Below, piece by piece: positions 1-53,496 of a stretch of 53,496 bases of DNA (position 1 is the first letter of the stretch; the number at the start of each line of letters is the position of its first letter). Where the stretch lies: the NCBI GenBank assembly GCA_018613055.1, contig JAGGQZ010000028.1, positions 1 through 53,496 of the forward strand. The letters run 5' to 3'. Position numbers and translations under genes: made by a program. This stretch comes from Chryseobacterium sp. ISL-80 (GTDB lineage: Bacteria; Bacillota; Bacilli; Bacillales; Cytobacillaceae). The notes below the pieces were generated by a model. It made no database searches. It saw only the letters and a program-made list of their open reading frames with translations, and was not told where the DNA came from.

Positions 1-107
1 TCCAACCTGTCAAAATAACATTCGATTCTTGACTGCTTTAGCCGCTTTGCCTTCCAATCTGTCCGTACTTGCCAGCATCGTGCATTAGGGGTACAGCTAC
101 TTCATTC

Positions 108-878
108 CTACTTATTACTTAGATATTTCCCGAATGTGATTTCCCCCATTTTCCGCAAAGAATTTGTATTTTCACCCTCGGAGATCGATTTGTACAGTTT
201 TCCTGGGAAAGAAATACTTAAAACTTTATTTGATTCATTATTTTTTTTTATTTTCAGTTCAGCCATTTCTTTTAATGTCATAATATCTGGTCCACCAAAA
301 TCCTCCGCTCTTCCTTGTGGATCTTTTTCCACTAAACCTATTAGATGACTGGCAAATTCACCAACATCAACAGTTTGAAATTTAAAGTTTCCAGGGACAA
401 TATATCTTTTAAAGAGTGGTTTTGATATAAATAAATTTTCGACAAAGTTGTGGAACTGAGTGGCACGTACAATTGTATGAGGGATCGAACTATTTTTTAA
501 CAACTCTTCTGCTTCATATTTTTGCTTGTAATATTTAAATGGTATTTCATCTATCCCAACAATTGAAGGATAAATAAGATGCTTTATGTGGTTCATTTTC
601 CCTAAAAACTCCTTAAAACCTAAAACCTCGACCATTTTTGAATTTTTAATCGGACTTGTTGCTGCGTGTATAATTACATCTACATCTTTTACTGCAGATT
701 CTAATCCTTCACCAGACGATAAATCGCTATAAATCCACTCGAAATGTCCTACTCCTTCAGGTTTTCTTCTTGAAGTTATTTTAACTTCATAATTCGAACC
801 TTCTAGTTGCTTAAGTAAAGTCGAACCTAGTAGTCCTGTTGAACCAGTAACCAATATCCTCAAAGTAAACACACCCAT
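108..878 (-). CDS. NAD(P)-binding SDR/NmrA-like protein
   Basis: This is a probable 256-residue atypical short-chain dehydrogenase. The N-terminus carries the nucleotide-binding motif TGSTGLLGSTLL directly after the first beta strand (LRILV). A following strand (VDVIIHAATSP) and a Y-x3-K-like motif (YYKQKYEAEELL) match extended or atypical SDRs of the NmrA/UbiE-associated type. The reading frame stays open further upstream, but the ATG at 878 is preferred because AGAGGA lies about 11 bases ahead and the beta strand starts five residues later. Substrate and pathway cannot be read from the sequence. It stands alone, and the next gene is divergent. Relatives act as NAD(P)H sensors or as oxidoreductases. 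Confidence 0.75.
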   Translation of the reverse strand: MGVFTLRILVTGSTGLLGSTLLKQLEGSNYEVKITSRRKPEGVGHFEWIYSDLSSGEGLESAVKDVDVIIHAATSPIKNSKMVEVLGFKEFLGKMNHIKHLIYPSIVGIDEIPFKYYKQKYEAEELLKNSSIPHTIVRATQFHNFVENLFISKPLFKRYIVPGNFKFQTVDVGEFASHLIGLVEKDPQGRAEDFGGPDIMTLKEMAELKIKKNNESNKVLSISFPGKLYKSISEGENTNSLRKMGEITFGKYLSNK

Positions 879-1113
879 TCTAATGGATTTCCTCTTTATT
901 TTCATATTCAGAAGTTGGATTTTTAATTCAACTATCCTCCCTCTTCGTTTAAGTAGGAATTCAGTATAAACTGTGCTTAATTGCTTGAGTGCCTACTTGC
1001 ACAGGTACATTGTAATAATTCGTTAAAAAATTTCAAAAAAACTTTAACAAAAAATATCTTCAGAACATATATTCGTGTATTATTTATTTATGACTATTAA
1101 GGGAGGGTTTTTT

Positions 1114-1584
1114 TTGAATTCAATTGACCTAATTATTTTAAACTTTAATGAAGTTCGAAGAAGAAGCATAAAAGTGTGGACATCAATTCCTGAAGAAAAA
1201 CTTACATGGAAGCCTGATGATGAAGCCATGAATTGCATAGAAATGATCAGGCATGTTCTGGAAAGCGAGCATTATTATCACCTAGCACTTATTAATAGAG
1301 GGAGTCTTTCAGAGTTTATTTCACCTTTCGAAAATAGGCCTTTCACTACTGTAAGCGCGGAATTGGAGTTTGCTGAACCATATCGTAATAAGTTCTTCGA
1401 CACAATCAATTCATTTTCTGAGGAAGATTTAACAAATATAAAGATAGACCGTTCTGATTCAGGATACATAAGAGACTTGGGGGATATGCTCCTTCGGATT
1501 GCCTACCACGAATCAATTCACACAGGCCAGCTATTGGATTATTTAAGAACTGCAGGGGTTCCACGGATACGAATCTGGGATTAA
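1114..1584 (+). CDS. DinB-fold protein, copy 1
   Basis: This 156-residue protein has the four-helix DinB/YfiT fold. Two histidines in a helix (IRHVLESEHYYH) and a C-terminal YHESIHTGQL motif are the expected metal-binding triad of the family. The start is taken as TTG at 1114, seven bases after GGGAGG; an ATG in the same frame further upstream lacks a ribosome-binding site. Family members are metal-dependent thiol transferases or hydrolases (bacillithiol S-transferases are one known role), but the substrate here is not visible. Three more DinB-fold genes lie in this window. A hairpin with a T-run follows. Confidence 0.85.
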   Translation: MNSIDLIILNFNEVRRRSIKVWTSIPEEKLTWKPDDEAMNCIEMIRHVLESEHYYHLALINRGSLSEFISPFENRPFTTVSAELEFAEPYRNKFFDTINSFSEEDLTNIKIDRSDSGYIRDLGDMLLRIAYHESIHTGQLLDYLRTAGVPRIRIWD

Positions 1585-1594
1585 ATTATTGTAC

Positions 1595-1626
1595 AGGTGC
1601 TTTCACTATAGTGAAGTACCTTTTTA
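1595..1626 (+). terminator. Terminator after DinB copy 1
   Basis: The arms AGGTGCTTTCAC and GTGAAGTACCT form an imperfect hairpin followed by TTTTT on the plus strand, directly after the DinB stop codon. Confidence 0.7.
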
Positions 1627-1720
1627 TTCTATATTAACATATATATCCATTTTAGTTACAGTAAAAGAAATATTAGTAGACATAACGCTTTTATGCTCCG
1701 AGAATCTGTGTGATGACGAC

Positions 1721-1750
1721 AACAAAAAACTCGTCAAAAATTGACGAGTT
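1721..1750 (-). terminator. Terminator of nuclease lipoprotein gene
   Basis: A perfect 9-bp stem (ACTCGTCAA/TTGACGAGT) is followed on the minus strand by a T-rich tract. It lies downstream of the minus-strand nuclease gene. Confidence 0.8.
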
Positions 1751-1821
1751 AATTTTGTCGCTTGTTCTTTAGTTTAGGACACGATATAAAAAAATATTAA
1801 CCATTTCAAAGTTCCAGGGGC

Positions 1822-2760
1822 TTACTCACCTACCATACCATCCCCGTCACGATCGTCCATATATTGGTATAGCCAATGCTCACTCGTTATTGGCATGCTA
1901 AAACCTGCTGCTTTGGCTTCTTTAATCGTTACCTGTCCATTACCGTCTGTATCAACACTAGAAACATCCTCGTTTGTGTTTGAACTAGTTGATTCGGAAG
2001 GCTCACTGCCTGTTAAACCCAGTGATTCGTTTACTTCATCAGGGTTCACATTATCAAATTTATCAATAATCTTGTTACCCATTAAAGTATAGGTATACTG
2101 ATAACTTGAAGGAATCTGCGTTACCGTATTCGGATATGTGATAATTGCTTCAAAATTTGTGGCTCCTCCTGCTTTACGGATCACGTCCTCCATATAAGCT
2201 TGATCACCATGTCGGTTGAGCGTACTATCCTGCGGGGTAATATTATAAGCATTCGATACCCCTCCAAGAGAATCAGCAATGATATGTCCTTCATCTAAAA
2301 TGTCACTTTCCACACCAGGAACCTTGGCCTCATCAGCGTAGTATCTTCCAGAAGATACTACAGGTTCGTTAAGGTCATCTTGTAGTTTGATTTCGTCAGC
2401 AATGACACGTACCAGTTGTCCGTATTCATTAGTAAATGCCCAATATTCACGGTCCCCATATCCAATGTCGACGACGACGTTAGCTTCACGATTACCAGAC
2501 AAATCACCGCCATCAACTTCAATAAGTTTGTAACCTGGGAACAGTTCACCATTTGCCTCAGTTTGTGTTTCCTCTACTACTGTTTCATCAACATCCGTAG
2601 TGTTCTTTTCTTCTTTTTCACTGTTTTCGGTTGTATTAACTGTAGTTACTTTTTGTGGATCTGTATCTCGATCCGTATTGGATGCATCTTTTACATTGCT
2701 ACAACCAACCATTGAAATAATCGTTAAAAGTAAGATTAAATAATTCATTTTCTTTTTCAT
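1822..2760 (-). CDS. Lipoprotein DNA/RNA non-specific endonuclease with Excalibur-like tail
   Basis: This 312-residue protein starts with a lipoprotein signal (IISMVGC, acylated Cys about residue 20) and a Thr/Glu-rich linker to about residue 70. The central domain contains DEGHIIADSLGG and ITPQDSTLNRHG, which match the catalytic His and Asn region of DNA/RNA non-specific endonucleases of the EndA/NucA kind. The last 45 residues hold an EF-hand-like loop (DTDGNGQVT) and then EAKAAGFSMPI and DRDGDGMVGE, the layout of an Excalibur calcium-binding domain. The two usual Excalibur cysteines are replaced here. It probably degrades extracellular nucleic acid at the cell surface. The Shine-Dalgarno is AGGAGAG, seven bases before the ATG. 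A second Excalibur lipoprotein lies just upstream. Confidence 0.85.
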   Translation of the reverse strand: MKKKMNYLILLLTIISMVGCSNVKDASNTDRDTDPQKVTTVNTTENSEKEEKNTTDVDETVVEETQTEANGELFPGYKLIEVDGGDLSGNREANVVVDIGYGDREYWAFTNEYGQLVRVIADEIKLQDDLNEPVVSSGRYYADEAKVPGVESDILDEGHIIADSLGGVSNAYNITPQDSTLNRHGDQAYMEDVIRKAGGATNFEAIITYPNTVTQIPSSYQYTYTLMGNKIIDKFDNVNPDEVNESLGLTGSEPSESTSSNTNEDVSSVDTDGNGQVTIKEAKAAGFSMPITSEHWLYQYMDDRDGDGMVGE

Positions 2761-2902
2761 TTTAGTACTCTCCTATAATAGTTCCCGAGTGTCATTTAGT
2801 GAGATCCGGAACATTAACCTTGTTAGCCTATTGCTAATAGTATATTCCAATATTAACATTATTTCTGTGGGTACTGTGTTCGAAGTTTTTTTAAATCTAA
2901 AA

Positions 2903-2936
2903 TTTTATCCCTTCTCAAATTAAGAGAAGGGATAAT
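2903..2936 (-). terminator. Probable terminator of Excalibur lipoprotein
   Basis: A long stem (TTATCCCTTCTC/GAGAAGGGATAA) lies downstream of the minus-strand gene. Only a short T tract follows, so termination is probable rather than certain. Confidence 0.55.
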
Positions 2937-3010
2937 TTCTTGAATTTCTTTATCAATTATTAACATAAATCTTTATTTGACCTGAAAGGAATCTGCTTAG
3001 AGATAATTAT

Positions 3011-3379
3011 CTATCTTTCACAAGCAAAATTATCTTTATCTCTATCCATTTTAGGTTTATAGGCTGGATGATCAGAAGGCACACCGTTTGGATATTTTTT
3101 CCTCAGTTCAGTACAATTGGCAAAGTCCTCTGTTTCTCCACTTGAAGCTGCAGCTGCTTGTGCTTCTGCTTCTGCCTTTGCTTTGGCTTCTGCCTCCGCC
3201 TTCGCTTTGGCTTCTGCTTCCACCTTCGCCTTCGCTTCTGCTTCCGCCTTCGCTTTCTCCTCAGAACCCTTTTCCTCATTTCTATCCTCTGCTTTTGAGG
3301 TTTCTGGACTTTCAGAAGAACAAGCAACTAAACTGAAAATCAAAAATAAAGCCAATAAACCTACTAAATACTTTTTCAA
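3011..3379 (-). CDS. Excalibur-domain lipoprotein with Lys/Ala/Glu repeat
   Basis: This 122-residue secreted lipoprotein starts at a TTG seven bases after GGGGGT; an in-frame ATG 15 bases earlier has no proper ribosome-binding site. The signal peptide ends in the lipobox LVAC. Residues of about 25 to 80 are a low-complexity repeat of AEAKAKAE type, likely an extended or helical spacer. The C-terminal domain has NCTELRKKYPNGVPSDHPAY and DRDKDNFACE, a complete Excalibur domain with both cysteines. Excalibur domains are thought to bind calcium and often accompany surface nucleases. The degenerate nuclease partner lies downstream. Confidence 0.85.
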   Translation of the reverse strand: MKKYLVGLLALFLIFSLVACSSESPETSKAEDRNEEKGSEEKAKAEAEAKAKVEAEAKAKAEAEAKAKAEAEAQAAAASSGETEDFANCTELRKKYPNGVPSDHPAYKPKMDRDKDNFACER

Positions 3380-3489
3380 CTCGTTGACCCCCATAATATT
3401 TTAATAATCTTAATCTTTCATATTAATGTTGATCAGTTTTCTTTTCGTTGCCATAGCAAAAAGGAGTATCATGTATACCGGGTTAGCCC

Positions 3490-4014
3490 TTATTTTGTAT
3501 ACCTGTTCGCATAACTTGAAGCCACAAATGAATCAGGTTTGATTTGTGCTTCGAGCCCGACTGATTCGATACGCTTAATCATTTCATCCACATATATTCT
3601 GGTTTTATTTTTTGCCCCCAGCCCAAGATCCAAATGTCCCACCATCTTAAAACTGGCACCCTTTTTAACATATGGCAGCAATAGGTCGATTATTTGTTTT
3701 TGTTTTTGCGGAGTGAACATGCAGGCAACTTCCTGCGTGAAGTTTGTTTCCAACGAAATCTTCTCCTGTAAGGTTTCAATTTTCCTTGATATATTAACGG
3801 CACGGTAGCAAGCCCAAACACCTTTGCCTTCACGTTGTATGACCACTCCTGTGATAAAGCGCGTGTAGGAACCATGTACTTGAGAGTCCGTGCCAATGAT
3901 CAATCTGTGGTTGCCATTTGGCTGCACTTTGATGAACGACAGGATATGCTGGAAGACCTCTTCAAATTCCATATTCCGTTTTGTCAAATTCTGAAAACCT
4001 TTTTGGAGTTTCAT
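3490..4014 (-). CDS. YkuK family RNase H-like protein
   Basis: The 174-residue protein matches B. subtilis YkuK (DUF458) along its whole length. Conserved blocks are RNMEFEEVF, IGTDSQVH, FITGVVIQ, EGKGVWACYR and the C-terminal KPDSFVASSYANRYTK. The fold is RNase H-like, with the Asp of GTDSQ and the Asp of HLDLG as likely acidic centre residues. The physiological role of YkuK is not established to my knowledge. The start at 4014 (MKLQKGF) gives the usual family length and follows AGGTG. An in-frame ATG five codons earlier is possible. Confidence 0.85.
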   Translation of the reverse strand: MKLQKGFQNLTKRNMEFEEVFQHILSFIKVQPNGNHRLIIGTDSQVHGSYTRFITGVVIQREGKGVWACYRAVNISRKIETLQEKISLETNFTQEVACMFTPQKQKQIIDLLLPYVKKGASFKMVGHLDLGLGAKNKTRIYVDEMIKRIESVGLEAQIKPDSFVASSYANRYTK

Positions 4015-4183
4015 TTCATTCACCTGCATTTCGGAGAAAGGTTTTACTCATTTATATGCTGCGATAAAGTTGGTTATCAGCATTTCTAATTCTTTCTAAA
4101 CTGATTAAATCGCGAAGCTTGTCATTTGCGAAAATATTTACATTTTGCTTTTAGAATGTTTACAATAAAACTATAAAGTCCAT

Positions 4184-4322
4184 AAATTTAAAAAAGAGCT
4201 TCCGGGTGCAAACGGAAACTCAGATGTACAGCAAGCTGCTTGAAGTGCAGCGCGACTAGTGTGAATAAGAAATGACCTACTCAAACAATGGGCGTTGCAG
4301 GGTAGGTCATTTCTTTTTGTTT
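4184..4322 (+). ncRNA. Putative antisense antitoxin RNA of the Hol-Tox locus
   Basis: A plus-strand RNA is predicted to run convergently into the toxin gene. Its end is well supported: AAATGACCTAC (4270-4280) and GTAGGTCATTT (4302-4312) form a perfect 11-bp stem followed by CTTTTTGTTT. The 3' half of that stem covers the toxin stop codon. A possible promoter is TTTAGA (4150-4155), 16 bases, then TATAAA (4172-4177), which puts the RNA start near 4184. The layout resembles txpA/RatA and bsrG/SR4 of B. subtilis, where antisense RNA pairs with the 3' end of toxin mRNA and triggers RNase III decay. The terminator is seen; the promoter is weak, so the start is inferred. Confidence 0.5.
4189..4219 (-). 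terminator. Terminator of Hol-Tox mRNA
   Basis: On the minus strand GTTTCCG pairs with CGGAAGC (one G-U), followed by TCTTTTTT. It lies about 90 bases after the toxin stop codon, so the toxin mRNA would carry a long 3' tail that overlaps the opposing RNA. Confidence 0.6.
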
Positions 4323-4405
4323 GCAGAAATACCTAATGTGACTACGGCAATGACTAAAGCAGCAAAACTAATCATCATCATGTTCATTCCTTCGTACGTA
4401 ACCAT
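4307..4405 (-). CDS. Hol-Tox family type I toxin, 32 residues
   Basis: The short frame encodes MVTYEGMNMMMISFAALV followed by a hydrophobic stretch and the tail SANKKK. This is the pattern of putative holin-like toxins related to BsrG, BsrE and TxpA: M-x-T-Y-E, Met-rich start, one membrane helix (about residues 9-27), Lys-rich end. GGGAGTG lies eight bases before the ATG, which supports translation. Related peptides insert into the membrane and stop growth or disturb the envelope when their antisense RNA is absent. The opposing RNA and two facing terminators around 4190-4322 complete a type I toxin-antitoxin module. Confidence 0.8.
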   Translation of the reverse strand: MVTYEGMNMMMISFAALVIAVVTLGISANKKK

Positions 4406-4658
4406 CAGCGGCACTCCCTTTCCTAAGAAAGTGAGGAATGACCGCTGTCCACCCCGCATTTGCTGTACATAGATAATCATGCCACAGGAATGTATGTTCG
4501 CATAAATCGAACACGGTCTTATAATTTACTATAAATGAACAATTCAAAATGCTATAGGCCTCCTTTCTTTCGAATTCCGAAATAAAATAATAGACCTATC
4601 ACCTATCCTGTTTTATAGTGTAAGTATTAAGTAAATTCTAAAAACGGGAGGCTATTAA

Positions 4659-5603
4659 ATGGAATATCGTCGCTTAGGCAACACGGGGTTGAAAGTAAGT
4701 GAAATTAGTCTTGGCAGCTGGCTTACATATGGCGGGTATGTGGAAGAGCAAAATGCGGTTGATTCGATTGATTTAGCGTACGAATCAGGAATTAATTTCT
4801 TTGATACGGCTAATGTCTATATCCGCGGCGAGGCTGAAAAGGTTGTCGGCAAGGCATTGTCTAAATATCCTAGAAGTTCTTATGTGCTGGCAACGAAGGT
4901 TTTTGGCAAAATGGGAGATGGCCCGAACGATCAGGGCCTTTCCCGCAAGCATATTATCGAGCAATGTGATGCAAGCTTGAAGAGACTGGGCATGGATTAT
5001 ATCGATATCTATTATTGCCATCGCTACCATCAGGAGACTCCGCTGGAGGAAACCTTGCGTGCTCTTGATGATCTAGTGAGACAGGGAAAGGTACTTTATC
5101 TTGGTGTAAGTGAATGGACAGCTGAACAAATTACCGAAGCAGTCCATCTGGCGGATAAAAAGCTGCTGGACAGAATAGTCGTCAATCAGCCGAATTACAG
5201 CATGCTGCACCGTAATATTGAAAAAGAAATCATCCCGGTCAGCGAAAAGCATGGAATTGGCCAGGTTGTTTTCTCCCCGCTAGCACAGGGCGTGCTGACA
5301 GGAAAGTACTCAAAAGACCAGTTGGCACCAGAAGGCAGCCGTGCAGCACAGCAGAATACAAATATGTCCCATATCCTCACACAACAAAATCTTGAAAAAG
5401 TGGACCAGTTGAAATCCATAGCAGCTGATGAAAATTTATCATTAGCACAACTCTCAATTGCCTGGATCTTAAGACAGCCAAACGTATCAAGTGCCATTGT
5501 AGGCGCAAGCCGCCCGCAACAGCTTGAGGAAAACGTAAAAGCCTCAGGGGTAAAATTGTCCAATGATGTTCTTGAGAGAATCACTGAAATCCTTAACGAT
5601 TGA
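4659..5603 (+). CDS. Aldo/keto reductase
   Basis: This 314-residue protein is a full-length aldo/keto reductase of the voltage-gated potassium channel beta-subunit-like branch. It has the family start EYRRLGNTGLKVSEISLGSW and the catalytic tetrad Asp49, Tyr54, Lys80 and His121 (FDTANVY, ATKVFG, YYCHRYH). The NADPH-binding end is SAIVGASRPQQLEENV. It should reduce aldehydes or ketones with NADPH in the cytoplasm; the natural substrate is unknown. The ATG follows GGGAGG with good spacing. It forms a single-gene unit closed by a strong hairpin. Confidence 0.9.
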   Translation: MEYRRLGNTGLKVSEISLGSWLTYGGYVEEQNAVDSIDLAYESGINFFDTANVYIRGEAEKVVGKALSKYPRSSYVLATKVFGKMGDGPNDQGLSRKHIIEQCDASLKRLGMDYIDIYYCHRYHQETPLEETLRALDDLVRQGKVLYLGVSEWTAEQITEAVHLADKKLLDRIVVNQPNYSMLHRNIEKEIIPVSEKHGIGQVVFSPLAQGVLTGKYSKDQLAPEGSRAAQQNTNMSHILTQQNLEKVDQLKSIAADENLSLAQLSIAWILRQPNVSSAIVGASRPQQLEENVKASGVKLSNDVLERITEILND

Positions 5604-5619
5604 TAAAAACCAAAATAAA

Positions 5620-5664
5620 AACCAAAGGATTCCGTTTTTGCCAAGGTATCCTTTGGTTTATTTA
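5620..5664 (+). terminator. Terminator after aldo/keto reductase
   Basis: The arms AACCAAAGGAT and ATCCTTTGGTT form a perfect 11-bp stem followed by a T-rich stretch. The structure is symmetric enough to work in both directions. Confidence 0.85.
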
Positions 5665-5736
5665 TATTTAATAGTTTCCAAACCAGTTAGTAATGGAAAA
5701 AATGATGAAACATAATACAAAAATACTCTGACCTGA

Positions 5737-6234
5737 TCAAAAAATAAACTTCCTCGTAGCAGGCCAACTCCCATGCAGTTTTCTAAGCATAACGATTTGT
5801 CCGATATGATGTGCATTATGTCGCGTTACTCCTGAAATCATTTCGGCTGCTGTAAGCTCTTTAAATTTAAATTGGGTGCCCTCGTCTGTCATGTGTTCGA
5901 ATAACACGTGCAGGTCATGGTTTGTTTTATATACCTTTTTTAAAAGGCTTTCCCACTCTTCCTCGCTCCATTTATGTGCTTTTCGAAACGTTTCGTCGTT
6001 CTCTGAAGCTTCCTGGAACTGACCGATGCTGTCAGTTAGTCTTCTCAACAGCCGTTCCTGAAAATAAAGAAGATGACTGACAATTTCGGCTATACAATTC
6101 ACGTTTCCTTCCTGAGGCTTCCAGACTGCATCAGAATAAGTGACCCCTTTTAGTGCATCCAGTAATGGTGGGTACCAATCCTCACGATTATAAGTGTTCA
6201 AAAAATCATGGAGTAATAATTCATTTAACTTCAT
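5737..6234 (-). CDS. DinB-fold protein, copy 2
   Basis: This 165-residue protein has the DinB four-helix fold. The metal ligands are likely the His of IVSHLLYFQ and the two of VTRHNAHHIGQI, a typical C-terminal motif. WKPQEGNVNCIAEIVSHLL is close to the matching segment of copy 1 (WKPDDEAMNCIEMIRHVL). GGAGG stands seven to eight bases before the ATG. It is transcribed alone. The function is probably a metal-dependent thiol transfer or hydrolysis, with unknown substrate. Confidence 0.85.
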   Translation of the reverse strand: MKLNELLLHDFLNTYNREDWYPPLLDALKGVTYSDAVWKPQEGNVNCIAEIVSHLLYFQERLLRRLTDSIGQFQEASENDETFRKAHKWSEEEWESLLKKVYKTNHDLHVLFEHMTDEGTQFKFKELTAAEMISGVTRHNAHHIGQIVMLRKLHGSWPATRKFIF

Positions 6235-6432
6235 AGTATTGCCTCCTTGAACTCTTGCTTTTTATTCTGCACTTGACCCTTCTCCTTAGTTCTATACATC
6301 TTTTATGGGAGCCATGTTTATTCTCCCTTATTTCTTTATGACGATGTATAATCCATTATTCGAAGAAAACCTATGGAAGAAGGGATAAAGAACGAATAGG
6401 TACCTTGTTTTTTAATTCCAAAAGTAAGTGTA

Positions 6433-6465
6433 AAGGTTGAATCTTTATTTCAATAGTTCAGCCTT
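6433..6465 (-). terminator. Terminator of the AAGGCTGAA family
   Basis: AAGGTTGAA and TTCAGCCTT pair (one G-U) just downstream of the minus-strand PstS-like gene. The same arm sequence recurs in three other hairpins of the window. Confidence 0.5.
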
Positions 6466-6474
6466 TCAGAATTC

Positions 6475-7935
6475 TTATTCCCCGAAAGAAATATACCCTA
6501 CCTCTTCAACTAGGTATTGTCCCTGGGGTCCCTGCATCCATTCAAGCATGGGTTGGATTGTTTTTTTCGGATTGTCTTTTAAAGTAATTGCATATAGATT
6601 GACGACATATGGATAGGTACCGTTTGCTATATTCTCTTTTGATGGTTCGATTCCATCAAGAGAAAGCAGCTTAATATTTTCATTTGGATTCATGCCTGTC
6701 GCAAAAAATCGGAATGAGTATCCTAATGAATGATTATAGTTCCGATAGCTTGCTACTTCCTCCATCAGGTCTCCCATCCCTGCTACCTCTTCTTTCAAAG
6801 CCGGCATCAAAGGCGCTTCCCCCATGAATTTTTCCATGATCGTCTGGCTGCCGGAATCAGCAGGCCGCTGGAACGCAAGGATTTTCTCATCCATTCCGCC
6901 TATCTCACTCCAGTGGGTGATTCTGCCAGAATAAATCGAGCGGATCATTTCTGATGACAAACCATTTATCGGGTTTTTTTCATTTACGAAAAATACAAAT
7001 GCTTCCTTTCCAATCGGTGTAAGAACGAGTTCCTTTCCTTTGCTTTCAGCCAGGCTTTGCTGAGCGGCGGATGGCTGGGCGCCGAAAAAGATGTCCACCT
7101 CACCTGAAAGAAGTCTTTCAAACGCATAAATCGTATTGGTAAAACTCACAATCTCCTCCCCAGTCGGAAGTGTTGACTGGTAAGAAATGTTTTTATATGT
7201 AGCGTTTGCGAACGCTGAATAAACTGGAAACGCAGCCTCTGCGCCATCCAACACCGGCATTTCATCCTGGTTTTCCACCATAAAGCTGGCTGGTTCTTTT
7301 AGTTTAGGGAGCTTATTATTTGGATTGCTCACAGTATACGGCTCCAGGTCAACACTTGAAAAGCCGTTCCCGTACTCAAAACCATAAGAAGGTGGCAATA
7401 CAAACTTGGCTCTTTCCATGTAGATAGCGCCGCTGATGGCAAAGAAAACGAGAAGGATGGCAATGCTTCCCCCCATGCGAAATTTACTGATTGCCACCTT
7501 TGTACTTTTTCGCCGTTCTGCTATGAAAAAACCAACCAAAAAGAAGAGATAATATGCAAATGGGACAGCAAATACCAATAGAAATTCACCCATCATAGCA
7601 GAGATAAAAGAGTTGGGCAGGAATGGGAAAAGGGCAAATACGAAAAACGTCCAGATATCATGACCGAAGAAACCTTTTGACCCGATCATCCCTACAGTGG
7701 CCAGTAAAACTGTTGTAAAAAGCGGTACATAAACGGGAAGATACCGTGCGTAAAAGGTTTCGGCACTGGATTTTTTTCCATGATAAATTCCAGTGGCAAT
7801 TGCAATGATTGAGACTATCAAAAGCAAAAGCGGCGGGCCAAATCTCTCAATCGGTAAAACAGCAAATCCCAAAAATGATAGAAAAATTGGCAAAACCACG
7901 ATATAGACAATCAACGAACCTGCATCTTTTTTCAT
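6475..7935 (-). CDS. Membrane-anchored PstS-like substrate-binding protein
   Basis: The 486-residue protein joins an integral membrane N-terminal half to a phosphate-binding-protein-like domain. Residues 1-175 hold about five hydrophobic segments, the last one being IAILLVFFAISGAIYM. From about residue 230 the sequence follows the PstS fold: VLDGAEAAFPVYSAFA, VDIFFGAQPSA, SEMIRSIYSGRITHWSEIGG and RPADSGSQTIMEKFM, the last being the typical ligand-binding segment. PstS proteins normally have only a lipoprotein anchor and sit beside pstCAB, and no permease or ATPase gene is present here. It may sense or bind an anion at the outer membrane face. The ATG at 7935 is ten bases after AGGG; a GTG two codons upstream is less well placed. 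Confidence 0.75.
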   Translation of the reverse strand: MKKDAGSLIVYIVVLPIFLSFLGFAVLPIERFGPPLLLLIVSIIAIATGIYHGKKSSAETFYARYLPVYVPLFTTVLLATVGMIGSKGFFGHDIWTFFVFALFPFLPNSFISAMMGEFLLVFAVPFAYYLFFLVGFFIAERRKSTKVAISKFRMGGSIAILLVFFAISGAIYMERAKFVLPPSYGFEYGNGFSSVDLEPYTVSNPNNKLPKLKEPASFMVENQDEMPVLDGAEAAFPVYSAFANATYKNISYQSTLPTGEEIVSFTNTIYAFERLLSGEVDIFFGAQPSAAQQSLAESKGKELVLTPIGKEAFVFFVNEKNPINGLSSEMIRSIYSGRITHWSEIGGMDEKILAFQRPADSGSQTIMEKFMGEAPLMPALKEEVAGMGDLMEEVASYRNYNHSLGYSFRFFATGMNPNENIKLLSLDGIEPSKENIANGTYPYVVNLYAITLKDNPKKTIQPMLEWMQGPQGQYLVEEVGYISFGE

Positions 7936-7954
7936 GTCCACACATCCCTAACGC

Positions 7955-7990
7955 TTATTTATTTAGTGTAATTTTACACTAAATAAATAA
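7955..7990. repeat. Perfect 17-bp inverted repeat with 2-base loop
   Basis: TTATTTATTTAGTGTAA is repeated in inverted form around a central TT. It lies 20 bases upstream of the PstS-like start codon, on the promoter side, and is not followed by a usable T tract for a known transcript. A repressor operator or an mRNA leader hairpin are both possible. Confidence 0.75.
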
Positions 7991-8007
7991 TTTGGTAAAT
8001 AAGAATA

Positions 8008-8050
8008 ATAAAAAAACAAAGGCAAAACCAATTTTAAAATTGATTTTGCC
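8008..8050 (-). terminator. Terminator of M20 amidohydrolase gene
   Basis: A 15-bp stem with one mismatch (GGCAAAATCAATTTT/AAAATTGGTTTTGCC) is followed by TTTGTTTTTTT on the minus strand, 18 bases after the stop codon. Confidence 0.9.
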
Positions 8051-8067
8051 TGTTTTGATTTAATCCC

Positions 8068-9216
8068 TTAGTTATAAGCCTTCACGATCTCAACAAACAA
8101 CTGGATGGCAAGTGGCAAGGCTTCTTCATCTATATCAAACTTCGGATGGTGATGCGGGTAGGCGCTTTTTTCACCACCCATTCCAACGAATACAAATGCT
8201 CCTGGTTTGTGAAGCAGGTAATGCGAGAAATCCTCTGCTCCCATACCCGGCTGGACAAGTTCGAATTGGTCATCTCCATAAGCAGATTTGATTACCCCTT
8301 CGACAAAATTGCTTTGTTTTATATCGTTAACCAGTGGAGGCGTCCCCAAAATGAAATCGACTTTCCCCTTTGCGCCGAATGCCGAACAGATCCCCTCAGT
8401 AAGCTTTTCAATCTGTGAGCGCATCGTCTGGACTGCTTCAAGTGTTAAACCTCGAACCGTTCCATGAAGCGAGGCGGAACCGGGGATAATATTATAAGTA
8501 GAACCGGCTTCGATTTTTCCGATGGTAATGACACCCGGTGTGATTGGATTCAGCTTTCTGCTCACAATTCCGTGCAGTGCCTGCATAACATGGGATGCCA
8601 CATAAATCGGGTCCACCGTTTCGTGCGGTGATGCCCCGTGTCCTCCATAGCCCTCAATGGTAATTTCAAAATCATCGCAAGAAGCCATTTGCGGTCCATG
8701 TGCTAGACCAAGCCTTCCCGTTTTCATGCCCTGCCATAAATGGAGGCCAAAAATCGCGTCAACATTATCTAGCACTCCCTGATTGACCAGATATTCCGCA
8801 CCGCTTGGCGTGATTTCCTCTGATGATTGAAAAATAAGCAGTATATTATGGTCTACTTCTTCCCTGTTATTCACAATCCATTCCGCCACTGCCAATAGCA
8901 CGGCCGTATGACCATCATGCCCGCATGTATGTGCCACGCCAGGAATCTTTGAAAGATATGGTTTATCTCCCTCCTCCTGCATCGGTAAAGCATCAATGTC
9001 AGCCCTTAACGCGAGCGTCTTTTCTCCGGTTCTTCCTTTTACAAATCCGACAACACTCGGAGCCTCGAAGTCCAATATTTCAATTTCCAGAGCTTCAAGC
9101 CTGGTTCGAATATATTTACTAGTTTCAAATTCTTCACCAGATAACTCCGGATGCTGATGAAGATAACGGCGGTCCTGCACGGCCTGCTTTATTAGGTGAT
9201 CCGATAAATATGACAT
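8068..9216 (-). CDS. M20 family amidohydrolase
   Basis: This 382-residue protein is a full-length M20D metallopeptidase of the N-acyl-amino-acid/hippurate/IAA-amino-acid hydrolase kind. Metal-binding motifs are visible in order: CGHDGHTAVLL, SSEEITPSGAEYL, HLWQ and GAEDFSHYL. The dimerisation-domain motif GGHGASPHETVDP lies in the middle. It should cleave an amide bond of an N-acylated amino acid in the cytoplasm. The start has an AGGGGGACATAGGG leader. It is transcribed alone and ends in a strong terminator. The upstream side faces the 52-bp repeat array. Confidence 0.9.
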   Translation of the reverse strand: MSYLSDHLIKQAVQDRRYLHQHPELSGEEFETSKYIRTRLEALEIEILDFEAPSVVGFVKGRTGEKTLALRADIDALPMQEEGDKPYLSKIPGVAHTCGHDGHTAVLLAVAEWIVNNREEVDHNILLIFQSSEEITPSGAEYLVNQGVLDNVDAIFGLHLWQGMKTGRLGLAHGPQMASCDDFEITIEGYGGHGASPHETVDPIYVASHVMQALHGIVSRKLNPITPGVITIGKIEAGSTYNIIPGSASLHGTVRGLTLEAVQTMRSQIEKLTEGICSAFGAKGKVDFILGTPPLVNDIKQSNFVEGVIKSAYGDDQFELVQPGMGAEDFSHYLLHKPGAFVFVGMGGEKSAYPHHHPKFDIDEEALPLAIQLFVEIVKAYN

Positions 9217-9370
9217 CCCTATGTCCCCCTATGTATCTATTGTTACTGATTTATAAATATACAAAACAATAATGTAATTATACATCTATGTTTTTGAAAA
9301 TTGAATAGAAAACTTATAGAAGACACTGCTTTGCTGTTGGATGTTTTACTAGTTATCTCTCCTGTGTTTT

Positions 9371-9969
9371 TGTCTGAAGCTCACATTACTTCGGACATTT
9401 CCTTGCTCTTGCATCAGAACTCTGTCCGAAGTCGCCCCGGGTTCGGACATTTTTTTGCTTTCTGGCTGCCCTTTTGTCTGAAGCTGATCTCACTTCGGAC
9501 AAATTCTTGCTCATTCATCGGAACTTTGTCCGAAGTCGCCACAAGTTCGGACATTTTTTTTACTATCTACCTGCCCTTTTGTCTGAAGCTGACCTTACTT
9601 CGGACAAATTCTTGCTCTTTCATTTGAACTTTGTCCGAAATCGCCCCGGGTTCGGACATTTTTTTACTATCTACCTGTACTTTTGTCTGAAGCTGACCTC
9701 ACTTCAGACAAATTCTTGCTCTTTCATCGGAACTTTGTCCGAAGTCGACACAAGTTCGGACATTTTTTTACTATCTACCTGCCCTTTTGTCTGAAGCTGA
9801 CCTCACTTCGGACAAATTCTTGCTCTTTCATCGGAACTTTGTCCAAAGTCGCCACAGGTTTAGACATTTTTTCGCTTTCCACTTGTCATTATTGCTGAAG
9901 ATTAGCTTACTTCTGCCAGACTCTTGCTCTTTCACAAGGTATTAGTATAAAGTCGTACGATGTTCGGAC
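9371..9969. repeat. 52-bp repeat array A1 with 27-bp palindromic cores
   Basis: Ten well-formed units start at 9371, 9423, 9475, 9527, 9580, 9632, 9684, 9736, 9788 and 9840; two decayed ones follow up to 9969. All steps are 52 bp except one of 53. Each unit has a 27-bp core whose ends are TGTCYGAA and TTCGGACA (8-9 bp inverted arms, about 10-base centre) and a 25-bp linker. Two core types alternate, with centres GCTGACCTCAC-like and GTCGCCACAAG-like, so the higher-order unit is about 104 bp. The second type is followed by a T7 run like a terminator. The array fills the space between two minus-strand genes and has no coding sense. Confidence 0.9.
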
Positions 9970-10079
9970 AACTACTCGCGTTTCATCAATATATTGCCCG
10001 AAGCTGCGCTTGGTTGCACTGTCATCTGTTTTATCTTCACTATTTTTTCTCAATACAGCAGGTTGTTCTCCTGCCATCA

Positions 10080-10110
10080 AAAGCAAAAGACGACAGTTAC
10101 ATCCTGTCGC
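10080..10110 (-). terminator. Terminator of chemoreceptor gene
   Basis: A stem CGACAG/CTGTCG with TCTTTTGCTTTT follows on the minus strand just after the chemoreceptor stop. Confidence 0.7.
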
Positions 10111-10126
10111 CTGATTTAATCTCTTT

Positions 10127-11083
10127 TTATAAAGTGAAACTGTCAATCTGCTTATTCGTTTCTTCCAGTTTTATATCCACTTTGCTTGCTTCTTCTATAT
10201 GCTGCTGAATCAGTTCGTTTACTTGATCAAACAAGATTTTTGTTTGGGTAAGTTCGTCCATAACCTGGTTTGAGCTGTCCTTTTGATGCTCGATCTCCAC
10301 GATGACTTCCCCGACTTCTGACTTTACTTTTTGGATAACCGAAGATATGTATTCCATTCCAGCTGATGCATTCTTGCTTAAATTAATGCTCTGGTGGATC
10401 AACTTTGCACTGGATGTTGTCGAATCCATAGTTTCCTCTATTTCGCTCTGGATGTTGGCTGTGAGCAAGCCGATATCATTTGTGCTTTTCGCTGTATTCT
10501 CGGCAAGCTTGCGCACCTCTTCGGCGACCACTGCAAAACCATTGCCATGCTCTCCTGCCCTCGCTGCTTCAATCGATGCATTCAAAGCAAGAAGGTTCGT
10601 CTGGTCGGCAATTTCCTTTATGACCTGGACGATCATTTCAATTTCCTTCGATCGTTCATTTAGTTTCTTCATATTCTGAAATGCCTGATCAGAAATTTCC
10701 CCAACTTGATTAATCAACTGTTCGACCTGCCGGACCATTTCGCCGCCTTCAGCTGATTTTTCGACCATCTCTTTTGATGAACTGATTAAGCCATGACCTT
10801 TACCAGCATGCCCTGCTGCATGATGGACAGAATCCTTACTAATCTCATTCACTTTATCAAAGTGGGTTTTAATCTGACCGACCATACTCCCCAATACATA
10901 ATGTTGATCATTAACCAGTTCATGCTGAGAAATCGTGTTCCCCAATTCCAGCGCGAATTTTTCCATAAAAGCCTGAAAAAAAGCTTCCTTTTCTCCAAAC
11001 TGAGCATACAATTCGTCTACTTTATTTTGAAGTGCCTGTTTTTCCCCTTCAGCTACCTTTAACCGCTTCAACGTTGTCAGCAT
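10127..11083 (-). CDS. Soluble methyl-accepting chemotaxis protein
   Basis: This 318-residue protein has the conserved signalling hairpin [19 protein letters not shown] followed by [16 protein letters not shown], which binds CheA and CheW. No transmembrane helix or HAMP domain is present. The N-terminus (about 80 residues) is a charged coiled coil, followed by a helical stretch with [13 protein letters not shown] that could bind a ligand or metal. It is therefore a cytoplasmic receptor, like YfmS or HemAT in location but without a recognisable globin or PAS domain. The ATG at 11083 is used because of GGAAGA upstream; the frame is open to 11170. No che genes are nearby. Confidence 0.85.
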
Positions 11084-11241
11084 TCTATCTTCCCACGCTT
11101 TCTCCCTATTTGCATGAAAATTATAGCAATAACAGGAACAGCTCGTTGTGATATTTATCACAGTAACCATAAAACCGGCTAAAGAACCTCAGTCTATCCC
11201 AGCACCAAACAGTGACCATTTACAGCTAAAATAATTGGCCA

Positions 11242-11979
11242 TTATAATTTATGATCCAACTGCCGGCCAATAAACTCCTTAAATGCCCTGATTGGTTTCC
11301 TTTGTGAAGCACTTCTCCACTTCACGTACTCCAATGCGAGAATACATAAAATCAGCCAGATGCCTCCAGCGAGATAGCCGGCGATAACGTCGCTCGGATA
11401 ATGAGCTCCGAGATAAATCCTGCTCATTCCGATAAGGATAGGCATCAATCCACATAGGTAAAATGCAATCCATTTGATTCTTTTTTTCAAGTTCGAGCGA
11501 AGTAAGTAATAACCCAGGAATCCGTAGAAAAGCAAGGAACCCATTGAGTGGCCGCTTGGAAAGCTGTAACCGATCGCGTCGATTGCCTCGTCGATGGACG
11601 GCCGTTCTCTTCCAAAGTATAGTTTCAGCAGCTTTGTCAGCAGGCCGCCTCCTCCAATGGCAATGATGAAAAATAGAATGCTCCATTTGTCTCTCTTTTT
11701 TAACCATAAGAATGAAAGGAAAAGTAGCGAGAAAATGCTAAGGAACCAAATTGAACCTGATTCTGTTATCCAAAACATGATTACATCCAGTGTGTCTGTT
11801 GCGAAATGATGGAAAAAACCAATGATGCTATTATCAAAACTTTCCACTTCGGATTCTAGCATTTCTTCAGCTAGTTCTGCGAATAAGTATAGAAAAGCGA
11901 TGGACACTCCTAAACCGGCTGCAACCAGGAGGACCGGAAGAAGCGTATTTTTCGCTTTTGTTTTCTTGTGATCATTCAT
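11242..11979 (-). CDS. PAP2-family phosphatase (lipid phosphatase)
   Basis: This 245-residue membrane protein carries the three phosphatidic acid phosphatase motifs: KLYFGRERP, FPSGHS and SRIYLGAHYPSD. Five to six membrane helices surround them. Members dephosphorylate lipids such as undecaprenyl pyrophosphate or phosphatidylglycerol phosphate on the outer face of the membrane. The substrate here is not determined. GGAGGG lies ten bases before the ATG. The RsbR-like gene is upstream in the same direction but separated by a terminator. Confidence 0.9.
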   Translation of the reverse strand: MNDHKKTKAKNTLLPVLLVAAGLGVSIAFLYLFAELAEEMLESEVESFDNSIIGFFHHFATDTLDVIMFWITESGSIWFLSIFSLLFLSFLWLKKRDKWSILFFIIAIGGGGLLTKLLKLYFGRERPSIDEAIDAIGYSFPSGHSMGSLLFYGFLGYYLLRSNLKKRIKWIAFYLCGLMPILIGMSRIYLGAHYPSDVIAGYLAGGIWLILCILALEYVKWRSASQRKPIRAFKEFIGRQLDHKL

Positions 11980-12032
11980 TTAACATTTCCCTCCAATCTA
12001 CACAATAGAAGTTCCCTTTTTAAAATAATGGC

Positions 12033-12064
12033 AAACAAAAAACGGCAGCTTAGCCACTGCCGTT
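12033..12064 (-). terminator. Terminator of RsbR-like gene
   Basis: ACGGCAG pairs with CTGCCGT and the minus strand continues with TTTTTTGTTTG. It lies just after the stop codon of the STAS-domain gene. Confidence 0.85.
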
Positions 12065-12075
12065 CGTTCCTCGTA

Positions 12076-12903
12076 TTATTTTCCATAGGATAAAATCGCC
12101 TGCTGGACGGTTCCGTAAGTGTCCAATTTTGAAAAATCGATGCCAGTATTAATGACATCAATTGCGAGATCTGCACGGATTCCTGTTAGCATCGTCTCGA
12201 TTCCGATCAGTTTCAGGACTTTATGGATATTGAAGATCCGTGCTGCAATTTCACCGTCAATCGTTGCAATTCCTGAAAAATCAATAATTAATGTCTTGAT
12301 TCTCAGTTCACTGATTTTCGGGATTACGTGGGTCATGATATAGTCGCTGCGTTCATAATCGAATTCACCAATCAACGGAAGAATTGCCATTCCTTTTTCA
12401 ATTGGGACGATTGGCGAGGACAACTCGGATATAATACGCTCGTTCTTTTTATTCAGATCTTGCGCTTGTCTTTCACGCTCGAGGATCGTCTCAGTGATGC
12501 TTAGATCCAACAGATAACTAAGTCGGCTATTGACGTAAACGGCATCTTCAGTCGAAAGTCCTTCACTTACTGAAACGTTCGTAAGCATTTCGATCAACTG
12601 CAGGCGAGTTTCTGCATAAGGTTTTATGATGCTCTCTAGCTCTAGGGATGCATACTGAAATTGCTTTTGCTTCAGCTGTTTTTCTCTATGCCAATGAATA
12701 AACCTCTCTGCCACCGTCTCGTTCGAAAGATTTAATGTCTCCCCCAAAAACCCCAGGAATTCAGTGTTTGTTTTTATGGACTCGGAAATTATTTCGTCAG
12801 GTAGTTCTATGTCTAGTTTTTTCAGATTATAGTCAGTAATTTCCTTGCTGATCTTTTCAGCATTTTCAATAAGGTATCGGGAAAATCTTTCGATTGGCTT
12901 CAC
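12076..12903 (-). CDS. RsbR-like STAS-domain protein
   Basis: This 275-residue protein has the RsbR paralogue layout. Residues 1-155 form a helical, non-haem-globin-like N-terminal domain and the last 110 residues a STAS domain introduced by ELSSPIVPIEKGMAILPLIG. Where RsbR proteins carry phosphorylated threonines, the sequence reads IDFSGIATIDGEIAARIF, with a Ser and a Thr. RsbR paralogues form the stressosome with RsbS and RsbT and pass signals to sigma B. No rsbS, rsbT or sigB is visible in the window, so this is an orphan sensor unit. The start is GTG after TAGGAG. Confidence 0.85.
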   Translation of the reverse strand: MKPIERFSRYLIENAEKISKEITDYNLKKLDIELPDEIISESIKTNTEFLGFLGETLNLSNETVAERFIHWHREKQLKQKQFQYASLELESIIKPYAETRLQLIEMLTNVSVSEGLSTEDAVYVNSRLSYLLDLSITETILERERQAQDLNKKNERIISELSSPIVPIEKGMAILPLIGEFDYERSDYIMTHVIPKISELRIKTLIIDFSGIATIDGEIAARIFNIHKVLKLIGIETMLTGIRADLAIDVINTGIDFSKLDTYGTVQQAILSYGK

Positions 12904-13002
12904 TTTTTCAGCTCCTATTAATTGTTCCGCTTTTTCTTTTAAAGATTATACCATGTTTGTATCATTAGATAATAATATTAACTGAAGCAATATAAAAAGA
13001 CA

Positions 13003-13031
13003 AAAATAAAACGACAGTTCTAAACTGTCGT
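13003..13031 (-). terminator. Terminator of YdcZ-YeiL-YdcZ operon
   Basis: A perfect 9-bp stem (ACGACAGTT/AACTGTCGT) with a 3-base loop is followed by TTTTATTTTTG on the minus strand. Confidence 0.85.
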
Positions 13032-13047
13032 AAAAAATCGGTCTTAT

Positions 13048-13542
13048 TTATATTATCTCTGCGTTTTTACGCTGGTTTGAGGAAACAGTAGCTTCTTTTT
13101 CTCCTCTTCCTTCACTCCATTTAAAAACGATTACACCTGCTATGATGATGAGGACACCAAGCAATTGTTTTTCAGTAAAAGGAACTTTATCAAGACCCAT
13201 CCAGCCGAGTGAATCCCATAAAACTGCGAATCCAAGTTGCGATGTCAATACGATGGAGATGGCGAATGTCGGTCCGAGAAATCTGATTGCCTGCACGATT
13301 CCAGCAATTACTCCAATTCCAAGGATACCGCTGAACCAATACCACCATTGCATATTCGCCAAATTAAAAATCTCCCGGCCTTCAAAAAACAGGCCGATGA
13401 TGAAGGAAGCCAGAGATCCGAGCCCTAAAACCAGGGTTGTGGTCGCCCAGGATCCTGCTTTTTCATTGACCTTGCTGTTGAAAATATTTTGCATGCCGAC
13501 AAGTGCGCCTGCAATTATGGCAGATAATAAACCTATTAACAT
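13048..13542 (-). CDS. YdcZ/DUF606 half-size DMT transporter, second copy
   Basis: This 164-residue membrane protein has five hydrophobic segments and the DUF606 signatures GALVGMQNIFNSKV, FLGPTFAISIVLTSQLGFAVLWD and GVLIIIAGVIVFKW. DUF606 proteins are half-size members of the drug/metabolite transporter superfamily, so two subunits are expected to make one transporter. Another YdcZ protein lies upstream in the same operon, with a regulator between them; a heterodimer is likely. AGGAGG lies seven bases before the ATG. The substrate is unknown. Confidence 0.85.
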   Translation of the reverse strand: MLIGLLSAIIAGALVGMQNIFNSKVNEKAGSWATTTLVLGLGSLASFIIGLFFEGREIFNLANMQWWYWFSGILGIGVIAGIVQAIRFLGPTFAISIVLTSQLGFAVLWDSLGWMGLDKVPFTEKQLLGVLIIIAGVIVFKWSEGRGEKEATVSSNQRKNAEII

Positions 13543-13560
13543 TGTATAGCCTCCTACTTA

Positions 13561-14262
13561 TCACTCATAAAGATTTTCCTTCGCTGCTAACTTGAGCCCT
13601 TCAAGATCTTTTATCAGAATTGTCCCTTTGTTGCGCTCTACCAGTCCGGCAGCACAGAATTGTTTGATGACCCGATTAAGGTGTCTGTAACTCGTTCCAA
13701 TCAGATTGGCGATATCCATGAGATTGGATGTGCTGACATTTCCATTGACCAGTGCGTCATTTTCATCATAGGCGACTGATACAAGGTAGCTTGCTAACCT
13801 TGTCTCCACAGGGTATAAAATATTGTGGCGCATGAATTGGGATTTGATATAGAATTTCCGTGTAATGATTTCAAGCAAAAATTGCATGAAGGGTGGATGA
13901 TTCTTCAAGAACTGTCTGGCAGCACTTTGCTTTACTCCGATCATGACGACGGGAGTCACAGCTTCCACGGTATTGATGGTGTCGATTTCCTGGACATATT
14001 CAATGTCCCCAATCACTTCGAGAGGTGTTTTAAATGACAGAATCAGTGTCTTACCCTCTTCGGAAGTGGTGTAAATCTTCACCTTTCCTTTTACCAGGAT
14101 GTATAAGAACTCAGCAGCCTCGCCCTGAGAACAAATCAATTCCCCTTTTTTAAAATGGTAAAGTGATAAGTAAGGGAGGATTTCTTCATTAAACAAAGGA
14201 GAAATCTCACCGGACCTCAAGAAATCCTCAAGTTGATCAGCATATTCCATTTTCCTATCCAC
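13561..14262 (-). CDS. Crp/Fnr family regulator, YeiL-like
   Basis: The 233-residue protein has an N-terminal cyclic-nucleotide-binding-type beta barrel (about residues 15-125, with FKKGELICSQGEAAEFLYIL) and a C-terminal winged helix (MDIANLIGTSYRHLNRVIKQF). The combination resembles YeiL regulators. The barrel lacks an obvious cAMP phosphate-binding motif and has no Fnr cysteine cluster, so the signal is unknown. It lies between two ydcZ genes with 15- and 18-base gaps, which suggests that it controls the transporter operon that contains it. The start is GTG after AAGGGAAGG. A palindrome before the operon is a candidate target. Confidence 0.85.
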   Translation of the reverse strand: MDRKMEYADQLEDFLRSGEISPLFNEEILPYLSLYHFKKGELICSQGEAAEFLYILVKGKVKIYTTSEEGKTLILSFKTPLEVIGDIEYVQEIDTINTVEAVTPVVMIGVKQSAARQFLKNHPPFMQFLLEIITRKFYIKSQFMRHNILYPVETRLASYLVSVAYDENDALVNGNVSTSNLMDIANLIGTSYRHLNRVIKQFCAAGLVERNKGTILIKDLEGLKLAAKENLYE

Positions 14263-14277
14263 AATCCTTCCCTTTTG

Positions 14278-14703
14278 TTACATACCGAGAACCATCACTC
14301 CGGCAACCATCATTGTAATACCGATTATCTGTGACATTTTCATTTTTTGCTTTTTGATTTCAAACCAGCCATTCTGGTCAATCAAGACTGTCATTCCAAG
14401 CTGGGAAATCAACATCGCTGAGACGGTTAGAGTGACTCCAATAAAATGGATCGCAGTGACATTCCCAAATACGACAATCGCTCCAAATGTACCGCCAATT
14501 AAATAAAGGGGGCGTACTTTTGAAAACCCCTGGAATTTCCCTTTACCTGAAACCAATAAAATCACTAATGCCAATAAGAACCCTGCAAATTGTGTGATTG
14601 TGGCCGTCTGCCATGTGCCAATATCCTGGCTGATCCTCGAATTGGCTACTCCTTGCAAGGTGATGAACGCTCCCCCTATAACCGCAAAAATAATACCCTT
14701 CAT
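14278..14703 (-). CDS. YdcZ/DUF606 half-size DMT transporter, first copy
   Basis: This 141-residue membrane protein has the same DUF606 pattern as its downstream partner: GGAFITLQGVANSRI, IGVTLTVSAMLISQLGMTVLID and IIGITMMVAGVMVLGM. Five hydrophobic segments are visible. The start is the ATG at 14703 after GAGGAG; the frame is open for five codons more but has only a TTG there. It is the first gene of the ydcZ-yeiL-ydcZ operon. The two half-transporters differ enough to form an antiparallel heterodimer. Confidence 0.85.
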   Translation of the reverse strand: MKGIIFAVIGGAFITLQGVANSRISQDIGTWQTATITQFAGFLLALVILLVSGKGKFQGFSKVRPLYLIGGTFGAIVVFGNVTAIHFIGVTLTVSAMLISQLGMTVLIDQNGWFEIKKQKMKMSQIIGITMMVAGVMVLGM

Positions 14704-14764
14704 TTCTTCTCTCCTCAATCCTAATGTATATGTTCATTAAAAGACAGAACAGAGAATTCAGGAA

Positions 14765-14776
14765 GGACATATGTCC
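14765..14776. promoter_or_regulatory. Candidate operator of ydcZ-yeiL operon
   Basis: The perfect palindrome GGACATATGTCC lies 62 bases upstream of the first ydcZ start codon. Dyads of this size before a Crp/Fnr-encoding operon often are the autoregulatory site, but the sequence is not the standard Crp or Fnr consensus, so the link is an inference. Confidence 0.4.
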
Positions 14777-14813
14777 CAAATTTACAAAAACTATTTTAAA
14801 GAAGAGAGGTTCA

Positions 14814-14857
14814 AAAGAAAAGGCTGAACTAGAAGTCAAATGCTCCAGTCCAGCCTT
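14814..14857 (-). terminator. Terminator of STAS-domain gene (AAGGCTGAA family)
   Basis: AAGGCTGAACT and AGTCCAGCCTT form a stem with one mismatch four bases after the stop codon; TTTTCTTTTG follows on the minus strand. Confidence 0.7.
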
Positions 14858-14860
14858 CTA

Positions 14861-15880
14861 TTATTTCTTTTTCACCAATTCATAGCCATTCTGCTGGATT
14901 GCGTACTCTACGCCCTGCTGCAGACTGGAAAAGGATTGTATTCCTTCGAGATTAACATTGGAACTCAAGATTTGAATGCTCAATTCCGATGACACACCAA
15001 CAATGAAGCATTGGCCGCCAATCAGTCTGATTGCCTGGATTAATTTTTGAATTCCGTGGATGGAATAACTATCAACCTGCTTGATTGCTGTTAAATCGAT
15101 TAACAGGTATTTAGCCTTCAGCCTCGTGAATTCTATAAGTGATTTCTCGGTCATGTTGCTGATCCGCTCTTCGTTGTACTTGCCAATTAACGGGATAACG
15201 AGAATGTCTTTTAGGACAGGAATAATTGGGGAGGACAGCTCTTGAACCAATGAGGACAGCTCTTCGGTCCGCTCTTCTACCTTTTTTTCTAATTCGAGGA
15301 TGCTTTCCTGTTCTTTCTTTCTCGCTAATTCATGGATATTTTGCGAAATCGTTATGTTCGAAGGAAAAATCTCCACTTCATCATATTCATGGCCTTCCAG
15401 CTGGCTTTTCGTCATTTTGTACCACATGTCCTGCTGAAAAAGTCCACTTAAAATGCCGGCCCAATGGCTCGGAAGCAGAACGCCTACTTTATTTTCAGCA
15501 GCGAGCTTAAAAATCCGGTGTTCCCAGCTGTTTCGGATTCTTATGACAGCTCTTTTCTCTTCAAAAGAGTAGTCATGAATCTCAAAAATTCCCCATCCAG
15601 CACTCCTATAAATATCACTGTATTCATTCAAAAGCTCTACGACATCTGTTCTGCCCTCATAATACGAGCTTACCAGTTGTCCCATTCGAAAACCGGTCAC
15701 TTCATAGACAGTCTTCGACACATCATTTCCGGAAATTTCTTCAATTGTTTTCAGAAACAGCTCAATCGCCGAATCCCAGAACAACAAAGCAGGAGCTCCA
15801 TCAAATGTTAGCTCCCCTTCCTGGCTATTCCATACAAACTCATTTTTATTAACTTTTATCTGATAATTAGGATTCCCCAT
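14861..15880 (-). CDS. Sensor protein with C-terminal STAS domain (RsbR-like)
   Basis: This 339-residue protein ends in a STAS domain (about residues 225-335) introduced by LVQELSSPIIPVLKDILVIPL, the same linker as in the RsbR-like protein at 12 kb. A coiled coil (ELEKKVEERTEELSSLVQEL) precedes it. The N-terminal 180 residues have IRNSWEHRIF and FRMGQLVSSYY and look like a small-ligand sensor of the V4R/XylR-N kind; that assignment is tentative. The STAS phosphorylation region reads IDLTAIKQVDSYSIHGI. It may join stressosome complexes. The ATG follows AAGGGAG. Confidence 0.75.
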   Translation of the reverse strand: MGNPNYQIKVNKNEFVWNSQEGELTFDGAPALLFWDSAIELFLKTIEEISGNDVSKTVYEVTGFRMGQLVSSYYEGRTDVVELLNEYSDIYRSAGWGIFEIHDYSFEEKRAVIRIRNSWEHRIFKLAAENKVGVLLPSHWAGILSGLFQQDMWYKMTKSQLEGHEYDEVEIFPSNITISQNIHELARKKEQESILELEKKVEERTEELSSLVQELSSPIIPVLKDILVIPLIGKYNEERISNMTEKSLIEFTRLKAKYLLIDLTAIKQVDSYSIHGIQKLIQAIRLIGGQCFIVGVSSELSIQILSSNVNLEGIQSFSSLQQGVEYAIQQNGYELVKKK

Positions 15881-16070
15881 ATTTCGACTCCCTTAATATT
15901 CGGCTTAGTATCATTCTATATGAACGCCCTGGAAGAATCCAGTATACCAGGTCAATGGAGAAGATGGCCCGGGAAAGTTCTGAAATAAAATGCTTCCTAA
16001 ATGGACCGATTAATTCATAACTCAAATCCTACCCAAAAAAACGCATCGAAGCAACTTTCTTTAAATAAAG

Positions 16071-16247
16071 CTATGTGAACAACTTGGCGATGATGATAAA
16101 TAGGATGGATAAAGAAAAGAAACCAACCATGAAATACCCAAAATACCTTAAAGGCTTCGGCAGCTTCTTTAGGTCAACATCAGTCGGGTATCCTTCAATT
16201 TTACTCATGTGGTCCATAGCGTCATTAATAGGCTTTTTATCCGACAT
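16071..16247 (-). CDS. Small single-pass membrane protein (58 residues)
   Basis: The frame encodes a charged N-terminus (MSDKKPINDAMDHMSKIEGY), a KKLPKPLRY segment and one membrane helix (about residues 36-55, YFMVGFFSLSILFIIIAKLF). GGGAGTGG lies seven bases before the ATG. Codon use and the amphipathic-then-hydrophobic layout support a real gene although it is short. I do not recognise a function. A plus-strand frame over the same bases has no ribosome-binding site. Confidence 0.7.
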   Translation of the reverse strand: MSDKKPINDAMDHMSKIEGYPTDVDLKKLPKPLRYFGYFMVGFFSLSILFIIIAKLFT

Positions 16248-16657
16248 AAAGCCACTCCCTTTTTCTCAAAGTCCTCTTCAACACTATTCTGGATATAAAA
16301 GGCTGTTCCTTCTTTTTTCCTATTTATTTTAAATAATTCATGATAAGTGCTTCTACGAACATAATTGCTTCCACTATTTCTCTTTTTCTACCCAAACCCC
16401 GGCTCCTTCCTCATTTCGGGCGGAGCTTCTCTCTTTCTGCGACCGAAACCTCTGATTACTCCTATTTTCGGGAGCATTCCTTATAGGAAATCTACTGATG
16501 ACAAATAGACTCCAACGTTTTTCATTAGTAAATATGGGAAAAAAAGAAGAATACATAATTATTAAATCAAGAATCAATTCGTCTCCCATTAACTCTTTGA
16601 AGGACAATCCTGTAAAGGGTAAAATAAGGATACGATGACAAGAATGAGGAGTTCGGT
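16248..16657. other. Gene-poor interval
   Basis: No convincing gene is seen. A minus-strand frame of 71 codons (from an ATG near 16590 to 16374) has a weak ribosome-binding site and a composition unlike a folded protein. The last 60 bases carry the leader of the endonuclease gene (GAGGAG before its ATG). Confidence 0.5.
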
Positions 16658-17593
16658 ATGTCAAAATATAAAAAACAAAGGCAGGAGCACTGGGTAAACA
16701 AATATGATTCACTCGATTTGAAAAAGCTGCTAACCATCCTGAAGGACAACCGGCGTGATATCCAGAGTAATCAGCAGCTTTATTATGATCCTGTTCAGGA
16801 TCTTCAAGATATGGAAAACTATTATCGGGGAGCACAGGACTTGGACTTGTCCGGTCTTGCTCTATTTTATAAATTCCATACGATTGTTTTTCAGTCCCAT
16901 AAAAATCAGCTTCCTTACTTTCTGGCCAAGGATTTGTATTTGTACACATGGGTTGACCTATACCCGGATGGAACCGCGAAAAGCATCTATTCGAGCCAGA
17001 TGAAGGACCCAGAGTTATTGCTGATCGAGGATAACGATACACTGCGAGAGAAGTATGATGAATTCAGGAGGCGTTCGAGGAAAATACAGGTGAATGGATT
17101 TGATTCAATCAAGGAACTGAAGGTGTTCGAGGACCATTTCAAAATGAACACCGAGCATATTGTGCCACAATCCTGGTTCGAAGGCGCCGAGCCGATGAAG
17201 GGCGACCTGCATCACCTGTTTGTCTGTGAACCGGATTGCAATATTTCAAGGTCGAACTTCCCTTTTGCCGACTTTGAATTTTACAATCCCGAATCCGACG
17301 ATGAACCGATCCAGAATAACTGCGGAGTCAGCAACGGGTTCGAGTTCGAGCCAGAGCATGGGAAAGGAACATCCGCACGGGCAATGCTTTACTTTTTCTT
17401 AAGGTATCCAAAAAGAGTAAAGGACGAATTTAAGAAGAAGGTTAACATCCCGTTGCTACTCCGCTGGAATGAGGAATTTCCGCCAACCCTTTATGAAAAG
17501 CACCGAAACCAGGCCATCTTTTATATACAAGGAAACCGCAATCCGTTTATCGACTTTCCTGATTTAGCAAAGAAAATCGTTTTTCCGTGGTGA
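16658..17593 (+). CDS. Endonuclease I family nuclease without signal peptide
   Basis: The 311-residue protein matches endonuclease I (EndA/NucM/BsnA) in its core: NTEHIVPQSWF, GDLHHLFVCEP, CNISRSNFPFADFEF, GKGTSARAMLYFFLRYP and the end motif HRNQAIFYIQGNRNPFIDFP. The His of TEHIVPQ and the downstream Asn residues are the metal and catalytic site. Family members are usually secreted or periplasmic. This one begins SKYKKQRQEHWVNKYD with no signal peptide, so it should stay in the cytoplasm. The ATG follows GAGGAG at six bases, and no upstream in-frame extension encodes a signal. No inhibitor gene is obvious next to it. Confidence 0.9.
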   Translation: MSKYKKQRQEHWVNKYDSLDLKKLLTILKDNRRDIQSNQQLYYDPVQDLQDMENYYRGAQDLDLSGLALFYKFHTIVFQSHKNQLPYFLAKDLYLYTWVDLYPDGTAKSIYSSQMKDPELLLIEDNDTLREKYDEFRRRSRKIQVNGFDSIKELKVFEDHFKMNTEHIVPQSWFEGAEPMKGDLHHLFVCEPDCNISRSNFPFADFEFYNPESDDEPIQNNCGVSNGFEFEPEHGKGTSARAMLYFFLRYPKRVKDEFKKKVNIPLLLRWNEEFPPTLYEKHRNQAIFYIQGNRNPFIDFPDLAKKIVFPW

Positions 17594-17597
17594 TTAA

Positions 17598-17636
17598 AAG
17601 GCTGAACCAGTATGTATCTGGTTCAGCCTTATTTTG
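17598..17636 (+). terminator. Terminator after endonuclease I (AAGGCTGAA family)
   Basis: A perfect 13-bp stem (AAGGCTGAACCAG/CTGGTTCAGCCTT) is followed by ATTTTGT. It can also serve the convergent small membrane-protein gene. Confidence 0.9.
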
Positions 17637-17648
17637 TAAAAGCTACGG

Positions 17649-17858
17649 CTATTCTTTAATCACCTCAAAAATCTTCCTCGTAGTCACGATTGAAGCTGGA
17701 AAGAGAATGACAATGGCGAAAAATATCTGAAAGATAAAAACCAGCAAGCCATAAGGAAGCAAACTGGATTCAATATACCTGAAGACATAATCAAACACTT
17801 TTATATAGATAAAAAAGAAAATCGCCGATAAGACAAAAAACACGATTTGCTTCGCCAT
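17649..17858 (-). CDS. Small two-helix membrane protein
   Basis: The 69-residue protein has two membrane helices (VFFVLSAIFFFIYIKVF and YGLLVFIFQIFFAIVILF) and a short charged tail (TTRKIFEVIKE). The ATG at 17858 is seven bases after GGAGGGGAG, which decides the start against an in-frame ATG eight codons upstream. I do not recognise the family. It lies at the edge of repeat array B. Confidence 0.65.
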   Translation of the reverse strand: MAKQIVFFVLSAIFFFIYIKVFDYVFRYIESSLLPYGLLVFIFQIFFAIVILFPASIVTTRKIFEVIKE

Positions 17859-18000
17859 CGATATGCTCCCCTCCGCTCCCAACCAGTTATATTTATTTTA
17901 ACAAAAAATTACAGGTTCTTGAGGCTTTATTCGCAAATTCAAATTGCGTGTTACCGAAACAAAGGAAATTATCTCATCACGGGTCCATGTTTCCGCATCT

Positions 18001-18620
18001 TCTCCCTGTGAATCCCCCATCCGCTCCATTTCGGGCACATGTTCCAGCATCTTCTCCCCGTGAATCATCTGTCCGCTTCTTTTCGGGCACATGTTGCACC
18101 AACTTCTCCCCGTGAATCCTCTTTCCGCTCCTTTTCAGGCACATGTTGCACCAACTTCTCCCCGTGAATCCTCTTTCCGCTCCTTTTCGGGCACATGTTG
18201 CACCAACTTCTCCCCGTGGATCATCTGTCCCCTCCATTTCGGGCACATGTTACACCAACTTCTCCCCGTGAATCCTCTGTCCCCTCCATTTCGGGCACAT
18301 GTTACACCAACTTCTCCCCGTGAATCCCCTGTCCCCTCCATTTCGGGCACATGTTACGCCATCTTCTCCCCGTGAATCATCTGTCCGCTTCTTTTCGGGC
18401 ACATGTTGCACCAACTTCTCCCCGTGAATCCTCTTTCCGCTCCTTTTCGGGCACATGTTACACCAACTTCTCCCCGTGAATCCTCTTTCCGCTCCTTTTC
18501 GGGCACATGTTACACCAACTTCTCCCCGTGAATCCTCTTTCCGCTCCTTTTCGGGCACATGTTCCACCATCTTTTCCCTGTAAATCCCATGTCATCACCA
18601 TTTCGAGCACATGTTGCTCC
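18001..18620. repeat. 52-bp tandem repeat array B
   Basis: Twelve units with the shared start TCTCCCCGTGAATC begin at 18001, 18053, 18105, 18157, 18209, 18261, 18313, 18365, 18417, 18469, 18521 and 18573, with every step exactly 52 bp. A decayed unit precedes the first. The second half of each unit carries TTTTCGGGCACATGTT. Only a weak dyad is present (CCCG...CGGG, 31-bp span). Unit differences fall at a few positions, giving subtypes that alternate in blocks. Because 52 is not a multiple of three, the long frames across the array are not genes. The array sits in the divergent gap before the ECF sigma operon. Confidence 0.95.
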
Positions 18621-18760
18621 ACACATTACATCCTGCAACCTAGGAACTCGCCTCATTTTAACCCTCCACCGATAATTGTCCACCCACCAGAGTTAATTTT
18701 TGGTAAAGTTAAAACATATTAGACAAGCAAGTCAATTCGGAACAGAATTTTTACAAAAAG

Positions 18761-18790
18761 TGAAACCAGAGTGCCACCTGCAAACGACAT
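18761..18790 (+). promoter_or_regulatory. Possible ECF-type autoregulatory promoter
   Basis: TGAAAC (18761-18766), the classic -35 of Bacillus ECF sigma factors, is followed after 18 bases by CGACAT. The usual spacing is 16-17 bases to a CGTA/CGTC -10, so the match is partial. Confidence 0.35.
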
Positions 18791-18822
18791 ACTAGTGAAA
18801 ATAACAAATGGAGGTTTCCCAG

Positions 18823-19401
18823 TTGAATGAGGAACAGAAATTACTAAATCAAATCCGGGCGGGAAATGGAGATGCGTTTAGCGACCTGGTGGAAAGTCTT
18901 CTTTCCTCTGCCTACAGGACGGCTTATCTTATTCTTGGTTCGCGGGAGCTGGCTGAGGATGCTGTCCAGATTGCCCTGGAAGATTGTTATCTAAGCATAA
19001 TGCGGGATATGGAGATTCGCCACTTTAAAGCATGGTTTTACCGTCTTGTTTATACCCGTTCGATTGATGTATACCGAAAACAAAAAAGGAATCAGTTTTC
19101 AGATATCGACGAGAATCCAGAAGCGATTTCTAGACTAAAAACGGATTCAGCTCAGGAAAAGGCTGTTGAAAAGGAAACTAAACAGGAACTGCTTCACCTG
19201 ATCACGACCTTGAAAGATGAACAGCGAGTCCCGCTGCTGCTGTTTTATTTCGAAAACTTATCAGTGAAGGAAATCAGCCTAATACTCAGTGAAAACACCA
19301 ATACCGTAAAAACCAGGTTAGCCCGCGGCCGGAAAAAGCTTGGTGAACTCATGAAAAAGGATCAACATTTTCAAATGGAGGAGAAATCATATGGGATATG
19401 A
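18823..19401 (+). CDS. ECF-type RNA polymerase sigma factor
   Basis: This 192-residue protein has sigma region 2 (YRTAYLILGSRELAEDAVQI, then AWFYRLVYTRSIDVYRK) and region 4 (VPLLLFYFENLSVKEISLIL, then NTVKTRLARGRKKL). No region 3 is present, which defines the ECF group. The start is TTG seven bases after GGAGG; an ATG 15 bases upstream overlaps the Shine-Dalgarno. The gene overlaps the anti-sigma gene by 11 bases, which indicates translational coupling. The regulon cannot be told from this window. Confidence 0.9.
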   Translation: MNEEQKLLNQIRAGNGDAFSDLVESLLSSAYRTAYLILGSRELAEDAVQIALEDCYLSIMRDMEIRHFKAWFYRLVYTRSIDVYRKQKRNQFSDIDENPEAISRLKTDSAQEKAVEKETKQELLHLITTLKDEQRVPLLLFYFENLSVKEISLILSENTNTVKTRLARGRKKLGELMKKDQHFQMEEKSYGI

Positions 19402-20506
19402 TAAGAAGGATTTGCAGACCCCTGTTTCACTTGAAAAGTTCACAAAAGATTTGCCTGGTCGATTCGCTGCTGGAGAATTTAAAGATGCACGGGTGGATCG
19501 GGTTGAACGCGAACTTGAAGGCTTTAACCTTGCTTTAAAAAAGCAGTGGACTTTCTGGAAAAAGGCTGGAGTCACTACGGCCGCAATCGCTGCGAGCTTC
19601 CTGCTATTTGTCGGCTCAGGCTTTGTTTCCCCAACGATGGCGAAGATGGTTTCGAAAATCCCGCCGTTAAGCGCAATGTTTGATAATCACGAACAAGAAC
19701 TGACAGAGCGACTGACGCAAGCTTTGAAAAAGGATGGATATCCTGTGAAGCAGGTGAACCAGTATGTTGGCGGCAAAAACGAAGGCATCATGGTTCATTT
19801 GGACGCATCTGAAAAACAGGTCAAGGAAATGGAACCGGGAGTAAAAAAAATCGGGCTCTCAATCGTACAGGCAGAGGAATTCAAAGGGACGAGGATCGAG
19901 GATTATTTTATTAAAGTAAGGAAGTACCATGAACCATCTGAAAAATGGAAACAAGAGCAAGCTGAAATGGAAAAGGAAAGTGAAGAAGTGTTCGAAATCG
20001 TCCAGGCTGCGCTGAAGCCATTTGATTTTAAACATAGCATCGGTTTCAGTTCTGATTCGGTTGAGTTGGAGATCCCGAGCGTAGAGAAGCAGGAAAAAGT
20101 GGATGAAATACAAAAGGCTGTGAAAGATGCCCTCGCCGCTAATGGCAAAAACAATATCGAGGTCAAAATTCGTAAATTCAACTTGGCCAAACGTGAGCAA
20201 TACGCACGCTGGAGTGATGCAGTTTCAGGGATTGGCCATGAATTTATGACCTATAAAAAATATAAAGTATCAGGCGTTGGATATAAGAGCAGTGATGGTT
20301 TTATGACCATTTACATCACAATGAAAATGAAGAGCACTGACGAAGGAGCAGCTGACCACGCCACCGACCTGTACACAATGGCGGAGGAATTCATCAAGTC
20401 GGATGACATATGGCCACATGTAAAGCAAGACCCATATAAAATCGTGGTGAGGACAAAGGATAAGAAAGAATTCGTTAACGATGACGGACAAAAAGGGTTT
20501 AGATAA
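19391..20506 (+). CDS. Membrane anti-sigma factor-like protein
   Basis: The 371-residue protein has a cytoplasmic N-terminus of about 60 residues, one membrane helix (GVTTAAIAASFLLFVGSGFV) and a large extracellular part with two similar alpha/beta segments. The layout and its overlap with the sigma gene match the DUF4179/DUF4030 anti-sigma families of Bacillus; the family names are from memory and tentative. The N-terminal part would hold the sigma factor at the membrane and the outer part would sense an envelope signal. A strong terminator closes the two-gene operon. Confidence 0.75.
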   Translation: MGYDKKDLQTPVSLEKFTKDLPGRFAAGEFKDARVDRVERELEGFNLALKKQWTFWKKAGVTTAAIAASFLLFVGSGFVSPTMAKMVSKIPPLSAMFDNHEQELTERLTQALKKDGYPVKQVNQYVGGKNEGIMVHLDASEKQVKEMEPGVKKIGLSIVQAEEFKGTRIEDYFIKVRKYHEPSEKWKQEQAEMEKESEEVFEIVQAALKPFDFKHSIGFSSDSVELEIPSVEKQEKVDEIQKAVKDALAANGKNNIEVKIRKFNLAKREQYARWSDAVSGIGHEFMTYKKYKVSGVGYKSSDGFMTIYITMKMKSTDEGAADHATDLYTMAEEFIKSDDIWPHVKQDPYKIVVRTKDKKEFVNDDGQKGFR

Positions 20507-20512
20507 GACTGC

Positions 20513-20546
20513 GAGCAAAGGGATATTCCCCCTTTGCTCTTTTTTA
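20513..20546 (+). terminator. Terminator of sigma/anti-sigma operon
   Basis: A perfect 10-bp stem (GAGCAAAGGG/CCCTTTGCTC) is followed by TTTTTT. Confidence 0.95.
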
Positions 20547-20553
20547 CTGACTG

Positions 20554-20588
20554 ATAAAAAAAGACCACAAGCTGTGTTTCGCTTGTGG
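20554..20588 (-). terminator. Terminator of hxlR
   Basis: The stem CCACAAGC/GCTTGTGG is followed on the minus strand by TCTTTTTTT just after the hxlR stop. Confidence 0.85.
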
Positions 20589-20593
20589 CATTT

Positions 20594-20956
20594 TTATTCA
20601 GAAGACGCTTTATTATCAGGATTCTCAAGCACATTCTCCATATAGTTTTTTCCCCATTGGTACATGGAGTCAAGGATTGGCATCAAGCTTTCTCCCTGCT
20701 TGGTCAATGAGTATTCTACTTTCGGCGGAACAACCGGATATACCTTTCGTTCGACAATCATGTCATCTTCAAGCTCGCGAAGCTGATTAACAAGCATTCT
20801 TTGGGTTATGCCAGGCATCAGTGCCTTCAACTCTCCGAATCGCTTTGTCCCTTCTTTTCCCAGATGCCATAAAATCAGCATCTTCCACTTGCCGCCAATC
20901 ACTGCAAGCGTCAATTCTTTTTCACAGTTGAATGTTTTTGCATCCATTCTCGCCAT
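20594..20956 (-). CDS. hxlR: HxlR transcriptional activator
   Basis: This 120-residue winged-helix protein has the HxlR-family segments [36 protein letters not shown] and [15 protein letters not shown], and the family-typical Cys near the N-terminus (FNCEKEL). In B. subtilis HxlR senses formaldehyde through that cysteine and activates the divergent hxlAB operon. The same arrangement is present here, with hxlA starting 212 bases away on the other strand. Assignment is by sequence and context together. Confidence 0.9.
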
Positions 20957-20992
20957 CTTGCTTCACCCCCACTGCAACATAGAATATCACTT

Positions 20993-21061
20993 AGTATACT
21001 TTTTGTCACTATGTATGAAAAAAGTGCGTACTTTCAATAAAAAAACATACGCAGTATACTT
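20993..21061. promoter_or_regulatory. Candidate HxlR-binding repeats
   Basis: AGTATACTT occurs twice in the same orientation, at 20993-21001 and 21053-21061, exactly 60 bp apart, with a related TGCGTACTTTC between them. They lie in the hxlR-hxlA gap, where B. subtilis HxlR binds two sites. Confidence 0.5.
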
Positions 21062-21168
21062 ACATCTATGCCATGAACCAAATGGTTACACTTGGCATGA
21101 TGGTGAACGTGCAAAATAGGGTAGTTTACAACTGTGCACCAACAATAATTTTAGGGAGTGGAATATAG

Positions 21169-21801
21169 ATGGAATTACAATTGGCATTAGATTTAGTGAA
21201 CATTCCAGAAGCGATTCAAGTGGTTAAAGAAGTTGAGGAGCATATCGACATCGTCGAAATCGGAACACCCGTTGTCATCAATGAAGGGCTCCACGCTGTC
21301 AAGGCAGTAAAAGAGGCATTTCCTAATCTAAAGGTTTTAGCAGACCTTAAAATCATGGATGCTGCTGGATACGAAGTGATGAAGGCATCTGAAGCGGGAG
21401 CAGATATTATTACGATTCTTGGGGCTGCTGAAGATATGTCCATCAAAGGTGCTGTCGAAGAAGCGAAAAAACAAGGCAAAAAGATCCTAGTCGATATGAT
21501 TGCTGTCAAGGATCTTGCTGGACGCGCAAAAGAATTGGATGAAATGGGTGTTGATTATATTTGCGTCCACACTGGTTACGATCTTCAGGCAGTGGGTAAA
21601 AATTCATTTGAAGACCTTCAAACCATCAAAAGCGTTGTAAAAAACGCAAAAACGGCAATCGCTGGAGGAATTAAACTGGATACACTCCCTGAAGTTGTGA
21701 AAGTCCAGCCTGACCTCGTCATTGTCGGCGGTGGTATCACTGGACAAGATGATAAGAATGCAGCTGCTGAAAAAATGAAGCAAATGATTCAGCAAGGGTA
21801 A
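21169..21801 (+). CDS. hxlA: 3-hexulose-6-phosphate synthase
   Basis: This 210-residue TIM-barrel protein is a member of the orotidine-phosphate decarboxylase superfamily with the HPS signatures LQLALDL, VEIGTP, ADLKIMDAAGYE and IVGGGITG. It joins formaldehyde and ribulose 5-phosphate to give hexulose 6-phosphate, the first step of the ribulose monophosphate pathway, used in Bacillus for formaldehyde detoxification. The ATG follows GGGAGTGG. The isomerase gene hxlB starts eight bases after its stop codon. Confidence 0.95.
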   Translation: MELQLALDLVNIPEAIQVVKEVEEHIDIVEIGTPVVINEGLHAVKAVKEAFPNLKVLADLKIMDAAGYEVMKASEAGADIITILGAAEDMSIKGAVEEAKKQGKKILVDMIAVKDLAGRAKELDEMGVDYICVHTGYDLQAVGKNSFEDLQTIKSVVKNAKTAIAGGIKLDTLPEVVKVQPDLVIVGGGITGQDDKNAAAEKMKQMIQQG

Positions 21802-21809
21802 CAATAGTA

Positions 21810-22367
21810 ATGCAGCCCACACAGTACCTTTCTGAAATTTTAAAGGAGCTTCACTCGTCAGCAGAATTAATCTCCGACGATGCTGCAGAAGGTCTTGTCA
21901 ACGGCATTCTTGAATCTAAAAAGGTTTTTGTCGCCGGTGCCGGCAGATCCGGATTCATGGCGAAATCGTTTGCGATGCGAATGATGCATATGGGAATTGA
22001 CGCACATGTCATTGGCGAAACGGTTACTCCAGGCTTTGAAAAAGATGATATTTTGATTATCGGATCTGGTTCAGGGGAAACAAAAAGCCTTGTATCCATG
22101 GCGGAGAAGGCAAAAAGCATTGGCGGTACCATTGCAGCTGTCACAATTTTTCCCGAATCGACGATCGGACAGATGGCCGATATCATTGTTAAGCTGCCTG
22201 GATCACCGAAAGATCAATCAGAGGGCGACTACAAGACCATTCAGCCAATGGGATCCCTGTTTGAGCAGACCCTGCTTCTTTTTTATGATGCCGTCATTCT
22301 TAGGTTCATGGAGAAAAAAGGTCTTGATACCAACAAGATGTATGGCAAGCATGCCAATCTTGAGTAA
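21810..22367 (+). CDS. hxlB: 6-phospho-3-hexuloisomerase
   Basis: The 185-residue SIS-domain protein has [29 protein letters not shown] and [13 protein letters not shown], the phosphosugar-binding loops of PHI. It converts hexulose 6-phosphate to fructose 6-phosphate, the second step after HxlA. It is co-transcribed with hxlA. A weak hairpin after it may reduce read-through into the following SDR gene. Confidence 0.95.
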
Positions 22368-22374
22368 TAACGGA

Positions 22375-22400
22375 AGGCTGCCTGATTATGGGCAGTCTTT
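22375..22400 (+). terminator. Weak intercistronic hairpin
   Basis: GGCTGCC and GGCAGTC (with one G-U pair) form a short stem between hxlB and the SDR gene. A T run comes only some 14 bases later, so partial termination or RNA processing is more likely than a full stop. Confidence 0.4.
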
Positions 22401-22429
22401 CAGCAATTTTTTTAATAGGAGGAATTAAC

Positions 22430-23146
22430 ATGATTTCACTAAAAGGAAAAACAGCAATCGTTACAGGAGCAGGCAGAGGGATTGGACGAGCAGTTGCTAT
22501 TGCTCTGGCCAAAGAAGGTGTCAATCTTGGATTGATTGGATTGACGATGTCCAATCTTGAAAAAATGACTGAAGAACTCGAGCAATATGATGTTAACATT
22601 TCAGCTGCTTCAGCCGATGTCTCGGATCTTGAAGCAGTCCAGCATGCCGTGGAGCATATTAAATCAGATCTAGGTGCGATTGACATTTTAGTTAACAATG
22701 CAGGAATCGCAAAGTTCGGCGGCTTTATGGATCTATCCCCTGAAGAATGGGAAAAAATTGTCCGCGTCAACCTGATGGGTGTATACAACGTGACAAGAGC
22801 GGTTTTACCAGAAATGATCGAAAGAAAATCCGGAGACATTGTGAACATCTCCTCTACTGCAGGCCAAAAAGGAGCACCAGTCACAAGTGCTTACTCCGCT
22901 TCCAAATTCGCAGTCCTAGGTCTGACAGAATCACTGATGCTTGAGGTCAGGAAGCATAATGTCCGCGTAACCGCTTTGACTCCAAGTACGGTAGCAACTG
23001 ACCTGGCAGTCGAAAGCAATTTGATCAGCGGAAACCCTGAAAATGTCATGCAGCCAGAAGATTTAGCTGACCTTCTTGTCGCAGGATTAAAACTGCACCC
23101 AAGAGTCCTCGTGAAAACAGCCGGATTGTGGTCAACCAATCCGTAA
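22430..23146 (+). CDS. SDR oxidoreductase, YoxD/FabG-like
   Basis: This 238-residue classical short-chain dehydrogenase has [19 protein letters not shown], the catalytic Ser of ISSTAGQKG and YSASKFA (Tyr-x3-Lys). The sequence is close to B. subtilis YoxD, annotated as a 3-oxoacyl reductase. The ATG at 22430 is chosen because TAGGAGG stands eight bases ahead. It follows hxlAB in the same direction with a 62-base gap, so it may be expressed with the formaldehyde operon, although its substrate is unknown. Confidence 0.85.
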
Positions 23147-23164
23147 AACTATATCGGAACAGTA

Positions 23165-23197
23165 AATCGCTTAACTTCATTGTTAAGCGATTTTTTA
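23165..23197 (+). terminator. Terminator of hxl-SDR operon
   Basis: A perfect 11-bp stem (AATCGCTTAAC/GTTAAGCGATT) with TTTTT follows. An almost identical hairpin stands at 36433. Confidence 0.95.
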
Positions 23198-23251
23198 TTA
23201 ATGATTCTTTAAATAAAGCTTGCTTATCGCTTCTTTAATAAAATCTTATGA

Positions 23252-23593
23252 CTAATCTTCCAAATCGTACTCATAAATTGGATTTATACAAATTAAGATC
23301 GAGACAATAGCATTATTGTATCCAGACATTCTTTCAATTTCCTTTTGATCATTAAATTCGTCGTTTGTAAAATGTACCGAAAGTTTTTTTATTATATTTA
23401 AATACTTGCTAACGAATTCATTTTCCTTCATTTCCTTAACGTCCGCCAACATTTCACTATAAGCTAGTAATTCACCTTCATCATTATTTTTGAAATCTGA
23501 ATTATCGGAGACGGTACCTGTGTTTAAAAAAATTATCTTTCTTTCAATAATATCAGCCAATGTGAAATGGTTTAGTTCCTTATTATTACTCAC
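23252..23593 (-). CDS. Hypothetical protein (113 residues)
   Basis: The protein is acidic and mostly helical, with no membrane segment or recognised motif. It starts with GTG at 23593, five bases after GGAGG; an ATG four codons upstream contains that Shine-Dalgarno. Segments such as ADIIERKIIFLNTGTVSD and HFTNDEFNDQKEIERMSGY suggest a small cytosolic fold. I cannot name a family. It stands alone between converging units. Confidence 0.6.
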   Translation of the reverse strand: MSNNKELNHFTLADIIERKIIFLNTGTVSDNSDFKNNDEGELLAYSEMLADVKEMKENEFVSKYLNIIKKLSVHFTNDEFNDQKEIERMSGYNNAIVSILICINPIYEYDLED

Positions 23594-23706
23594 AATAACC
23601 TCCATTTGATTAGCTCTGAATTTTATTTATTATGCCCTGTTTCTAAAAAGAAGTTCATCACAAAAAAAGGCGGTTAACCCTTCCCGGACCACCGCACCAC
23701 GTTTGT

Positions 23707-24309
23707 TTAAAACTCATTAATATAAGAAATAACACTTTTTAAGATTTCTATTGATTTTATTGGATCATTATCAAGTTCTAAACTGTGATTTCCACCTTCG
23801 ACCACTTTCAATATAAGATTTGGATTCGTTTTTATTTTTTCGAAGCGTTCTTCAATAAAACAAAAATGATCTTTTTCTCCGATAACACAAAGGCCTTCAT
23901 GATTACTGTTAACCATTGCTTTAAATACTGCATCATTTTGTAGTAAAGGAGTCAACCATATTACTTTGGCATCTTTAAACATTGTATGATCGACCAGATA
24001 ACTCAAAGCTTTTGTTCCGATAGATTTAGCCACAATATAAAAATGGCTGTATTTTTTATCATTGATTGCGGTGTCGATCGCAAGTAGTACACCTTTTGCA
24101 AAATCCCCTTCATTTAGCGAAGACAACTCTTGCCTGCTAAATGAATAGTTAATGTGTAATACATCGAAACCTTTATTGTAAAATGCCCCTGTTGTGTAGT
24201 ATAACAATGGGGCTTGTGTAGTATAACCAGCCCCTGGTAAAACAATAACTAATTTATTTGTGTCTTCTTTCTGTTCAATCAATCTAAAAGGGATAACTTC
24301 ACTATTCAT
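23707..24309 (-). CDS. Alpha/beta hydrolase-fold protein
   Basis: This 200-residue protein has an alpha/beta hydrolase core: VIVLPGAGYTTQAP (oxyanion region), the nucleophile elbow IVAKSIGTKA with Ser in A-K-S-I-G instead of G-x-S-x-G, ICVIGEKDHF with a late acidic residue, and GGNHSLE with the catalytic His. It is shorter than most lipases and lacks a cap. The ATG at 24309 follows GGAG; a GTG three codons earlier is too near. The substrate is unknown, probably a small ester. Confidence 0.75.
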   Translation of the reverse strand: MNSEVIPFRLIEQKEDTNKLVIVLPGAGYTTQAPLLYYTTGAFYNKGFDVLHINYSFSRQELSSLNEGDFAKGVLLAIDTAINDKKYSHFYIVAKSIGTKALSYLVDHTMFKDAKVIWLTPLLQNDAVFKAMVNSNHEGLCVIGEKDHFCFIEERFEKIKTNPNLILKVVEGGNHSLELDNDPIKSIEILKSVISYINEF

Positions 24310-24409
24310 CGTGATCACAACTCCACAAATTTTATAGATTTCTTTATTTAAACAATTATTCCTACGAAAAATTACCCGATACAGGAATAAGGTAAAAGCT
24401 ATCCATCAT

Positions 24410-24764
24410 ACGTATGCAGGCATTTTCAGCTTTGTAGGGGTACCATTCAAGCGGAAAGATACCCTTATGCAAGCATTTCCACTGCCATAAGGGCATCATT
24501 CTAGCGGAAACATACCCTTATGCATGCATTTCCACCTCCATAAGGGCATCATTCTAGCGGAAACATACCCTTATGCATGCATTTTCACTGCCATAAGGGC
24601 ATCATTCTAGCGGAAACATACCCTTATGCAAGCAATTCCACCTCCATAAGGGCATCATTCTAGCGGAAACATACCCTTATGCATGCATTTTCACCTTCAT
24701 AAGGGCACCGTTCTAGCGGAAACATACCCTTATGCAAGCAATTTCACCGCCATAAGGGCACTAT
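24410..24764. repeat. 53-bp repeat array C with inverted arms
   Basis: Six good units have ACCCTTATG at 24461, 24514, 24567, 24620, 24673 and 24726, exactly 53 bp apart, after one decayed unit. In each, CCCTTATG is followed 16 bases later by CATAAGGG, giving an 8-bp inverted repeat with a 32-bp span. The linker between cores contains CTAGCGGAAAC. The array fills the gap between two minus-strand genes and ends two bases before the stop codon of the acetyltransferase. It has no coding sense. Confidence 0.95.
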
Positions 24765-24765
24765 T

Positions 24766-25317
24766 TCACATGCCTTTAAATTCCTCTTTTAAAATAGCAA
24801 ATAGATAATGATCTCTCCATTGTCCTTTTACTTTCAAATTTTTAATAAAATGACCTTCCTGTCGGAAACCTATTCTTCTTAAAAGGTTGACTGAACCAGC
24901 ATTTTCTACATCACAGACGGCATATATCCTATGAATATCCATCGTATTAAACCCTAAATATAATAATCCGTTTACAATTTCTTTTCCGTACCCTTGTTTC
25001 CAGTAGGATGAATTTATAAAATACCCGATTTCTACTGTTTGACAATCCTGATCTCTTATTATAAACAAAGCATTTCCGATAACTTTTTTTGTCTCTTTTT
25101 GCACTACGGCTAAAACATATATTTGTCTGTTTTCTTCGGTTTGAAAAGCAATCTGCTTTCTAAGGCTATGTAATGTTTGCTCTCGATTAGTTGGTCCCCA
25201 GGTTAAGTATTTAACCACTTTTTGATCTGACTTAAATTGATAAATATCTTCAAAATCCTCTTCATTAAGCTCCCTCAGGACAAGCCTGTTCGTTTCCACT
25301 GGTTTAATTCTAGCCAT
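24766..25317 (-). CDS. GNAT acetyltransferase, RimJ/RimL-like
   Basis: The 183-residue protein has the ribosomal-protein alanine acetyltransferase layout: VETNRLVLRELNEEDFEDIY, IGNALFIIRD, EIGYFINSSYWKQGYGKEIV (acetyl-CoA pyrophosphate loop) and NAGSVNLLRRIGFRQEG. It would transfer acetyl from acetyl-CoA to an amine on a protein or small molecule. GGAGG lies ten bases before the ATG. The stop codon is directly at the end of repeat array C. Confidence 0.85.
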   Translation of the reverse strand: MARIKPVETNRLVLRELNEEDFEDIYQFKSDQKVVKYLTWGPTNREQTLHSLRKQIAFQTEENRQIYVLAVVQKETKKVIGNALFIIRDQDCQTVEIGYFINSSYWKQGYGKEIVNGLLYLGFNTMDIHRIYAVCDVENAGSVNLLRRIGFRQEGHFIKNLKVKGQWRDHYLFAILKEEFKGM

Positions 25318-25399
25318 TCGTATACTACCTCCACCAGAAAATTATAGAAGTAATCACCTTTCATTCTATTAAAAGGTGGCTCAATCACACACACGTAGA

Positions 25400-25588
25400 T
25401 TAATATAATGACGGTGGACTATCAGCCATCGTATTGACAAGAATTAAATAGAGTAGGACATTAGCGCCAGGCAATAAAATGAAGATTAATCTTACCGCTA
25501 AAGAAGATATACCAAAATACTCAGCTATGCCTCCACAGACGCCTCTTATAGACTTATCAGTGGAAGTCTTTTTTAATTTCTTTTTCAA
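25400..25588 (-). CDS. PspC-domain membrane protein
   Basis: This 62-residue protein is a single PspC domain: KSIRGVCGGIAEYFGIS, then VRLIFILLPGANVLLYLIL as the membrane helix. PspC proteins respond to envelope stress and may interact with PspA or other membrane partners. The TTG at 25588 lies seven bases after GGGTGG; a TTG eight codons upstream has no ribosome-binding site. The 54-residue gene immediately upstream points the same way and may form one transcription unit with it. Confidence 0.8.
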   Translation of the reverse strand: MKKKLKKTSTDKSIRGVCGGIAEYFGISSLAVRLIFILLPGANVLLYLILVNTMADSPPSLY

Positions 25589-25636
25589 TTCAATCCCACC
25601 CTCGGTTTTCAATGATTTGAAAAATTAGATGTCTTT

Positions 25637-25801
25637 TTAGTCAGCTTTCTTTTGATTATCCCTGATTTCTAAAAGTGTAGAGTGAATATTATTAAGGGTT
25701 ACCAAAATAATGCCTAACATCCCGAAGGTTACGATTTCCTTCGTGATAAAGGAAATCACGCCAAGAATAAATAAATACAAGGTAAATTGCCAATTCTTCA
25801 T
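25637..25801 (-). CDS. Small membrane protein next to PspC (54 residues)
   Basis: The frame encodes MKNWQFTLYLFILGVISFIT, a second hydrophobic stretch (VTFGMLGIILVTLNNI) and a charged tail (LEIRDNQKKAD). GGTGG lies nine bases before the ATG, and the stop is 48 bases from the PspC start on the same strand. The layout of two helices and a charged tail is typical of small Bacillus envelope proteins. I do not know the family. A joint role with PspC in envelope stress is an inference from position. Confidence 0.7.
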   Translation of the reverse strand: MKNWQFTLYLFILGVISFITKEIVTFGMLGIILVTLNNIHSTLLEIRDNQKKAD

Positions 25802-25886
25802 TTGAGCTGCCACCAATCCAAAATATTAAAATTACTTTTCAAGAAGCTTTCCTTAACCTATGCATACATGGGCTAAATTCCTTTCA

Positions 25887-26351
25887 TTAGACTTCAATCT
25901 TACTTTTATTCCTTCTTACAAAGTGATTAAAAAACAACATTACAAAAATGACAAACCTAATAGCAAAATATAAATTAAATAAATTTGGAATCACGGTTGT
26001 CATACTGTTGGACTCTTGAGATATAACAAAAAGAGATAAGCTGCAGAATGCCAGTAAATGTCCCATTGCCGTTAGGATAACCGCTCTGCGGCAATGAGGG
26101 TAATTCGATTCCTGTAACTTTTTTATCTTATTGGACAGGTAGACTGTAAAAGCAATGAAAGCCAGAGCAAGAATCATTACAAAAATGTACAACGGAATCC
26201 TAGAAGGAGTCAGATGAATGTTGAAAATTTGCTCAGCTATTCCCTTATCATCTAGCCAAAACGCCAGGTTTGCCACAAATAGAACAATGCACAATCCTAA
26301 AAATTTCAATTCACTCAATACTAGTCCAAAGAACATACTTTTAGTTGACAT
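25887..26351 (-). CDS. Four-helix membrane protein, unknown function
   Basis: The 154-residue protein has four hydrophobic segments (LCIVLFVANLAFWL, YIFVMILALAFIAFTVYL, GHLLAFCSLSLFVI, FAIRFVIFVMLFFNHFV) and a basic C-terminus. The ATG at 26351 has AGTGAGTGG upstream and is preferred to one six codons earlier. No motif identifies a function. Confidence 0.65.
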   Translation of the reverse strand: MSTKSMFFGLVLSELKFLGLCIVLFVANLAFWLDDKGIAEQIFNIHLTPSRIPLYIFVMILALAFIAFTVYLSNKIKKLQESNYPHCRRAVILTAMGHLLAFCSLSLFVISQESNSMTTVIPNLFNLYFAIRFVIFVMLFFNHFVRRNKSKIEV

Positions 26352-26491
26352 ATTGCCACTCACTTTCATTTTTATCAGTAGGTTATCAAAATGTTTTGAA
26401 CACTTTCGTTACTATTTATATTAACAAATTGTACCAAATTAGGTGGTTTTATTGTTAAAAGAATACATATGTATATTCGGGAGTGAGCGTT

Positions 26492-26962
26492 TTGTTGGAT
26501 TTATTTTTATATAATTGGCAAGTAAGAGATGATTGGTTTAATTGGTGTAAATCCATATCACCAGAAGAGTTAAAAGCGGAACGAGTTGGCGGGATGGGAA
26601 GCATTCTGAAAAACCTAATCCATGTGATCGATTGTGAACTTTTATGGCTTAATTACATGCTTGAAAAGCCTAATCACTATCCTGAAAAGGATTCAATCAC
26701 CAGCTTAGATGATGCTATTAGATTTTCAGATTTCACTAAAAAAGTAACTGAAGATTTTATTAGTCACTTACCAAATGATTTCGATGGTAAACTAATTCAT
26801 ATAAAAAATAATAGAGGTAAAGTTCATACATTCAGTTGCGGCAAGATCCTCCGTCATATAATCACCCATGAGATCCATCATATCGGCCAACTATCAATTT
26901 GGTCGCGGGAGATGGATATGAAACCTGTTTTGTCCGATTTAATCATTCGAAATTACACATGA
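26492..26962 (+). CDS. DinB-fold protein, copy 3 (YjoA-like)
   Basis: The 156-residue protein has a DinB-fold pattern: LKNLIHVIDCELLWLNYML with a metal-binding His, and the C-terminal ILRHIITHEIHHIGQLSIW with three more histidines. The start is placed at TTG 26492, eight bases after GGGAG; an in-frame GTG at 26483 overlaps the Shine-Dalgarno. It is the third DinB-fold gene here and differs strongly from the others, so it is not a recent duplicate. Confidence 0.85.
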   Translation: MLDLFLYNWQVRDDWFNWCKSISPEELKAERVGGMGSILKNLIHVIDCELLWLNYMLEKPNHYPEKDSITSLDDAIRFSDFTKKVTEDFISHLPNDFDGKLIHIKNNRGKVHTFSCGKILRHIITHEIHHIGQLSIWSREMDMKPVLSDLIIRNYT

Positions 26963-27002
26963 CAACAATGTCCTTTATATTAAATATGGTACAAAAAACA
27001 AG

Positions 27003-27046
27003 AATAGCGTGTGAAACAGAGCTCAGTTTTGGCGCGCTATTTTTCT
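27003..27046 (+). terminator. Possible terminator after DinB copy 3
   Basis: AATAGCG and CGCTATT form a 7-bp stem with a long internal loop, followed by TTTTC. Confidence 0.4.
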
Positions 27047-27134
27047 GAATATTTTATTAAGGCATTTGATATATTACCCCTGTTATTCACATAATTAAAG
27101 ATTGTGAATTTACTAAAGCTCCCTAAAGTATTTC

Positions 27135-27500
27135 TCACCCTTCAAGCAACTGCATATAATACAATTTCTCTCCATTATCCTTTTCTACAAAAATAACCCC
27201 TGAATTCCCATCATTTGTATCATACAGTATGGTTCCTTCAGGTAATTTTGTAGCTGAAAGATTAGTGAAAAACCAACTAGAGGTCGTGACTTTTTTAATT
27301 TCACCAACTTTTTTCCCTTTTTGATGCTGATCTTTATTTTTCTCAAACCATTCCAGGTTCGTGACATTGCTATAAATAAATCCATCATATTTCAGAATAT
27401 CCGCATTGTCATTCTGCTTGAGAACATCTCTGGCAGTCACTTTACCGCCATCTGCACTGCAGCCAGTAAGTAAAACAATAGCAATCAAAAGCAAAATCAA
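27135..27500 (-). CDS. Small lipoprotein, unknown function, uncertain start
   Basis: The 121-residue product is a secreted lipoprotein with a hydrophobic stretch and the lipobox LLTGC at its start, followed by a small beta-rich domain (SSWFFTNLSATKLPEGTILY). The first possible initiator is TTG at 27500 but has no Shine-Dalgarno nearby. The strong site GGCGGTGAG lies 19 bases upstream, where only GTC or ATA codons are in frame. The true start may be a rare codon giving a longer n-region (IKVSLILLLI), or a base may be missing. Confidence 0.6.
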   Translation of the reverse strand: MILLLIAIVLLTGCSADGGKVTARDVLKQNDNADILKYDGFIYSNVTNLEWFEKNKDQHQKGKKVGEIKKVTTSSWFFTNLSATKLPEGTILYDTNDGNSGVIFVEKDNGEKLYYMQLLEG

Positions 27501-27668
27501 TGATACTTTTATGACATCTCACCGCCTTTCTAAAACCGACTTTGCTCCGTATATCCTTCTAGGCATTAATTCTCACATGGAAACAACCGATTCCCGGAAC
27601 CATTCGGCATACTAAACCCTTCCCCGGGGTATACTCAAACAGATGCTCATATATGGGAGGTTTTACTA

Positions 27669-28517
27669 GTGAAAGAAAGTTCTTCAACGGAACGTTATAT
27701 GCCTATGACTTCATCAATGAGCGGGATGATTCAGAATGGTGAAAATGGTGTTTACAGCCTTACTGTCCAGATCGTAAATGTTTGTTTTGTGCGCATTTCA
27801 GAAGCACCGGGGGACTGGGTCCTGATTGATGCCGGAATGCCTAAATCCGCTGATAAAATCATCGATGCCGCAGAGGAGCTTTTTGGTGAAGGAGCTAGAC
27901 CAAAAGCAATCATCTTAACGCACGGACATTTCGACCATGTTGGTGCCATCATCGACTTGGTTGAGCACTGGCAGGTTCCTGTTTATGCTCATCAGCTGGA
28001 GCTTCCTTATTTGACAGGCCAGCAAGATTATCCAAAGCCGGATGCCAGTGTGGAAGGCGGCCTGGTCGCCAAGATGTCCCCCGCCTTCCCGCATGAAGGG
28101 ATTGACCTTGGAACAAATGTACAAGTCCTTAACGAGGATGGCAGTATACCACATATGGAAGGCTGGAAGTGGCTTCATACCCCGGGACATACACCTGGGC
28201 ATGTCTCATTGTTCAGGGAAGCTGACCGTGTTCTCATTGCAGGGGACGCGTTTGTCACGGTGAAACAAGAATCCCTGTATAGTGTGCTGACTCAAGAACA
28301 GGAAATAAGCGGCCCTCCGCGGTACCTGACAACCGACTGGGAAGCCGCCCGGTCCTCTGTCCAAAAACTTGAGGCGCTGCAGCCTACTTATGCCATTACC
28401 GGACACGGAATCCCAATGGCAGCAGAGACACTAAGAGAAAACCTAAGAAAGCTCGTTGATGAATTTGATGATATCGCCATCCCTGACTACGGAAAATATG
28501 TAGACGGCGAAAAATAA
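27669..28517 (+). CDS. Metallo-beta-lactamase fold hydrolase
   Basis: This 282-residue protein has the metal motif HGHFDHVG near residue 85, HTPGHTPGHVSLF (third His), the bridging Asp in LIAGDAFV and a final ITGHGIP. That is the full two-metal MBL site. The early DWVLIDAGMPKSA strand matches glyoxalase II or lactonase-like members. The start is GTG after GGGAGG. The substrate is not evident; thioester or lactone hydrolysis in the cytoplasm are the usual activities. Confidence 0.85.
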   Translation: MKESSSTERYMPMTSSMSGMIQNGENGVYSLTVQIVNVCFVRISEAPGDWVLIDAGMPKSADKIIDAAEELFGEGARPKAIILTHGHFDHVGAIIDLVEHWQVPVYAHQLELPYLTGQQDYPKPDASVEGGLVAKMSPAFPHEGIDLGTNVQVLNEDGSIPHMEGWKWLHTPGHTPGHVSLFREADRVLIAGDAFVTVKQESLYSVLTQEQEISGPPRYLTTDWEAARSSVQKLEALQPTYAITGHGIPMAAETLRENLRKLVDEFDDIAIPDYGKYVDGEK

Positions 28518-28521
28518 CCGA

Positions 28522-28556
28522 CAGAGAGGCTTGCCGTTTAGGCAGGCTTTTCAACT
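28522..28556 (+). terminator. Terminator after MBL-fold gene
   Basis: GCTTGCC and GGCAGGC form a stem with a 5-base loop followed by TTTTC. Confidence 0.7.
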
Positions 28557-28557
28557 T

Positions 28558-29043
28558 TTAATTCGAATCAAGGACCCTAATCTCTTCATCTACCTTTACA
28601 CTGATTAATTGCTTTTCAAGTTTGATTTTATGTAACCCTTTTTCGTCAATATATGTATCAATGACATCAAAACCATTCTTAAGATTTAAAATCAACATCG
28701 CCCGCCATTTATTCATCGTTTTGGTTTGGACTACTCTGTACCCTCTTTCCATTAGATATTGATGCTGCCTTTTCATTAATGCAGATGCAATACCATATCC
28801 TCTATAGGCTGGATTCACCCCGCCTAACCAACTATAAAATTTATCGTTTTTCAATTCATATCCAATCTTATATCCAACCAATTTTGTGCCAGCCATCGCG
28901 GTAATTATTAGCAGTTGTGGTTTATTTGCCATTTTCGCAGCTAAATCTTCCGATGTATTGAATACTCTACTGTGTAGTAAATTCAATTCGTTTAAGACAT
29001 CCTCACTCGGCAGCGAATTATAGATCAAATATTTTATAGTCAA
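28558..29043 (-). CDS. GNAT acetyltransferase
   Basis: The 161-residue protein has a GNAT core: TKLVGYKIGYEL, WLGGVNPAYRGYGIASALMKRQ (acetyl-CoA loop, Q/R-x-x-G-x-G/A) and NGFDVIDTYIDEKGLHKI. The start is TTG at 29043, seven bases after GGAGG. The acceptor substrate is unknown. It converges with the MBL gene and shares the terminator region. Confidence 0.8.
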   Translation of the reverse strand: MTIKYLIYNSLPSEDVLNELNLLHSRVFNTSEDLAAKMANKPQLLIITAMAGTKLVGYKIGYELKNDKFYSWLGGVNPAYRGYGIASALMKRQHQYLMERGYRVVQTKTMNKWRAMLILNLKNGFDVIDTYIDEKGLHKIKLEKQLISVKVDEEIRVLDSN

Positions 29044-29181
29044 GATCATTCCTCCACATATCAAGAAAAGAGGTGCTCCATCCTTATCTTAATATAGGAG
29101 CCATAAAGGATGGTGAAATCTCTCATTTAGGTTTAACGTACCGATGTCACTCACTTTCAATGAAATTTTAAAATCTATTAC

Positions 29182-29697
29182 TTACTGTTCCTGTAATTCC
29201 CTAAGTAATTGGAAAATTTGTCCCCTATGGTGGGATTCATGTTCAATTAAATGGTAAACAACCCATTCAGGGGTTACATCATATTGTTCAAGTACACGTG
29301 GTTTTCGCCAATCGTTTAAGTCTATTGAACGGAAGTAGGAAAGGAACACTTCACGGACTTTTTTTAGACGATTAAGATGTTGCTCTAAGCTTTCTCCCTC
29401 AATGTGTGTCAGGTTACTGGCAGTGCGGCTTTCCAATGGGAACAACGAGCTAATTTCGGGATCCCAGTCTGTTCCGAGGACCTCGACATATAACCAGTCT
29501 GCCTCTACCAATGCAATGTGGTACAAGAGTGAGCCAATTGAATGCCTTCCGAGCATTTTTTTGTCTAATAAGTTCTGGTCTATTCCTGTTAATTTAGTAG
29601 TAATTGTTTGGCGTACATCCTCTAAACACCATAACCACCTGCCGATTTCTGGTTCATAGCCTGTTAATGAAGATATTTTCAATGATTCTCTATTCAA
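29182..29697 (-). CDS. DinB-fold protein, copy 4
   Basis: This 171-residue protein has SIGSLLYHIALVEADWLYVE and the C-terminal VYHLIEHESHHRGQI, the His triad of the DinB/DUF664 family. It starts with TTG nine bases after GGGAGG. It is the fourth DinB-fold gene in under 30 kb. As with the others, a bacillithiol-dependent transferase or hydrolase role is possible but not shown. Confidence 0.85.
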   Translation of the reverse strand: MNRESLKISSLTGYEPEIGRWLWCLEDVRQTITTKLTGIDQNLLDKKMLGRHSIGSLLYHIALVEADWLYVEVLGTDWDPEISSLFPLESRTASNLTHIEGESLEQHLNRLKKVREVFLSYFRSIDLNDWRKPRVLEQYDVTPEWVVYHLIEHESHHRGQIFQLLRELQEQ

Positions 29698-29787
29698 TTA
29701 TTCATCCTCCCTTTTAAAGTGTTAATAATCTATTCAAATGATGCTGTGCTTGTATTTTAGTAACCCTAGTTCAATAAGGAATTCCAC

Positions 29788-29821
29788 AAAAAGAGCGTTA
29801 ATCCTCCATGGACTAACGCTT
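29788..29821 (-). terminator. Terminator of TolB-like gene
   Basis: AGCGTTA and TAACGCT pair and the minus strand continues CTTTTTGTGG, about 20 bases after the stop codon. Confidence 0.75.
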
Positions 29822-29839
29822 GTTTGGTATTTTCTTTTA

Positions 29840-31042
29840 TCAAGGCTCTAAAATAGCCGGGGCTGACTCGATATTTTCAATCCATTTATAGTCATGGCCG
29901 TTCAACCCCTTTTTCACCCATAAATCATTCTTATTACCATTTTTACGCAGCCATGTAATATAGTCCCCGGCAACTTGTGGCTGATGGTCGAGTTCGTTCG
30001 TCTTTGGATGGGAAATTTGTTGTTGTCCATCTGTTTTTATATCAATGGCATACAGAGTCGTAAACATGGTTGGAACCGGACCTTCATTCCAAACTTTGTT
30101 CTCTTTCGCACGGGCAACAATCACTGTATCCGGAGAATACCACGCCAGGTCCAGGTCAACAAATCCTTCAGGTGTGTATTGTTTTTGCTGAACTGCTGCC
30201 GGCATATCGGCGATGGTCGCTTTCTTGTTTTCCACAAAAAATCTTCCTTCTCCAGAAATATAGGCAAGCTGATTCGCTGATGGTGCCCACTTCAACCAGT
30301 CTTTGAACCCCAGCATCTTTCCTACCTCCTGAAATTGTTCGCCTTCATTGGTTAGAACACATAATGAATTGCTATCCATTGACCATGAGGCTGTTGGGAT
30401 GACAATGAAGGCAAGCCACTTTCCATCGTAGCTCCACTTAAAAAAATCGGCATCAATCCCAAACAATGCGGTTTCATCCGTCTTAATGGTATAAAAGGGT
30501 TTCATCTTATTTTTATCCAGATTTGCGGTCACTGGTATTCTATACATCGGGATCGGTCCCCACCCTGTCGGCCGCAAACTGGATTGGGAGGAAACGATGA
30601 ATTCCTTTCCATTCGGGAACCATTCAAAACCGCTGACACCAAGGGCCACATTCTCAAATCCCTTGGGCCTGCCATTCTGCATCTTGGTAACATTCAATAT
30701 ACCCTGTGAATTATAGGCTAGCTGATTCCTGGTCGGTGACCATTTAAAATCAGAAGTTTCAATGAGATATGGCTGGTAGCTGTCTTTTTTCTTCGTATCA
30801 TAAATAAACAGTTCTGATTTATTCCCCTGCTCATCACCGTCTATATAAGCGATAAATCTCCCGTCGTAAGACCACTTGGGCGATTGCACATATTTCCCCT
30901 TCGTCACCTGTACCTCTTGCACCCCCGTTTTGATCCATAACTGATGGTCACGGACAAAAGCGGCAGTGAATGGAACCTCTGCACTTACTTTTATAGATAA
31001 AAGAAAACTAACACAAATAAAAAATGGAATCCTCAGTTTCAA
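29840..31042 (-). CDS. Secreted TolB-like beta-propeller protein
   Basis: The 400-residue protein has a signal peptide (FFICVSFLLSIKVSA) and then repeated WD40-like blades with the typical P-x-W-S-x-D-G-R-x-I/L-A signature: PKWSYDGRFIAYID, FKWSPTRNQLAYNS, FKWSYDGKWLAFIV and LKWAPSANQLAYIS. This is the TolB/DPP-IV N-terminal propeller pattern. It has no peptidase domain, so it probably binds a protein or glycan outside the cell. The TTG at 31042 is used because GGAGGG sits six bases upstream; the ATG two codons earlier is too close to it. Confidence 0.8.
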   Translation of the reverse strand: MKLRIPFFICVSFLLSIKVSAEVPFTAAFVRDHQLWIKTGVQEVQVTKGKYVQSPKWSYDGRFIAYIDGDEQGNKSELFIYDTKKKDSYQPYLIETSDFKWSPTRNQLAYNSQGILNVTKMQNGRPKGFENVALGVSGFEWFPNGKEFIVSSQSSLRPTGWGPIPMYRIPVTANLDKNKMKPFYTIKTDETALFGIDADFFKWSYDGKWLAFIVIPTASWSMDSNSLCVLTNEGEQFQEVGKMLGFKDWLKWAPSANQLAYISGEGRFFVENKKATIADMPAAVQQKQYTPEGFVDLDLAWYSPDTVIVARAKENKVWNEGPVPTMFTTLYAIDIKTDGQQQISHPKTNELDHQPQVAGDYITWLRKNGNKNDLWVKKGLNGHDYKWIENIESAPAILEP

Positions 31043-31111
31043 GAACATCCCTCCTCTTTATAGAGTGTCCTGTTCTGAAATGAGGATTCTAATTGGTAAA
31101 AAATCAGGTTG

Positions 31112-31960
31112 TTACACTTTCAGGACTATTTTATTGCCTGAAGGATCGATTGTCACATAAGAATCATGTTCTTTTGTAACTGATGCACCCAGCTTATCAA
31201 GCTGTGCGACTATTTTACCCATCTTTTCTTCGTCTGACAGAATCAGTGTATATGAGGCTAACCCCACACTTTTTTCTGGCGGTGTGGGTGCACCAACTCC
31301 ATTCCAGGTATTCAAAGCAATATGGTGATGGTATTTTCCATCTGAAATAAAGGTGGCCTGATGTCCATAGCGGCATACTACCTCAAATCCCAGGCCATTG
31401 AGATAGAAATCCTCCGCCTTTTTCAAATCGGCGACATGCAAATGAATATGTCCCATTACTGTTCCAGCAGGAAGGCCATTCCACGATTCCTGCTCTATTC
31501 CTGAAAGCAAGTCCTCGAAGTCCAAAGGGTCGACGGTCATTTTCACTTCTCCGTTTTTCCATTCCCATTCAGAAGGCTGGCGGTCTCTATAGACTTCAAT
31601 CCCGTTACCATCTGGATCGGAAAGATAGAGTGCTTCACTTACAAGGTGGTCTGAAGAACCAAAGCGCACTCCAGCTTTCATGAAATGCTGAACAATCTTC
31701 GCTAAATCAGAACGTTCCAGCAAAAGAATGGCAAAGTGATATAAGCCAGTAGTCCTTCCCTGCTTTGGAATGACGTTTTCCGGCTGCTCAATCGTTAATA
31801 ACACCGTTTTTCCATCCGCAGTAAAGCTCGCGGAAGAATCCGTCTGTTCCATTAGCTGAAAACCGATGACTTTTTCATAGAAAGCGATTGAACGCTGTAA
31901 ATCCTGCACCTTTAAGTTTACTTGGCCCACGAATGTTATAGGTTTTTGATGAAAATTCAT
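31112..31960 (-). CDS. VOC-family ring-cleavage dioxygenase, CatE-like
   Basis: This 282-residue protein has two vicinal-oxygen-chelate modules. The metal-binding pattern includes GQVNLKVQDL, YHFAILLL, GIEVYRD in the first module and GHIHLHVADL, YHHHIALNTW and a late DPSGNKIVL in the second. It resembles B. subtilis CatE, a catechol-2,3-dioxygenase that removes catechols. The divergent neighbour is a YodB/CatR-type repressor, the known controller of catDE. The ATG at 31960 is seven bases after GGGGGT. Confidence 0.85.
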   Translation of the reverse strand: MNFHQKPITFVGQVNLKVQDLQRSIAFYEKVIGFQLMEQTDSSASFTADGKTVLLTIEQPENVIPKQGRTTGLYHFAILLLERSDLAKIVQHFMKAGVRFGSSDHLVSEALYLSDPDGNGIEVYRDRQPSEWEWKNGEVKMTVDPLDFEDLLSGIEQESWNGLPAGTVMGHIHLHVADLKKAEDFYLNGLGFEVVCRYGHQATFISDGKYHHHIALNTWNGVGAPTPPEKSVGLASYTLILSDEEKMGKIVAQLDKLGASVTKEHDSYVTIDPSGNKIVLKV

Positions 31961-31984
31961 GTTTAGAACCCCCACTCAAGTTAG

Positions 31985-32033
31985 TTACTTTATGTAAGTT
32001 AGTATATAAGTAAAAATTACTTTAAGCAAGTAA
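31985..32033. promoter_or_regulatory. Candidate YodB/CatR-type operators
   Basis: The gap between catE-like and repressor genes holds TTACTTTATGTAA at 31985-31997 and the 6-bp inverted repeat TTACTTTAAGCAAGTAA at 32017-32033, with a further AAGTAA just before it. YodB and CatR operators are TTAC/GTAA-type dyads, so these fit. Confidence 0.6.
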
Positions 32034-32090
32034 CTTTTTTATTTCATTGATTAAAAAAATGTATATAATAGGATTAAGGAGTTGGTTTCG

Positions 32091-32393
32091 TTGGATAAGA
32101 CAATATGCCCTAGATTTGAAAAAGCCATGGGGATCTTAGGCCAAAGATGGACTGGGTTGATAATGTATCAGCTCTTATCTGGCCCTCAGCGGTTTTGCAC
32201 AATAGAATCAGCAGTAGGAGTAAGTGGCAGAGTCCTGTCAGAAAGACTGAAAGATCTAGAAAGCGAAGGAATCGTCAAACGAGATGTTTATCCAGAAACA
32301 CCCGTACGAATCGAATATTCCTTAACCGAAAAAGGCCAGGCATTAGAACCACTGATGAAAGAAATCGAAACATGGTCGCAATCATGGCTGTAG
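32091..32393 (+). CDS. YodB/CatR-type redox-sensing HxlR-family repressor
   Basis: This 100-residue winged-helix protein begins MDKTICPRFEKAMGILGQRW. Cys6 is the conserved redox cysteine of YodB and CatR (Cys6/Cys7), and LLSGPQRF, LSERLKDLESEGIVKRDVYPE and RIEYSLTEKG complete the family. Oxidation by quinones or diamide releases such repressors from DNA. Only one cysteine is present, so regulation would need an intersubunit or mixed disulphide, or alkylation. The TTG start at 32091 is nine bases after AAGGAG and puts the cysteine at position 6. Confidence 0.85.
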   Translation: MDKTICPRFEKAMGILGQRWTGLIMYQLLSGPQRFCTIESAVGVSGRVLSERLKDLESEGIVKRDVYPETPVRIEYSLTEKGQALEPLMKEIETWSQSWL

Positions 32394-32512
32394 AAGCAGA
32401 GGGATAATACCTTCTGCTTTTTTCTTTTTAATAGTGAGAACTTAATTCATACACTTTTTGAAAGGGAATTGCAGGTTAGGGTAATTAGTCTCCGGTTAAT
32501 ATTGTTATATCG

Positions 32513-32705
32513 ACGGTTAGGCCCGATTTATCGACGGTTACAGCATTTTTCCAACGGTTACAGCCATTTTATCAACGGTTGCAGATGATTTATTAACGGT
32601 TGGAACATATTTATTTACGGTTACAGCCAATTTATTTACGGTTAGACCCATTTTATTTACGGTTACAGTCATTTTATTTACGGTGGGAGCCATTATAACG
32701 GCTGC
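32513..32705. repeat. 21-bp tandem repeat array D
   Basis: ACGGTTACAGCCATTTTATTT-like units start at 32513, 32534, 32554, 32575, 32596, 32617, 32638, 32659 and 32680, nearly all 21 bp apart, with a shorter final step to 32698. There is no inverted repeat. The array lies between the convergent ends of the redox-repressor gene and a secreted protein gene. The 21-bp period is two helical turns. Confidence 0.9.
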
Positions 32706-32733
32706 ACCCAATTTACTTACAATTGCATCTCGT

Positions 32734-33270
32734 CTAATTCAAACTACCAATCGAATTTGCGATCTCAACCAAGACTTCTGCAGTCACTTGATCCGAAGCT
32801 CTCTTATCAACGCTTAAAATATACTGCCAGCCATCTCTTTCAAAAACAAGAAGGTTGAAGTTTGTAACATTGGTATAAATCGCTTTACCTCCATTCTTCA
32901 GTTTAAAAGTGTCATTTACCCTCATTGGAATCTTGTGACTAATTGGGCGAATGTCTATTTGATAATGATGACCAGGTGAATCCTCATTTAAAAATTTAAT
33001 TTCCAAAAAGTCGTTAACATCCCCTTCAAGGTCATTGAATCTTCCAAAGTAATGAGTGAACTTTAAAGGTGGAACTCTCACAGGTAGTTTCAAATCTCTT
33101 TTATAATGCTGCTCAAACTCCGATACGGCCTCCTCGACTGTCGTATATCCAATCTCCTTATACATTTCTTCCAATGATTTTGGCTGACTGTTAGCTGCTA
33201 TCACTGAACCACTATTTACTCCGCACATCATAATACTAAAAACTAGCAGTTGGCAAAGCTTCCTATGCAA
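32734..33270 (-). CDS. Secreted protein with DUF4367-like domain
   Basis: This 178-residue protein has a signal peptide (LLVFSIMMCGVNSGSVIAA) and a beta-rich domain ending NLLVFERDGWQYILSVDKRA and LVEIANSIGSL. That ending resembles the DUF4367 segment of Bacillus envelope proteins. The Cys in the signal sequence is not in a clear lipobox. It starts with TTG after AAGGG. The function is unknown; it may bind to the outer face of the membrane. Confidence 0.65.
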   Translation of the reverse strand: MHRKLCQLLVFSIMMCGVNSGSVIAANSQPKSLEEMYKEIGYTTVEEAVSEFEQHYKRDLKLPVRVPPLKFTHYFGRFNDLEGDVNDFLEIKFLNEDSPGHHYQIDIRPISHKIPMRVNDTFKLKNGGKAIYTNVTNFNLLVFERDGWQYILSVDKRASDQVTAEVLVEIANSIGSLN

Positions 33271-33420
33271 TTAAATCATCCCTTTTCAAATTTTTAGTTA
33301 TTTTGCCCGTTAATATAGTGGCCATCCTTTTCAAAACTTTAAAGCCAGCTATATTTCATACATTCATCACATTTACATCTTATTATTATGGAAAATTGAA
33401 TTCAGGATTGGAGTCTAATA

Positions 33421-34191
33421 ATGAAGAAAATATTATCCATTTTTATAGCTGTTTTGTTCCTTTTGGCCGCTTGCTCTACTGGCCAGGATAAAAAAGAAGA
33501 TTCGCTTGAAGATCCACCGGAGCTTCTGGAAGTGTCGATTAACTCACCTGAAAAAATTGAAATCAATCAGGAAGTTACAATTGAAGCCGAAGTGACACAG
33601 GGTGGGAAGAAAGTGACTGACGCAGATGAAGTGAAATTTGAAATTTGGCAATCCGGCATGGATGAGCATGAGATGTTGCCGGCACAAAACGAAAAAGATG
33701 GCACATATGCCATCAAGAAAACTTTTAACGAGAGCGGAAATTATTTCATTGTAGCGCATACGACGGCAAACCGGATGCATAGCATGCCAAAGAAAGAATT
33801 AATTGTGGCCGGCAGTGAGACAGATCCATCTTCTTCAGCAGACGAGGAAAAGGAAGTTCATGAAAGTCATGCAGAAAACGAACATACCGATCATCATAAT
33901 AGTGAAGTTGGATTCGAATTCCTTAAGCCTCCCACGATTAAAAGCAACCAGCCAACTGAGTTGAGTACTAAAATTACTCAGGAGAAAAAGCTTATTTCGG
34001 AAGCAAGGGTTCGATTTGAAATCTGGCAAGAGAGCGAAACAGCTCACCAGTTCATTGATGCCAAAGAAATCTCTCCTGGCATATACACCACTGAATATAC
34101 TTTTCCTTCTAGCGGGCACTTTAATGTGAAAATTCATGTGGAAAAAGAGAATATTCATGACCATACAGAAAAATCGGTAGATGTAGAATAA
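33421..34191 (+). CDS. Lipoprotein with two YtkA/FixH-like domains
   Basis: The 256-residue lipoprotein (lipobox LLAAC) contains two copies of an immunoglobulin-like YtkA/FixH domain. Matching segments are VKFEIWQSGMDEHEML and GTYAIKKTFNESGNYFIVAHT in the first and VRFEIWQESETAHQF and GIYTTEYTFPSSGHFNVKIHV in the second. A His/Glu-rich linker (HESHAENEHTDHHN) separates them and could bind metal such as copper. YtkA-like proteins often occur with cytochrome oxidase or copper delivery genes; none is near here. It is carried on the outer membrane face. Confidence 0.8.
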   Translation: MKKILSIFIAVLFLLAACSTGQDKKEDSLEDPPELLEVSINSPEKIEINQEVTIEAEVTQGGKKVTDADEVKFEIWQSGMDEHEMLPAQNEKDGTYAIKKTFNESGNYFIVAHTTANRMHSMPKKELIVAGSETDPSSSADEEKEVHESHAENEHTDHHNSEVGFEFLKPPTIKSNQPTELSTKITQEKKLISEARVRFEIWQESETAHQFIDAKEISPGIYTTEYTFPSSGHFNVKIHVEKENIHDHTEKSVDVE

Positions 34192-34303
34192 TTGTAAATG
34201 CTCACAGTAATGCGGGCATTTTTCTTCTAAATGGCTTCCCTTTTTCCATAGCCAGATTATAAAATATGTTTATTAACATTTTCACTGGAAGAGGGAAAAC
34301 TTG

Positions 34304-34627
34304 ATGAATTTAATAAAAGAAATCAGAATGCGCAAGAATTTACAAAACCTTATCCTGTTCATGTTGTTCGCCCTGATCTTCACCTTACCTGGAAATCATA
34401 TTTTCGGTGACATCGCCCTTATGGTGATCATTTTTTTTATTGCTTATATATCTTCCTATATTAATATAGTCCCATTCTGGAAAGGATTGCTTTATTCTTT
34501 CCTTGTCACACTAATCATCGTTGCCGTTTTCCTTGCCACAATAACTCTTTTTCCGACTATTTCTAATCTCCTCCTAATGGCCATCATAGCCCTTACCGGC
34601 TTTTTGTGTACATATCTGATAGGCTAA
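34304..34627 (+). CDS. Small membrane protein with three to four helices
   Basis: This 107-residue protein has hydrophobic segments NLILFMLFALIFTLP, IALMVIIFFIAYISSYI, LLYSFLVTLIIVAVFLATI and LLLMAIIALTGFLCTYLI after a short basic N-terminus. The ATG at 34304 has GAGGG eight bases upstream. The family is not recognised. It lies downstream of the YtkA-like lipoprotein. Confidence 0.65.
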   Translation: MNLIKEIRMRKNLQNLILFMLFALIFTLPGNHIFGDIALMVIIFFIAYISSYINIVPFWKGLLYSFLVTLIIVAVFLATITLFPTISNLLLMAIIALTGFLCTYLIG

Positions 34628-34645
34628 TCCAATTCGTGCTAACAC

Positions 34646-34678
34646 AAAAAGGCTGAACCAATTCCCGGTTCAGCCTTT
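34646..34678 (-). terminator. Bidirectional terminator (AAGGCTGAA family)
   Basis: A perfect 12-bp stem (AAAGGCTGAACC/GGTTCAGCCTTT) lies between convergent genes; the minus strand continues with TTTTGTG. Confidence 0.85.
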
Positions 34679-34682
34679 CCTC

Positions 34683-35375
34683 TCAATTCGCCGTCTTGTC
34701 TTTTTCCAGCACAAACAGCGGCTCGTTTTCCTTCCATTCAGCAAAAAGCACGTCTTCGAAATGATGGATTTTTTGCTTTTCCAGTTCACGTTTAAGCCAC
34801 TGCTCGTCCAACCCGGCTTCTTTTAAATTCGCCTTAACCACTTCGCCATCAAGAATCATATTGACTGGCAGACTGGGATCGTCTGCTTTGATTTTCATGT
34901 CGCTATTCTTGGGTATGTCGAAATCCGCTTTGGGAAGGACGCTGACCATTCCATTTGTTTCGATGATGGCGTATTCGACTTCCCTCAATGAAAAATAGCC
35001 TTGCTGCCTGATCAGACTTTGAAGTTGATTGATGTCCAGTTTCGCTTTTTTCAACGCATCGTACTTGATCTTCCCTCTGCGGACAACGATATTTGGTTCC
35101 CCCTCGAGCAATTTTCGCGAACCGAGGAACTTCTGGGTAATCGTCTCTGTCACATAGACAAGTATTCCCCACAAAGCTACAGCAAAGGCTATTTCACCAA
35201 TTTTCACTTCATGGTCATAGATGGCATTTCCCACCAGCTCACCGAGGATGATAGCTGAAATAAAGTCAAATGGGGTTATTTGAGAGAACTGCGTCTTCCC
35301 CTGCATTTTCGTCATGATAAATAAAAAGACAAATCCACTCGTCAGCTCGAGTGCAATGGATAGATAATGATTCAA
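34683..35375 (-). CDS. YetF-like DUF421 membrane protein
   Basis: The 230-residue protein follows B. subtilis YetF closely: NHYLSIALELTSGF, GKTQFSQITPFDFISAIILGELVGNAIYDHE, GEPNIVVRRG, MDINQLQSL-type segment, YAIIETNGMVSVLPK and LDEQWLKRELEKQ. Three membrane helices precede a cytoplasmic DUF421 domain with DUF1657-like tail. DUF421 proteins accumulate in spore formers and YetF-type members affect membrane and spore properties; the exact role is open. The TTG at 35375 is eight bases after AAGGAG, although the frame is open 33 codons upstream. Confidence 0.85.
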   Translation of the reverse strand: MNHYLSIALELTSGFVFLFIMTKMQGKTQFSQITPFDFISAIILGELVGNAIYDHEVKIGEIAFAVALWGILVYVTETITQKFLGSRKLLEGEPNIVVRRGKIKYDALKKAKLDINQLQSLIRQQGYFSLREVEYAIIETNGMVSVLPKADFDIPKNSDMKIKADDPSLPVNMILDGEVVKANLKEAGLDEQWLKRELEKQKIHHFEDVLFAEWKENEPLFVLEKDKTAN

Positions 35376-35595
35376 CACTCCCACTCCTTCCTTTCCATTA
35401 TGGGAAAAAGAACGCCAGTTGAACCGTATTTTTTTAAAAAATTCCCTATCTACACCATTCGACTTTCTTGTCATAAAAACAAGAAAGATTTATCTTCCAC
35501 ATAAAGGTAAAACATGTAACTTTTATGTTAAAAAATCGTTTATAAGGTTGTAAATACTTTTCTAAATATGCGTTAGTTTTCAAGGGGGAAGGGAA

Positions 35596-36345
35596 ATGAA
35601 AAAGCTGATTGTTTGCATGATGCTGCTGGTTTCAATGGTGTTTTTCGAGGCACCGGCGCTGGCTGCGGGCGGGGAAATGATAATTATTAACAAGTCTAAT
35701 AATCAACTCGCCTATTATAAAAATAATAAACTGGTAAAAACCTTTAAGGTGGGCACGGGGCGTAAGGCATCATACACACCTGAAGGCAAGTTCAAAATCG
35801 TTAACAAAATCAAGAATCGACCTTATTACAGCGGGAAAATTCCGGGAGGCGATCCGAGGAACCCACTTGGCAACAGGTGGCTGGGGATCAATGCGAGAGG
35901 AACCTGGGGCACGACTTATGCAATCCATGGCAACAACAACCCTAAATCAATCGGCGGATATGTGAGTGCCGGCTGCATTCGGATGTACGACCAGGAAGTG
36001 GAATGGCTGTATGATCAGGTAAAAGTCAATACTCCAGTTGTCATTACGACTTCGAAGAACTCCTTTAACGCGATTGCTGCTGCAAACGGTTATAAAGTCA
36101 CCGGGCAGGCGTCTGTCCCTGTAACCGCAGTTCCATCAAGCACTGTTCTGAAAAAAGGCATGAGAGGCGCAGAAGTTAAAACCTTGCAGCAAACCCTGAC
36201 AAAAAAGGGTTATAGTACAAAAGGAATCGATGGTGTTTTTGGCCCAGCAACAGAAGCAGCCGTAAAGAAGTTCCAAAAATCGAAGAAACTTAAAGCAGAC
36301 GGAATCGTCGGACCAGCCACAAAGAAGGCTCTGGGGATGAAATAA
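35596..36345 (+). CDS. L,D-transpeptidase with peptidoglycan-binding domain
   Basis: The 249-residue protein has a signal peptide (residues 1-24), a YkuD domain with His111 in YAIHGNN and Cys127 in SAGCIRM, and a PG-binding-1 repeat at the C-terminus (LKKGMRGAEVKTLQQTL, DGVFGPATEAAVKKFQ). It forms or edits 3-3 cross-links, or links proteins to peptidoglycan, outside the membrane. B. subtilis homologues of YkuD type act at the wall or in sporulation. The ATG follows GGGGGAAGGG. Confidence 0.9.
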   Translation: MKKLIVCMMLLVSMVFFEAPALAAGGEMIIINKSNNQLAYYKNNKLVKTFKVGTGRKASYTPEGKFKIVNKIKNRPYYSGKIPGGDPRNPLGNRWLGINARGTWGTTYAIHGNNNPKSIGGYVSAGCIRMYDQEVEWLYDQVKVNTPVVITTSKNSFNAIAAANGYKVTGQASVPVTAVPSSTVLKKGMRGAEVKTLQQTLTKKGYSTKGIDGVFGPATEAAVKKFQKSKKLKADGIVGPATKKALGMK

Positions 36346-36432
36346 AGTAGAGAATTTAAGAACATGAATTTCTAATTTAAAGGTGCTAATACACCGGCAG
36401 TTTTACACTTAAAAAGAATAACAGTAATCAAA

Positions 36433-36467
36433 AATCGCTTAACGCTACAGTTGTTAAGCGATTTTCA
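36433..36467 (+). terminator. Terminator after L,D-transpeptidase
   Basis: AATCGCTTAAC and GTTAAGCGATT form an 11-bp stem followed by TTTCACTTT. The arms are the same as in the hairpin at 23165. Confidence 0.75.
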
Positions 36468-36520
36468 CTTTAATCTGGCAATATCCGTTACTATGAGGCT
36501 CCTTAATAACAAAACTATAT

Positions 36521-37138
36521 TTATTCCATATGCGATGTATCCCCTACTATTACCTTCTTAAATTGTTTGCCGTCATAATTGACAATCGTTAAACTTGTAC
36601 CTAGAATCACTGGGGGATCCCACATTTTCTCTGTCGGTATATTCCAAAACAATGACATTAAGGCTCTAATCACTACGCCATGGGTAACAATTAATATCCT
36701 GCCATTTTTGTTTCCTTCAATTATTTGTTTCATTGCATGATCTACTCGTTGTTTAAATGTCAGTAAATCCTCGGCATTATGTCCATGATGATTATATTGA
36801 TGTGGCTTGTTCCAAAAGTTAGCATATTCGGCTTTGAAATCTTCTTCCTCAATTTCTTCCTTGGTTTTTCCTTCCCAGTCTCCAAAAGATATTTCGTTTA
36901 AGTCATCGACAATCTTAAGCGGAATTGCATTGTCTGCATTAATAAGCTTTGCTGTTTCCAATGCTCTCTTACTTGGACTAGAGTATATAACCTTGAATTC
37001 GATATCAGATAACCGCTTACCTAATAGAACTGCATTACGGATCCCTCTTGCCGTTAATTCAGAGTTCAGCGATCCTTGCAGACGATTTTCCATGTTCCAT
37101 TCAGTTGCTCCATGCCGAGTAATATAAATTTCTAACAT
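36521..37138 (-). CDS. Histidine phosphatase family protein
   Basis: This 205-residue protein has the phosphoglycerate-mutase motif YITRHGATEWN with the catalytic His, YSSPSKRALETAK, ISFGDWEGKTKEE and VTHGVVIRALM (second His). It is a branch-1 histidine phosphatase, similar to alpha-ribazole or broad phosphatases of the PhoE type. The substrate is unknown. GGAG stands five bases before the ATG. Confidence 0.9.
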   Translation of the reverse strand: MLEIYITRHGATEWNMENRLQGSLNSELTARGIRNAVLLGKRLSDIEFKVIYSSPSKRALETAKLINADNAIPLKIVDDLNEISFGDWEGKTKEEIEEEDFKAEYANFWNKPHQYNHHGHNAEDLLTFKQRVDHAMKQIIEGNKNGRILIVTHGVVIRALMSLFWNIPTEKMWDPPVILGTSLTIVNYDGKQFKKVIVGDTSHME

Positions 37139-37278
37139 ATATGCTCCTTAATATTGAACTTTTAGAAAATTATAACATGGATTTACCCGGAACTAACCCT
37201 ATAATCGAAACTCCATTATTTTCTCTTTGGCAGAAGTCTTGGGATGATTCCAACTTGTTTTTACTTAATCAATCACAC

Positions 37279-37313
37279 AAAAAAAGGCTCTTCCTTTCAA
37301 CCAGGAAGAACCT
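37279..37313 (-). terminator. Terminator of IDEAL-domain gene
   Basis: AGGTTCTTCCT and AGGAAGAGCCT pair imperfectly and TTTTTTTG follows on the minus strand. Confidence 0.8.
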
Positions 37314-37318
37314 ACAGT

Positions 37319-37645
37319 TTATTTTACACCCTTCACCAGTTCCCTCATCGCTTTAAGCTGTTCGGAAAGCTCCATGAACCACTCCTGGTCTCCGGTAGCC
37401 AGGGCCAGGTCAATCAGGTATTGAATTTGTTCTTTATTTTTCACCTGGGGCTCCGGCAGTTTTTTCACTCCATTAGTTGGCATTGGAATGGTTTTGCCAA
37501 CGAGTGCTTCATCATCACTTGAAGTGATCGTCGCATTGATCTTTTCATCCAAAACATCAAGTGATTCTACATATCCAATGATCAATTCTCCATCTCGGGA
37601 TTTCCCTTTTATCCAATCCCCTACTTTTAATATTGAGTTATTCAT
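37319..37645 (-). CDS. IDEAL-domain-like protein
   Basis: This 108-residue protein has an N-terminal SH3-like beta barrel (ILKVGDWIKGKSRDGELIIGYVE) and a C-terminal helical segment (IQYLIDLALATGDQEWFMEL) that fits the IDEAL domain (I-D-x-A-L). IDEAL-containing proteins in Bacillus are small cytosolic regulators of uncertain role. The ATG at 37645 has GAGGTG upstream and is preferred to an upstream ATG three codons earlier. Confidence 0.7.
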   Translation of the reverse strand: MNNSILKVGDWIKGKSRDGELIIGYVESLDVLDEKINATITSSDDEALVGKTIPMPTNGVKKLPEPQVKNKEQIQYLIDLALATGDQEWFMELSEQLKAMRELVKGVK

Positions 37646-37714
37646 ATAAGTCACCTCAATTGTTCTGTAATCTTTTTTATTACATTTCCCTCAAATGAAT
37701 GGGAGTCAACCCCC

Positions 37715-38140
37715 CTATTCACAGCATTCTTTCTCGTGCCTGATCAGATCAACCAGTTCTTTAATGGAATAATCCTTCAGGAATTCTCCCAAGTGTTCCT
37801 CCGCCCCCAGGAAAATGGCAAACAGGACCTTGTGCATATGCGCACCGACCACACATTTCTCATTGGATTCAGGGCACTTTGGCTGCAAGGCGCCTTCGGA
37901 GGTTAATTTGTAGATATCCCAGAGGTTGACTTCATCCAAGTCCAGGGCAAAAATAAAACCGCCGCCGGTACCTTCTTTTGATTTGATAAAACCGTGTTTT
38001 TTTAACAGACCCAGTACTTTGCGAATTCGTACCGGATGGACTCCGGCACTTTCTGCGATTGCATCGCTCGTCGACATTCTGTCAGGCTGCAGTGCAAGCA
38101 ATGTTAAACTGTGAATGGCAAGGGTAAAATCACTGTTCAT
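37715..38140 (-). CDS. Rrf2-family repressor, SaiR-like
   Basis: The 141-residue protein is a winged-helix Rrf2 regulator: DFTLAIHSLTLLALQPD, SAGVHPVRIRKVLGLLKKHGF and the wing KEGTGGGFIFA. Two cysteines lie in CPESNEKC, with CC near the end, a plausible redox or Fe-S site. In B. anthracis the Rrf2 protein SaiR represses spxA2. Here a Spx paralogue lies just upstream and both promoters carry the same CTGTAA-N9-TTACAG operator. AGGAGG is six bases before the ATG. Confidence 0.85.
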   Translation of the reverse strand: MNSDFTLAIHSLTLLALQPDRMSTSDAIAESAGVHPVRIRKVLGLLKKHGFIKSKEGTGGGFIFALDLDEVNLWDIYKLTSEGALQPKCPESNEKCVVGAHMHKVLFAIFLGAEEHLGEFLKDYSIKELVDLIRHEKECCE

Positions 38141-38161
38141 AGCCTGCCTCCTATTAACAAT

Positions 38162-38182
38162 CTGTAATAATATATATTACAG
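38162..38182. promoter_or_regulatory. Rrf2/SaiR operator, site 1
   Basis: A 21-bp dyad CTGTAA-N9-TTACAG lies 22 bases upstream of the Rrf2 gene start. It is one of three identical-format sites in the locus and points to autoregulation. Confidence 0.65.
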
Positions 38183-38213
38183 TTAAAATAACCATATGAC
38201 AAATAATCAGCTT

Positions 38214-38609
38214 TTAATTAGCCATGCTATCCCATTCAAAGCCGGTAAATGTGCGAAGTTTGCGCGGCAAGAAACTGCGGATTTCTTCTTCATTGTATCC
38301 AACCTGCAATCTTTTATGATCCAGGATAATCGGACGGCGCAGCATTTGCGGATTTTTAATGATCAGATCATATAGCTGATTCAGCGGAAGAGAATCGATA
38401 TCCATGTCCAGTTTCTGGTACGCTTTTGAGTTCTTGGAGATAATGTCTTCCGTTCCGTCTTCTGTCAAACGAAGGATTGATTTGATCTCATCCACAGTAA
38501 GCGGATGGGAAACAATGTTTCTCTCGATAAAATCGATGTTATGCTCCTGAAACCAGGCTTTTGCTTTACGGCACGAAGCACAGCTCGATGTTATATATAA
38601 AGTTACCAT
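38214..38609 (-). CDS. Spx paralogue (SpxA2-like)
   Basis: This 131-residue protein is an ArsC-fold Spx: [19 protein letters not shown] with the redox pair Cys10/Cys13, Gly52 in the EDGTEDI segment that contacts the RNA polymerase alpha subunit, and [20 protein letters not shown]. Spx proteins bind RNA polymerase and switch transcription under thiol stress. Similarity is to Spx, not to arsenate reductase. Because a SaiR-like repressor and its operators accompany it, the B. anthracis SpxA2 type is the best match. AAGGAG lies ten bases before the ATG. Confidence 0.85.
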
Positions 38610-38632
38610 GATCCAACAACTCCTTCTTTTTA

Positions 38633-38653
38633 CTGTAAAAATAAAAATTACAG
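38633..38653. promoter_or_regulatory. Rrf2/SaiR operator, site 2
   Basis: A 21-bp dyad CTGTAA-N9-TTACAG overlaps the leader just upstream of the spx Shine-Dalgarno. Binding here would block transcription of the Spx paralogue. Confidence 0.65.
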
Positions 38654-38694
38654 TTGAGCCAAAAAAATACTTTGATTTAAAGATATTCCGTATA

Positions 38695-38715
38695 CTGTAA
38701 TATTAATCTTTACAG
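38695..38715. promoter_or_regulatory. Rrf2/SaiR operator, site 3
   Basis: A third CTGTAA-N9-TTACAG dyad lies 62 bp from site 2, near the likely -35 area of the spx promoter on the minus strand. The spacing is about six helical turns. Confidence 0.65.
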
Positions 38716-38825
38716 TTTAAAAAGTCAACACTATCTAGGTGAATAATTACTGGGAACCTGACAAAATTTTTGACACCATCCCTTATATCCTCCACCCTTT
38801 TTAGAGTTAGTCTTGGATGGCTACC

Positions 38826-38858
38826 AAGCTCTGTTTCATCTCAGTACAGAGCTTAGCA
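38826..38858. other. Perfect 9-bp hairpin downstream of Cys-rich small protein
   Basis: AAGCTCTGT and ACAGAGCTT pair around an 11-base loop. No T run follows on the minus strand, so this is not a classic terminator. It is the only structure seen between the spx operators and the small-protein gene. Confidence 0.5.
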
Positions 38859-38903
38859 GATCTCCCAGTGTTAAAGTCTATACGAATACATAAGAACTAA
38901 AGA

Positions 38904-39158
38904 TTATTCAGTCGGGCAGGTAAAAAAGCAATTCCCAAACTCATCACAACCAATATAGCAGCCGGCCAATGGCTGGTCACCTTCCCCTACAGATACCAGT
39001 GTGCAGATCCGTCCGATACACACTAAATAGGAATCATCGGGTATCTGGCTTACCGGTATAATTTTCAGCTTTGAAAGTGGAAATTTTCTGAGGCCAGGTT
39101 CGCATAATGGATTATCACCATCATGTCTGTGATCGTTATTGTCGAATGACATATTCAT
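38904..39158 (-). CDS. Cys-rich small protein, paralogue 1 (C-x3-C-x5-C-x3-C)
   Basis: This protein of 84 residues has an acidic, His-containing N-terminus (MNMSFDNNDHRHDGDN), a conserved block LKIIPVSQIPDDSYLV and an end with four cysteines in C-x3-C-x5-C-x3-C. The protein at 44736-44990 shares this layout and the words II-PVS-PDD-LV, and is the clear paralogue. The family is not known to me. There is no signal peptide or membrane helix. AAGGAGGTG is directly upstream; the second ATG at 39152 is also possible. It may bind metal, form disulphides or be a substrate for modification. Confidence 0.75.
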   Translation of the reverse strand: MNMSFDNNDHRHDGDNPLCEPGLRKFPLSKLKIIPVSQIPDDSYLVCIGRICTLVSVGEGDQPLAGCYIGCDEFGNCFFTCPTE

Positions 39159-39243
39159 CTCACCTCCTTCATAACAATGTATTCTGACAAGGAAGGGTTT
39201 GTATGGATATGAATCCATGAACCTAAACATATTTAGCTTTCTT

Positions 39244-39374
39244 TGTCCATCATCCTGGGTATGACGGACAGAAATGAAAGAAATCAAGCTCAAAGTGTCC
39301 GTCATCAGGTTTATGACGGACAAAAATCAGTGGATAGAAGACAAAAGTGTCCATCATCAGGATTATCCCGGACA
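39244..39374. repeat. Short 52-bp repeat array E with 27-bp palindromic cores
   Basis: Three cores start at 39244, 39296 and 39348, exactly 52 bp apart. Each core is 27 bp with arms TGTCCGTCAT and ATGACGGACA (10 bp, one mismatch in the first, two in the last) and a 7-base centre. Core length, period and the outer TGTCCG/CGGACA are shared with arrays A1 and A2, but the inner arm differs. It lies in the divergent gap between the Cys-rich small protein and a LysM protein. Confidence 0.9.
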
Positions 39375-39580
39375 ATAAAGAACGCAATGAAGATAAAAGT
39401 GCAAATGCCACTCCTCCAATTAGTCTTAATTGGTTTATTACCTATCACTCGCGAATTAAGTTAACATAATATTTTTATAAACAACCCATTATCCCCTCTT
39501 CACCACCCAAATGTCAAAATGGGCTTATCCCTTCGAAACTCGGTCAGAATCATCTCGTCAAACTATATGAGGTGAGGAAA

Positions 39581-40453
39581 ATGAGGAAGATAAAGCGATT
39601 CATACAGCTTGGGCTGAGTATTTTATTGATGGGGTCATTACTCTTTTTTGCAAATGGGTCAGGGTATGCTGACGACGTATCTGTCACAGTAAAAAAAGGA
39701 GATACTTTGTACAGCATATCAAAAAAATACAACCTGACTGTTCAAGAGTTAAAGGAGTTCAATGGGCTTAAGAACAATACGATTTATATTGGACAAAAGT
39801 TGGTGCTGCCTTCTTTGAACGAGCCAGAACCAATGTATTCGGTGATCGGGGGTTCTTTTACCAAGAAAGACAATGCAATAAAGCAAGTCGATAGACTGAA
39901 AAAAGAGGGAATTGATGCAGCAGTCACCACGAAGGTCATCAATGATAAAACCTATTACCGCATCCAGGCTGGTGTTTTTTCCAAAAAGACAAATGCTGAG
40001 AAACAAAAGAAGCTGGTGCAGAAAAACGGAATCAAAGATGCCTACATTGCAACGAACAACAATCTTCATATTAATGGGGTCCACCTTGGCTCGACTTACA
40101 GCAAAGTCCTCCAACAGTTTGGAAAGCCAATTAAAACGGAGGACCAGTTGAATATCCGGTCGCTATATTACAGTGGCGATGGTGCGGGAGTAAGAGTGAA
40201 CTTCAACATGAAGGACGGTTCCGTATTCGGCCTGCAAGCCTATCCAGAATATTTGAAGCTGAAGACCCTGCCTACACAGAAAAAGCAGGTTATCAATAAG
40301 TATGGATATCCGAATAAAATGCAGAAAACCTCTTGCTACGAAAGTGCCACTTGTGGACAATATATTTACCAATTTAATAAAAATGAACTGATCATCCAGT
40401 TCGACCGAGATGGAAAGACCGTTCAATACCTTGACTTAAGGAAGATGAATTAA
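39581..40453 (+). CDS. LysM and SPOR domain secreted protein with DUF4309-like end
   Basis: The 290-residue protein has a signal peptide ending near SGYADD, a LysM domain (VTVKKGDTLYSISKKYNLTV, then IYIGQKLVLPS), a SPOR-like repeat (YSVIGGSFTKKDNAIKQVDRL, YRIQAGVFSKKTNAEKQK) and a C-terminal segment INGVHLGSTYSKVLQQFGKP that resembles DUF4309. LysM and SPOR bind peptidoglycan, so it is a wall-associated protein. The ATG at 39581 follows GAGGTGAGG. The role is likely in envelope remodelling, which is an inference. Confidence 0.8.
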   Translation: MRKIKRFIQLGLSILLMGSLLFFANGSGYADDVSVTVKKGDTLYSISKKYNLTVQELKEFNGLKNNTIYIGQKLVLPSLNEPEPMYSVIGGSFTKKDNAIKQVDRLKKEGIDAAVTTKVINDKTYYRIQAGVFSKKTNAEKQKKLVQKNGIKDAYIATNNNLHINGVHLGSTYSKVLQQFGKPIKTEDQLNIRSLYYSGDGAGVRVNFNMKDGSVFGLQAYPEYLKLKTLPTQKKQVINKYGYPNKMQKTSCYESATCGQYIYQFNKNELIIQFDRDGKTVQYLDLRKMN

Positions 40454-40478
40454 AACCGCCACTTGGCGGTTTTTTTTC
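40453..40478 (+). terminator. Terminator after LysM gene
   Basis: AAACCGCC and GGCGGTTT form an 8-bp stem with a four-base loop and a T8 run. Confidence 0.95.
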
Positions 40479-40562
40479 TTTCAGCGAGTCCTTCACTGAA
40501 TAAAATCACATCATATTTAAATACTAAATTAGATACTATCAACTCTAGAAGGAGCATGGACG

Positions 40563-41213
40563 ATGAAAAAATTATTGGTTATGGGTCTCATTTTAGTTGC
40601 GTCGCTGAATATGGCGCCTGGAGTAACACCGGCATACGCGAAGCCTCATCATAATCACGAATGCATCAGCCAGTCTGAGGTCAAATTCGAAAATCAGTTC
40701 AGGAGACTGTGGGTTGACCATGTTTTGTGGACAAGCAATTACATAACAAGTGCCACAACCGCCGGTGCCGAGGATCAAAAAGATGTGCTTGAAAGACTCC
40801 TGAGAAACCAGGAGGATATCGGAAACTCCATTAAGCCTGTATATGGAGAGGAAGCCGGAAACAAACTTACAGCTTTGCTTAAGGAGCATATTGTCATTGC
40901 CGGTGATATTGTTCAAGCTGCAAAAGACGGAAATAAAGCAAAGCTTGATCAGCTGAACAAAGCATGGTTTAAGAATGCTGATGATATCGCAGCATTCCTG
41001 AGCAAAGCCAATCCTAATTTGAAAAATGAACAGTTAAAAGAGTTACTTTATAAACATCTTCAAATGGTGGCAGATGACCTATCAGCGAGCTTGAAAAAAG
41101 ACTGGGGAGCAAGAATTGTTTCGATAGATGATGGAATGTCTCATATTATTATGATGTCGGATACCATTTCAACAGCCGTTGTTAAACAGTTCCCAGACAA
41201 GTTCAAAAAATAA
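40563..41213 (+). CDS. Secreted helical-bundle protein
   Basis: This 216-residue protein has a signal peptide (residues 1-26, ending AYA) and a helical domain with conserved histidines in several helices: LWVDHVLWTSNYI, LLKEHIVIAGDIV, LYKHLQMVADDL and MSHIIMMSD. This looks like a four-helix bundle that may bind metal or haem. Relatives in Bacillus are often named glycosyltransferase without good reason. AAGGAG precedes the ATG by eight bases. Confidence 0.7.
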   Translation: MKKLLVMGLILVASLNMAPGVTPAYAKPHHNHECISQSEVKFENQFRRLWVDHVLWTSNYITSATTAGAEDQKDVLERLLRNQEDIGNSIKPVYGEEAGNKLTALLKEHIVIAGDIVQAAKDGNKAKLDQLNKAWFKNADDIAAFLSKANPNLKNEQLKELLYKHLQMVADDLSASLKKDWGARIVSIDDGMSHIIMMSDTISTAVVKQFPDKFKK

Positions 41214-41218
41214 CAAAA

Positions 41219-41254
41219 AATCTTGGAGTCTGTCGTGGCTCCAAGATTTATTTT
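41219..41254. terminator. Bidirectional terminator
   Basis: AATCTTGGAG and CTCCAAGATT form a perfect 10-bp stem with T-rich or A-rich flanks, serving the helical-bundle gene and possibly the decayed gene beyond. Confidence 0.75.
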
Positions 41255-41265
41255 CGATTTTTTTG

Positions 41266-41506
41266 CTAAAGATAAAAGGCGATCGTAAACGTCGTAATAA
41301 ATACAAGTAAGAAACTGGTTCCAATCATCAACGGAATATAGGTAAATGCATCGATTAAACGATCTGCGGTTGACCACGATGACGCATTAGGCGGGCGAGA
41401 AAAAGTCACTGCCAGATCGGTCCCATTTGCGCCGATGATTAAAACAAAACGCCCAGGAAGAAAAACATCACGGGTACTTTGAATACCTTGAATATTTTTT
41501 CATCAT
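41266..41506 (-). pseudogene. Frameshifted two-helix membrane protein
   Basis: The minus strand starts with GGGGGG and an ATG pair, but MMKKYSRYSKYP stops after 12 codons. If one A is added in the A6 run the frame reads KKIFKVFKVPVMFFFLGVLF and stops again. A shift at the following T run leads to IIGANGTDLAVTF and ends SFLLVFITTFTIAFYL. So two small slips at homopolymers separate parts of an otherwise sensible 79-residue protein with two membrane helices. It is either a pseudogene or affected by sequencing errors. Confidence 0.6.
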
Positions 41507-41605
41507 TGCCCCCCTCTTTCCTGCTTCTAATCCAGGTCACCTGGTTATATTCATCGCTGGACAGGCATATTATTTACTGTAATTTGACCAAAAGGAGTTA
41601 TCAAA

Positions 41606-41923
41606 TTGATCCGTATATTAGGATTATCCGTTCTCATGCTATTCTGTATCTATCTGGTTTATGCCTATCCCCAAATTGCACAAAAAAATGTTGATGTCGA
41701 GACGAACGCCACTGTCCAGGAAGACCCGGAAACGAATGAAGACATTTTTGAGAGCATCATACCTGATTTTGAGTACCTGCACGAAGAAGCGCTTGATAAA
41801 GAAGTAGACGGATATGTTGTTGTGACCTACAGAGAATACGAAATCCACCGTGACAAGGCAGGCAACATCATAAAACAAATTCCAACCTCAAACTATGAGT
41901 ATATAAGATATAGAAGCTACTAA
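41606..41923 (+). CDS. Small membrane-anchored protein
   Basis: This 105-residue protein has one N-terminal membrane helix (ILGLSVLMLFCIYLVYAY) and an acidic outer part (VQEDPETNEDIFESIIPDFEY) that ends in a Tyr-rich tail (NYEYIRYRSY). The TTG at 41606 is eight bases after AAGGAG. No family is recognised. Confidence 0.65.
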   Translation: MIRILGLSVLMLFCIYLVYAYPQIAQKNVDVETNATVQEDPETNEDIFESIIPDFEYLHEEALDKEVDGYVVVTYREYEIHRDKAGNIIKQIPTSNYEYIRYRSY

Positions 41924-41928
41924 TTCTG

Positions 41929-41955
41929 GGCAAAGGCTTATCTTTGCCTATTTTT
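41929..41955 (+). terminator. Terminator after small membrane protein
   Basis: GGCAAAG and CTTTGCC pair around six bases and TATTTTTATTT follows. Confidence 0.8.
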
Positions 41956-41977
41956 ATTTGAGCAAATAGCTCCTCCC

Positions 41978-42583
41978 TTATTGAGCACCTCTGCTGAAAA
42001 TTCTTACTCCATTCGGATCCTCTGCCTGTTTTACCGGAAAGTTCTCCATAACGGCTTCCCGGATGGTTACGGCATTGCCGATTATCGTATGTAAATGGTT
42101 CACAGACTTTCCGAACAAATTTAGAATATCGTCTGCCAAGCCTTCTATTTTCGTTTCCACTGTTAACGTTTCAATTTTAGCATCCATTGAATCTACCAAA
42201 TCTTCGTGTGTCTGTAGCTCTATTCGAAAATCATATGGTGTCGTTATAAAAGTTCTTCGTTGGCCACAATCCACTTTCCAGTCCATTTTTTCTGCATTTT
42301 TGCAGATGGTTTCTTGTTCCTTTTCTGATACGAGAAAGCCGATATGGTCAAACATGACTTTTTTTCCATATCCAAAAGTGATGTTGATGCTGCCCTTCCT
42401 CGCTTCTATAATCCGAAAAAGCACCCTTTTCTCCCGAAAGTCTTCCCATTTTAGCGGTGGATTAAAGTTCTGAAATTCCCCCTGGTATTTTCCGATTCGC
42501 TGAACGATTCGAAAGCCGTGGTCTTCATAAAATTTTTCTGTCTCTTCTACGAATGGCGTCCAAAAATGATAATGGAAAAGCAA
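41978..42583 (-). CDS. VOC/glyoxalase-like protein
   Basis: The 201-residue protein has a vicinal-oxygen-chelate pattern: LFHYHFWTPFVEETEKFYEDHGFRIV at the start, VMFDHIGFLV in the middle and FRIELQTHEDL. The TTG at 42583 is the likely start since AGAGGTGG lies upstream; the frame is open into the YkvA gene but that part is unrelated. Enzyme class and substrate are uncertain. Half of the ligands expected for a single-domain dimer are present. Confidence 0.65.
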   Translation of the reverse strand: MLFHYHFWTPFVEETEKFYEDHGFRIVQRIGKYQGEFQNFNPPLKWEDFREKRVLFRIIEARKGSINITFGYGKKVMFDHIGFLVSEKEQETICKNAEKMDWKVDCGQRRTFITTPYDFRIELQTHEDLVDSMDAKIETLTVETKIEGLADDILNLFGKSVNHLHTIIGNAVTIREAVMENFPVKQAEDPNGVRIFSRGAQ

Positions 42584-42621
42584 AGTACCACCTCTTATTT
42601 TGTTTTTGTCACCAAGATACC

Positions 42622-43008
42622 CTAACTGGATTGAACAAATAGACCAACCACCCAATAAATAACGGCTGCCCACAACAATAAAATCATCGCTGCTGCCAGC
42701 CAATTCTTCTTTTTCACCCTGCCAGTTGCAGCCACTTTTTCACGTGATTCCTGAATGACGTGGTCAGGAAGCAGTTTTAACAGAATCGCAATTCCCAGTG
42801 GTACGAGAATGAGGTCATCCAGATAACCGAGGACTGGTATAAAATCTGGAATTAAATCAATCGGGCTGAATGCATAGGCGACTACGATCAATGCGAACAG
42901 CTTGATATAAAATGGTGTATCCGGGTGTTTGTAAGCTTCTGCAACAACAAAGATATCTTCTTTGAGTTTTTTCATCCGCACTTTGAAATGTTCCATCGCC
43001 TTTCTCAT
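42622..43008 (-). CDS. YkvA/DUF1232 membrane protein
   Basis: This 128-residue protein has the DUF1232 signature AYAFSPIDLIPDFIPVLGYL followed by DDLILVPLGIAILLKLLP. Two to three hydrophobic segments are present, the last being AAMILLLWAAVIYWVVGLF. YkvA-type proteins are membrane proteins without known function. The ATG at 43008 is the likely start; the VOC gene follows 38 bases later on the same strand and may be co-transcribed. Confidence 0.85.
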   Translation of the reverse strand: MRKAMEHFKVRMKKLKEDIFVVAEAYKHPDTPFYIKLFALIVVAYAFSPIDLIPDFIPVLGYLDDLILVPLGIAILLKLLPDHVIQESREKVAATGRVKKKNWLAAAMILLLWAAVIYWVVGLFVQSS

Positions 43009-43049
43009 TGATGTCCTCCCCTCTAACTATTTCATCCTATTTACAATAG

Positions 43050-43079
43050 CATAAATAGAGCCTGGCACAATGTCCAGGC
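43050..43079 (-). terminator. Terminator of class V aminotransferase-like gene
   Basis: GCCTGG and CCAGGC pair around eight bases and the minus strand continues TCTATTTATGC. Confidence 0.6.
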
Positions 43080-43132
43080 CCTCCCATTTTAGAGTGCATC
43101 TTTTGTTTCAAATGGATTACAGTCTTTAATTG

Positions 43133-44386
43133 TTAAAAACTTACGGCATTCTTTTGATGTTGTTCAATATAAGCTTTCAGGCCCGCTTTGAACTGCTGGA
43201 TTTCTTCTTTTGTATTATAAGGGGCCAGCCCGATTCGCACCCAACCGCCTGATGGATGGACATCCAACACCTCAGCCATCGTGGATGCATAGAAGTCTCC
43301 ATCTGCAACACACATATTGTAATTTTTGGCGAGCCATGCAGTGACCTCCCGTGACTGATGTCCCTCTATCGTAAAAGCAAATGTCGGCGTTCTGCGGCCT
43401 GATTTTGCCCGATACAGCGTCACTCCTGGCAGGCTTCTCAGAAAGTTCTCCACTTCGGCTGCAAGCTCTTGCTCATATTCATCAATCGCATGCATACCGG
43501 CCAGCAATCGTTCTCTTCTCGTCTCTCCATGGCCCAATTCTTCAATGAACTGGATGGCACCCATCACCCCGGCAATGCCTTCATGATTTTGAGTACCTGT
43601 CTCAAGCTTATAAGGAATCTCTGCAGGTGCCGGCTTCAGCTTGTAAACCGGCAGTTTTTCAAAAAGACTCTCCCTAACAACAGCAATCCCGACATGCGGC
43701 CCAAAAAACTTGTATGCCGAGCACAAAAGAATGTCACAACCCAACTTCTGAACATCGATTGCTAAGTGTGGTACACCATGAACGGCATCGACAACCGCCA
43801 GTGCCCCTACCTCTTTCGCCCGTTTTATTACCCGACGCAGATCAGTCACAGTCCCGGTAACATTCGATGACATTCCTACCGCGACCAGCTTCGTTTTTGG
43901 GGTAACAACCTGATACAACTCATCCAGCTTCAGACTGTACGTTTCTGGATCAAGCTTCAGGAATTTAACTTCTGCTCCTCGGTCCCTTGCCAAGGTAATC
44001 CATGGATCTACATTTGCACGATGGTCGAGCTCGGTGACGACTATCTCGTCGCCTTCATTGATGAAGCCAGCCAGACTACGTGCAATCGCAAAGGCATGCG
44101 TGGTCATGTTTGCGCCAAAGGCCACTTCATTCACCTGACATCCAAGCAAATCCGCCACTGCATCCCTCGCTTTATCCAGCATTGCATCCGTGTCGGCACT
44201 GGTATTAAAGGTTCCATGGAGATTCGCCATCCCGTTCCTTATGTATCGATACATCGATTCGAGCGCATAATCAACCATCTGCGTCCCGCCTGGCCCGTCA
44301 AAATAAATGACTTGCCGGCCATCATCACTGCGGCTCAAAGACGGAAACCTCTCCCTCACCAGCTCAATTGGAAACTTATCAGCCAA
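43133..44386 (-). CDS. Cysteine desulfurase-like class V aminotransferase
   Basis: This 417-residue PLP protein has IYFDGPGGTQMVDYAL, ANMTTHAFAIARSLA, TELDHRANVDPW, VVDAVHGVPHLAIDV and the PLP lysine in CSAYKFFGPH. It is close to the cysteine-desulfurase-like branch (type VMC), not to housekeeping IscS or SufS. A catalytic desulfurase Cys in the usual place is not evident near the C-terminus, though KNYNMCVADGD contains one. The start is TTG after GAGGGAG. It lies next to the peptide cluster, but a terminator and a gene fragment separate them. Confidence 0.8.
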   Translation of the reverse strand: MADKFPIELVRERFPSLSRSDDGRQVIYFDGPGGTQMVDYALESMYRYIRNGMANLHGTFNTSADTDAMLDKARDAVADLLGCQVNEVAFGANMTTHAFAIARSLAGFINEGDEIVVTELDHRANVDPWITLARDRGAEVKFLKLDPETYSLKLDELYQVVTPKTKLVAVGMSSNVTGTVTDLRRVIKRAKEVGALAVVDAVHGVPHLAIDVQKLGCDILLCSAYKFFGPHVGIAVVRESLFEKLPVYKLKPAPAEIPYKLETGTQNHEGIAGVMGAIQFIEELGHGETRRERLLAGMHAIDEYEQELAAEVENFLRSLPGVTLYRAKSGRRTPTFAFTIEGHQSREVTAWLAKNYNMCVADGDFYASTMAEVLDVHPSGGWVRIGLAPYNTKEEIQQFKAGLKAYIEQHQKNAVSF

Positions 44387-44450
44387 CCTTATCACTCCCT
44401 CAGCTAAAATATACACCTATTATGTCATAATATTCTAACAATGACATCTA

Positions 44451-44477
44451 AAACCCTTCGACAAGCGAAGGGTTTTA
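44451..44477. terminator. Hairpin between aminotransferase and fragment
   Basis: AAACCCTTCG and CGAAGGGTTT form a perfect 10-bp stem around five bases, with a TTTTAG on one side. It could end the minus-strand transcript of the gene fragment. Confidence 0.7.
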
Positions 44478-44482
44478 GTCAA

Positions 44483-44662
44483 TTATTTTTCACTTTTGTA
44501 AATCAGTTTTCCGTCAGAAGAGTAGGCTGATACAATTCCGCGCTCTTCTTTCACATCCCGCCTATCAAACGAAAGATACCAAAAAGTTCTTTTGTTATTC
44601 TGAATGATTTCTGCATCCTTCTCGGGATTTGTATATTCAACCTTTATTTTGAAAATCTGTAC
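44483..44662 (-). pseudogene. C-terminal fragment of a small protein
   Basis: An open stretch reads VQIFKIKVEYTNPEKDAEII and then RTFWYLSFDRRDVKEE and SSDGKLIYKSEK before a stop. It is preceded by an in-frame stop and has no start codon or ribosome-binding site. The composition is protein-like, so this is probably the 3' remnant of a deleted gene. It lies between the Cys-rich small protein and the aminotransferase. Confidence 0.5.
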
Positions 44663-44689
44663 TTATTTTAACCTACGGAACTTTGCCAT

Positions 44690-44722
44690 AAAAAAGAAAG
44701 ACCAAATCGATTACGATTTGGC
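44690..44722 (-). terminator. Terminator of Cys-rich small-protein gene
   Basis: CCAAATCG and CGATTTGG pair around four bases; the minus strand then reads TCTTTCTTTTTT. Confidence 0.9.
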
Positions 44723-44735
44723 CTGGCTGAATCAC

Positions 44736-44990
44736 TTATTCCTCTTCTGGTGTGACCGGACAGACTAAATAACAAAACCCGCTCTCCGTACAAACAATCT
44801 CACAATCATCAAATGGCTCTTCGCCTGTTCCATAGCAGGCTAAAAAGTAAACTGGTCCCACACGTACCAAAACACAATCATCAGGCACTTCACTAACTGG
44901 AATGATCTCTAATCTGGGTAAAGGCACTCTGCTGACATTCCGGTCACAAAACAAATCAGAAATATCCCCTATATGATTTTTTCTCTTCAT
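44736..44990 (-). CDS. Cys-rich small protein, paralogue 2 (C-x3-C-x5-C-x3-C)
   Basis: The 84-residue product has MKRKNHIGDISDLFCD at the start, then LPRLEIIPVSEVPDDCVLV and four C-terminal cysteines spaced C-x3-C-x5-C-x3-C, and an acidic end TPEEE. The block LxIIPVSxxPDD and the cysteine spacing are shared with the gene at 38904. There is no signal peptide. GGAGGTGAGAAG precedes the ATG, and this Shine-Dalgarno is inside a perfect mRNA hairpin. It lies about 1.1 kb downstream of the SagB-type gene. It could be a modified peptide, a metal protein or a spore component; there is no known family to decide. Confidence 0.75.
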   Translation of the reverse strand: MKRKNHIGDISDLFCDRNVSRVPLPRLEIIPVSEVPDDCVLVRVGPVYFLACYGTGEEPFDDCEIVCTESGFCYLVCPVTPEEE

Positions 44991-44995
44991 CTTCT

Positions 44996-45026
44996 CACCT
45001 CCATGTTACCATGTTATTCATGGAGG
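44996..45026 (-). promoter_or_regulatory. mRNA hairpin that buries a Shine-Dalgarno
   Basis: In the minus-strand RNA CCTCCATG pairs with CATGGAGG over 8 bp, around a 13-base loop. The right arm contains the GGAGG of the downstream small-protein gene, with the ATG ten bases later. The stem would block ribosome access until it is opened by a ligand, protein, second RNA or temperature. Confidence 0.6.
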
Positions 45027-45085
45027 AAGACAAGGGTATGGATGTTCGTCCGGATTGGACCTATGTCATCATAGAGAAAACAGGA

Positions 45086-45847
45086 TTATGACACCAAATA
45101 TGAAATGACATCGGAAATTCGCTGTTTAAAAGCTGTGTAATGATGCCCAGCCCCTTCAATCACTTTCAATTCTGCCTGTATTTCTTTCTGTTCGATAATC
45201 GAAAAAACCGCTTTGTTGGTTTCGAGAAAAGGTACTGCGAGTTTTTCGCCGCCTTCATTTGTACCGCAATCTAAATAGATTTTTTCCAGTGAAGTTAAAT
45301 CCGTTTCCTTCAACAACTTCTCAATCTCTTCCTGATTCCGGTAAAAACCTGAAGAAAGTCCAGCCACTCTTTTAAAAATATTAGGATATGTGCATGCAGC
45401 ATAAACTGAAATCAAACTCCCTAATGAAATGCCGGCCATATAGGTTTCATTTGGGTTGGAAGGATATTCCGAGTCAATCAATGGCTTTAATTCGTTCACA
45501 ATGAACGAGATATAATTCTTCCCTTTCCCGCCTTCGGTACTCGGTTTGCCAAGCAGCTTTGTTGTATACTCCCCATTCTTCCAGGGACAATATTCATTGA
45601 TTCGCTCCGAAGATTTTTGGTCAATCGCCACTACCATCAGCTCGATCTGTTTCTTTTCCAAAAGCTTATCCAGATCCAGCCCGACACCGCCGATTGCCTC
45701 TTCATCACCAAATACATTTTGTCCATCATGCATGTATAACACCGGATACCGTTTGCCATTCGCTGCGGTTGGAACATATACCCGGATTCTTCTTGCCTCG
45801 CCAAACAATGAAACTTCAAAACTATTGATCATCATAAGAACACTCAT
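45086..45847 (-). CDS. Alpha/beta hydrolase, esterase D/Fes-like
   Basis: This 253-residue protein has the putative esterase pattern VSLFGEARRIRVYVPTAANG, PVLYMHDGQNVFG, the nucleophile elbow MAGISLGSLIS and a late EGAGHHYTAF with the catalytic His. It matches the Fes/enterochelin esterase or YbbA fold. The start is uncertain: ATG at 45847 gives the usual domain length, but the frame is open for 63 more codons and no site has a clear Shine-Dalgarno. It lies between SagB-type and small-protein genes, but a terminator precedes it. A role in the peptide pathway is possible, not shown. Confidence 0.7.
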   Translation of the reverse strand: MSVLMMINSFEVSLFGEARRIRVYVPTAANGKRYPVLYMHDGQNVFGDEEAIGGVGLDLDKLLEKKQIELMVVAIDQKSSERINEYCPWKNGEYTTKLLGKPSTEGGKGKNYISFIVNELKPLIDSEYPSNPNETYMAGISLGSLISVYAACTYPNIFKRVAGLSSGFYRNQEEIEKLLKETDLTSLEKIYLDCGTNEGGEKLAVPFLETNKAVFSIIEQKEIQAELKVIEGAGHHYTAFKQRISDVISYLVS

Positions 45848-46028
45848 CTCATTATTTTTTAAAGAAAATTTTACCATAACGAATTCATTATAACCATAAA
45901 ATCTTATGTATCCAGGAGGAAAGGCTATTGTCAACATTTTATTGATTATAAAAAAATGGGAATCACCCATCATCAAGATATCCCCTTTGATGCTGGAGTC
46001 ATTACCGATCCCGATGAGCAATGAAGAA

Positions 46029-46063
46029 AGCTGCACCAGCGTGACTGCTGGTGCAGTTTTTTT
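46029..46063. terminator. Terminator after SagB-type gene
   Basis: CTGCACCAGC and GCTGGTGCAG form a perfect 10-bp stem. The T7 run is on the plus strand; the minus strand has CTTTCTTC, so it works in both directions but better for a plus-strand transcript. Confidence 0.75.
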
Positions 46064-46081
46064 ATCACAAAAGTTCTTCTA

Positions 46082-47632
46082 CTAACTATGCAAACTTCCT
46101 TTTAACCACGGCCTCGGGCGGAAGTTACCGATTGGAATTCGAATCAGGCTTGTTTGTTCACTCATTTCGTAAAGCTGATCCGCCATGCTTGCATTGAAGC
46201 CAAGCAGAGGATGACCTCCCAGTCCCAGAGCGGAGGATGTTAAAAGCAATCTTTGCACGAGCATGCCTGCTTCCATTTGTAAGATCCGGTAGCCCCTGTA
46301 TCCCAGTTCTTTCTGGTAAAATTCCATATTGCCTGCAACGTGCAGGCAAAGCGGCACCTGCTGCAGATTAACGTTATCAAAGGACAAACCTGACTGTAAG
46401 AGCAGACGATGATCTCCTTGCTGGATTTCTAGTAATCTATGTTCCCTGCTATCGTAATGATAGGCCCCGTTCGGGATACCTTCAACATTATAGAGACAGC
46501 TATAGACTGAAACCTTGGGTTCTTGACCGAAAAAAATGTCGTCCACATCATTGCGGTAATGAAACGAAGTTAACGATTCCTTCAACAGAACCGCCAACTG
46601 CTCCTGACTTATGCGTGATAAAACAAAATCCATCTCTGGTGAAAAGCGTTTTTTGCTTACTTCTGCCAGATCATATGGTAATGATTCTGTTTGTGGAAGA
46701 TGAATCACTCGGTTTCGGCGGTCTTCATAAGAGCGGTTTCTAAGCCGCGTAAAAGAGGCGGTTGATTCGAATTTTGCTGCATCATTCATTTCGATTAATT
46801 TATGGAATTCCAGAACGTTTTTAGACCTTTCTACACGCTCAAAAACCACTGGCTTCAACTCTTTTTTTAGCGTATCTGCGGTTATATGCGTTCCGATGCC
46901 GCTCCCAGTCCAGTTTGTCGGCTCTACCGACAGCGGGATTACCGAATAGATGCTCTCCTCTTGTTCGGATAAACCAAGAAGGTGATTGAGTGCCGAATCC
47001 AAATATTGATAGTAAACCCCGGCAGCAAAACCAAAACGTTTTGCACTTTCCAACAGCTGCCCCATCAGTACGCCGGCATCCAAGCCCTGCAGGCGATAGG
47101 AGAAATTATTGTACTTAAAGAAGTTTTTCCAGAACATAGTGGAGATGAATACTGTGCCGAAGCAGGATGAAAGCTCACAACGTTCTCCTAAGGCAGCGGA
47201 AATGTAGGAATCAAAATTTCCGGCCCGCAACAAGACAAGTCGGTGGTGCGATGGATCATAATGATAGACTCCGTCAGGAAGCCCATTAATCTTCAAATAG
47301 ACATATAGTTCATTAGGATAGAGCGCCCCACCTGAGGGAGCAAACCTTCTGTAGGAATGAATCGGATTTGCTTCCTCCGGAAAAACAGACTCGCTCAGTT
47401 GAGAGATTCCGAAAACATACCAGAGAAAATGACCGATTCCTTTTAAATCTGGACTTGCTGGCATTCTGTATTCCTCGAGGGACAATGGGACCTCCGCAGA
47501 GAGAGGCACAACCGGAAGTCCTTTGTATAGTTTATAGGCTAAAGGTGCATCCTCCCAATTGGGTTCCCAGTTTTCCTGGTTGGCACGATCGATATCAAAA
47601 TGTAAATCCTTCAGAAATTCATCAAGTGTCAT
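46082..47632 (-). CDS. Double SagB-type azoline dehydrogenase
   Basis: The 516-residue protein has two nitroreductase-like SagB domains in one chain. The first (about 80-275) has YRRFAPSGGALYPNELYVYL and LPDGVYHYDPSHHRLVLL. The second (about 345-515) has IPNGAYHYDSREHRLLEIQ and YRGYRILQMEAGMLVQRLLL with LGLGGHPLLGF. SagB enzymes use FMN to oxidise azolines to thiazoles and oxazoles. The duplicated form fits the dehydrogenase of heterocycloanthracin-type clusters. GGAGG is seven bases from the ATG, and it starts 11 bases after the YcaO stop codon, so both genes form one operon. Confidence 0.9.
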   Translation of the reverse strand: MTLDEFLKDLHFDIDRANQENWEPNWEDAPLAYKLYKGLPVVPLSAEVPLSLEEYRMPASPDLKGIGHFLWYVFGISQLSESVFPEEANPIHSYRRFAPSGGALYPNELYVYLKINGLPDGVYHYDPSHHRLVLLRAGNFDSYISAALGERCELSSCFGTVFISTMFWKNFFKYNNFSYRLQGLDAGVLMGQLLESAKRFGFAAGVYYQYLDSALNHLLGLSEQEESIYSVIPLSVEPTNWTGSGIGTHITADTLKKELKPVVFERVERSKNVLEFHKLIEMNDAAKFESTASFTRLRNRSYEDRRNRVIHLPQTESLPYDLAEVSKKRFSPEMDFVLSRISQEQLAVLLKESLTSFHYRNDVDDIFFGQEPKVSVYSCLYNVEGIPNGAYHYDSREHRLLEIQQGDHRLLLQSGLSFDNVNLQQVPLCLHVAGNMEFYQKELGYRGYRILQMEAGMLVQRLLLTSSALGLGGHPLLGFNASMADQLYEMSEQTSLIRIPIGNFRPRPWLKGSLHS

Positions 47633-47643
47633 TCTTGCACCTC

Positions 47644-49593
47644 CTATGGGAACGGATGCGGCAAGTGGTTTAGTTCTTCATATGTCAAAGGTTTCTTTGT
47701 ATAGCCGAGCTGCATCGGGACATGCAGCACCCGATCGAGCCCTTTGAGTCGGGTCAGGTGGTGCCCGAAGGTCATTGGCAGCATTCCGGGTATCATCACT
47801 TTCACACAATTAAGCCCATTTTTCCTCAGTTCCGGAGGGGTCTGATCGACAACGATGACATTGAGGCCCAATTGACGGAATCTCCCAAGAACTTCCTTTA
47901 AATCTTCGGTCAAGTCATCATGACGCGACTCCCAGTTAAATGCATCAGGAAAACTTTGCATTGACCGGCTGTCATCGAACAGGAAGTGCAACCGCTCTTC
48001 AGCCTGCGGAAGTCCGTAAAGCATCCCGTGGTCATCCATTTGCCGCACAAGGTAATCATCTTCAAGCATTTGTAAATACTTTTCCTTATTCTCTTCGAGT
48101 TTCCCATCAAGATTGAGCATCATCCCAGCCAGCTCCTGGATCGCACTCTTGGCAGCCTTCACAGGATCAAGATGGGCCCCTGCTGCACAAATAATGTTCA
48201 ATCCCTTATCCTTTCGGTTCTTCGCCATCGCCCAGACGCTTGGTATGCCATGCTCCATGGTGGCGTTATACAAAAATAATTCATAGCCAGCTACCGCACG
48301 CATGCGCTCTTCCATCAATTGCAGTTCTTCGTCGTCTGCAGAACAAGGATCAAGTCGGGGCAGGTTCAGCTTTGCGTACCATGATAAGAGGAAGGAGTCT
48401 CGCTCGACAACTTCCATAATGCCATAAAAAATCGCCTCTTCCATGCTTCCGCCAAGAGCACAGCCATTTGAAGTTTCATAGACAAATCCAGAGGACCCGC
48501 ATCCCAGACTATAATAGGAGAGCAGCTCAGGCACAAGGATTGGACGATCTTCAGTCAATGAGTAACCCCAGACCCAATCCATCGGCCGTTCGGGATCGAA
48601 TTTCTGAAATGGAAATCCTTGTTTTTCATATTGCTCATCCGCGTGGACGCCAACTTCCAAAGGGTTCAAAGCCTGTGCCTCTAAGTTTCGGTAACTGTCA
48701 TGAACAACTGGGCGTTTACCGCGCGGTTCAAGTCCGCAATGACGCTCAAGGCCTTCCAGGATGGCAGTCAGTTCGCTGTCAGCATAGCATTGTGTCCTTC
48801 CAGCCGTGCCTTCATTGCCACCGGAGATCATCGGCAGATTGACACTGGAATCAGCGAAAGGTGTGACCAAATCATACATTTTGCTGTTTAACAGTCCTGT
48901 CCGGTTGTCAAAATAATCCGCATAGAGGACTTTCTTCAATTCATCCAGCGGTGTAGTGCGGTAGCTGCCGGGGCTGATTTTTGGACTTGAGCTCAGTGAA
49001 ATTTTTGCGAGTTCAGCGGAATCCTCAGGAATCTGACTGCATACCGGGCACAGTGAATCAGCAAGGAGAGAGTGCCATGATCCATTTAATGTCTTTAGGT
49101 CGGTAAAATACATTCTTCCCTCGAGCTGAGACTCTTTCCCTGCAAGGATTTTATCAGTCTCCTCCACAATTACATGTGCGAGCTGCAAGAGTCCGTTTTG
49201 TGTGGCCCATGGATCGCTTGCCATCCCTTCTTTAGCGGCCAGTTTTTGCTTCACTGCCTGCATCTTACTTCGTTCCTGTCCCCCAAGAAGCCTTCTATGA
49301 TCGGCACATTGTGAACATCCTGGAGTACCCGGTCGAACGAGGGGTCCGGCAATGCCTTCTCCAAAGGAAACAAAACCCCTGAGCCATGGGCTCCCTGTCA
49401 TTTTTACGGTTTCTTCAGCCTTTTGATGGGCAGCGGGATTCCACGTATCATGGAGCACCAGGATCAGCTCCGAATTTGCGGGGAGACTATTTTCAAAATC
49501 AGTCCGCCTGAACACCTGGTAACGGGTTGATAACTCTTCCCCCACCCGATCTGCAAGCCTGCCTTCTCCAATAATTACTACGAAGGAACTCAA
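47644..49593 (-). CDS. YcaO cyclodehydratase of TOMM cluster
   Basis: The 649-residue protein has an N-terminal E1-like part with a zinc site (Cys93, Cys96 in CSQC; Cys182, Cys185 in CPVC) and a C-terminal YcaO domain. YcaO motifs are SELTAILEGLERHCG, GCALGGSMEEAIFYGIMEV followed by VERDSF, and the very C-terminus ends in PHPFP, the P-x-P-x-P end needed for catalysis in this family. It uses ATP to cyclise Cys and Ser/Thr to azolines on the precursor. It starts with TTG and overlaps the preceding gene by four bases. Confidence 0.95.
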   Translation of the reverse strand: MSSFVVIIGEGRLADRVGEELSTRYQVFRRTDFENSLPANSELILVLHDTWNPAAHQKAEETVKMTGSPWLRGFVSFGEGIAGPLVRPGTPGCSQCADHRRLLGGQERSKMQAVKQKLAAKEGMASDPWATQNGLLQLAHVIVEETDKILAGKESQLEGRMYFTDLKTLNGSWHSLLADSLCPVCSQIPEDSAELAKISLSSSPKISPGSYRTTPLDELKKVLYADYFDNRTGLLNSKMYDLVTPFADSSVNLPMISGGNEGTAGRTQCYADSELTAILEGLERHCGLEPRGKRPVVHDSYRNLEAQALNPLEVGVHADEQYEKQGFPFQKFDPERPMDWVWGYSLTEDRPILVPELLSYYSLGCGSSGFVYETSNGCALGGSMEEAIFYGIMEVVERDSFLLSWYAKLNLPRLDPCSADDEELQLMEERMRAVAGYELFLYNATMEHGIPSVWAMAKNRKDKGLNIICAAGAHLDPVKAAKSAIQELAGMMLNLDGKLEENKEKYLQMLEDDYLVRQMDDHGMLYGLPQAEERLHFLFDDSRSMQSFPDAFNWESRHDDLTEDLKEVLGRFRQLGLNVIVVDQTPPELRKNGLNCVKVMIPGMLPMTFGHHLTRLKGLDRVLHVPMQLGYTKKPLTYEELNHLPHPFP

Positions 49594-51491
49594 TCCACTC
49601 CCTCCTCTCGCAGCAATACACCAACCACCCCTTCGAGTTGCTGGTTAAAAATTGGTTCAATTAGCAAGTCGTATACTGCCAACTCGATTTCGTTCTCTTT
49701 CAGGACATTCATTGCTGCATACAAGGTTTCCGGCTGGATTCTTTCTGGACATTCAGAAATCGCGATTTTTTGTTTTTGCCGTTCTTCAAGCTGCACCTCT
49801 GAATCATTGAGGCAATCACCGTCCGATTCATTCTGGAAATCGGCCAAAGCACTCTGTAAAGCGTTCCTTAACGCCATGGTGGCGTTCAAATCCGCACTGC
49901 CATACCAGCCTTTGCTCGTTCCAGCCCAGAAAACAGGAAAACCGTTTATGTCATTTCCCATTCCTACTCTCGGTGTACCCTGCATTGTCGTAAGAGCTTT
50001 TATATAGAAACGACAGCGATTGTCTTCAATTGGCTCAAGGTCCACAAGAGTTATCGATTCTTTTTGTCCAGCTCTTCGATTATTCAACTTCTCTGACAGA
50101 CATTTTTTCAAACCGCGCCCAACGGCTTCCGCAAAGGACTCCCCGGCGCCGACACCTATGAACTGCCCGTTATCAAACAAGCCAGACATTCGTGATGCAT
50201 AATCTTCGATTCCAGATAACGCCGCTTCTATCCGTGCCTCTTCATGTGTTAAGCCACTGCATACCCGCGCTTTCAGCAACTCAGCCGGACCATCAGACAG
50301 CGGATCGACGGCCTGGACACGGCATTGTGCCAGCGGAAGTTGTTTCAGGTCCCCTTCCTCCCACACATGCAGGATCCCGGTCTCCCTGGAAGTCAATAAA
50401 CTAAAATAGTGAAATAATTTTTCCGGATCAGGACCTCTTTGGTTCTTTCCGATTCTGTCCTCGAGGATTTCCGCCTTTTCCAATGTGAAGGCGCGTGTTT
50501 CCAATGGATGAGGAAAAAACGAATGCCAGCTTCCTTCAAGTGTCTCTAAATCCAGCATAAAGATCCGATTTTTTTGTTCAGATGTTGTGACGCCAGCCAG
50601 ATCTTTAAATAATTCAAAAGTAATCACGTTCGACAGCAATGCACCTGTTGTCAATGAAGCCCAAGGTACTCCTTGCTCTTTTTCAAAGACGGAGGAATGC
50701 AATCGCCTCCAGGCTGACTCCCAGCAAATTTCTGAACCCGGATTAAAGATTGGACCTGCTAAGCCTTTATTTTTCAGAATGATAGCTGGAAGGAATGCTT
50801 TGTTCTCCTCTCTGCAAATGTTTTGCCACGTCCTCAGCTCTTCCAGATTGCCTCCCTGTGAAACATAAAGGATATGATCATATGAGCTCAGTAACTCCCG
50901 CCAGTTCCCTTCTTTTACCGGCTGTTCCTGATACACCACCTCTGAATCTGTTTTACGGGCATGAGCTACCAGCTCCGCAAGTCTTTTTCTGTTCGTCGGC
51001 ATTTCATTTGTAATCGAGACATTCAGTTTTTGCAGGCCAGATTCCATTAAAGAAGATACGAGTGAATTCAACATCGGCCCTGACCCAACAGCAAGGACAT
51101 TTGCATCCCGGAATGTCTGGAATCTTGCAGCACCCGAGCCGGCCAAATTGTCCACAAACTCAATTTGCGAGGCGAATTTTTTTCTAACCTCCTCCGATAG
51201 TGAATGCGGTTCATCCCTGGCAACATCCCGTACAAAGCCATTCTCTAAAAGGACCCCGGCAATTTGATATACACGCTCCCTATATGGTCCTGGCAGCCCG
51301 TCAGTCAATTTTTCCAGCGTATACTCTCCATTGAACATCGGCAAAAGCTTTTCAACCCACTGATCAATCCCGATTCCCTCAAGACGGAAGGAACATGAGT
51401 TATTTCGTAAATACACTCCCCTGTTAGGTTCAGAGAGATAAAACGTATCCCTTTTCACCTTCAAACGCATGGAAGGATCCAAATTTGCCAT
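49590..51491 (-). CDS. Ocin-ThiF-like leader-binding protein (F protein)
   Basis: This 633-residue protein matches the thiazole-containing bacteriocin maturation (ocin-ThiF-like) family. It has an N-terminal winged-helix peptide-clamp segment (YLRNNSCSFRLEGIGIDQWV, EYTLEKLTDGL), a Rossmann-like ANVLAVGSGPMLNSL and a segment LDLETLEGSWHSFFPHP. The last parallels LKTLNGSWHSLLADS in the YcaO partner but lacks the zinc cysteines. F proteins bind the leader peptide and hand the precursor to the cyclodehydratase. AGGAGGAG precedes the ATG. Confidence 0.9.
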   Translation of the reverse strand: MANLDPSMRLKVKRDTFYLSEPNRGVYLRNNSCSFRLEGIGIDQWVEKLLPMFNGEYTLEKLTDGLPGPYRERVYQIAGVLLENGFVRDVARDEPHSLSEEVRKKFASQIEFVDNLAGSGAARFQTFRDANVLAVGSGPMLNSLVSSLMESGLQKLNVSITNEMPTNRKRLAELVAHARKTDSEVVYQEQPVKEGNWRELLSSYDHILYVSQGGNLEELRTWQNICREENKAFLPAIILKNKGLAGPIFNPGSEICWESAWRRLHSSVFEKEQGVPWASLTTGALLSNVITFELFKDLAGVTTSEQKNRIFMLDLETLEGSWHSFFPHPLETRAFTLEKAEILEDRIGKNQRGPDPEKLFHYFSLLTSRETGILHVWEEGDLKQLPLAQCRVQAVDPLSDGPAELLKARVCSGLTHEEARIEAALSGIEDYASRMSGLFDNGQFIGVGAGESFAEAVGRGLKKCLSEKLNNRRAGQKESITLVDLEPIEDNRCRFYIKALTTMQGTPRVGMGNDINGFPVFWAGTSKGWYGSADLNATMALRNALQSALADFQNESDGDCLNDSEVQLEERQKQKIAISECPERIQPETLYAAMNVLKENEIELAVYDLLIEPIFNQQLEGVVGVLLREEGVD

Positions 51492-51596
51492 TTCACTCCT
51501 CCTTGGGCTTTTCCAGCCCCCTTCTTTGCTTAATTACCTCGCATTATCATCGTATGTATCTCAATTTGTCCCTTATGTCTTATCACGGGAATAACG

Positions 51597-51628
51597 AAAG
51601 CTCCTGCTTTTCCATTTGCAGGAGCTTT
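51597..51628 (-). promoter_or_regulatory. Hairpin between precursor and F-protein genes
   Basis: AAAGCTCCTGC and GCAGGAGCTTT form a perfect 11-bp stem around a ten-base loop, 20 bases after the precursor stop. There is no T run on the minus strand. It may be a processing or stabilising hairpin or weak terminator that keeps precursor mRNA in excess over the enzymes. Confidence 0.65.
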
Positions 51629-51647
51629 CCTTAAAAACTATATTATT

Positions 51648-51938
51648 TTAACCCCGATGGCACCGGCCACAGCCGCCGCAACGACCGCATCCTCCACAAC
51701 GGAAGCAACCGCCGCAGCCGCCACAGCGGAAACAGCCTCCGCAACGGAAACCTCCGCACCCAAAGCAGCTAAAGAAGCAAGAGAACCCGAAGCAGCCGCC
51801 AAAGCCACCCAAACCCAAACCTAGAAAACGCTCATCTCCTGCATGGTGGTACACGCTTTGATCCCAGCTGACAGGTTGAGTTGCCTGGAAATCACCAACA
51901 TTCAGCATTTGCAGCTCATTATGAAAATCATTCATCAT
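51648..51938 (-). CDS. Heterocycloanthracin/sonorensin-type TOMM precursor
   Basis: The 96-residue peptide has a leader of about 45 residues (MMNDFHNELQMLNVGDFQAT, then PVSWDQSVYHHAG) and a Gly/Cys-rich core. Fourteen cysteines lie at 49, 54, 58, 61, 66, 69, 72, 75, 78, 81, 84, 87, 90 and 93. The last ten are exactly three residues apart, with Gly, Phe and Arg between them. Two serines (53 and 57) precede cysteines. This is the repeated C-x-x pattern of heterocycloanthracins, where cysteines become thiazoles. GGAGGAGG lies nine bases from the first ATG. Codons are GC-rich compared with the flanks. Confidence 0.95.
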   Translation of the reverse strand: MMNDFHNELQMLNVGDFQATQPVSWDQSVYHHAGDERFLGLGLGGFGGCFGFSCFFSCFGCGGFRCGGCFRCGGCGGCFRCGGCGRCGGCGRCHRG

Positions 51939-52265
51939 TTTTCTTTACCTCCTCCAAATAATAAAGGGCCGTTCTACACAACAAAAAACAAAGAGCTAAC
52001 CAGATATGTTTCCGTATAAAAGTTGCAAACATTATTGAATACTCTTCAACAATTTATGTCGACAAAAGGGCCTTTGTCACATATGCAAAAGCCTATTTTG
52101 TGTGGTGATGGGAAAAAGAGGAATTTAGAGGCAATATGTAAGGAATACAAAACAAAAGCCAAACACCTTTAGTAGTAAGTTTTTTTCACTACAAAATATT
52201 CTGCAAACGTCATATCAAAGATGTACAATAGAGCTATAAAATTGATTCATTTTGGAGGGTAATAA
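51939..52265. other. Divergent promoter region of the peptide cluster
   Basis: This gap holds the start regions of the precursor (minus) and of the AIM24-like gene (plus, GGAGGG before its ATG). GACAAA and TTTGTC at 52061-52078 form a small dyad around AGGGCC, a possible operator. I see no convincing sigma-A promoter for the precursor by eye, and no further gene. Confidence 0.5.
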
Positions 52266-53057
52266 ATGAGGAATCATGAAATTGATTACAAAATTTACGG
52301 TGATGACATGCAGTTTGTTGAGGTTGAACTAGATCCGAGCGAGACGGTTGTCGCCGAAGCTGGCAGTCTGATGATGATGGACCAGCAAATTGAAATGGAA
52401 ACGATTTTTGGTGATGGTTCCGGAAGCGGCGGCGGTCTTGTTGGCAAACTGTTCGGCGCAGGAAAGCGACTGCTGACTGGCGAGAGCCTTTTTATGACAA
52501 CCTTCACCAATGCCGGACATGACAAAAAACATGTGTCCTTTGCTTCCCCTTACCCAGGAAAAATCATTCCAATGGATTTGAGCGAGCTAGGCGGAAAAAT
52601 CATCTGCCAGAAAGACGCTTTCCTTGCAGCTGCAAAAGGAGTATCTGTTGGAGTTGAGTTCCAGAGGAAGCTAGGAGCCGGATTCTTTGGCGGCGAAGGT
52701 TTCATCATGCAAAAGCTAGAAGGAGACGGAATGGCCTTTGTTCATGCCGGCGGTACCATACATAAAAAAGAACTCCAGGCAGGAGATGTCATCCGCGTCG
52801 ACACAGGCTGTCTAGTAGCGATGACAAGTAATGTGGATTATAACATTGAAATGGTAAAAGGCATCAAAACCGCCCTGTTTGGCGGAGAAGGATTATTCTT
52901 CGCTACACTGAGAGGACCAGGAACAGTATGGATCCAATCCCTTCCATTCAGCCGACTTGCAAGCAGAGTCTTTGCCGCAGCACCCCAAGGCGGAGGACAA
53001 AATAAAGGTGAAGGCAGTGTACTAGGCGGAGTCTTCCGTATGCTGGATGGCGATTGA
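52266..53057 (+). CDS. TIGR00266/AIM24 family protein
   Basis: The 263-residue protein follows the AIM24-like family: DMQFVEVELDPSETVVAEAG, LTGESLFMTTFTN, GVSVGVEFQRKLGAGFFGGEGF and the end SLPFSRLASRVF. It forms a jelly-roll-like beta barrel and is widely conserved in Firmicutes, with no firm biochemical role. The ATG follows GGAGGG. A 52-bp repeat array starts 17 bases after its stop codon, so no ordinary terminator is seen. Confidence 0.85.
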   Translation: MRNHEIDYKIYGDDMQFVEVELDPSETVVAEAGSLMMMDQQIEMETIFGDGSGSGGGLVGKLFGAGKRLLTGESLFMTTFTNAGHDKKHVSFASPYPGKIIPMDLSELGGKIICQKDAFLAAAKGVSVGVEFQRKLGAGFFGGEGFIMQKLEGDGMAFVHAGGTIHKKELQAGDVIRVDTGCLVAMTSNVDYNIEMVKGIKTALFGGEGLFFATLRGPGTVWIQSLPFSRLASRVFAAAPQGGGQNKGEGSVLGGVFRMLDGD

Positions 53058-53073
53058 TTAATTGGAGAAGAAA

Positions 53074-53496
53074 TTCGGACACTTTCTTTTCGCCGAGCCA
53101 GTGTTTTGTCTGAACTTGCACCTGCTTCGGATACTTTCTTTTCGCCGAGCCAGTGTTTTGTCTGAACTTGCTCCTGCTTCGGACAATTTTCATTGGCCGA
53201 GCTGGGGTTTTGTCTGAACCTGCACCTACTTCGGACACTTTCTCCTGACTGAGCCGAGGTTTTGTCCGAACTTGCATCTACTTCGGACACTTTCTCCTGA
53301 CTGAGCCTGAGTTTTGTCTGAACTTGCTCCTACTTCGGACAATTTCTTCTTGCCAGGACGGAGTTTTGTCTGAACTTGCATCTACTTCGGACAAATTTCA
53401 CTGGCAGAGCAGGTATTTTGTCTGAAATTGCACCTACTTCGGACAATTTTCACTGGTAGAGCTGGAGTTTTGTCCGAACTTCTACCTACTTCGGAC
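53074..53496. repeat. 52-bp repeat array A2 with 27-bp palindromic cores
   Basis: After a half unit at 53074, cores start at 53107, 53159, 53211, 53263, 53315, 53367, 53419 and 53471, every step 52 bp; the last is cut by the window end. Cores are 27 bp with arms TGTCYGAA and TTCGGACA, the same as array A1, but centre (CTTGCACCTAC-like) and 25-bp linker differ from A1. The array is thus a second member of the same repeat family 43 kb away. It continues past the window. Confidence 0.95.

What the first reader, a model, noticed from the sequence alone, without database searches (positions are those of the whole stretch)
9371..53496. Several unrelated intergenic repeat families share one 52-bp helical period
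Arrays at 9.4, 18.0, 39.2 and 53.1 kb have a unit of 52 bp (a single 53-bp step in all), the one at 24.4 kb has 53 bp and the one at 32.5 kb has 21 bp. These equal five and two turns of B-DNA. Three families (A, B, C) do not resemble each other in sequence. Most units hold an inverted repeat with a fixed span (27 or 32 bp). Chance duplication would not give the same length in unrelated sequences; a constraint from helical phasing or a common copying mechanism is likely. All are intergenic and 52 is not a multiple of three. Possible roles are phased protein binding, nucleoid organisation or non-coding RNAs.
Basis: partly seen in the sequence, partly recalled or inferred. Interest (0 to 1): 0.85.

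Follow-up and report, generated by a model that had tools for sequence, protein, structure and literature searches.

The report
Bacillaceae 52-bp phased intergenic repeat arrays
This Mesobacillus genome carries short repeat arrays between genes whose repeat length stays at about 52 letters although their sequences differ; the class was already published, but many of the arrays share a hidden symmetrical frame and resist length change, which makes their unknown function testable.

Summary
In detail: 52-53-bp arrays at 9.4, 18.0, 24.4, 39.2 and 53.1 kb, and a 21-bp array at 32.5 kb. The genus is that of Mesobacillus subterraneus. In 850 kb of the genome, 20 of 50 intergenic arrays have period 52/53 and 17 have 20/21; 0 of 20 coding arrays have 52/53.

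The phenomenon is published: Subirana and Messeguer 2021 (PMC8161180) describe constant 52-nt and 20-21-nt repeats of variable sequence in Bacillus, function unknown.

Added here:
- Many families are not unrelated: TGTC-N19-GACA, a 27-bp dyad, is in 30 of 47 arrays, other gaps 0-1, and in 5 of 27 published units. Inner arms covary.
- Spacer and dyad change separately.
- Spacers under 60% identical keep equal length in 22 of 25 pairs; about 12% expected.
- Arrays tend to avoid divergent regions and start codons, and copy number changes in place.

Best explanation (0.4): phased DNA sites for an oligomerising dimeric protein. A length-preserving satellite (0.3) and structured RNA (0.2) remain. 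Helical phasing is not shown: only two length classes occur, and 51 and 53 exist.

The parts
9368..9988 (.). 52-bp array, family A (TGTCYGAA-N11-TTCGGACA, 27 bp; two alternating unit types, 104-bp higher order), decayed at its right end
   Evidence: relatives G011 and G020 hold about two decayed units 52 bp apart at the same site (read by eye)
17990..18625 (.). 52-bp array, CGGGCACATG type (27-bp GGG...CCC frame, weak dyad)
24430..24770 (.). 53-bp array, TACCCTTATG/CATAAGGG dyads
32513..32694 (.). 21-bp array (ACGGTTACAGCC-ATTTTATTT type); between convergent gene calls, of which the left one (32163-32393) is weak
39240..39410 (.). three 52-bp units, TGTCCRTCAT...ATGACGGACA type (27-bp dyad)
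   Evidence: frame test
53074..53496 (.). 52-bp array, family A, cut by the contig end; starts 17 bp past the end of the gene at 52266-53057
   Evidence: G011 and G020 hold a single TTCGGACA-N25-TGTCCGAA copy here, G001 an array of 4.3 copies by TRF

Best explanation
Each 52-bp unit is one site of a repeated DNA platform: a dyad (most often TGTC-N19-GACA with complementary inner arms) plus a 25-bp spacer. A dimeric DNA-binding protein, or a small set of paralogues with related specificity, binds the dyads and contacts its neighbours along the array, so the distance between dyads is held at about five turns; the 21-bp arrays would be a separate two-turn version. Arrays grow, shrink and homogenise by slippage or unequal recombination; units whose length changes stop fitting and are lost. 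The likely output is local nucleoid architecture or insulation in the region downstream of genes. Shown: period, dyad frame, inner-arm covariation, deficit of length changes, intergenic position with a bias away from starts, copy-number change in place. Inferred: the protein, its oligomerisation and the architectural role.
For: TGTC-N19-GACA in 30 of 47 52-class consensus units, against 0-1 at each of 42 other gaps; after masking family-A arms it is still the most enriched gapped 4-mer pair in 136 kb of intergenic DNA, 34 against a mean of 1.4. TGTCC-N17-GGACA far above its reversed control in a number of genomes (for example 314 v 5 in the own genome; 240 v 8 in C. oceanisediminis). Inner arms covary between arrays (21 arrays outside the strict family-A definition: 97 of 147 Watson-Crick against permuted mean 62.6, maximum 89 in 2000), as for homodimer half-sites or hairpins. 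Length change is rare given divergence. No clear dependence on gene direction: the G-U strand equals the gene strand in 29, opposes it in 21, ties in 3. Of 66 arrays with wobble-class mismatches, 28 have them of both strand senses. Orientation in G011 is mixed along the chromosome. Arrays of the 52 class lie a median 169 bp from start codons (2 of 40 under 60 bp) and 92 bp from stop codons (12 of 54 under 60 bp).
Against: No binding protein is identified. The inner arms differ strongly between arrays, so one protein would need loose specificity. Only two length classes occur, not other multiples of a turn; 51 (G126, and one array near the 53-kb orthologue in G006) and 53 (C type, L116) also occur, and the own genome mixes 52 and 53. 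In 32 arrays with at least 4 wobble-class mismatches the minority strand sense is rarer (mean 0.17) than independent, strand-free mismatches would give (0.35), which common descent or RNA selection could cause. Covariation fits RNA or single-strand hairpins equally well. The GG...CC frame was found post hoc and did not stand out in the published families (3 of 27 at gap 21, 4 at gap 24); published families include dyads of other spans (read by eye), so the dyad frame is not universal. Isolated dyads exist too: Calidifontibacillus (G044) has TGTCCTTCAT...ATGAAGGACA listed singly at three places and no 52-class array in the 200 kb surveyed.
Confidence: 0.4

Rival explanations
1. Satellite with a copying ruler: the arrays have no cellular function; units descend from few founders and are multiplied, shuffled and homogenised by slippage, hairpin-driven template switching and unequal recombination, and the length is kept because off-length units do not take part in exchange. 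Purifying selection only keeps them out of promoters.
For: Rapid turnover: the 9.4-kb array is about 2 units in two relatives at 92% protein identity, the 53-kb array is one unit in two relatives at 98% and 4.3 copies in one at 97%. Patchy distribution even within genera (f6 g10: 115, 7 and 118; f29 g33: 2, 2 and 65). Module reuse: 31 of 435 array pairs share spacers at 65% identity or more against 0.22 expected, 15 of them with inner identity of 0.5 or less. Depletion in divergent regions. The listed arrays of G126 all step by 51 (9 of 9 steps).
Against: Spacers below 60% identity still keep their length in 22 of 25 pairs. Inner arms stay complementary while changing. The same length recurs across many genera. 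A purely mechanical ruler has no known agent.
Confidence: 0.3
2. Structured non-coding RNA: arrays are transcribed, alone or as 3' tails of neighbouring genes, and the hairpins act as protein sponge, decay barrier or regulator.
For: Covarying arms; position downstream of genes and excess between convergent genes; terminator-like hairpins stand at the 53-kb site in the species that lack the array (read by eye); published transcription in B. coagulans (PMC8625621, passages read).
Against: No clear agreement between the G-U-tolerant strand and gene direction (29 v 21, 3 ties); both strand senses in 28 of 66 arrays; 5 of 47 arrays lie between divergent genes; RNA function gives no reason for an exact 52-nt unit when loop and arm lengths vary; no Rfam family reaches its gathering score in the window.
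Confidence: 0.2
3. Mobile palindromic element of the REP/BIME kind, spread by a RAYT-like transposase and clustered into arrays.
For: Palindromic intergenic units, several families per genome, units of one family at many sites; isolated dyads in Calidifontibacillus.
Against: A same-genus draft genome rated 100% complete (G006, about 60 contigs) with 236 dyads has no Y1_Tnp match; Y1_Tnp occurs in 102 of 120 genomes, rich and poor in dyads alike. Isolated family-A dyads are rare in the own genome: 1 isolated intergenic case in 850 kb against 10 clusters of 5 or more arms.
Confidence: 0.05

Closest known systems
52-nt constant-length, variable-sequence tandem repeats of Bacillus (Subirana and Messeguer 2021, PMC8161180; whole main text read)
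   Same: Length 51-53, several sequence families per genome, non-coding, species-dependent abundance, partial conservation of place and copy number; B. selenatarsenatis, B. boroniphilus and B. subterraneus (now Mesobacillus) are among their species.
   Different: They state no sequence conservation beyond species-specific short signals (and note that signals and their reverse often sit in one repeat). Here one 27-bp frame is shared by families of several genera, with covarying inner arms, exchangeable modules, a measured deficit of length changes, and a bias away from divergent regions.
20-21-nt tandem repeats of Bacillus and other bacteria (same paper)
   Same: Period 20-21, non-coding, several families in one genome, coexisting with the 52 class.
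   Different: Here 14 of 41 lie between convergent genes and 1 of 41 between divergent genes, against 102 and 217 of 880 intergenic regions of 150 bp or more; no such statement was seen in the main text.
REP/BIME elements of enterobacteria (recalled, not compared by sequence)
   Same: Intergenic palindromic units in clusters with regular spacing.
   Different: Constant 52-bp period, arms differing between arrays, no dependence on Y1 transposase found, few isolated copies in the own genome.
CRISPR arrays (recalled)
   Same: Palindromic part and spacer part of constant length.
   Different: Spacers here are repeated, not unique, and recur between arrays.

Membership tests
52-nt constant-length tandem repeats of Bacillus (PMC8161180) | Unit length 51-53 | tested here: met
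   20 of 50 intergenic arrays in 850 kb; 627 of 657 family-A steps are 52
52-nt constant-length tandem repeats of Bacillus (PMC8161180) | Several families of different sequence in one genome | tested here: met
   (20 arrays printed)
52-nt constant-length tandem repeats of Bacillus (PMC8161180) | Non-coding | tested here: met
   0 of 20 coding arrays at 50-54 bp; gene calls by an own script
52-nt constant-length tandem repeats of Bacillus (PMC8161180) | No sequence conservation between families | tested here: not met
   TGTC-N19-GACA in 30 of 47 arrays and 5 of 27 published consensus units. A descriptive claim of the paper, not a criterion of membership
52-nt constant-length tandem repeats of Bacillus (PMC8161180) | Transcribed | not testable with these tools
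   no RNA data here; reported for B. coagulans in PMC8625621
20-21-nt tandem repeats | Unit 20-21, non-coding, several families | tested here: met
   17 of 50 intergenic arrays; families listed
REP/BIME | Dispersed palindromes linked to a Y1 (RAYT) transposase | tested here: not met
   G006: 236 dyads, no Y1_Tnp match in a draft rated 100% complete; isolated family-A dyads rare in the own genome
CRISPR | Near-identical repeats with unique spacers | tested here: not met
   spacers repeated within and between arrays; cas genes not searched
Replichore-polar chromosome motifs (KOPS/SRS type) | Orientation skew by replichore | tested here: inconclusive
   G011: arrays of both orientations along the chromosome, no skew seen by eye, one loop type only; origin not mapped
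Intrinsic terminators | Hairpin followed by a U-run, one strand | tested here: inconclusive
   alternate units of the 9.4-kb array are followed by a T-run; most other arrays printed are not

The most novel reading that the evidence does not exclude
The 52-bp arrays of Bacillaceae are largely one old, modular element: a 27-bp dyad with fixed outer half-sites TGTC/GACA and freely changing but complementary inner arms, joined to an exchangeable 25-bp spacer, held at a pitch that is fixed per family or genome (51, 52 or 53 bp) by a trans-acting protein that polymerises on DNA, so that a genome carries dozens of dispersed, phased nucleoprotein platforms of a kind not described in bacteria.
Probability: 0.25. 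Interest if true: 0.85.

Novelty: new member of a known kind. Interest (0 to 1): 0.5.

Why it matters
A repeat class that holds its length but not its sequence has been in print since about 2020-2021 with no function. A shared dyad frame, an estimate of the length constraint, and close relatives with one, two or many units at the same site give defined probes and natural controls to find the binding factor, or to show that the arrays are mere satellites.

Tried and rejected
Rfam, gathering threshold, whole window: 0 matches. Plasmid collection, distant search of the TOMM cluster to place the organism: one weak hit. Paper searches listed nothing on these repeats; one search found PMC8161180; its companions. 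Of these: PMC8161180 main text read whole; PMC8625621 passages; PMC6749651 abstract and outline; the 2020 J. Bacteriol. paper is not held, nothing of it seen.

Orientation by replichore: no skew seen. RNA strand test: no clear signal. RAYT/Y1_Tnp as agent: not required by the data. The GG...CC 27-bp frame looked general in Mesobacillus and Cytobacillus (13 of 17 non-TGTC arrays) but not in the published families; I do not claim it as general. A validation set from G015 and G041 gave only 2 arrays of the 52 class (1 with the TGTC frame), too few to count. Neobacillus drentensis and Calidifontibacillus stretches (200 kb each) gave 2 and 0 arrays of the 52 class, G024 and G028 (100 kb each) none, so the density found in Mesobacillus does not hold everywhere.

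Known weaknesses: gene calls come from a home-made hexamer caller. TRF period is the smallest period with at least 30% of the best score in an overlap cluster. Arrays and units are related by descent, so shuffles and permutations overstate significance. One of the 17 non-TGTC arrays is family A with a shortened TRF consensus, and two of the 21 'non-A' arrays look like variants of A. The context table leaves out arrays without both neighbours; for the 52 class the bias is modest (binomial p 0.009 convergent, 0.027 divergent), for the 21 class stronger (0.0001, 0.0002).
Full report
CHECK OF THE OBSERVATION. Tandem Repeats Finder on the window gives arrays of period 52 at 9368-9934, 17999-18615, 39292-39401 and 53074-53496, of 53 at 24444-24760 and of 21 at 32513-32694. 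Printing the units shows steps of 52 throughout the 52-bp arrays, with one 53 in the 9.4-kb array, and three units at 39240-39410. Gene calls leave all of them intergenic. The genome (G000, 4.75 Mb, 35 contigs) belongs to the genus that holds Mesobacillus subterraneus: 2.5 kb of locus L097 of that species is 100% identical to G002, which is in the same genus as the window's genome.

GENOME-WIDE PERIOD. In 850,396 bases (the window plus stretches of C5, C30 and C35), 50 intergenic arrays have periods 52 (17), 53 (3), 21 (13), 20 (4), and 13 have eleven other lengths; 20 coding arrays show no 50-54. Surveys of 200 kb each gave 10 arrays at 52-53 in G011, 10 in Cytobacillus oceanisediminis (G050), 3 in G014, 2 in Neobacillus drentensis (G042) and 0 in Calidifontibacillus (G044); 100 kb each gave 2 in G032 and 0 in G024 and G028. 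G014 has no exact family-A dyad yet has 52-bp arrays with other arms.

ALREADY IN PRINT. Subirana and Messeguer (PMC8161180, main text read) found 4029 tandem repeats in 176 Bacillus genomes, 1886 with 51-53 nt and 781 with 20-21 nt, constant in size and variable in sequence, with B. selenatarsenatis, boroniphilus and subterraneus (now Mesobacillus) among them. They propose a nucleoid protein or small RNAs. PMC8625621 (passages) reports their transcription in B. coagulans. The central claim of the finding is thus known.

WHAT IS NEW: A SHARED FRAME. They state no sequence conservation. In 47 consensus units of the 52 class (42 at 52, 5 at 53) from six genomes, TGTC-N19-GACA occurs in 30, and TGTC-Nk-GACA at the other 42 gaps from 5 to 47 in 0 or 1. 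With family-A arms masked, this pair is still the most enriched gapped 4-mer in 135,676 intergenic bases of the own sample, 34 against a mean of 1.4. In the published table it is in 5 of 27 units, from B. coagulans (2), litoralis, thermoamylovorans and alkalitelluris, with at most 1 at any other gap. TGTCC-N17-GGACA reaches at least 14 copies and at least twice its reversed control in 22 of 120 genomes of the order, in 13 of 47 families (my count from the table). The inner arms differ between arrays but stay complementary: 97 of 147 Watson-Crick in the 21 arrays outside the strict family-A definition, against a permuted mean of 62.6 and a maximum of 89; rows are partly related. A second frame, GG[GT]-N21-[AC]CC, fits 13 of the other 17 arrays (shuffle maximum 4), but it was chosen after the fact and does not stand out in the published units. 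Published units also include dyads of other spans (by eye), so period is more general than frame.

MODULES. Among 30 TGTC-frame arrays, 31 of 435 pairs share the 25-bp spacer at 65% identity or more (0.22 expected from shuffles), and 15 of these have inner 19-mers at 50% or less; the best case is an own array (position 285509 of the joined C30 stretch) and one of C. oceanisediminis, spacer 0.88 and inner 0.37. Dyad and spacer therefore change separately.

LENGTH CONSTRAINT. Family-A loops are 11 bp in 761 of 784 arm pairs within 3-25 bp, and steps are 52 in 614 of 664 neighbours within 130 bp. In 87 runs with 744 units, steps are 52 in 627 of 657; 69 of 87 runs are all 52. Neighbouring non-array DNA of the own genome and its relatives has 188 gap openings per 1131 substitutions. 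At that rate spacers below 60% identity should be free of indels in about 12%; 22 of 25 have equal length. At 60-80% it is 143 of 155 against 30%, and above 80% 370 of 390 against 67%. Units of one array share descent, so these are not independent trials.

PITCH IS NOT ONE CONSTANT. G126 has 51 in 9 of 9 listed steps at five sites; TRF of three of these sites gives 51 each, with unlike spacers but TGTCCTTCAT arms in all three. L116 (a MAG) has 53. One 51-bp array lies near the 53-kb orthologue in G006 (L237). The own genome has both 52 and 53.

TURNOVER. At the 9.4-kb site G011 and G020 (orthologue 92% identical) hold about two decayed units 52 bp apart (counted by eye); G001 is too diverged there to tell. 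At the 53-kb site G011 and G020 (98%) hold a single TTCGGACA-N25-TGTCCGAA copy, G001 (97%) an array of 4.3 copies by TRF, and the other species shown a terminator-like hairpin after the gene; G009 and G003 show in addition two and one unit of another family (read by eye). Arrays expand and contract in place.

POSITION. With both neighbours called, 52-class arrays are co-directional 30, convergent 12, divergent 5 of 47; 21-class 26, 14 and 1 of 41; intergenic regions of 150 bp or more 561, 102 and 217 of 880. Binomial p is 0.009 and 0.027 for the 52 class, 0.0001 and 0.0002 for the 21 class. Median distances to a start codon are 169 and 205 bp, to a stop codon 92 and 86 bp. Both classes tend to keep away from promoter-bearing regions.

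DNA OR RNA. If one strand were read as hairpin RNA, G-U tolerance should mark that strand. Of 66 arrays with wobble-class mismatches, 28 have both senses, and in co-directional regions the G-U strand agrees with the genes in 29, disagrees in 21 and ties in 3. Against my reading, the minority sense in 32 arrays is rarer (0.17) than strand-free mismatches would give (0.35); descent could cause that. This gives no support to a fixed RNA strand but cannot exclude RNA. Orientation shows no replichore skew in G011.

VERDICT. A true, already described class; this genome adds members. Best reading: phased sites for an oligomerising dimeric DNA-binding protein (0.4), then a length-preserving satellite (0.3), then structured RNA (0.2). 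Helical phasing is compatible with 21 and 52 but is not shown, since other turn multiples are nearly absent and 51 and 53 occur.

Noticed in passing
window 46082-51491 (-) and 51648-51938 (-): A thiazole/oxazole peptide cluster: SagB dehydrogenase, SagD/YcaO maturase, ocin_ThiF_like protein, with a 96-aa Gly/Cys-rich precursor that matches TIGR03601 heterocycloanthracin/sonorensin family bacteriocin (63 bits, cut-off 35). Its 18/27-bp coding repeat varies between species at the orthologous place.
   Followed up: partly
window 53496, end of contig C21: The contig ends inside the 53-kb array (locus L223 is cut there), so such arrays may break assemblies and be undercounted in draft genomes.
   Followed up: no
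window 1075-1584 (+), 5737-6234 (-), 26483-26962 (+), 29182-29697 (-): Four DinB/DinB_2 superfamily proteins in 53 kb, all above the Pfam cut-offs.
   Followed up: partly
own genome C30:283495-283664, 304299-304473, 304656-304735 and 431481-431550; G015 stretches L313-L316: Intergenic repeats of 34, 89, 123 and 156 bp, several with a CCCTCGAGACGC-like motif, recur in Mesobacillus; a different repeat family outside the 52 and 21 classes (grouped by eye).
   Followed up: no
L209, base 54853-55619 of the joined G032 stretch: A 192-bp intergenic tandem repeat of 4 copies with long inverted repeats, in a genome of another family of the order.
   Followed up: no
L237:2294-2485 (G006): A 51-bp array of 3.4 copies near the orthologue of the 53-kb site, with arms unlike family A.
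   Followed up: no
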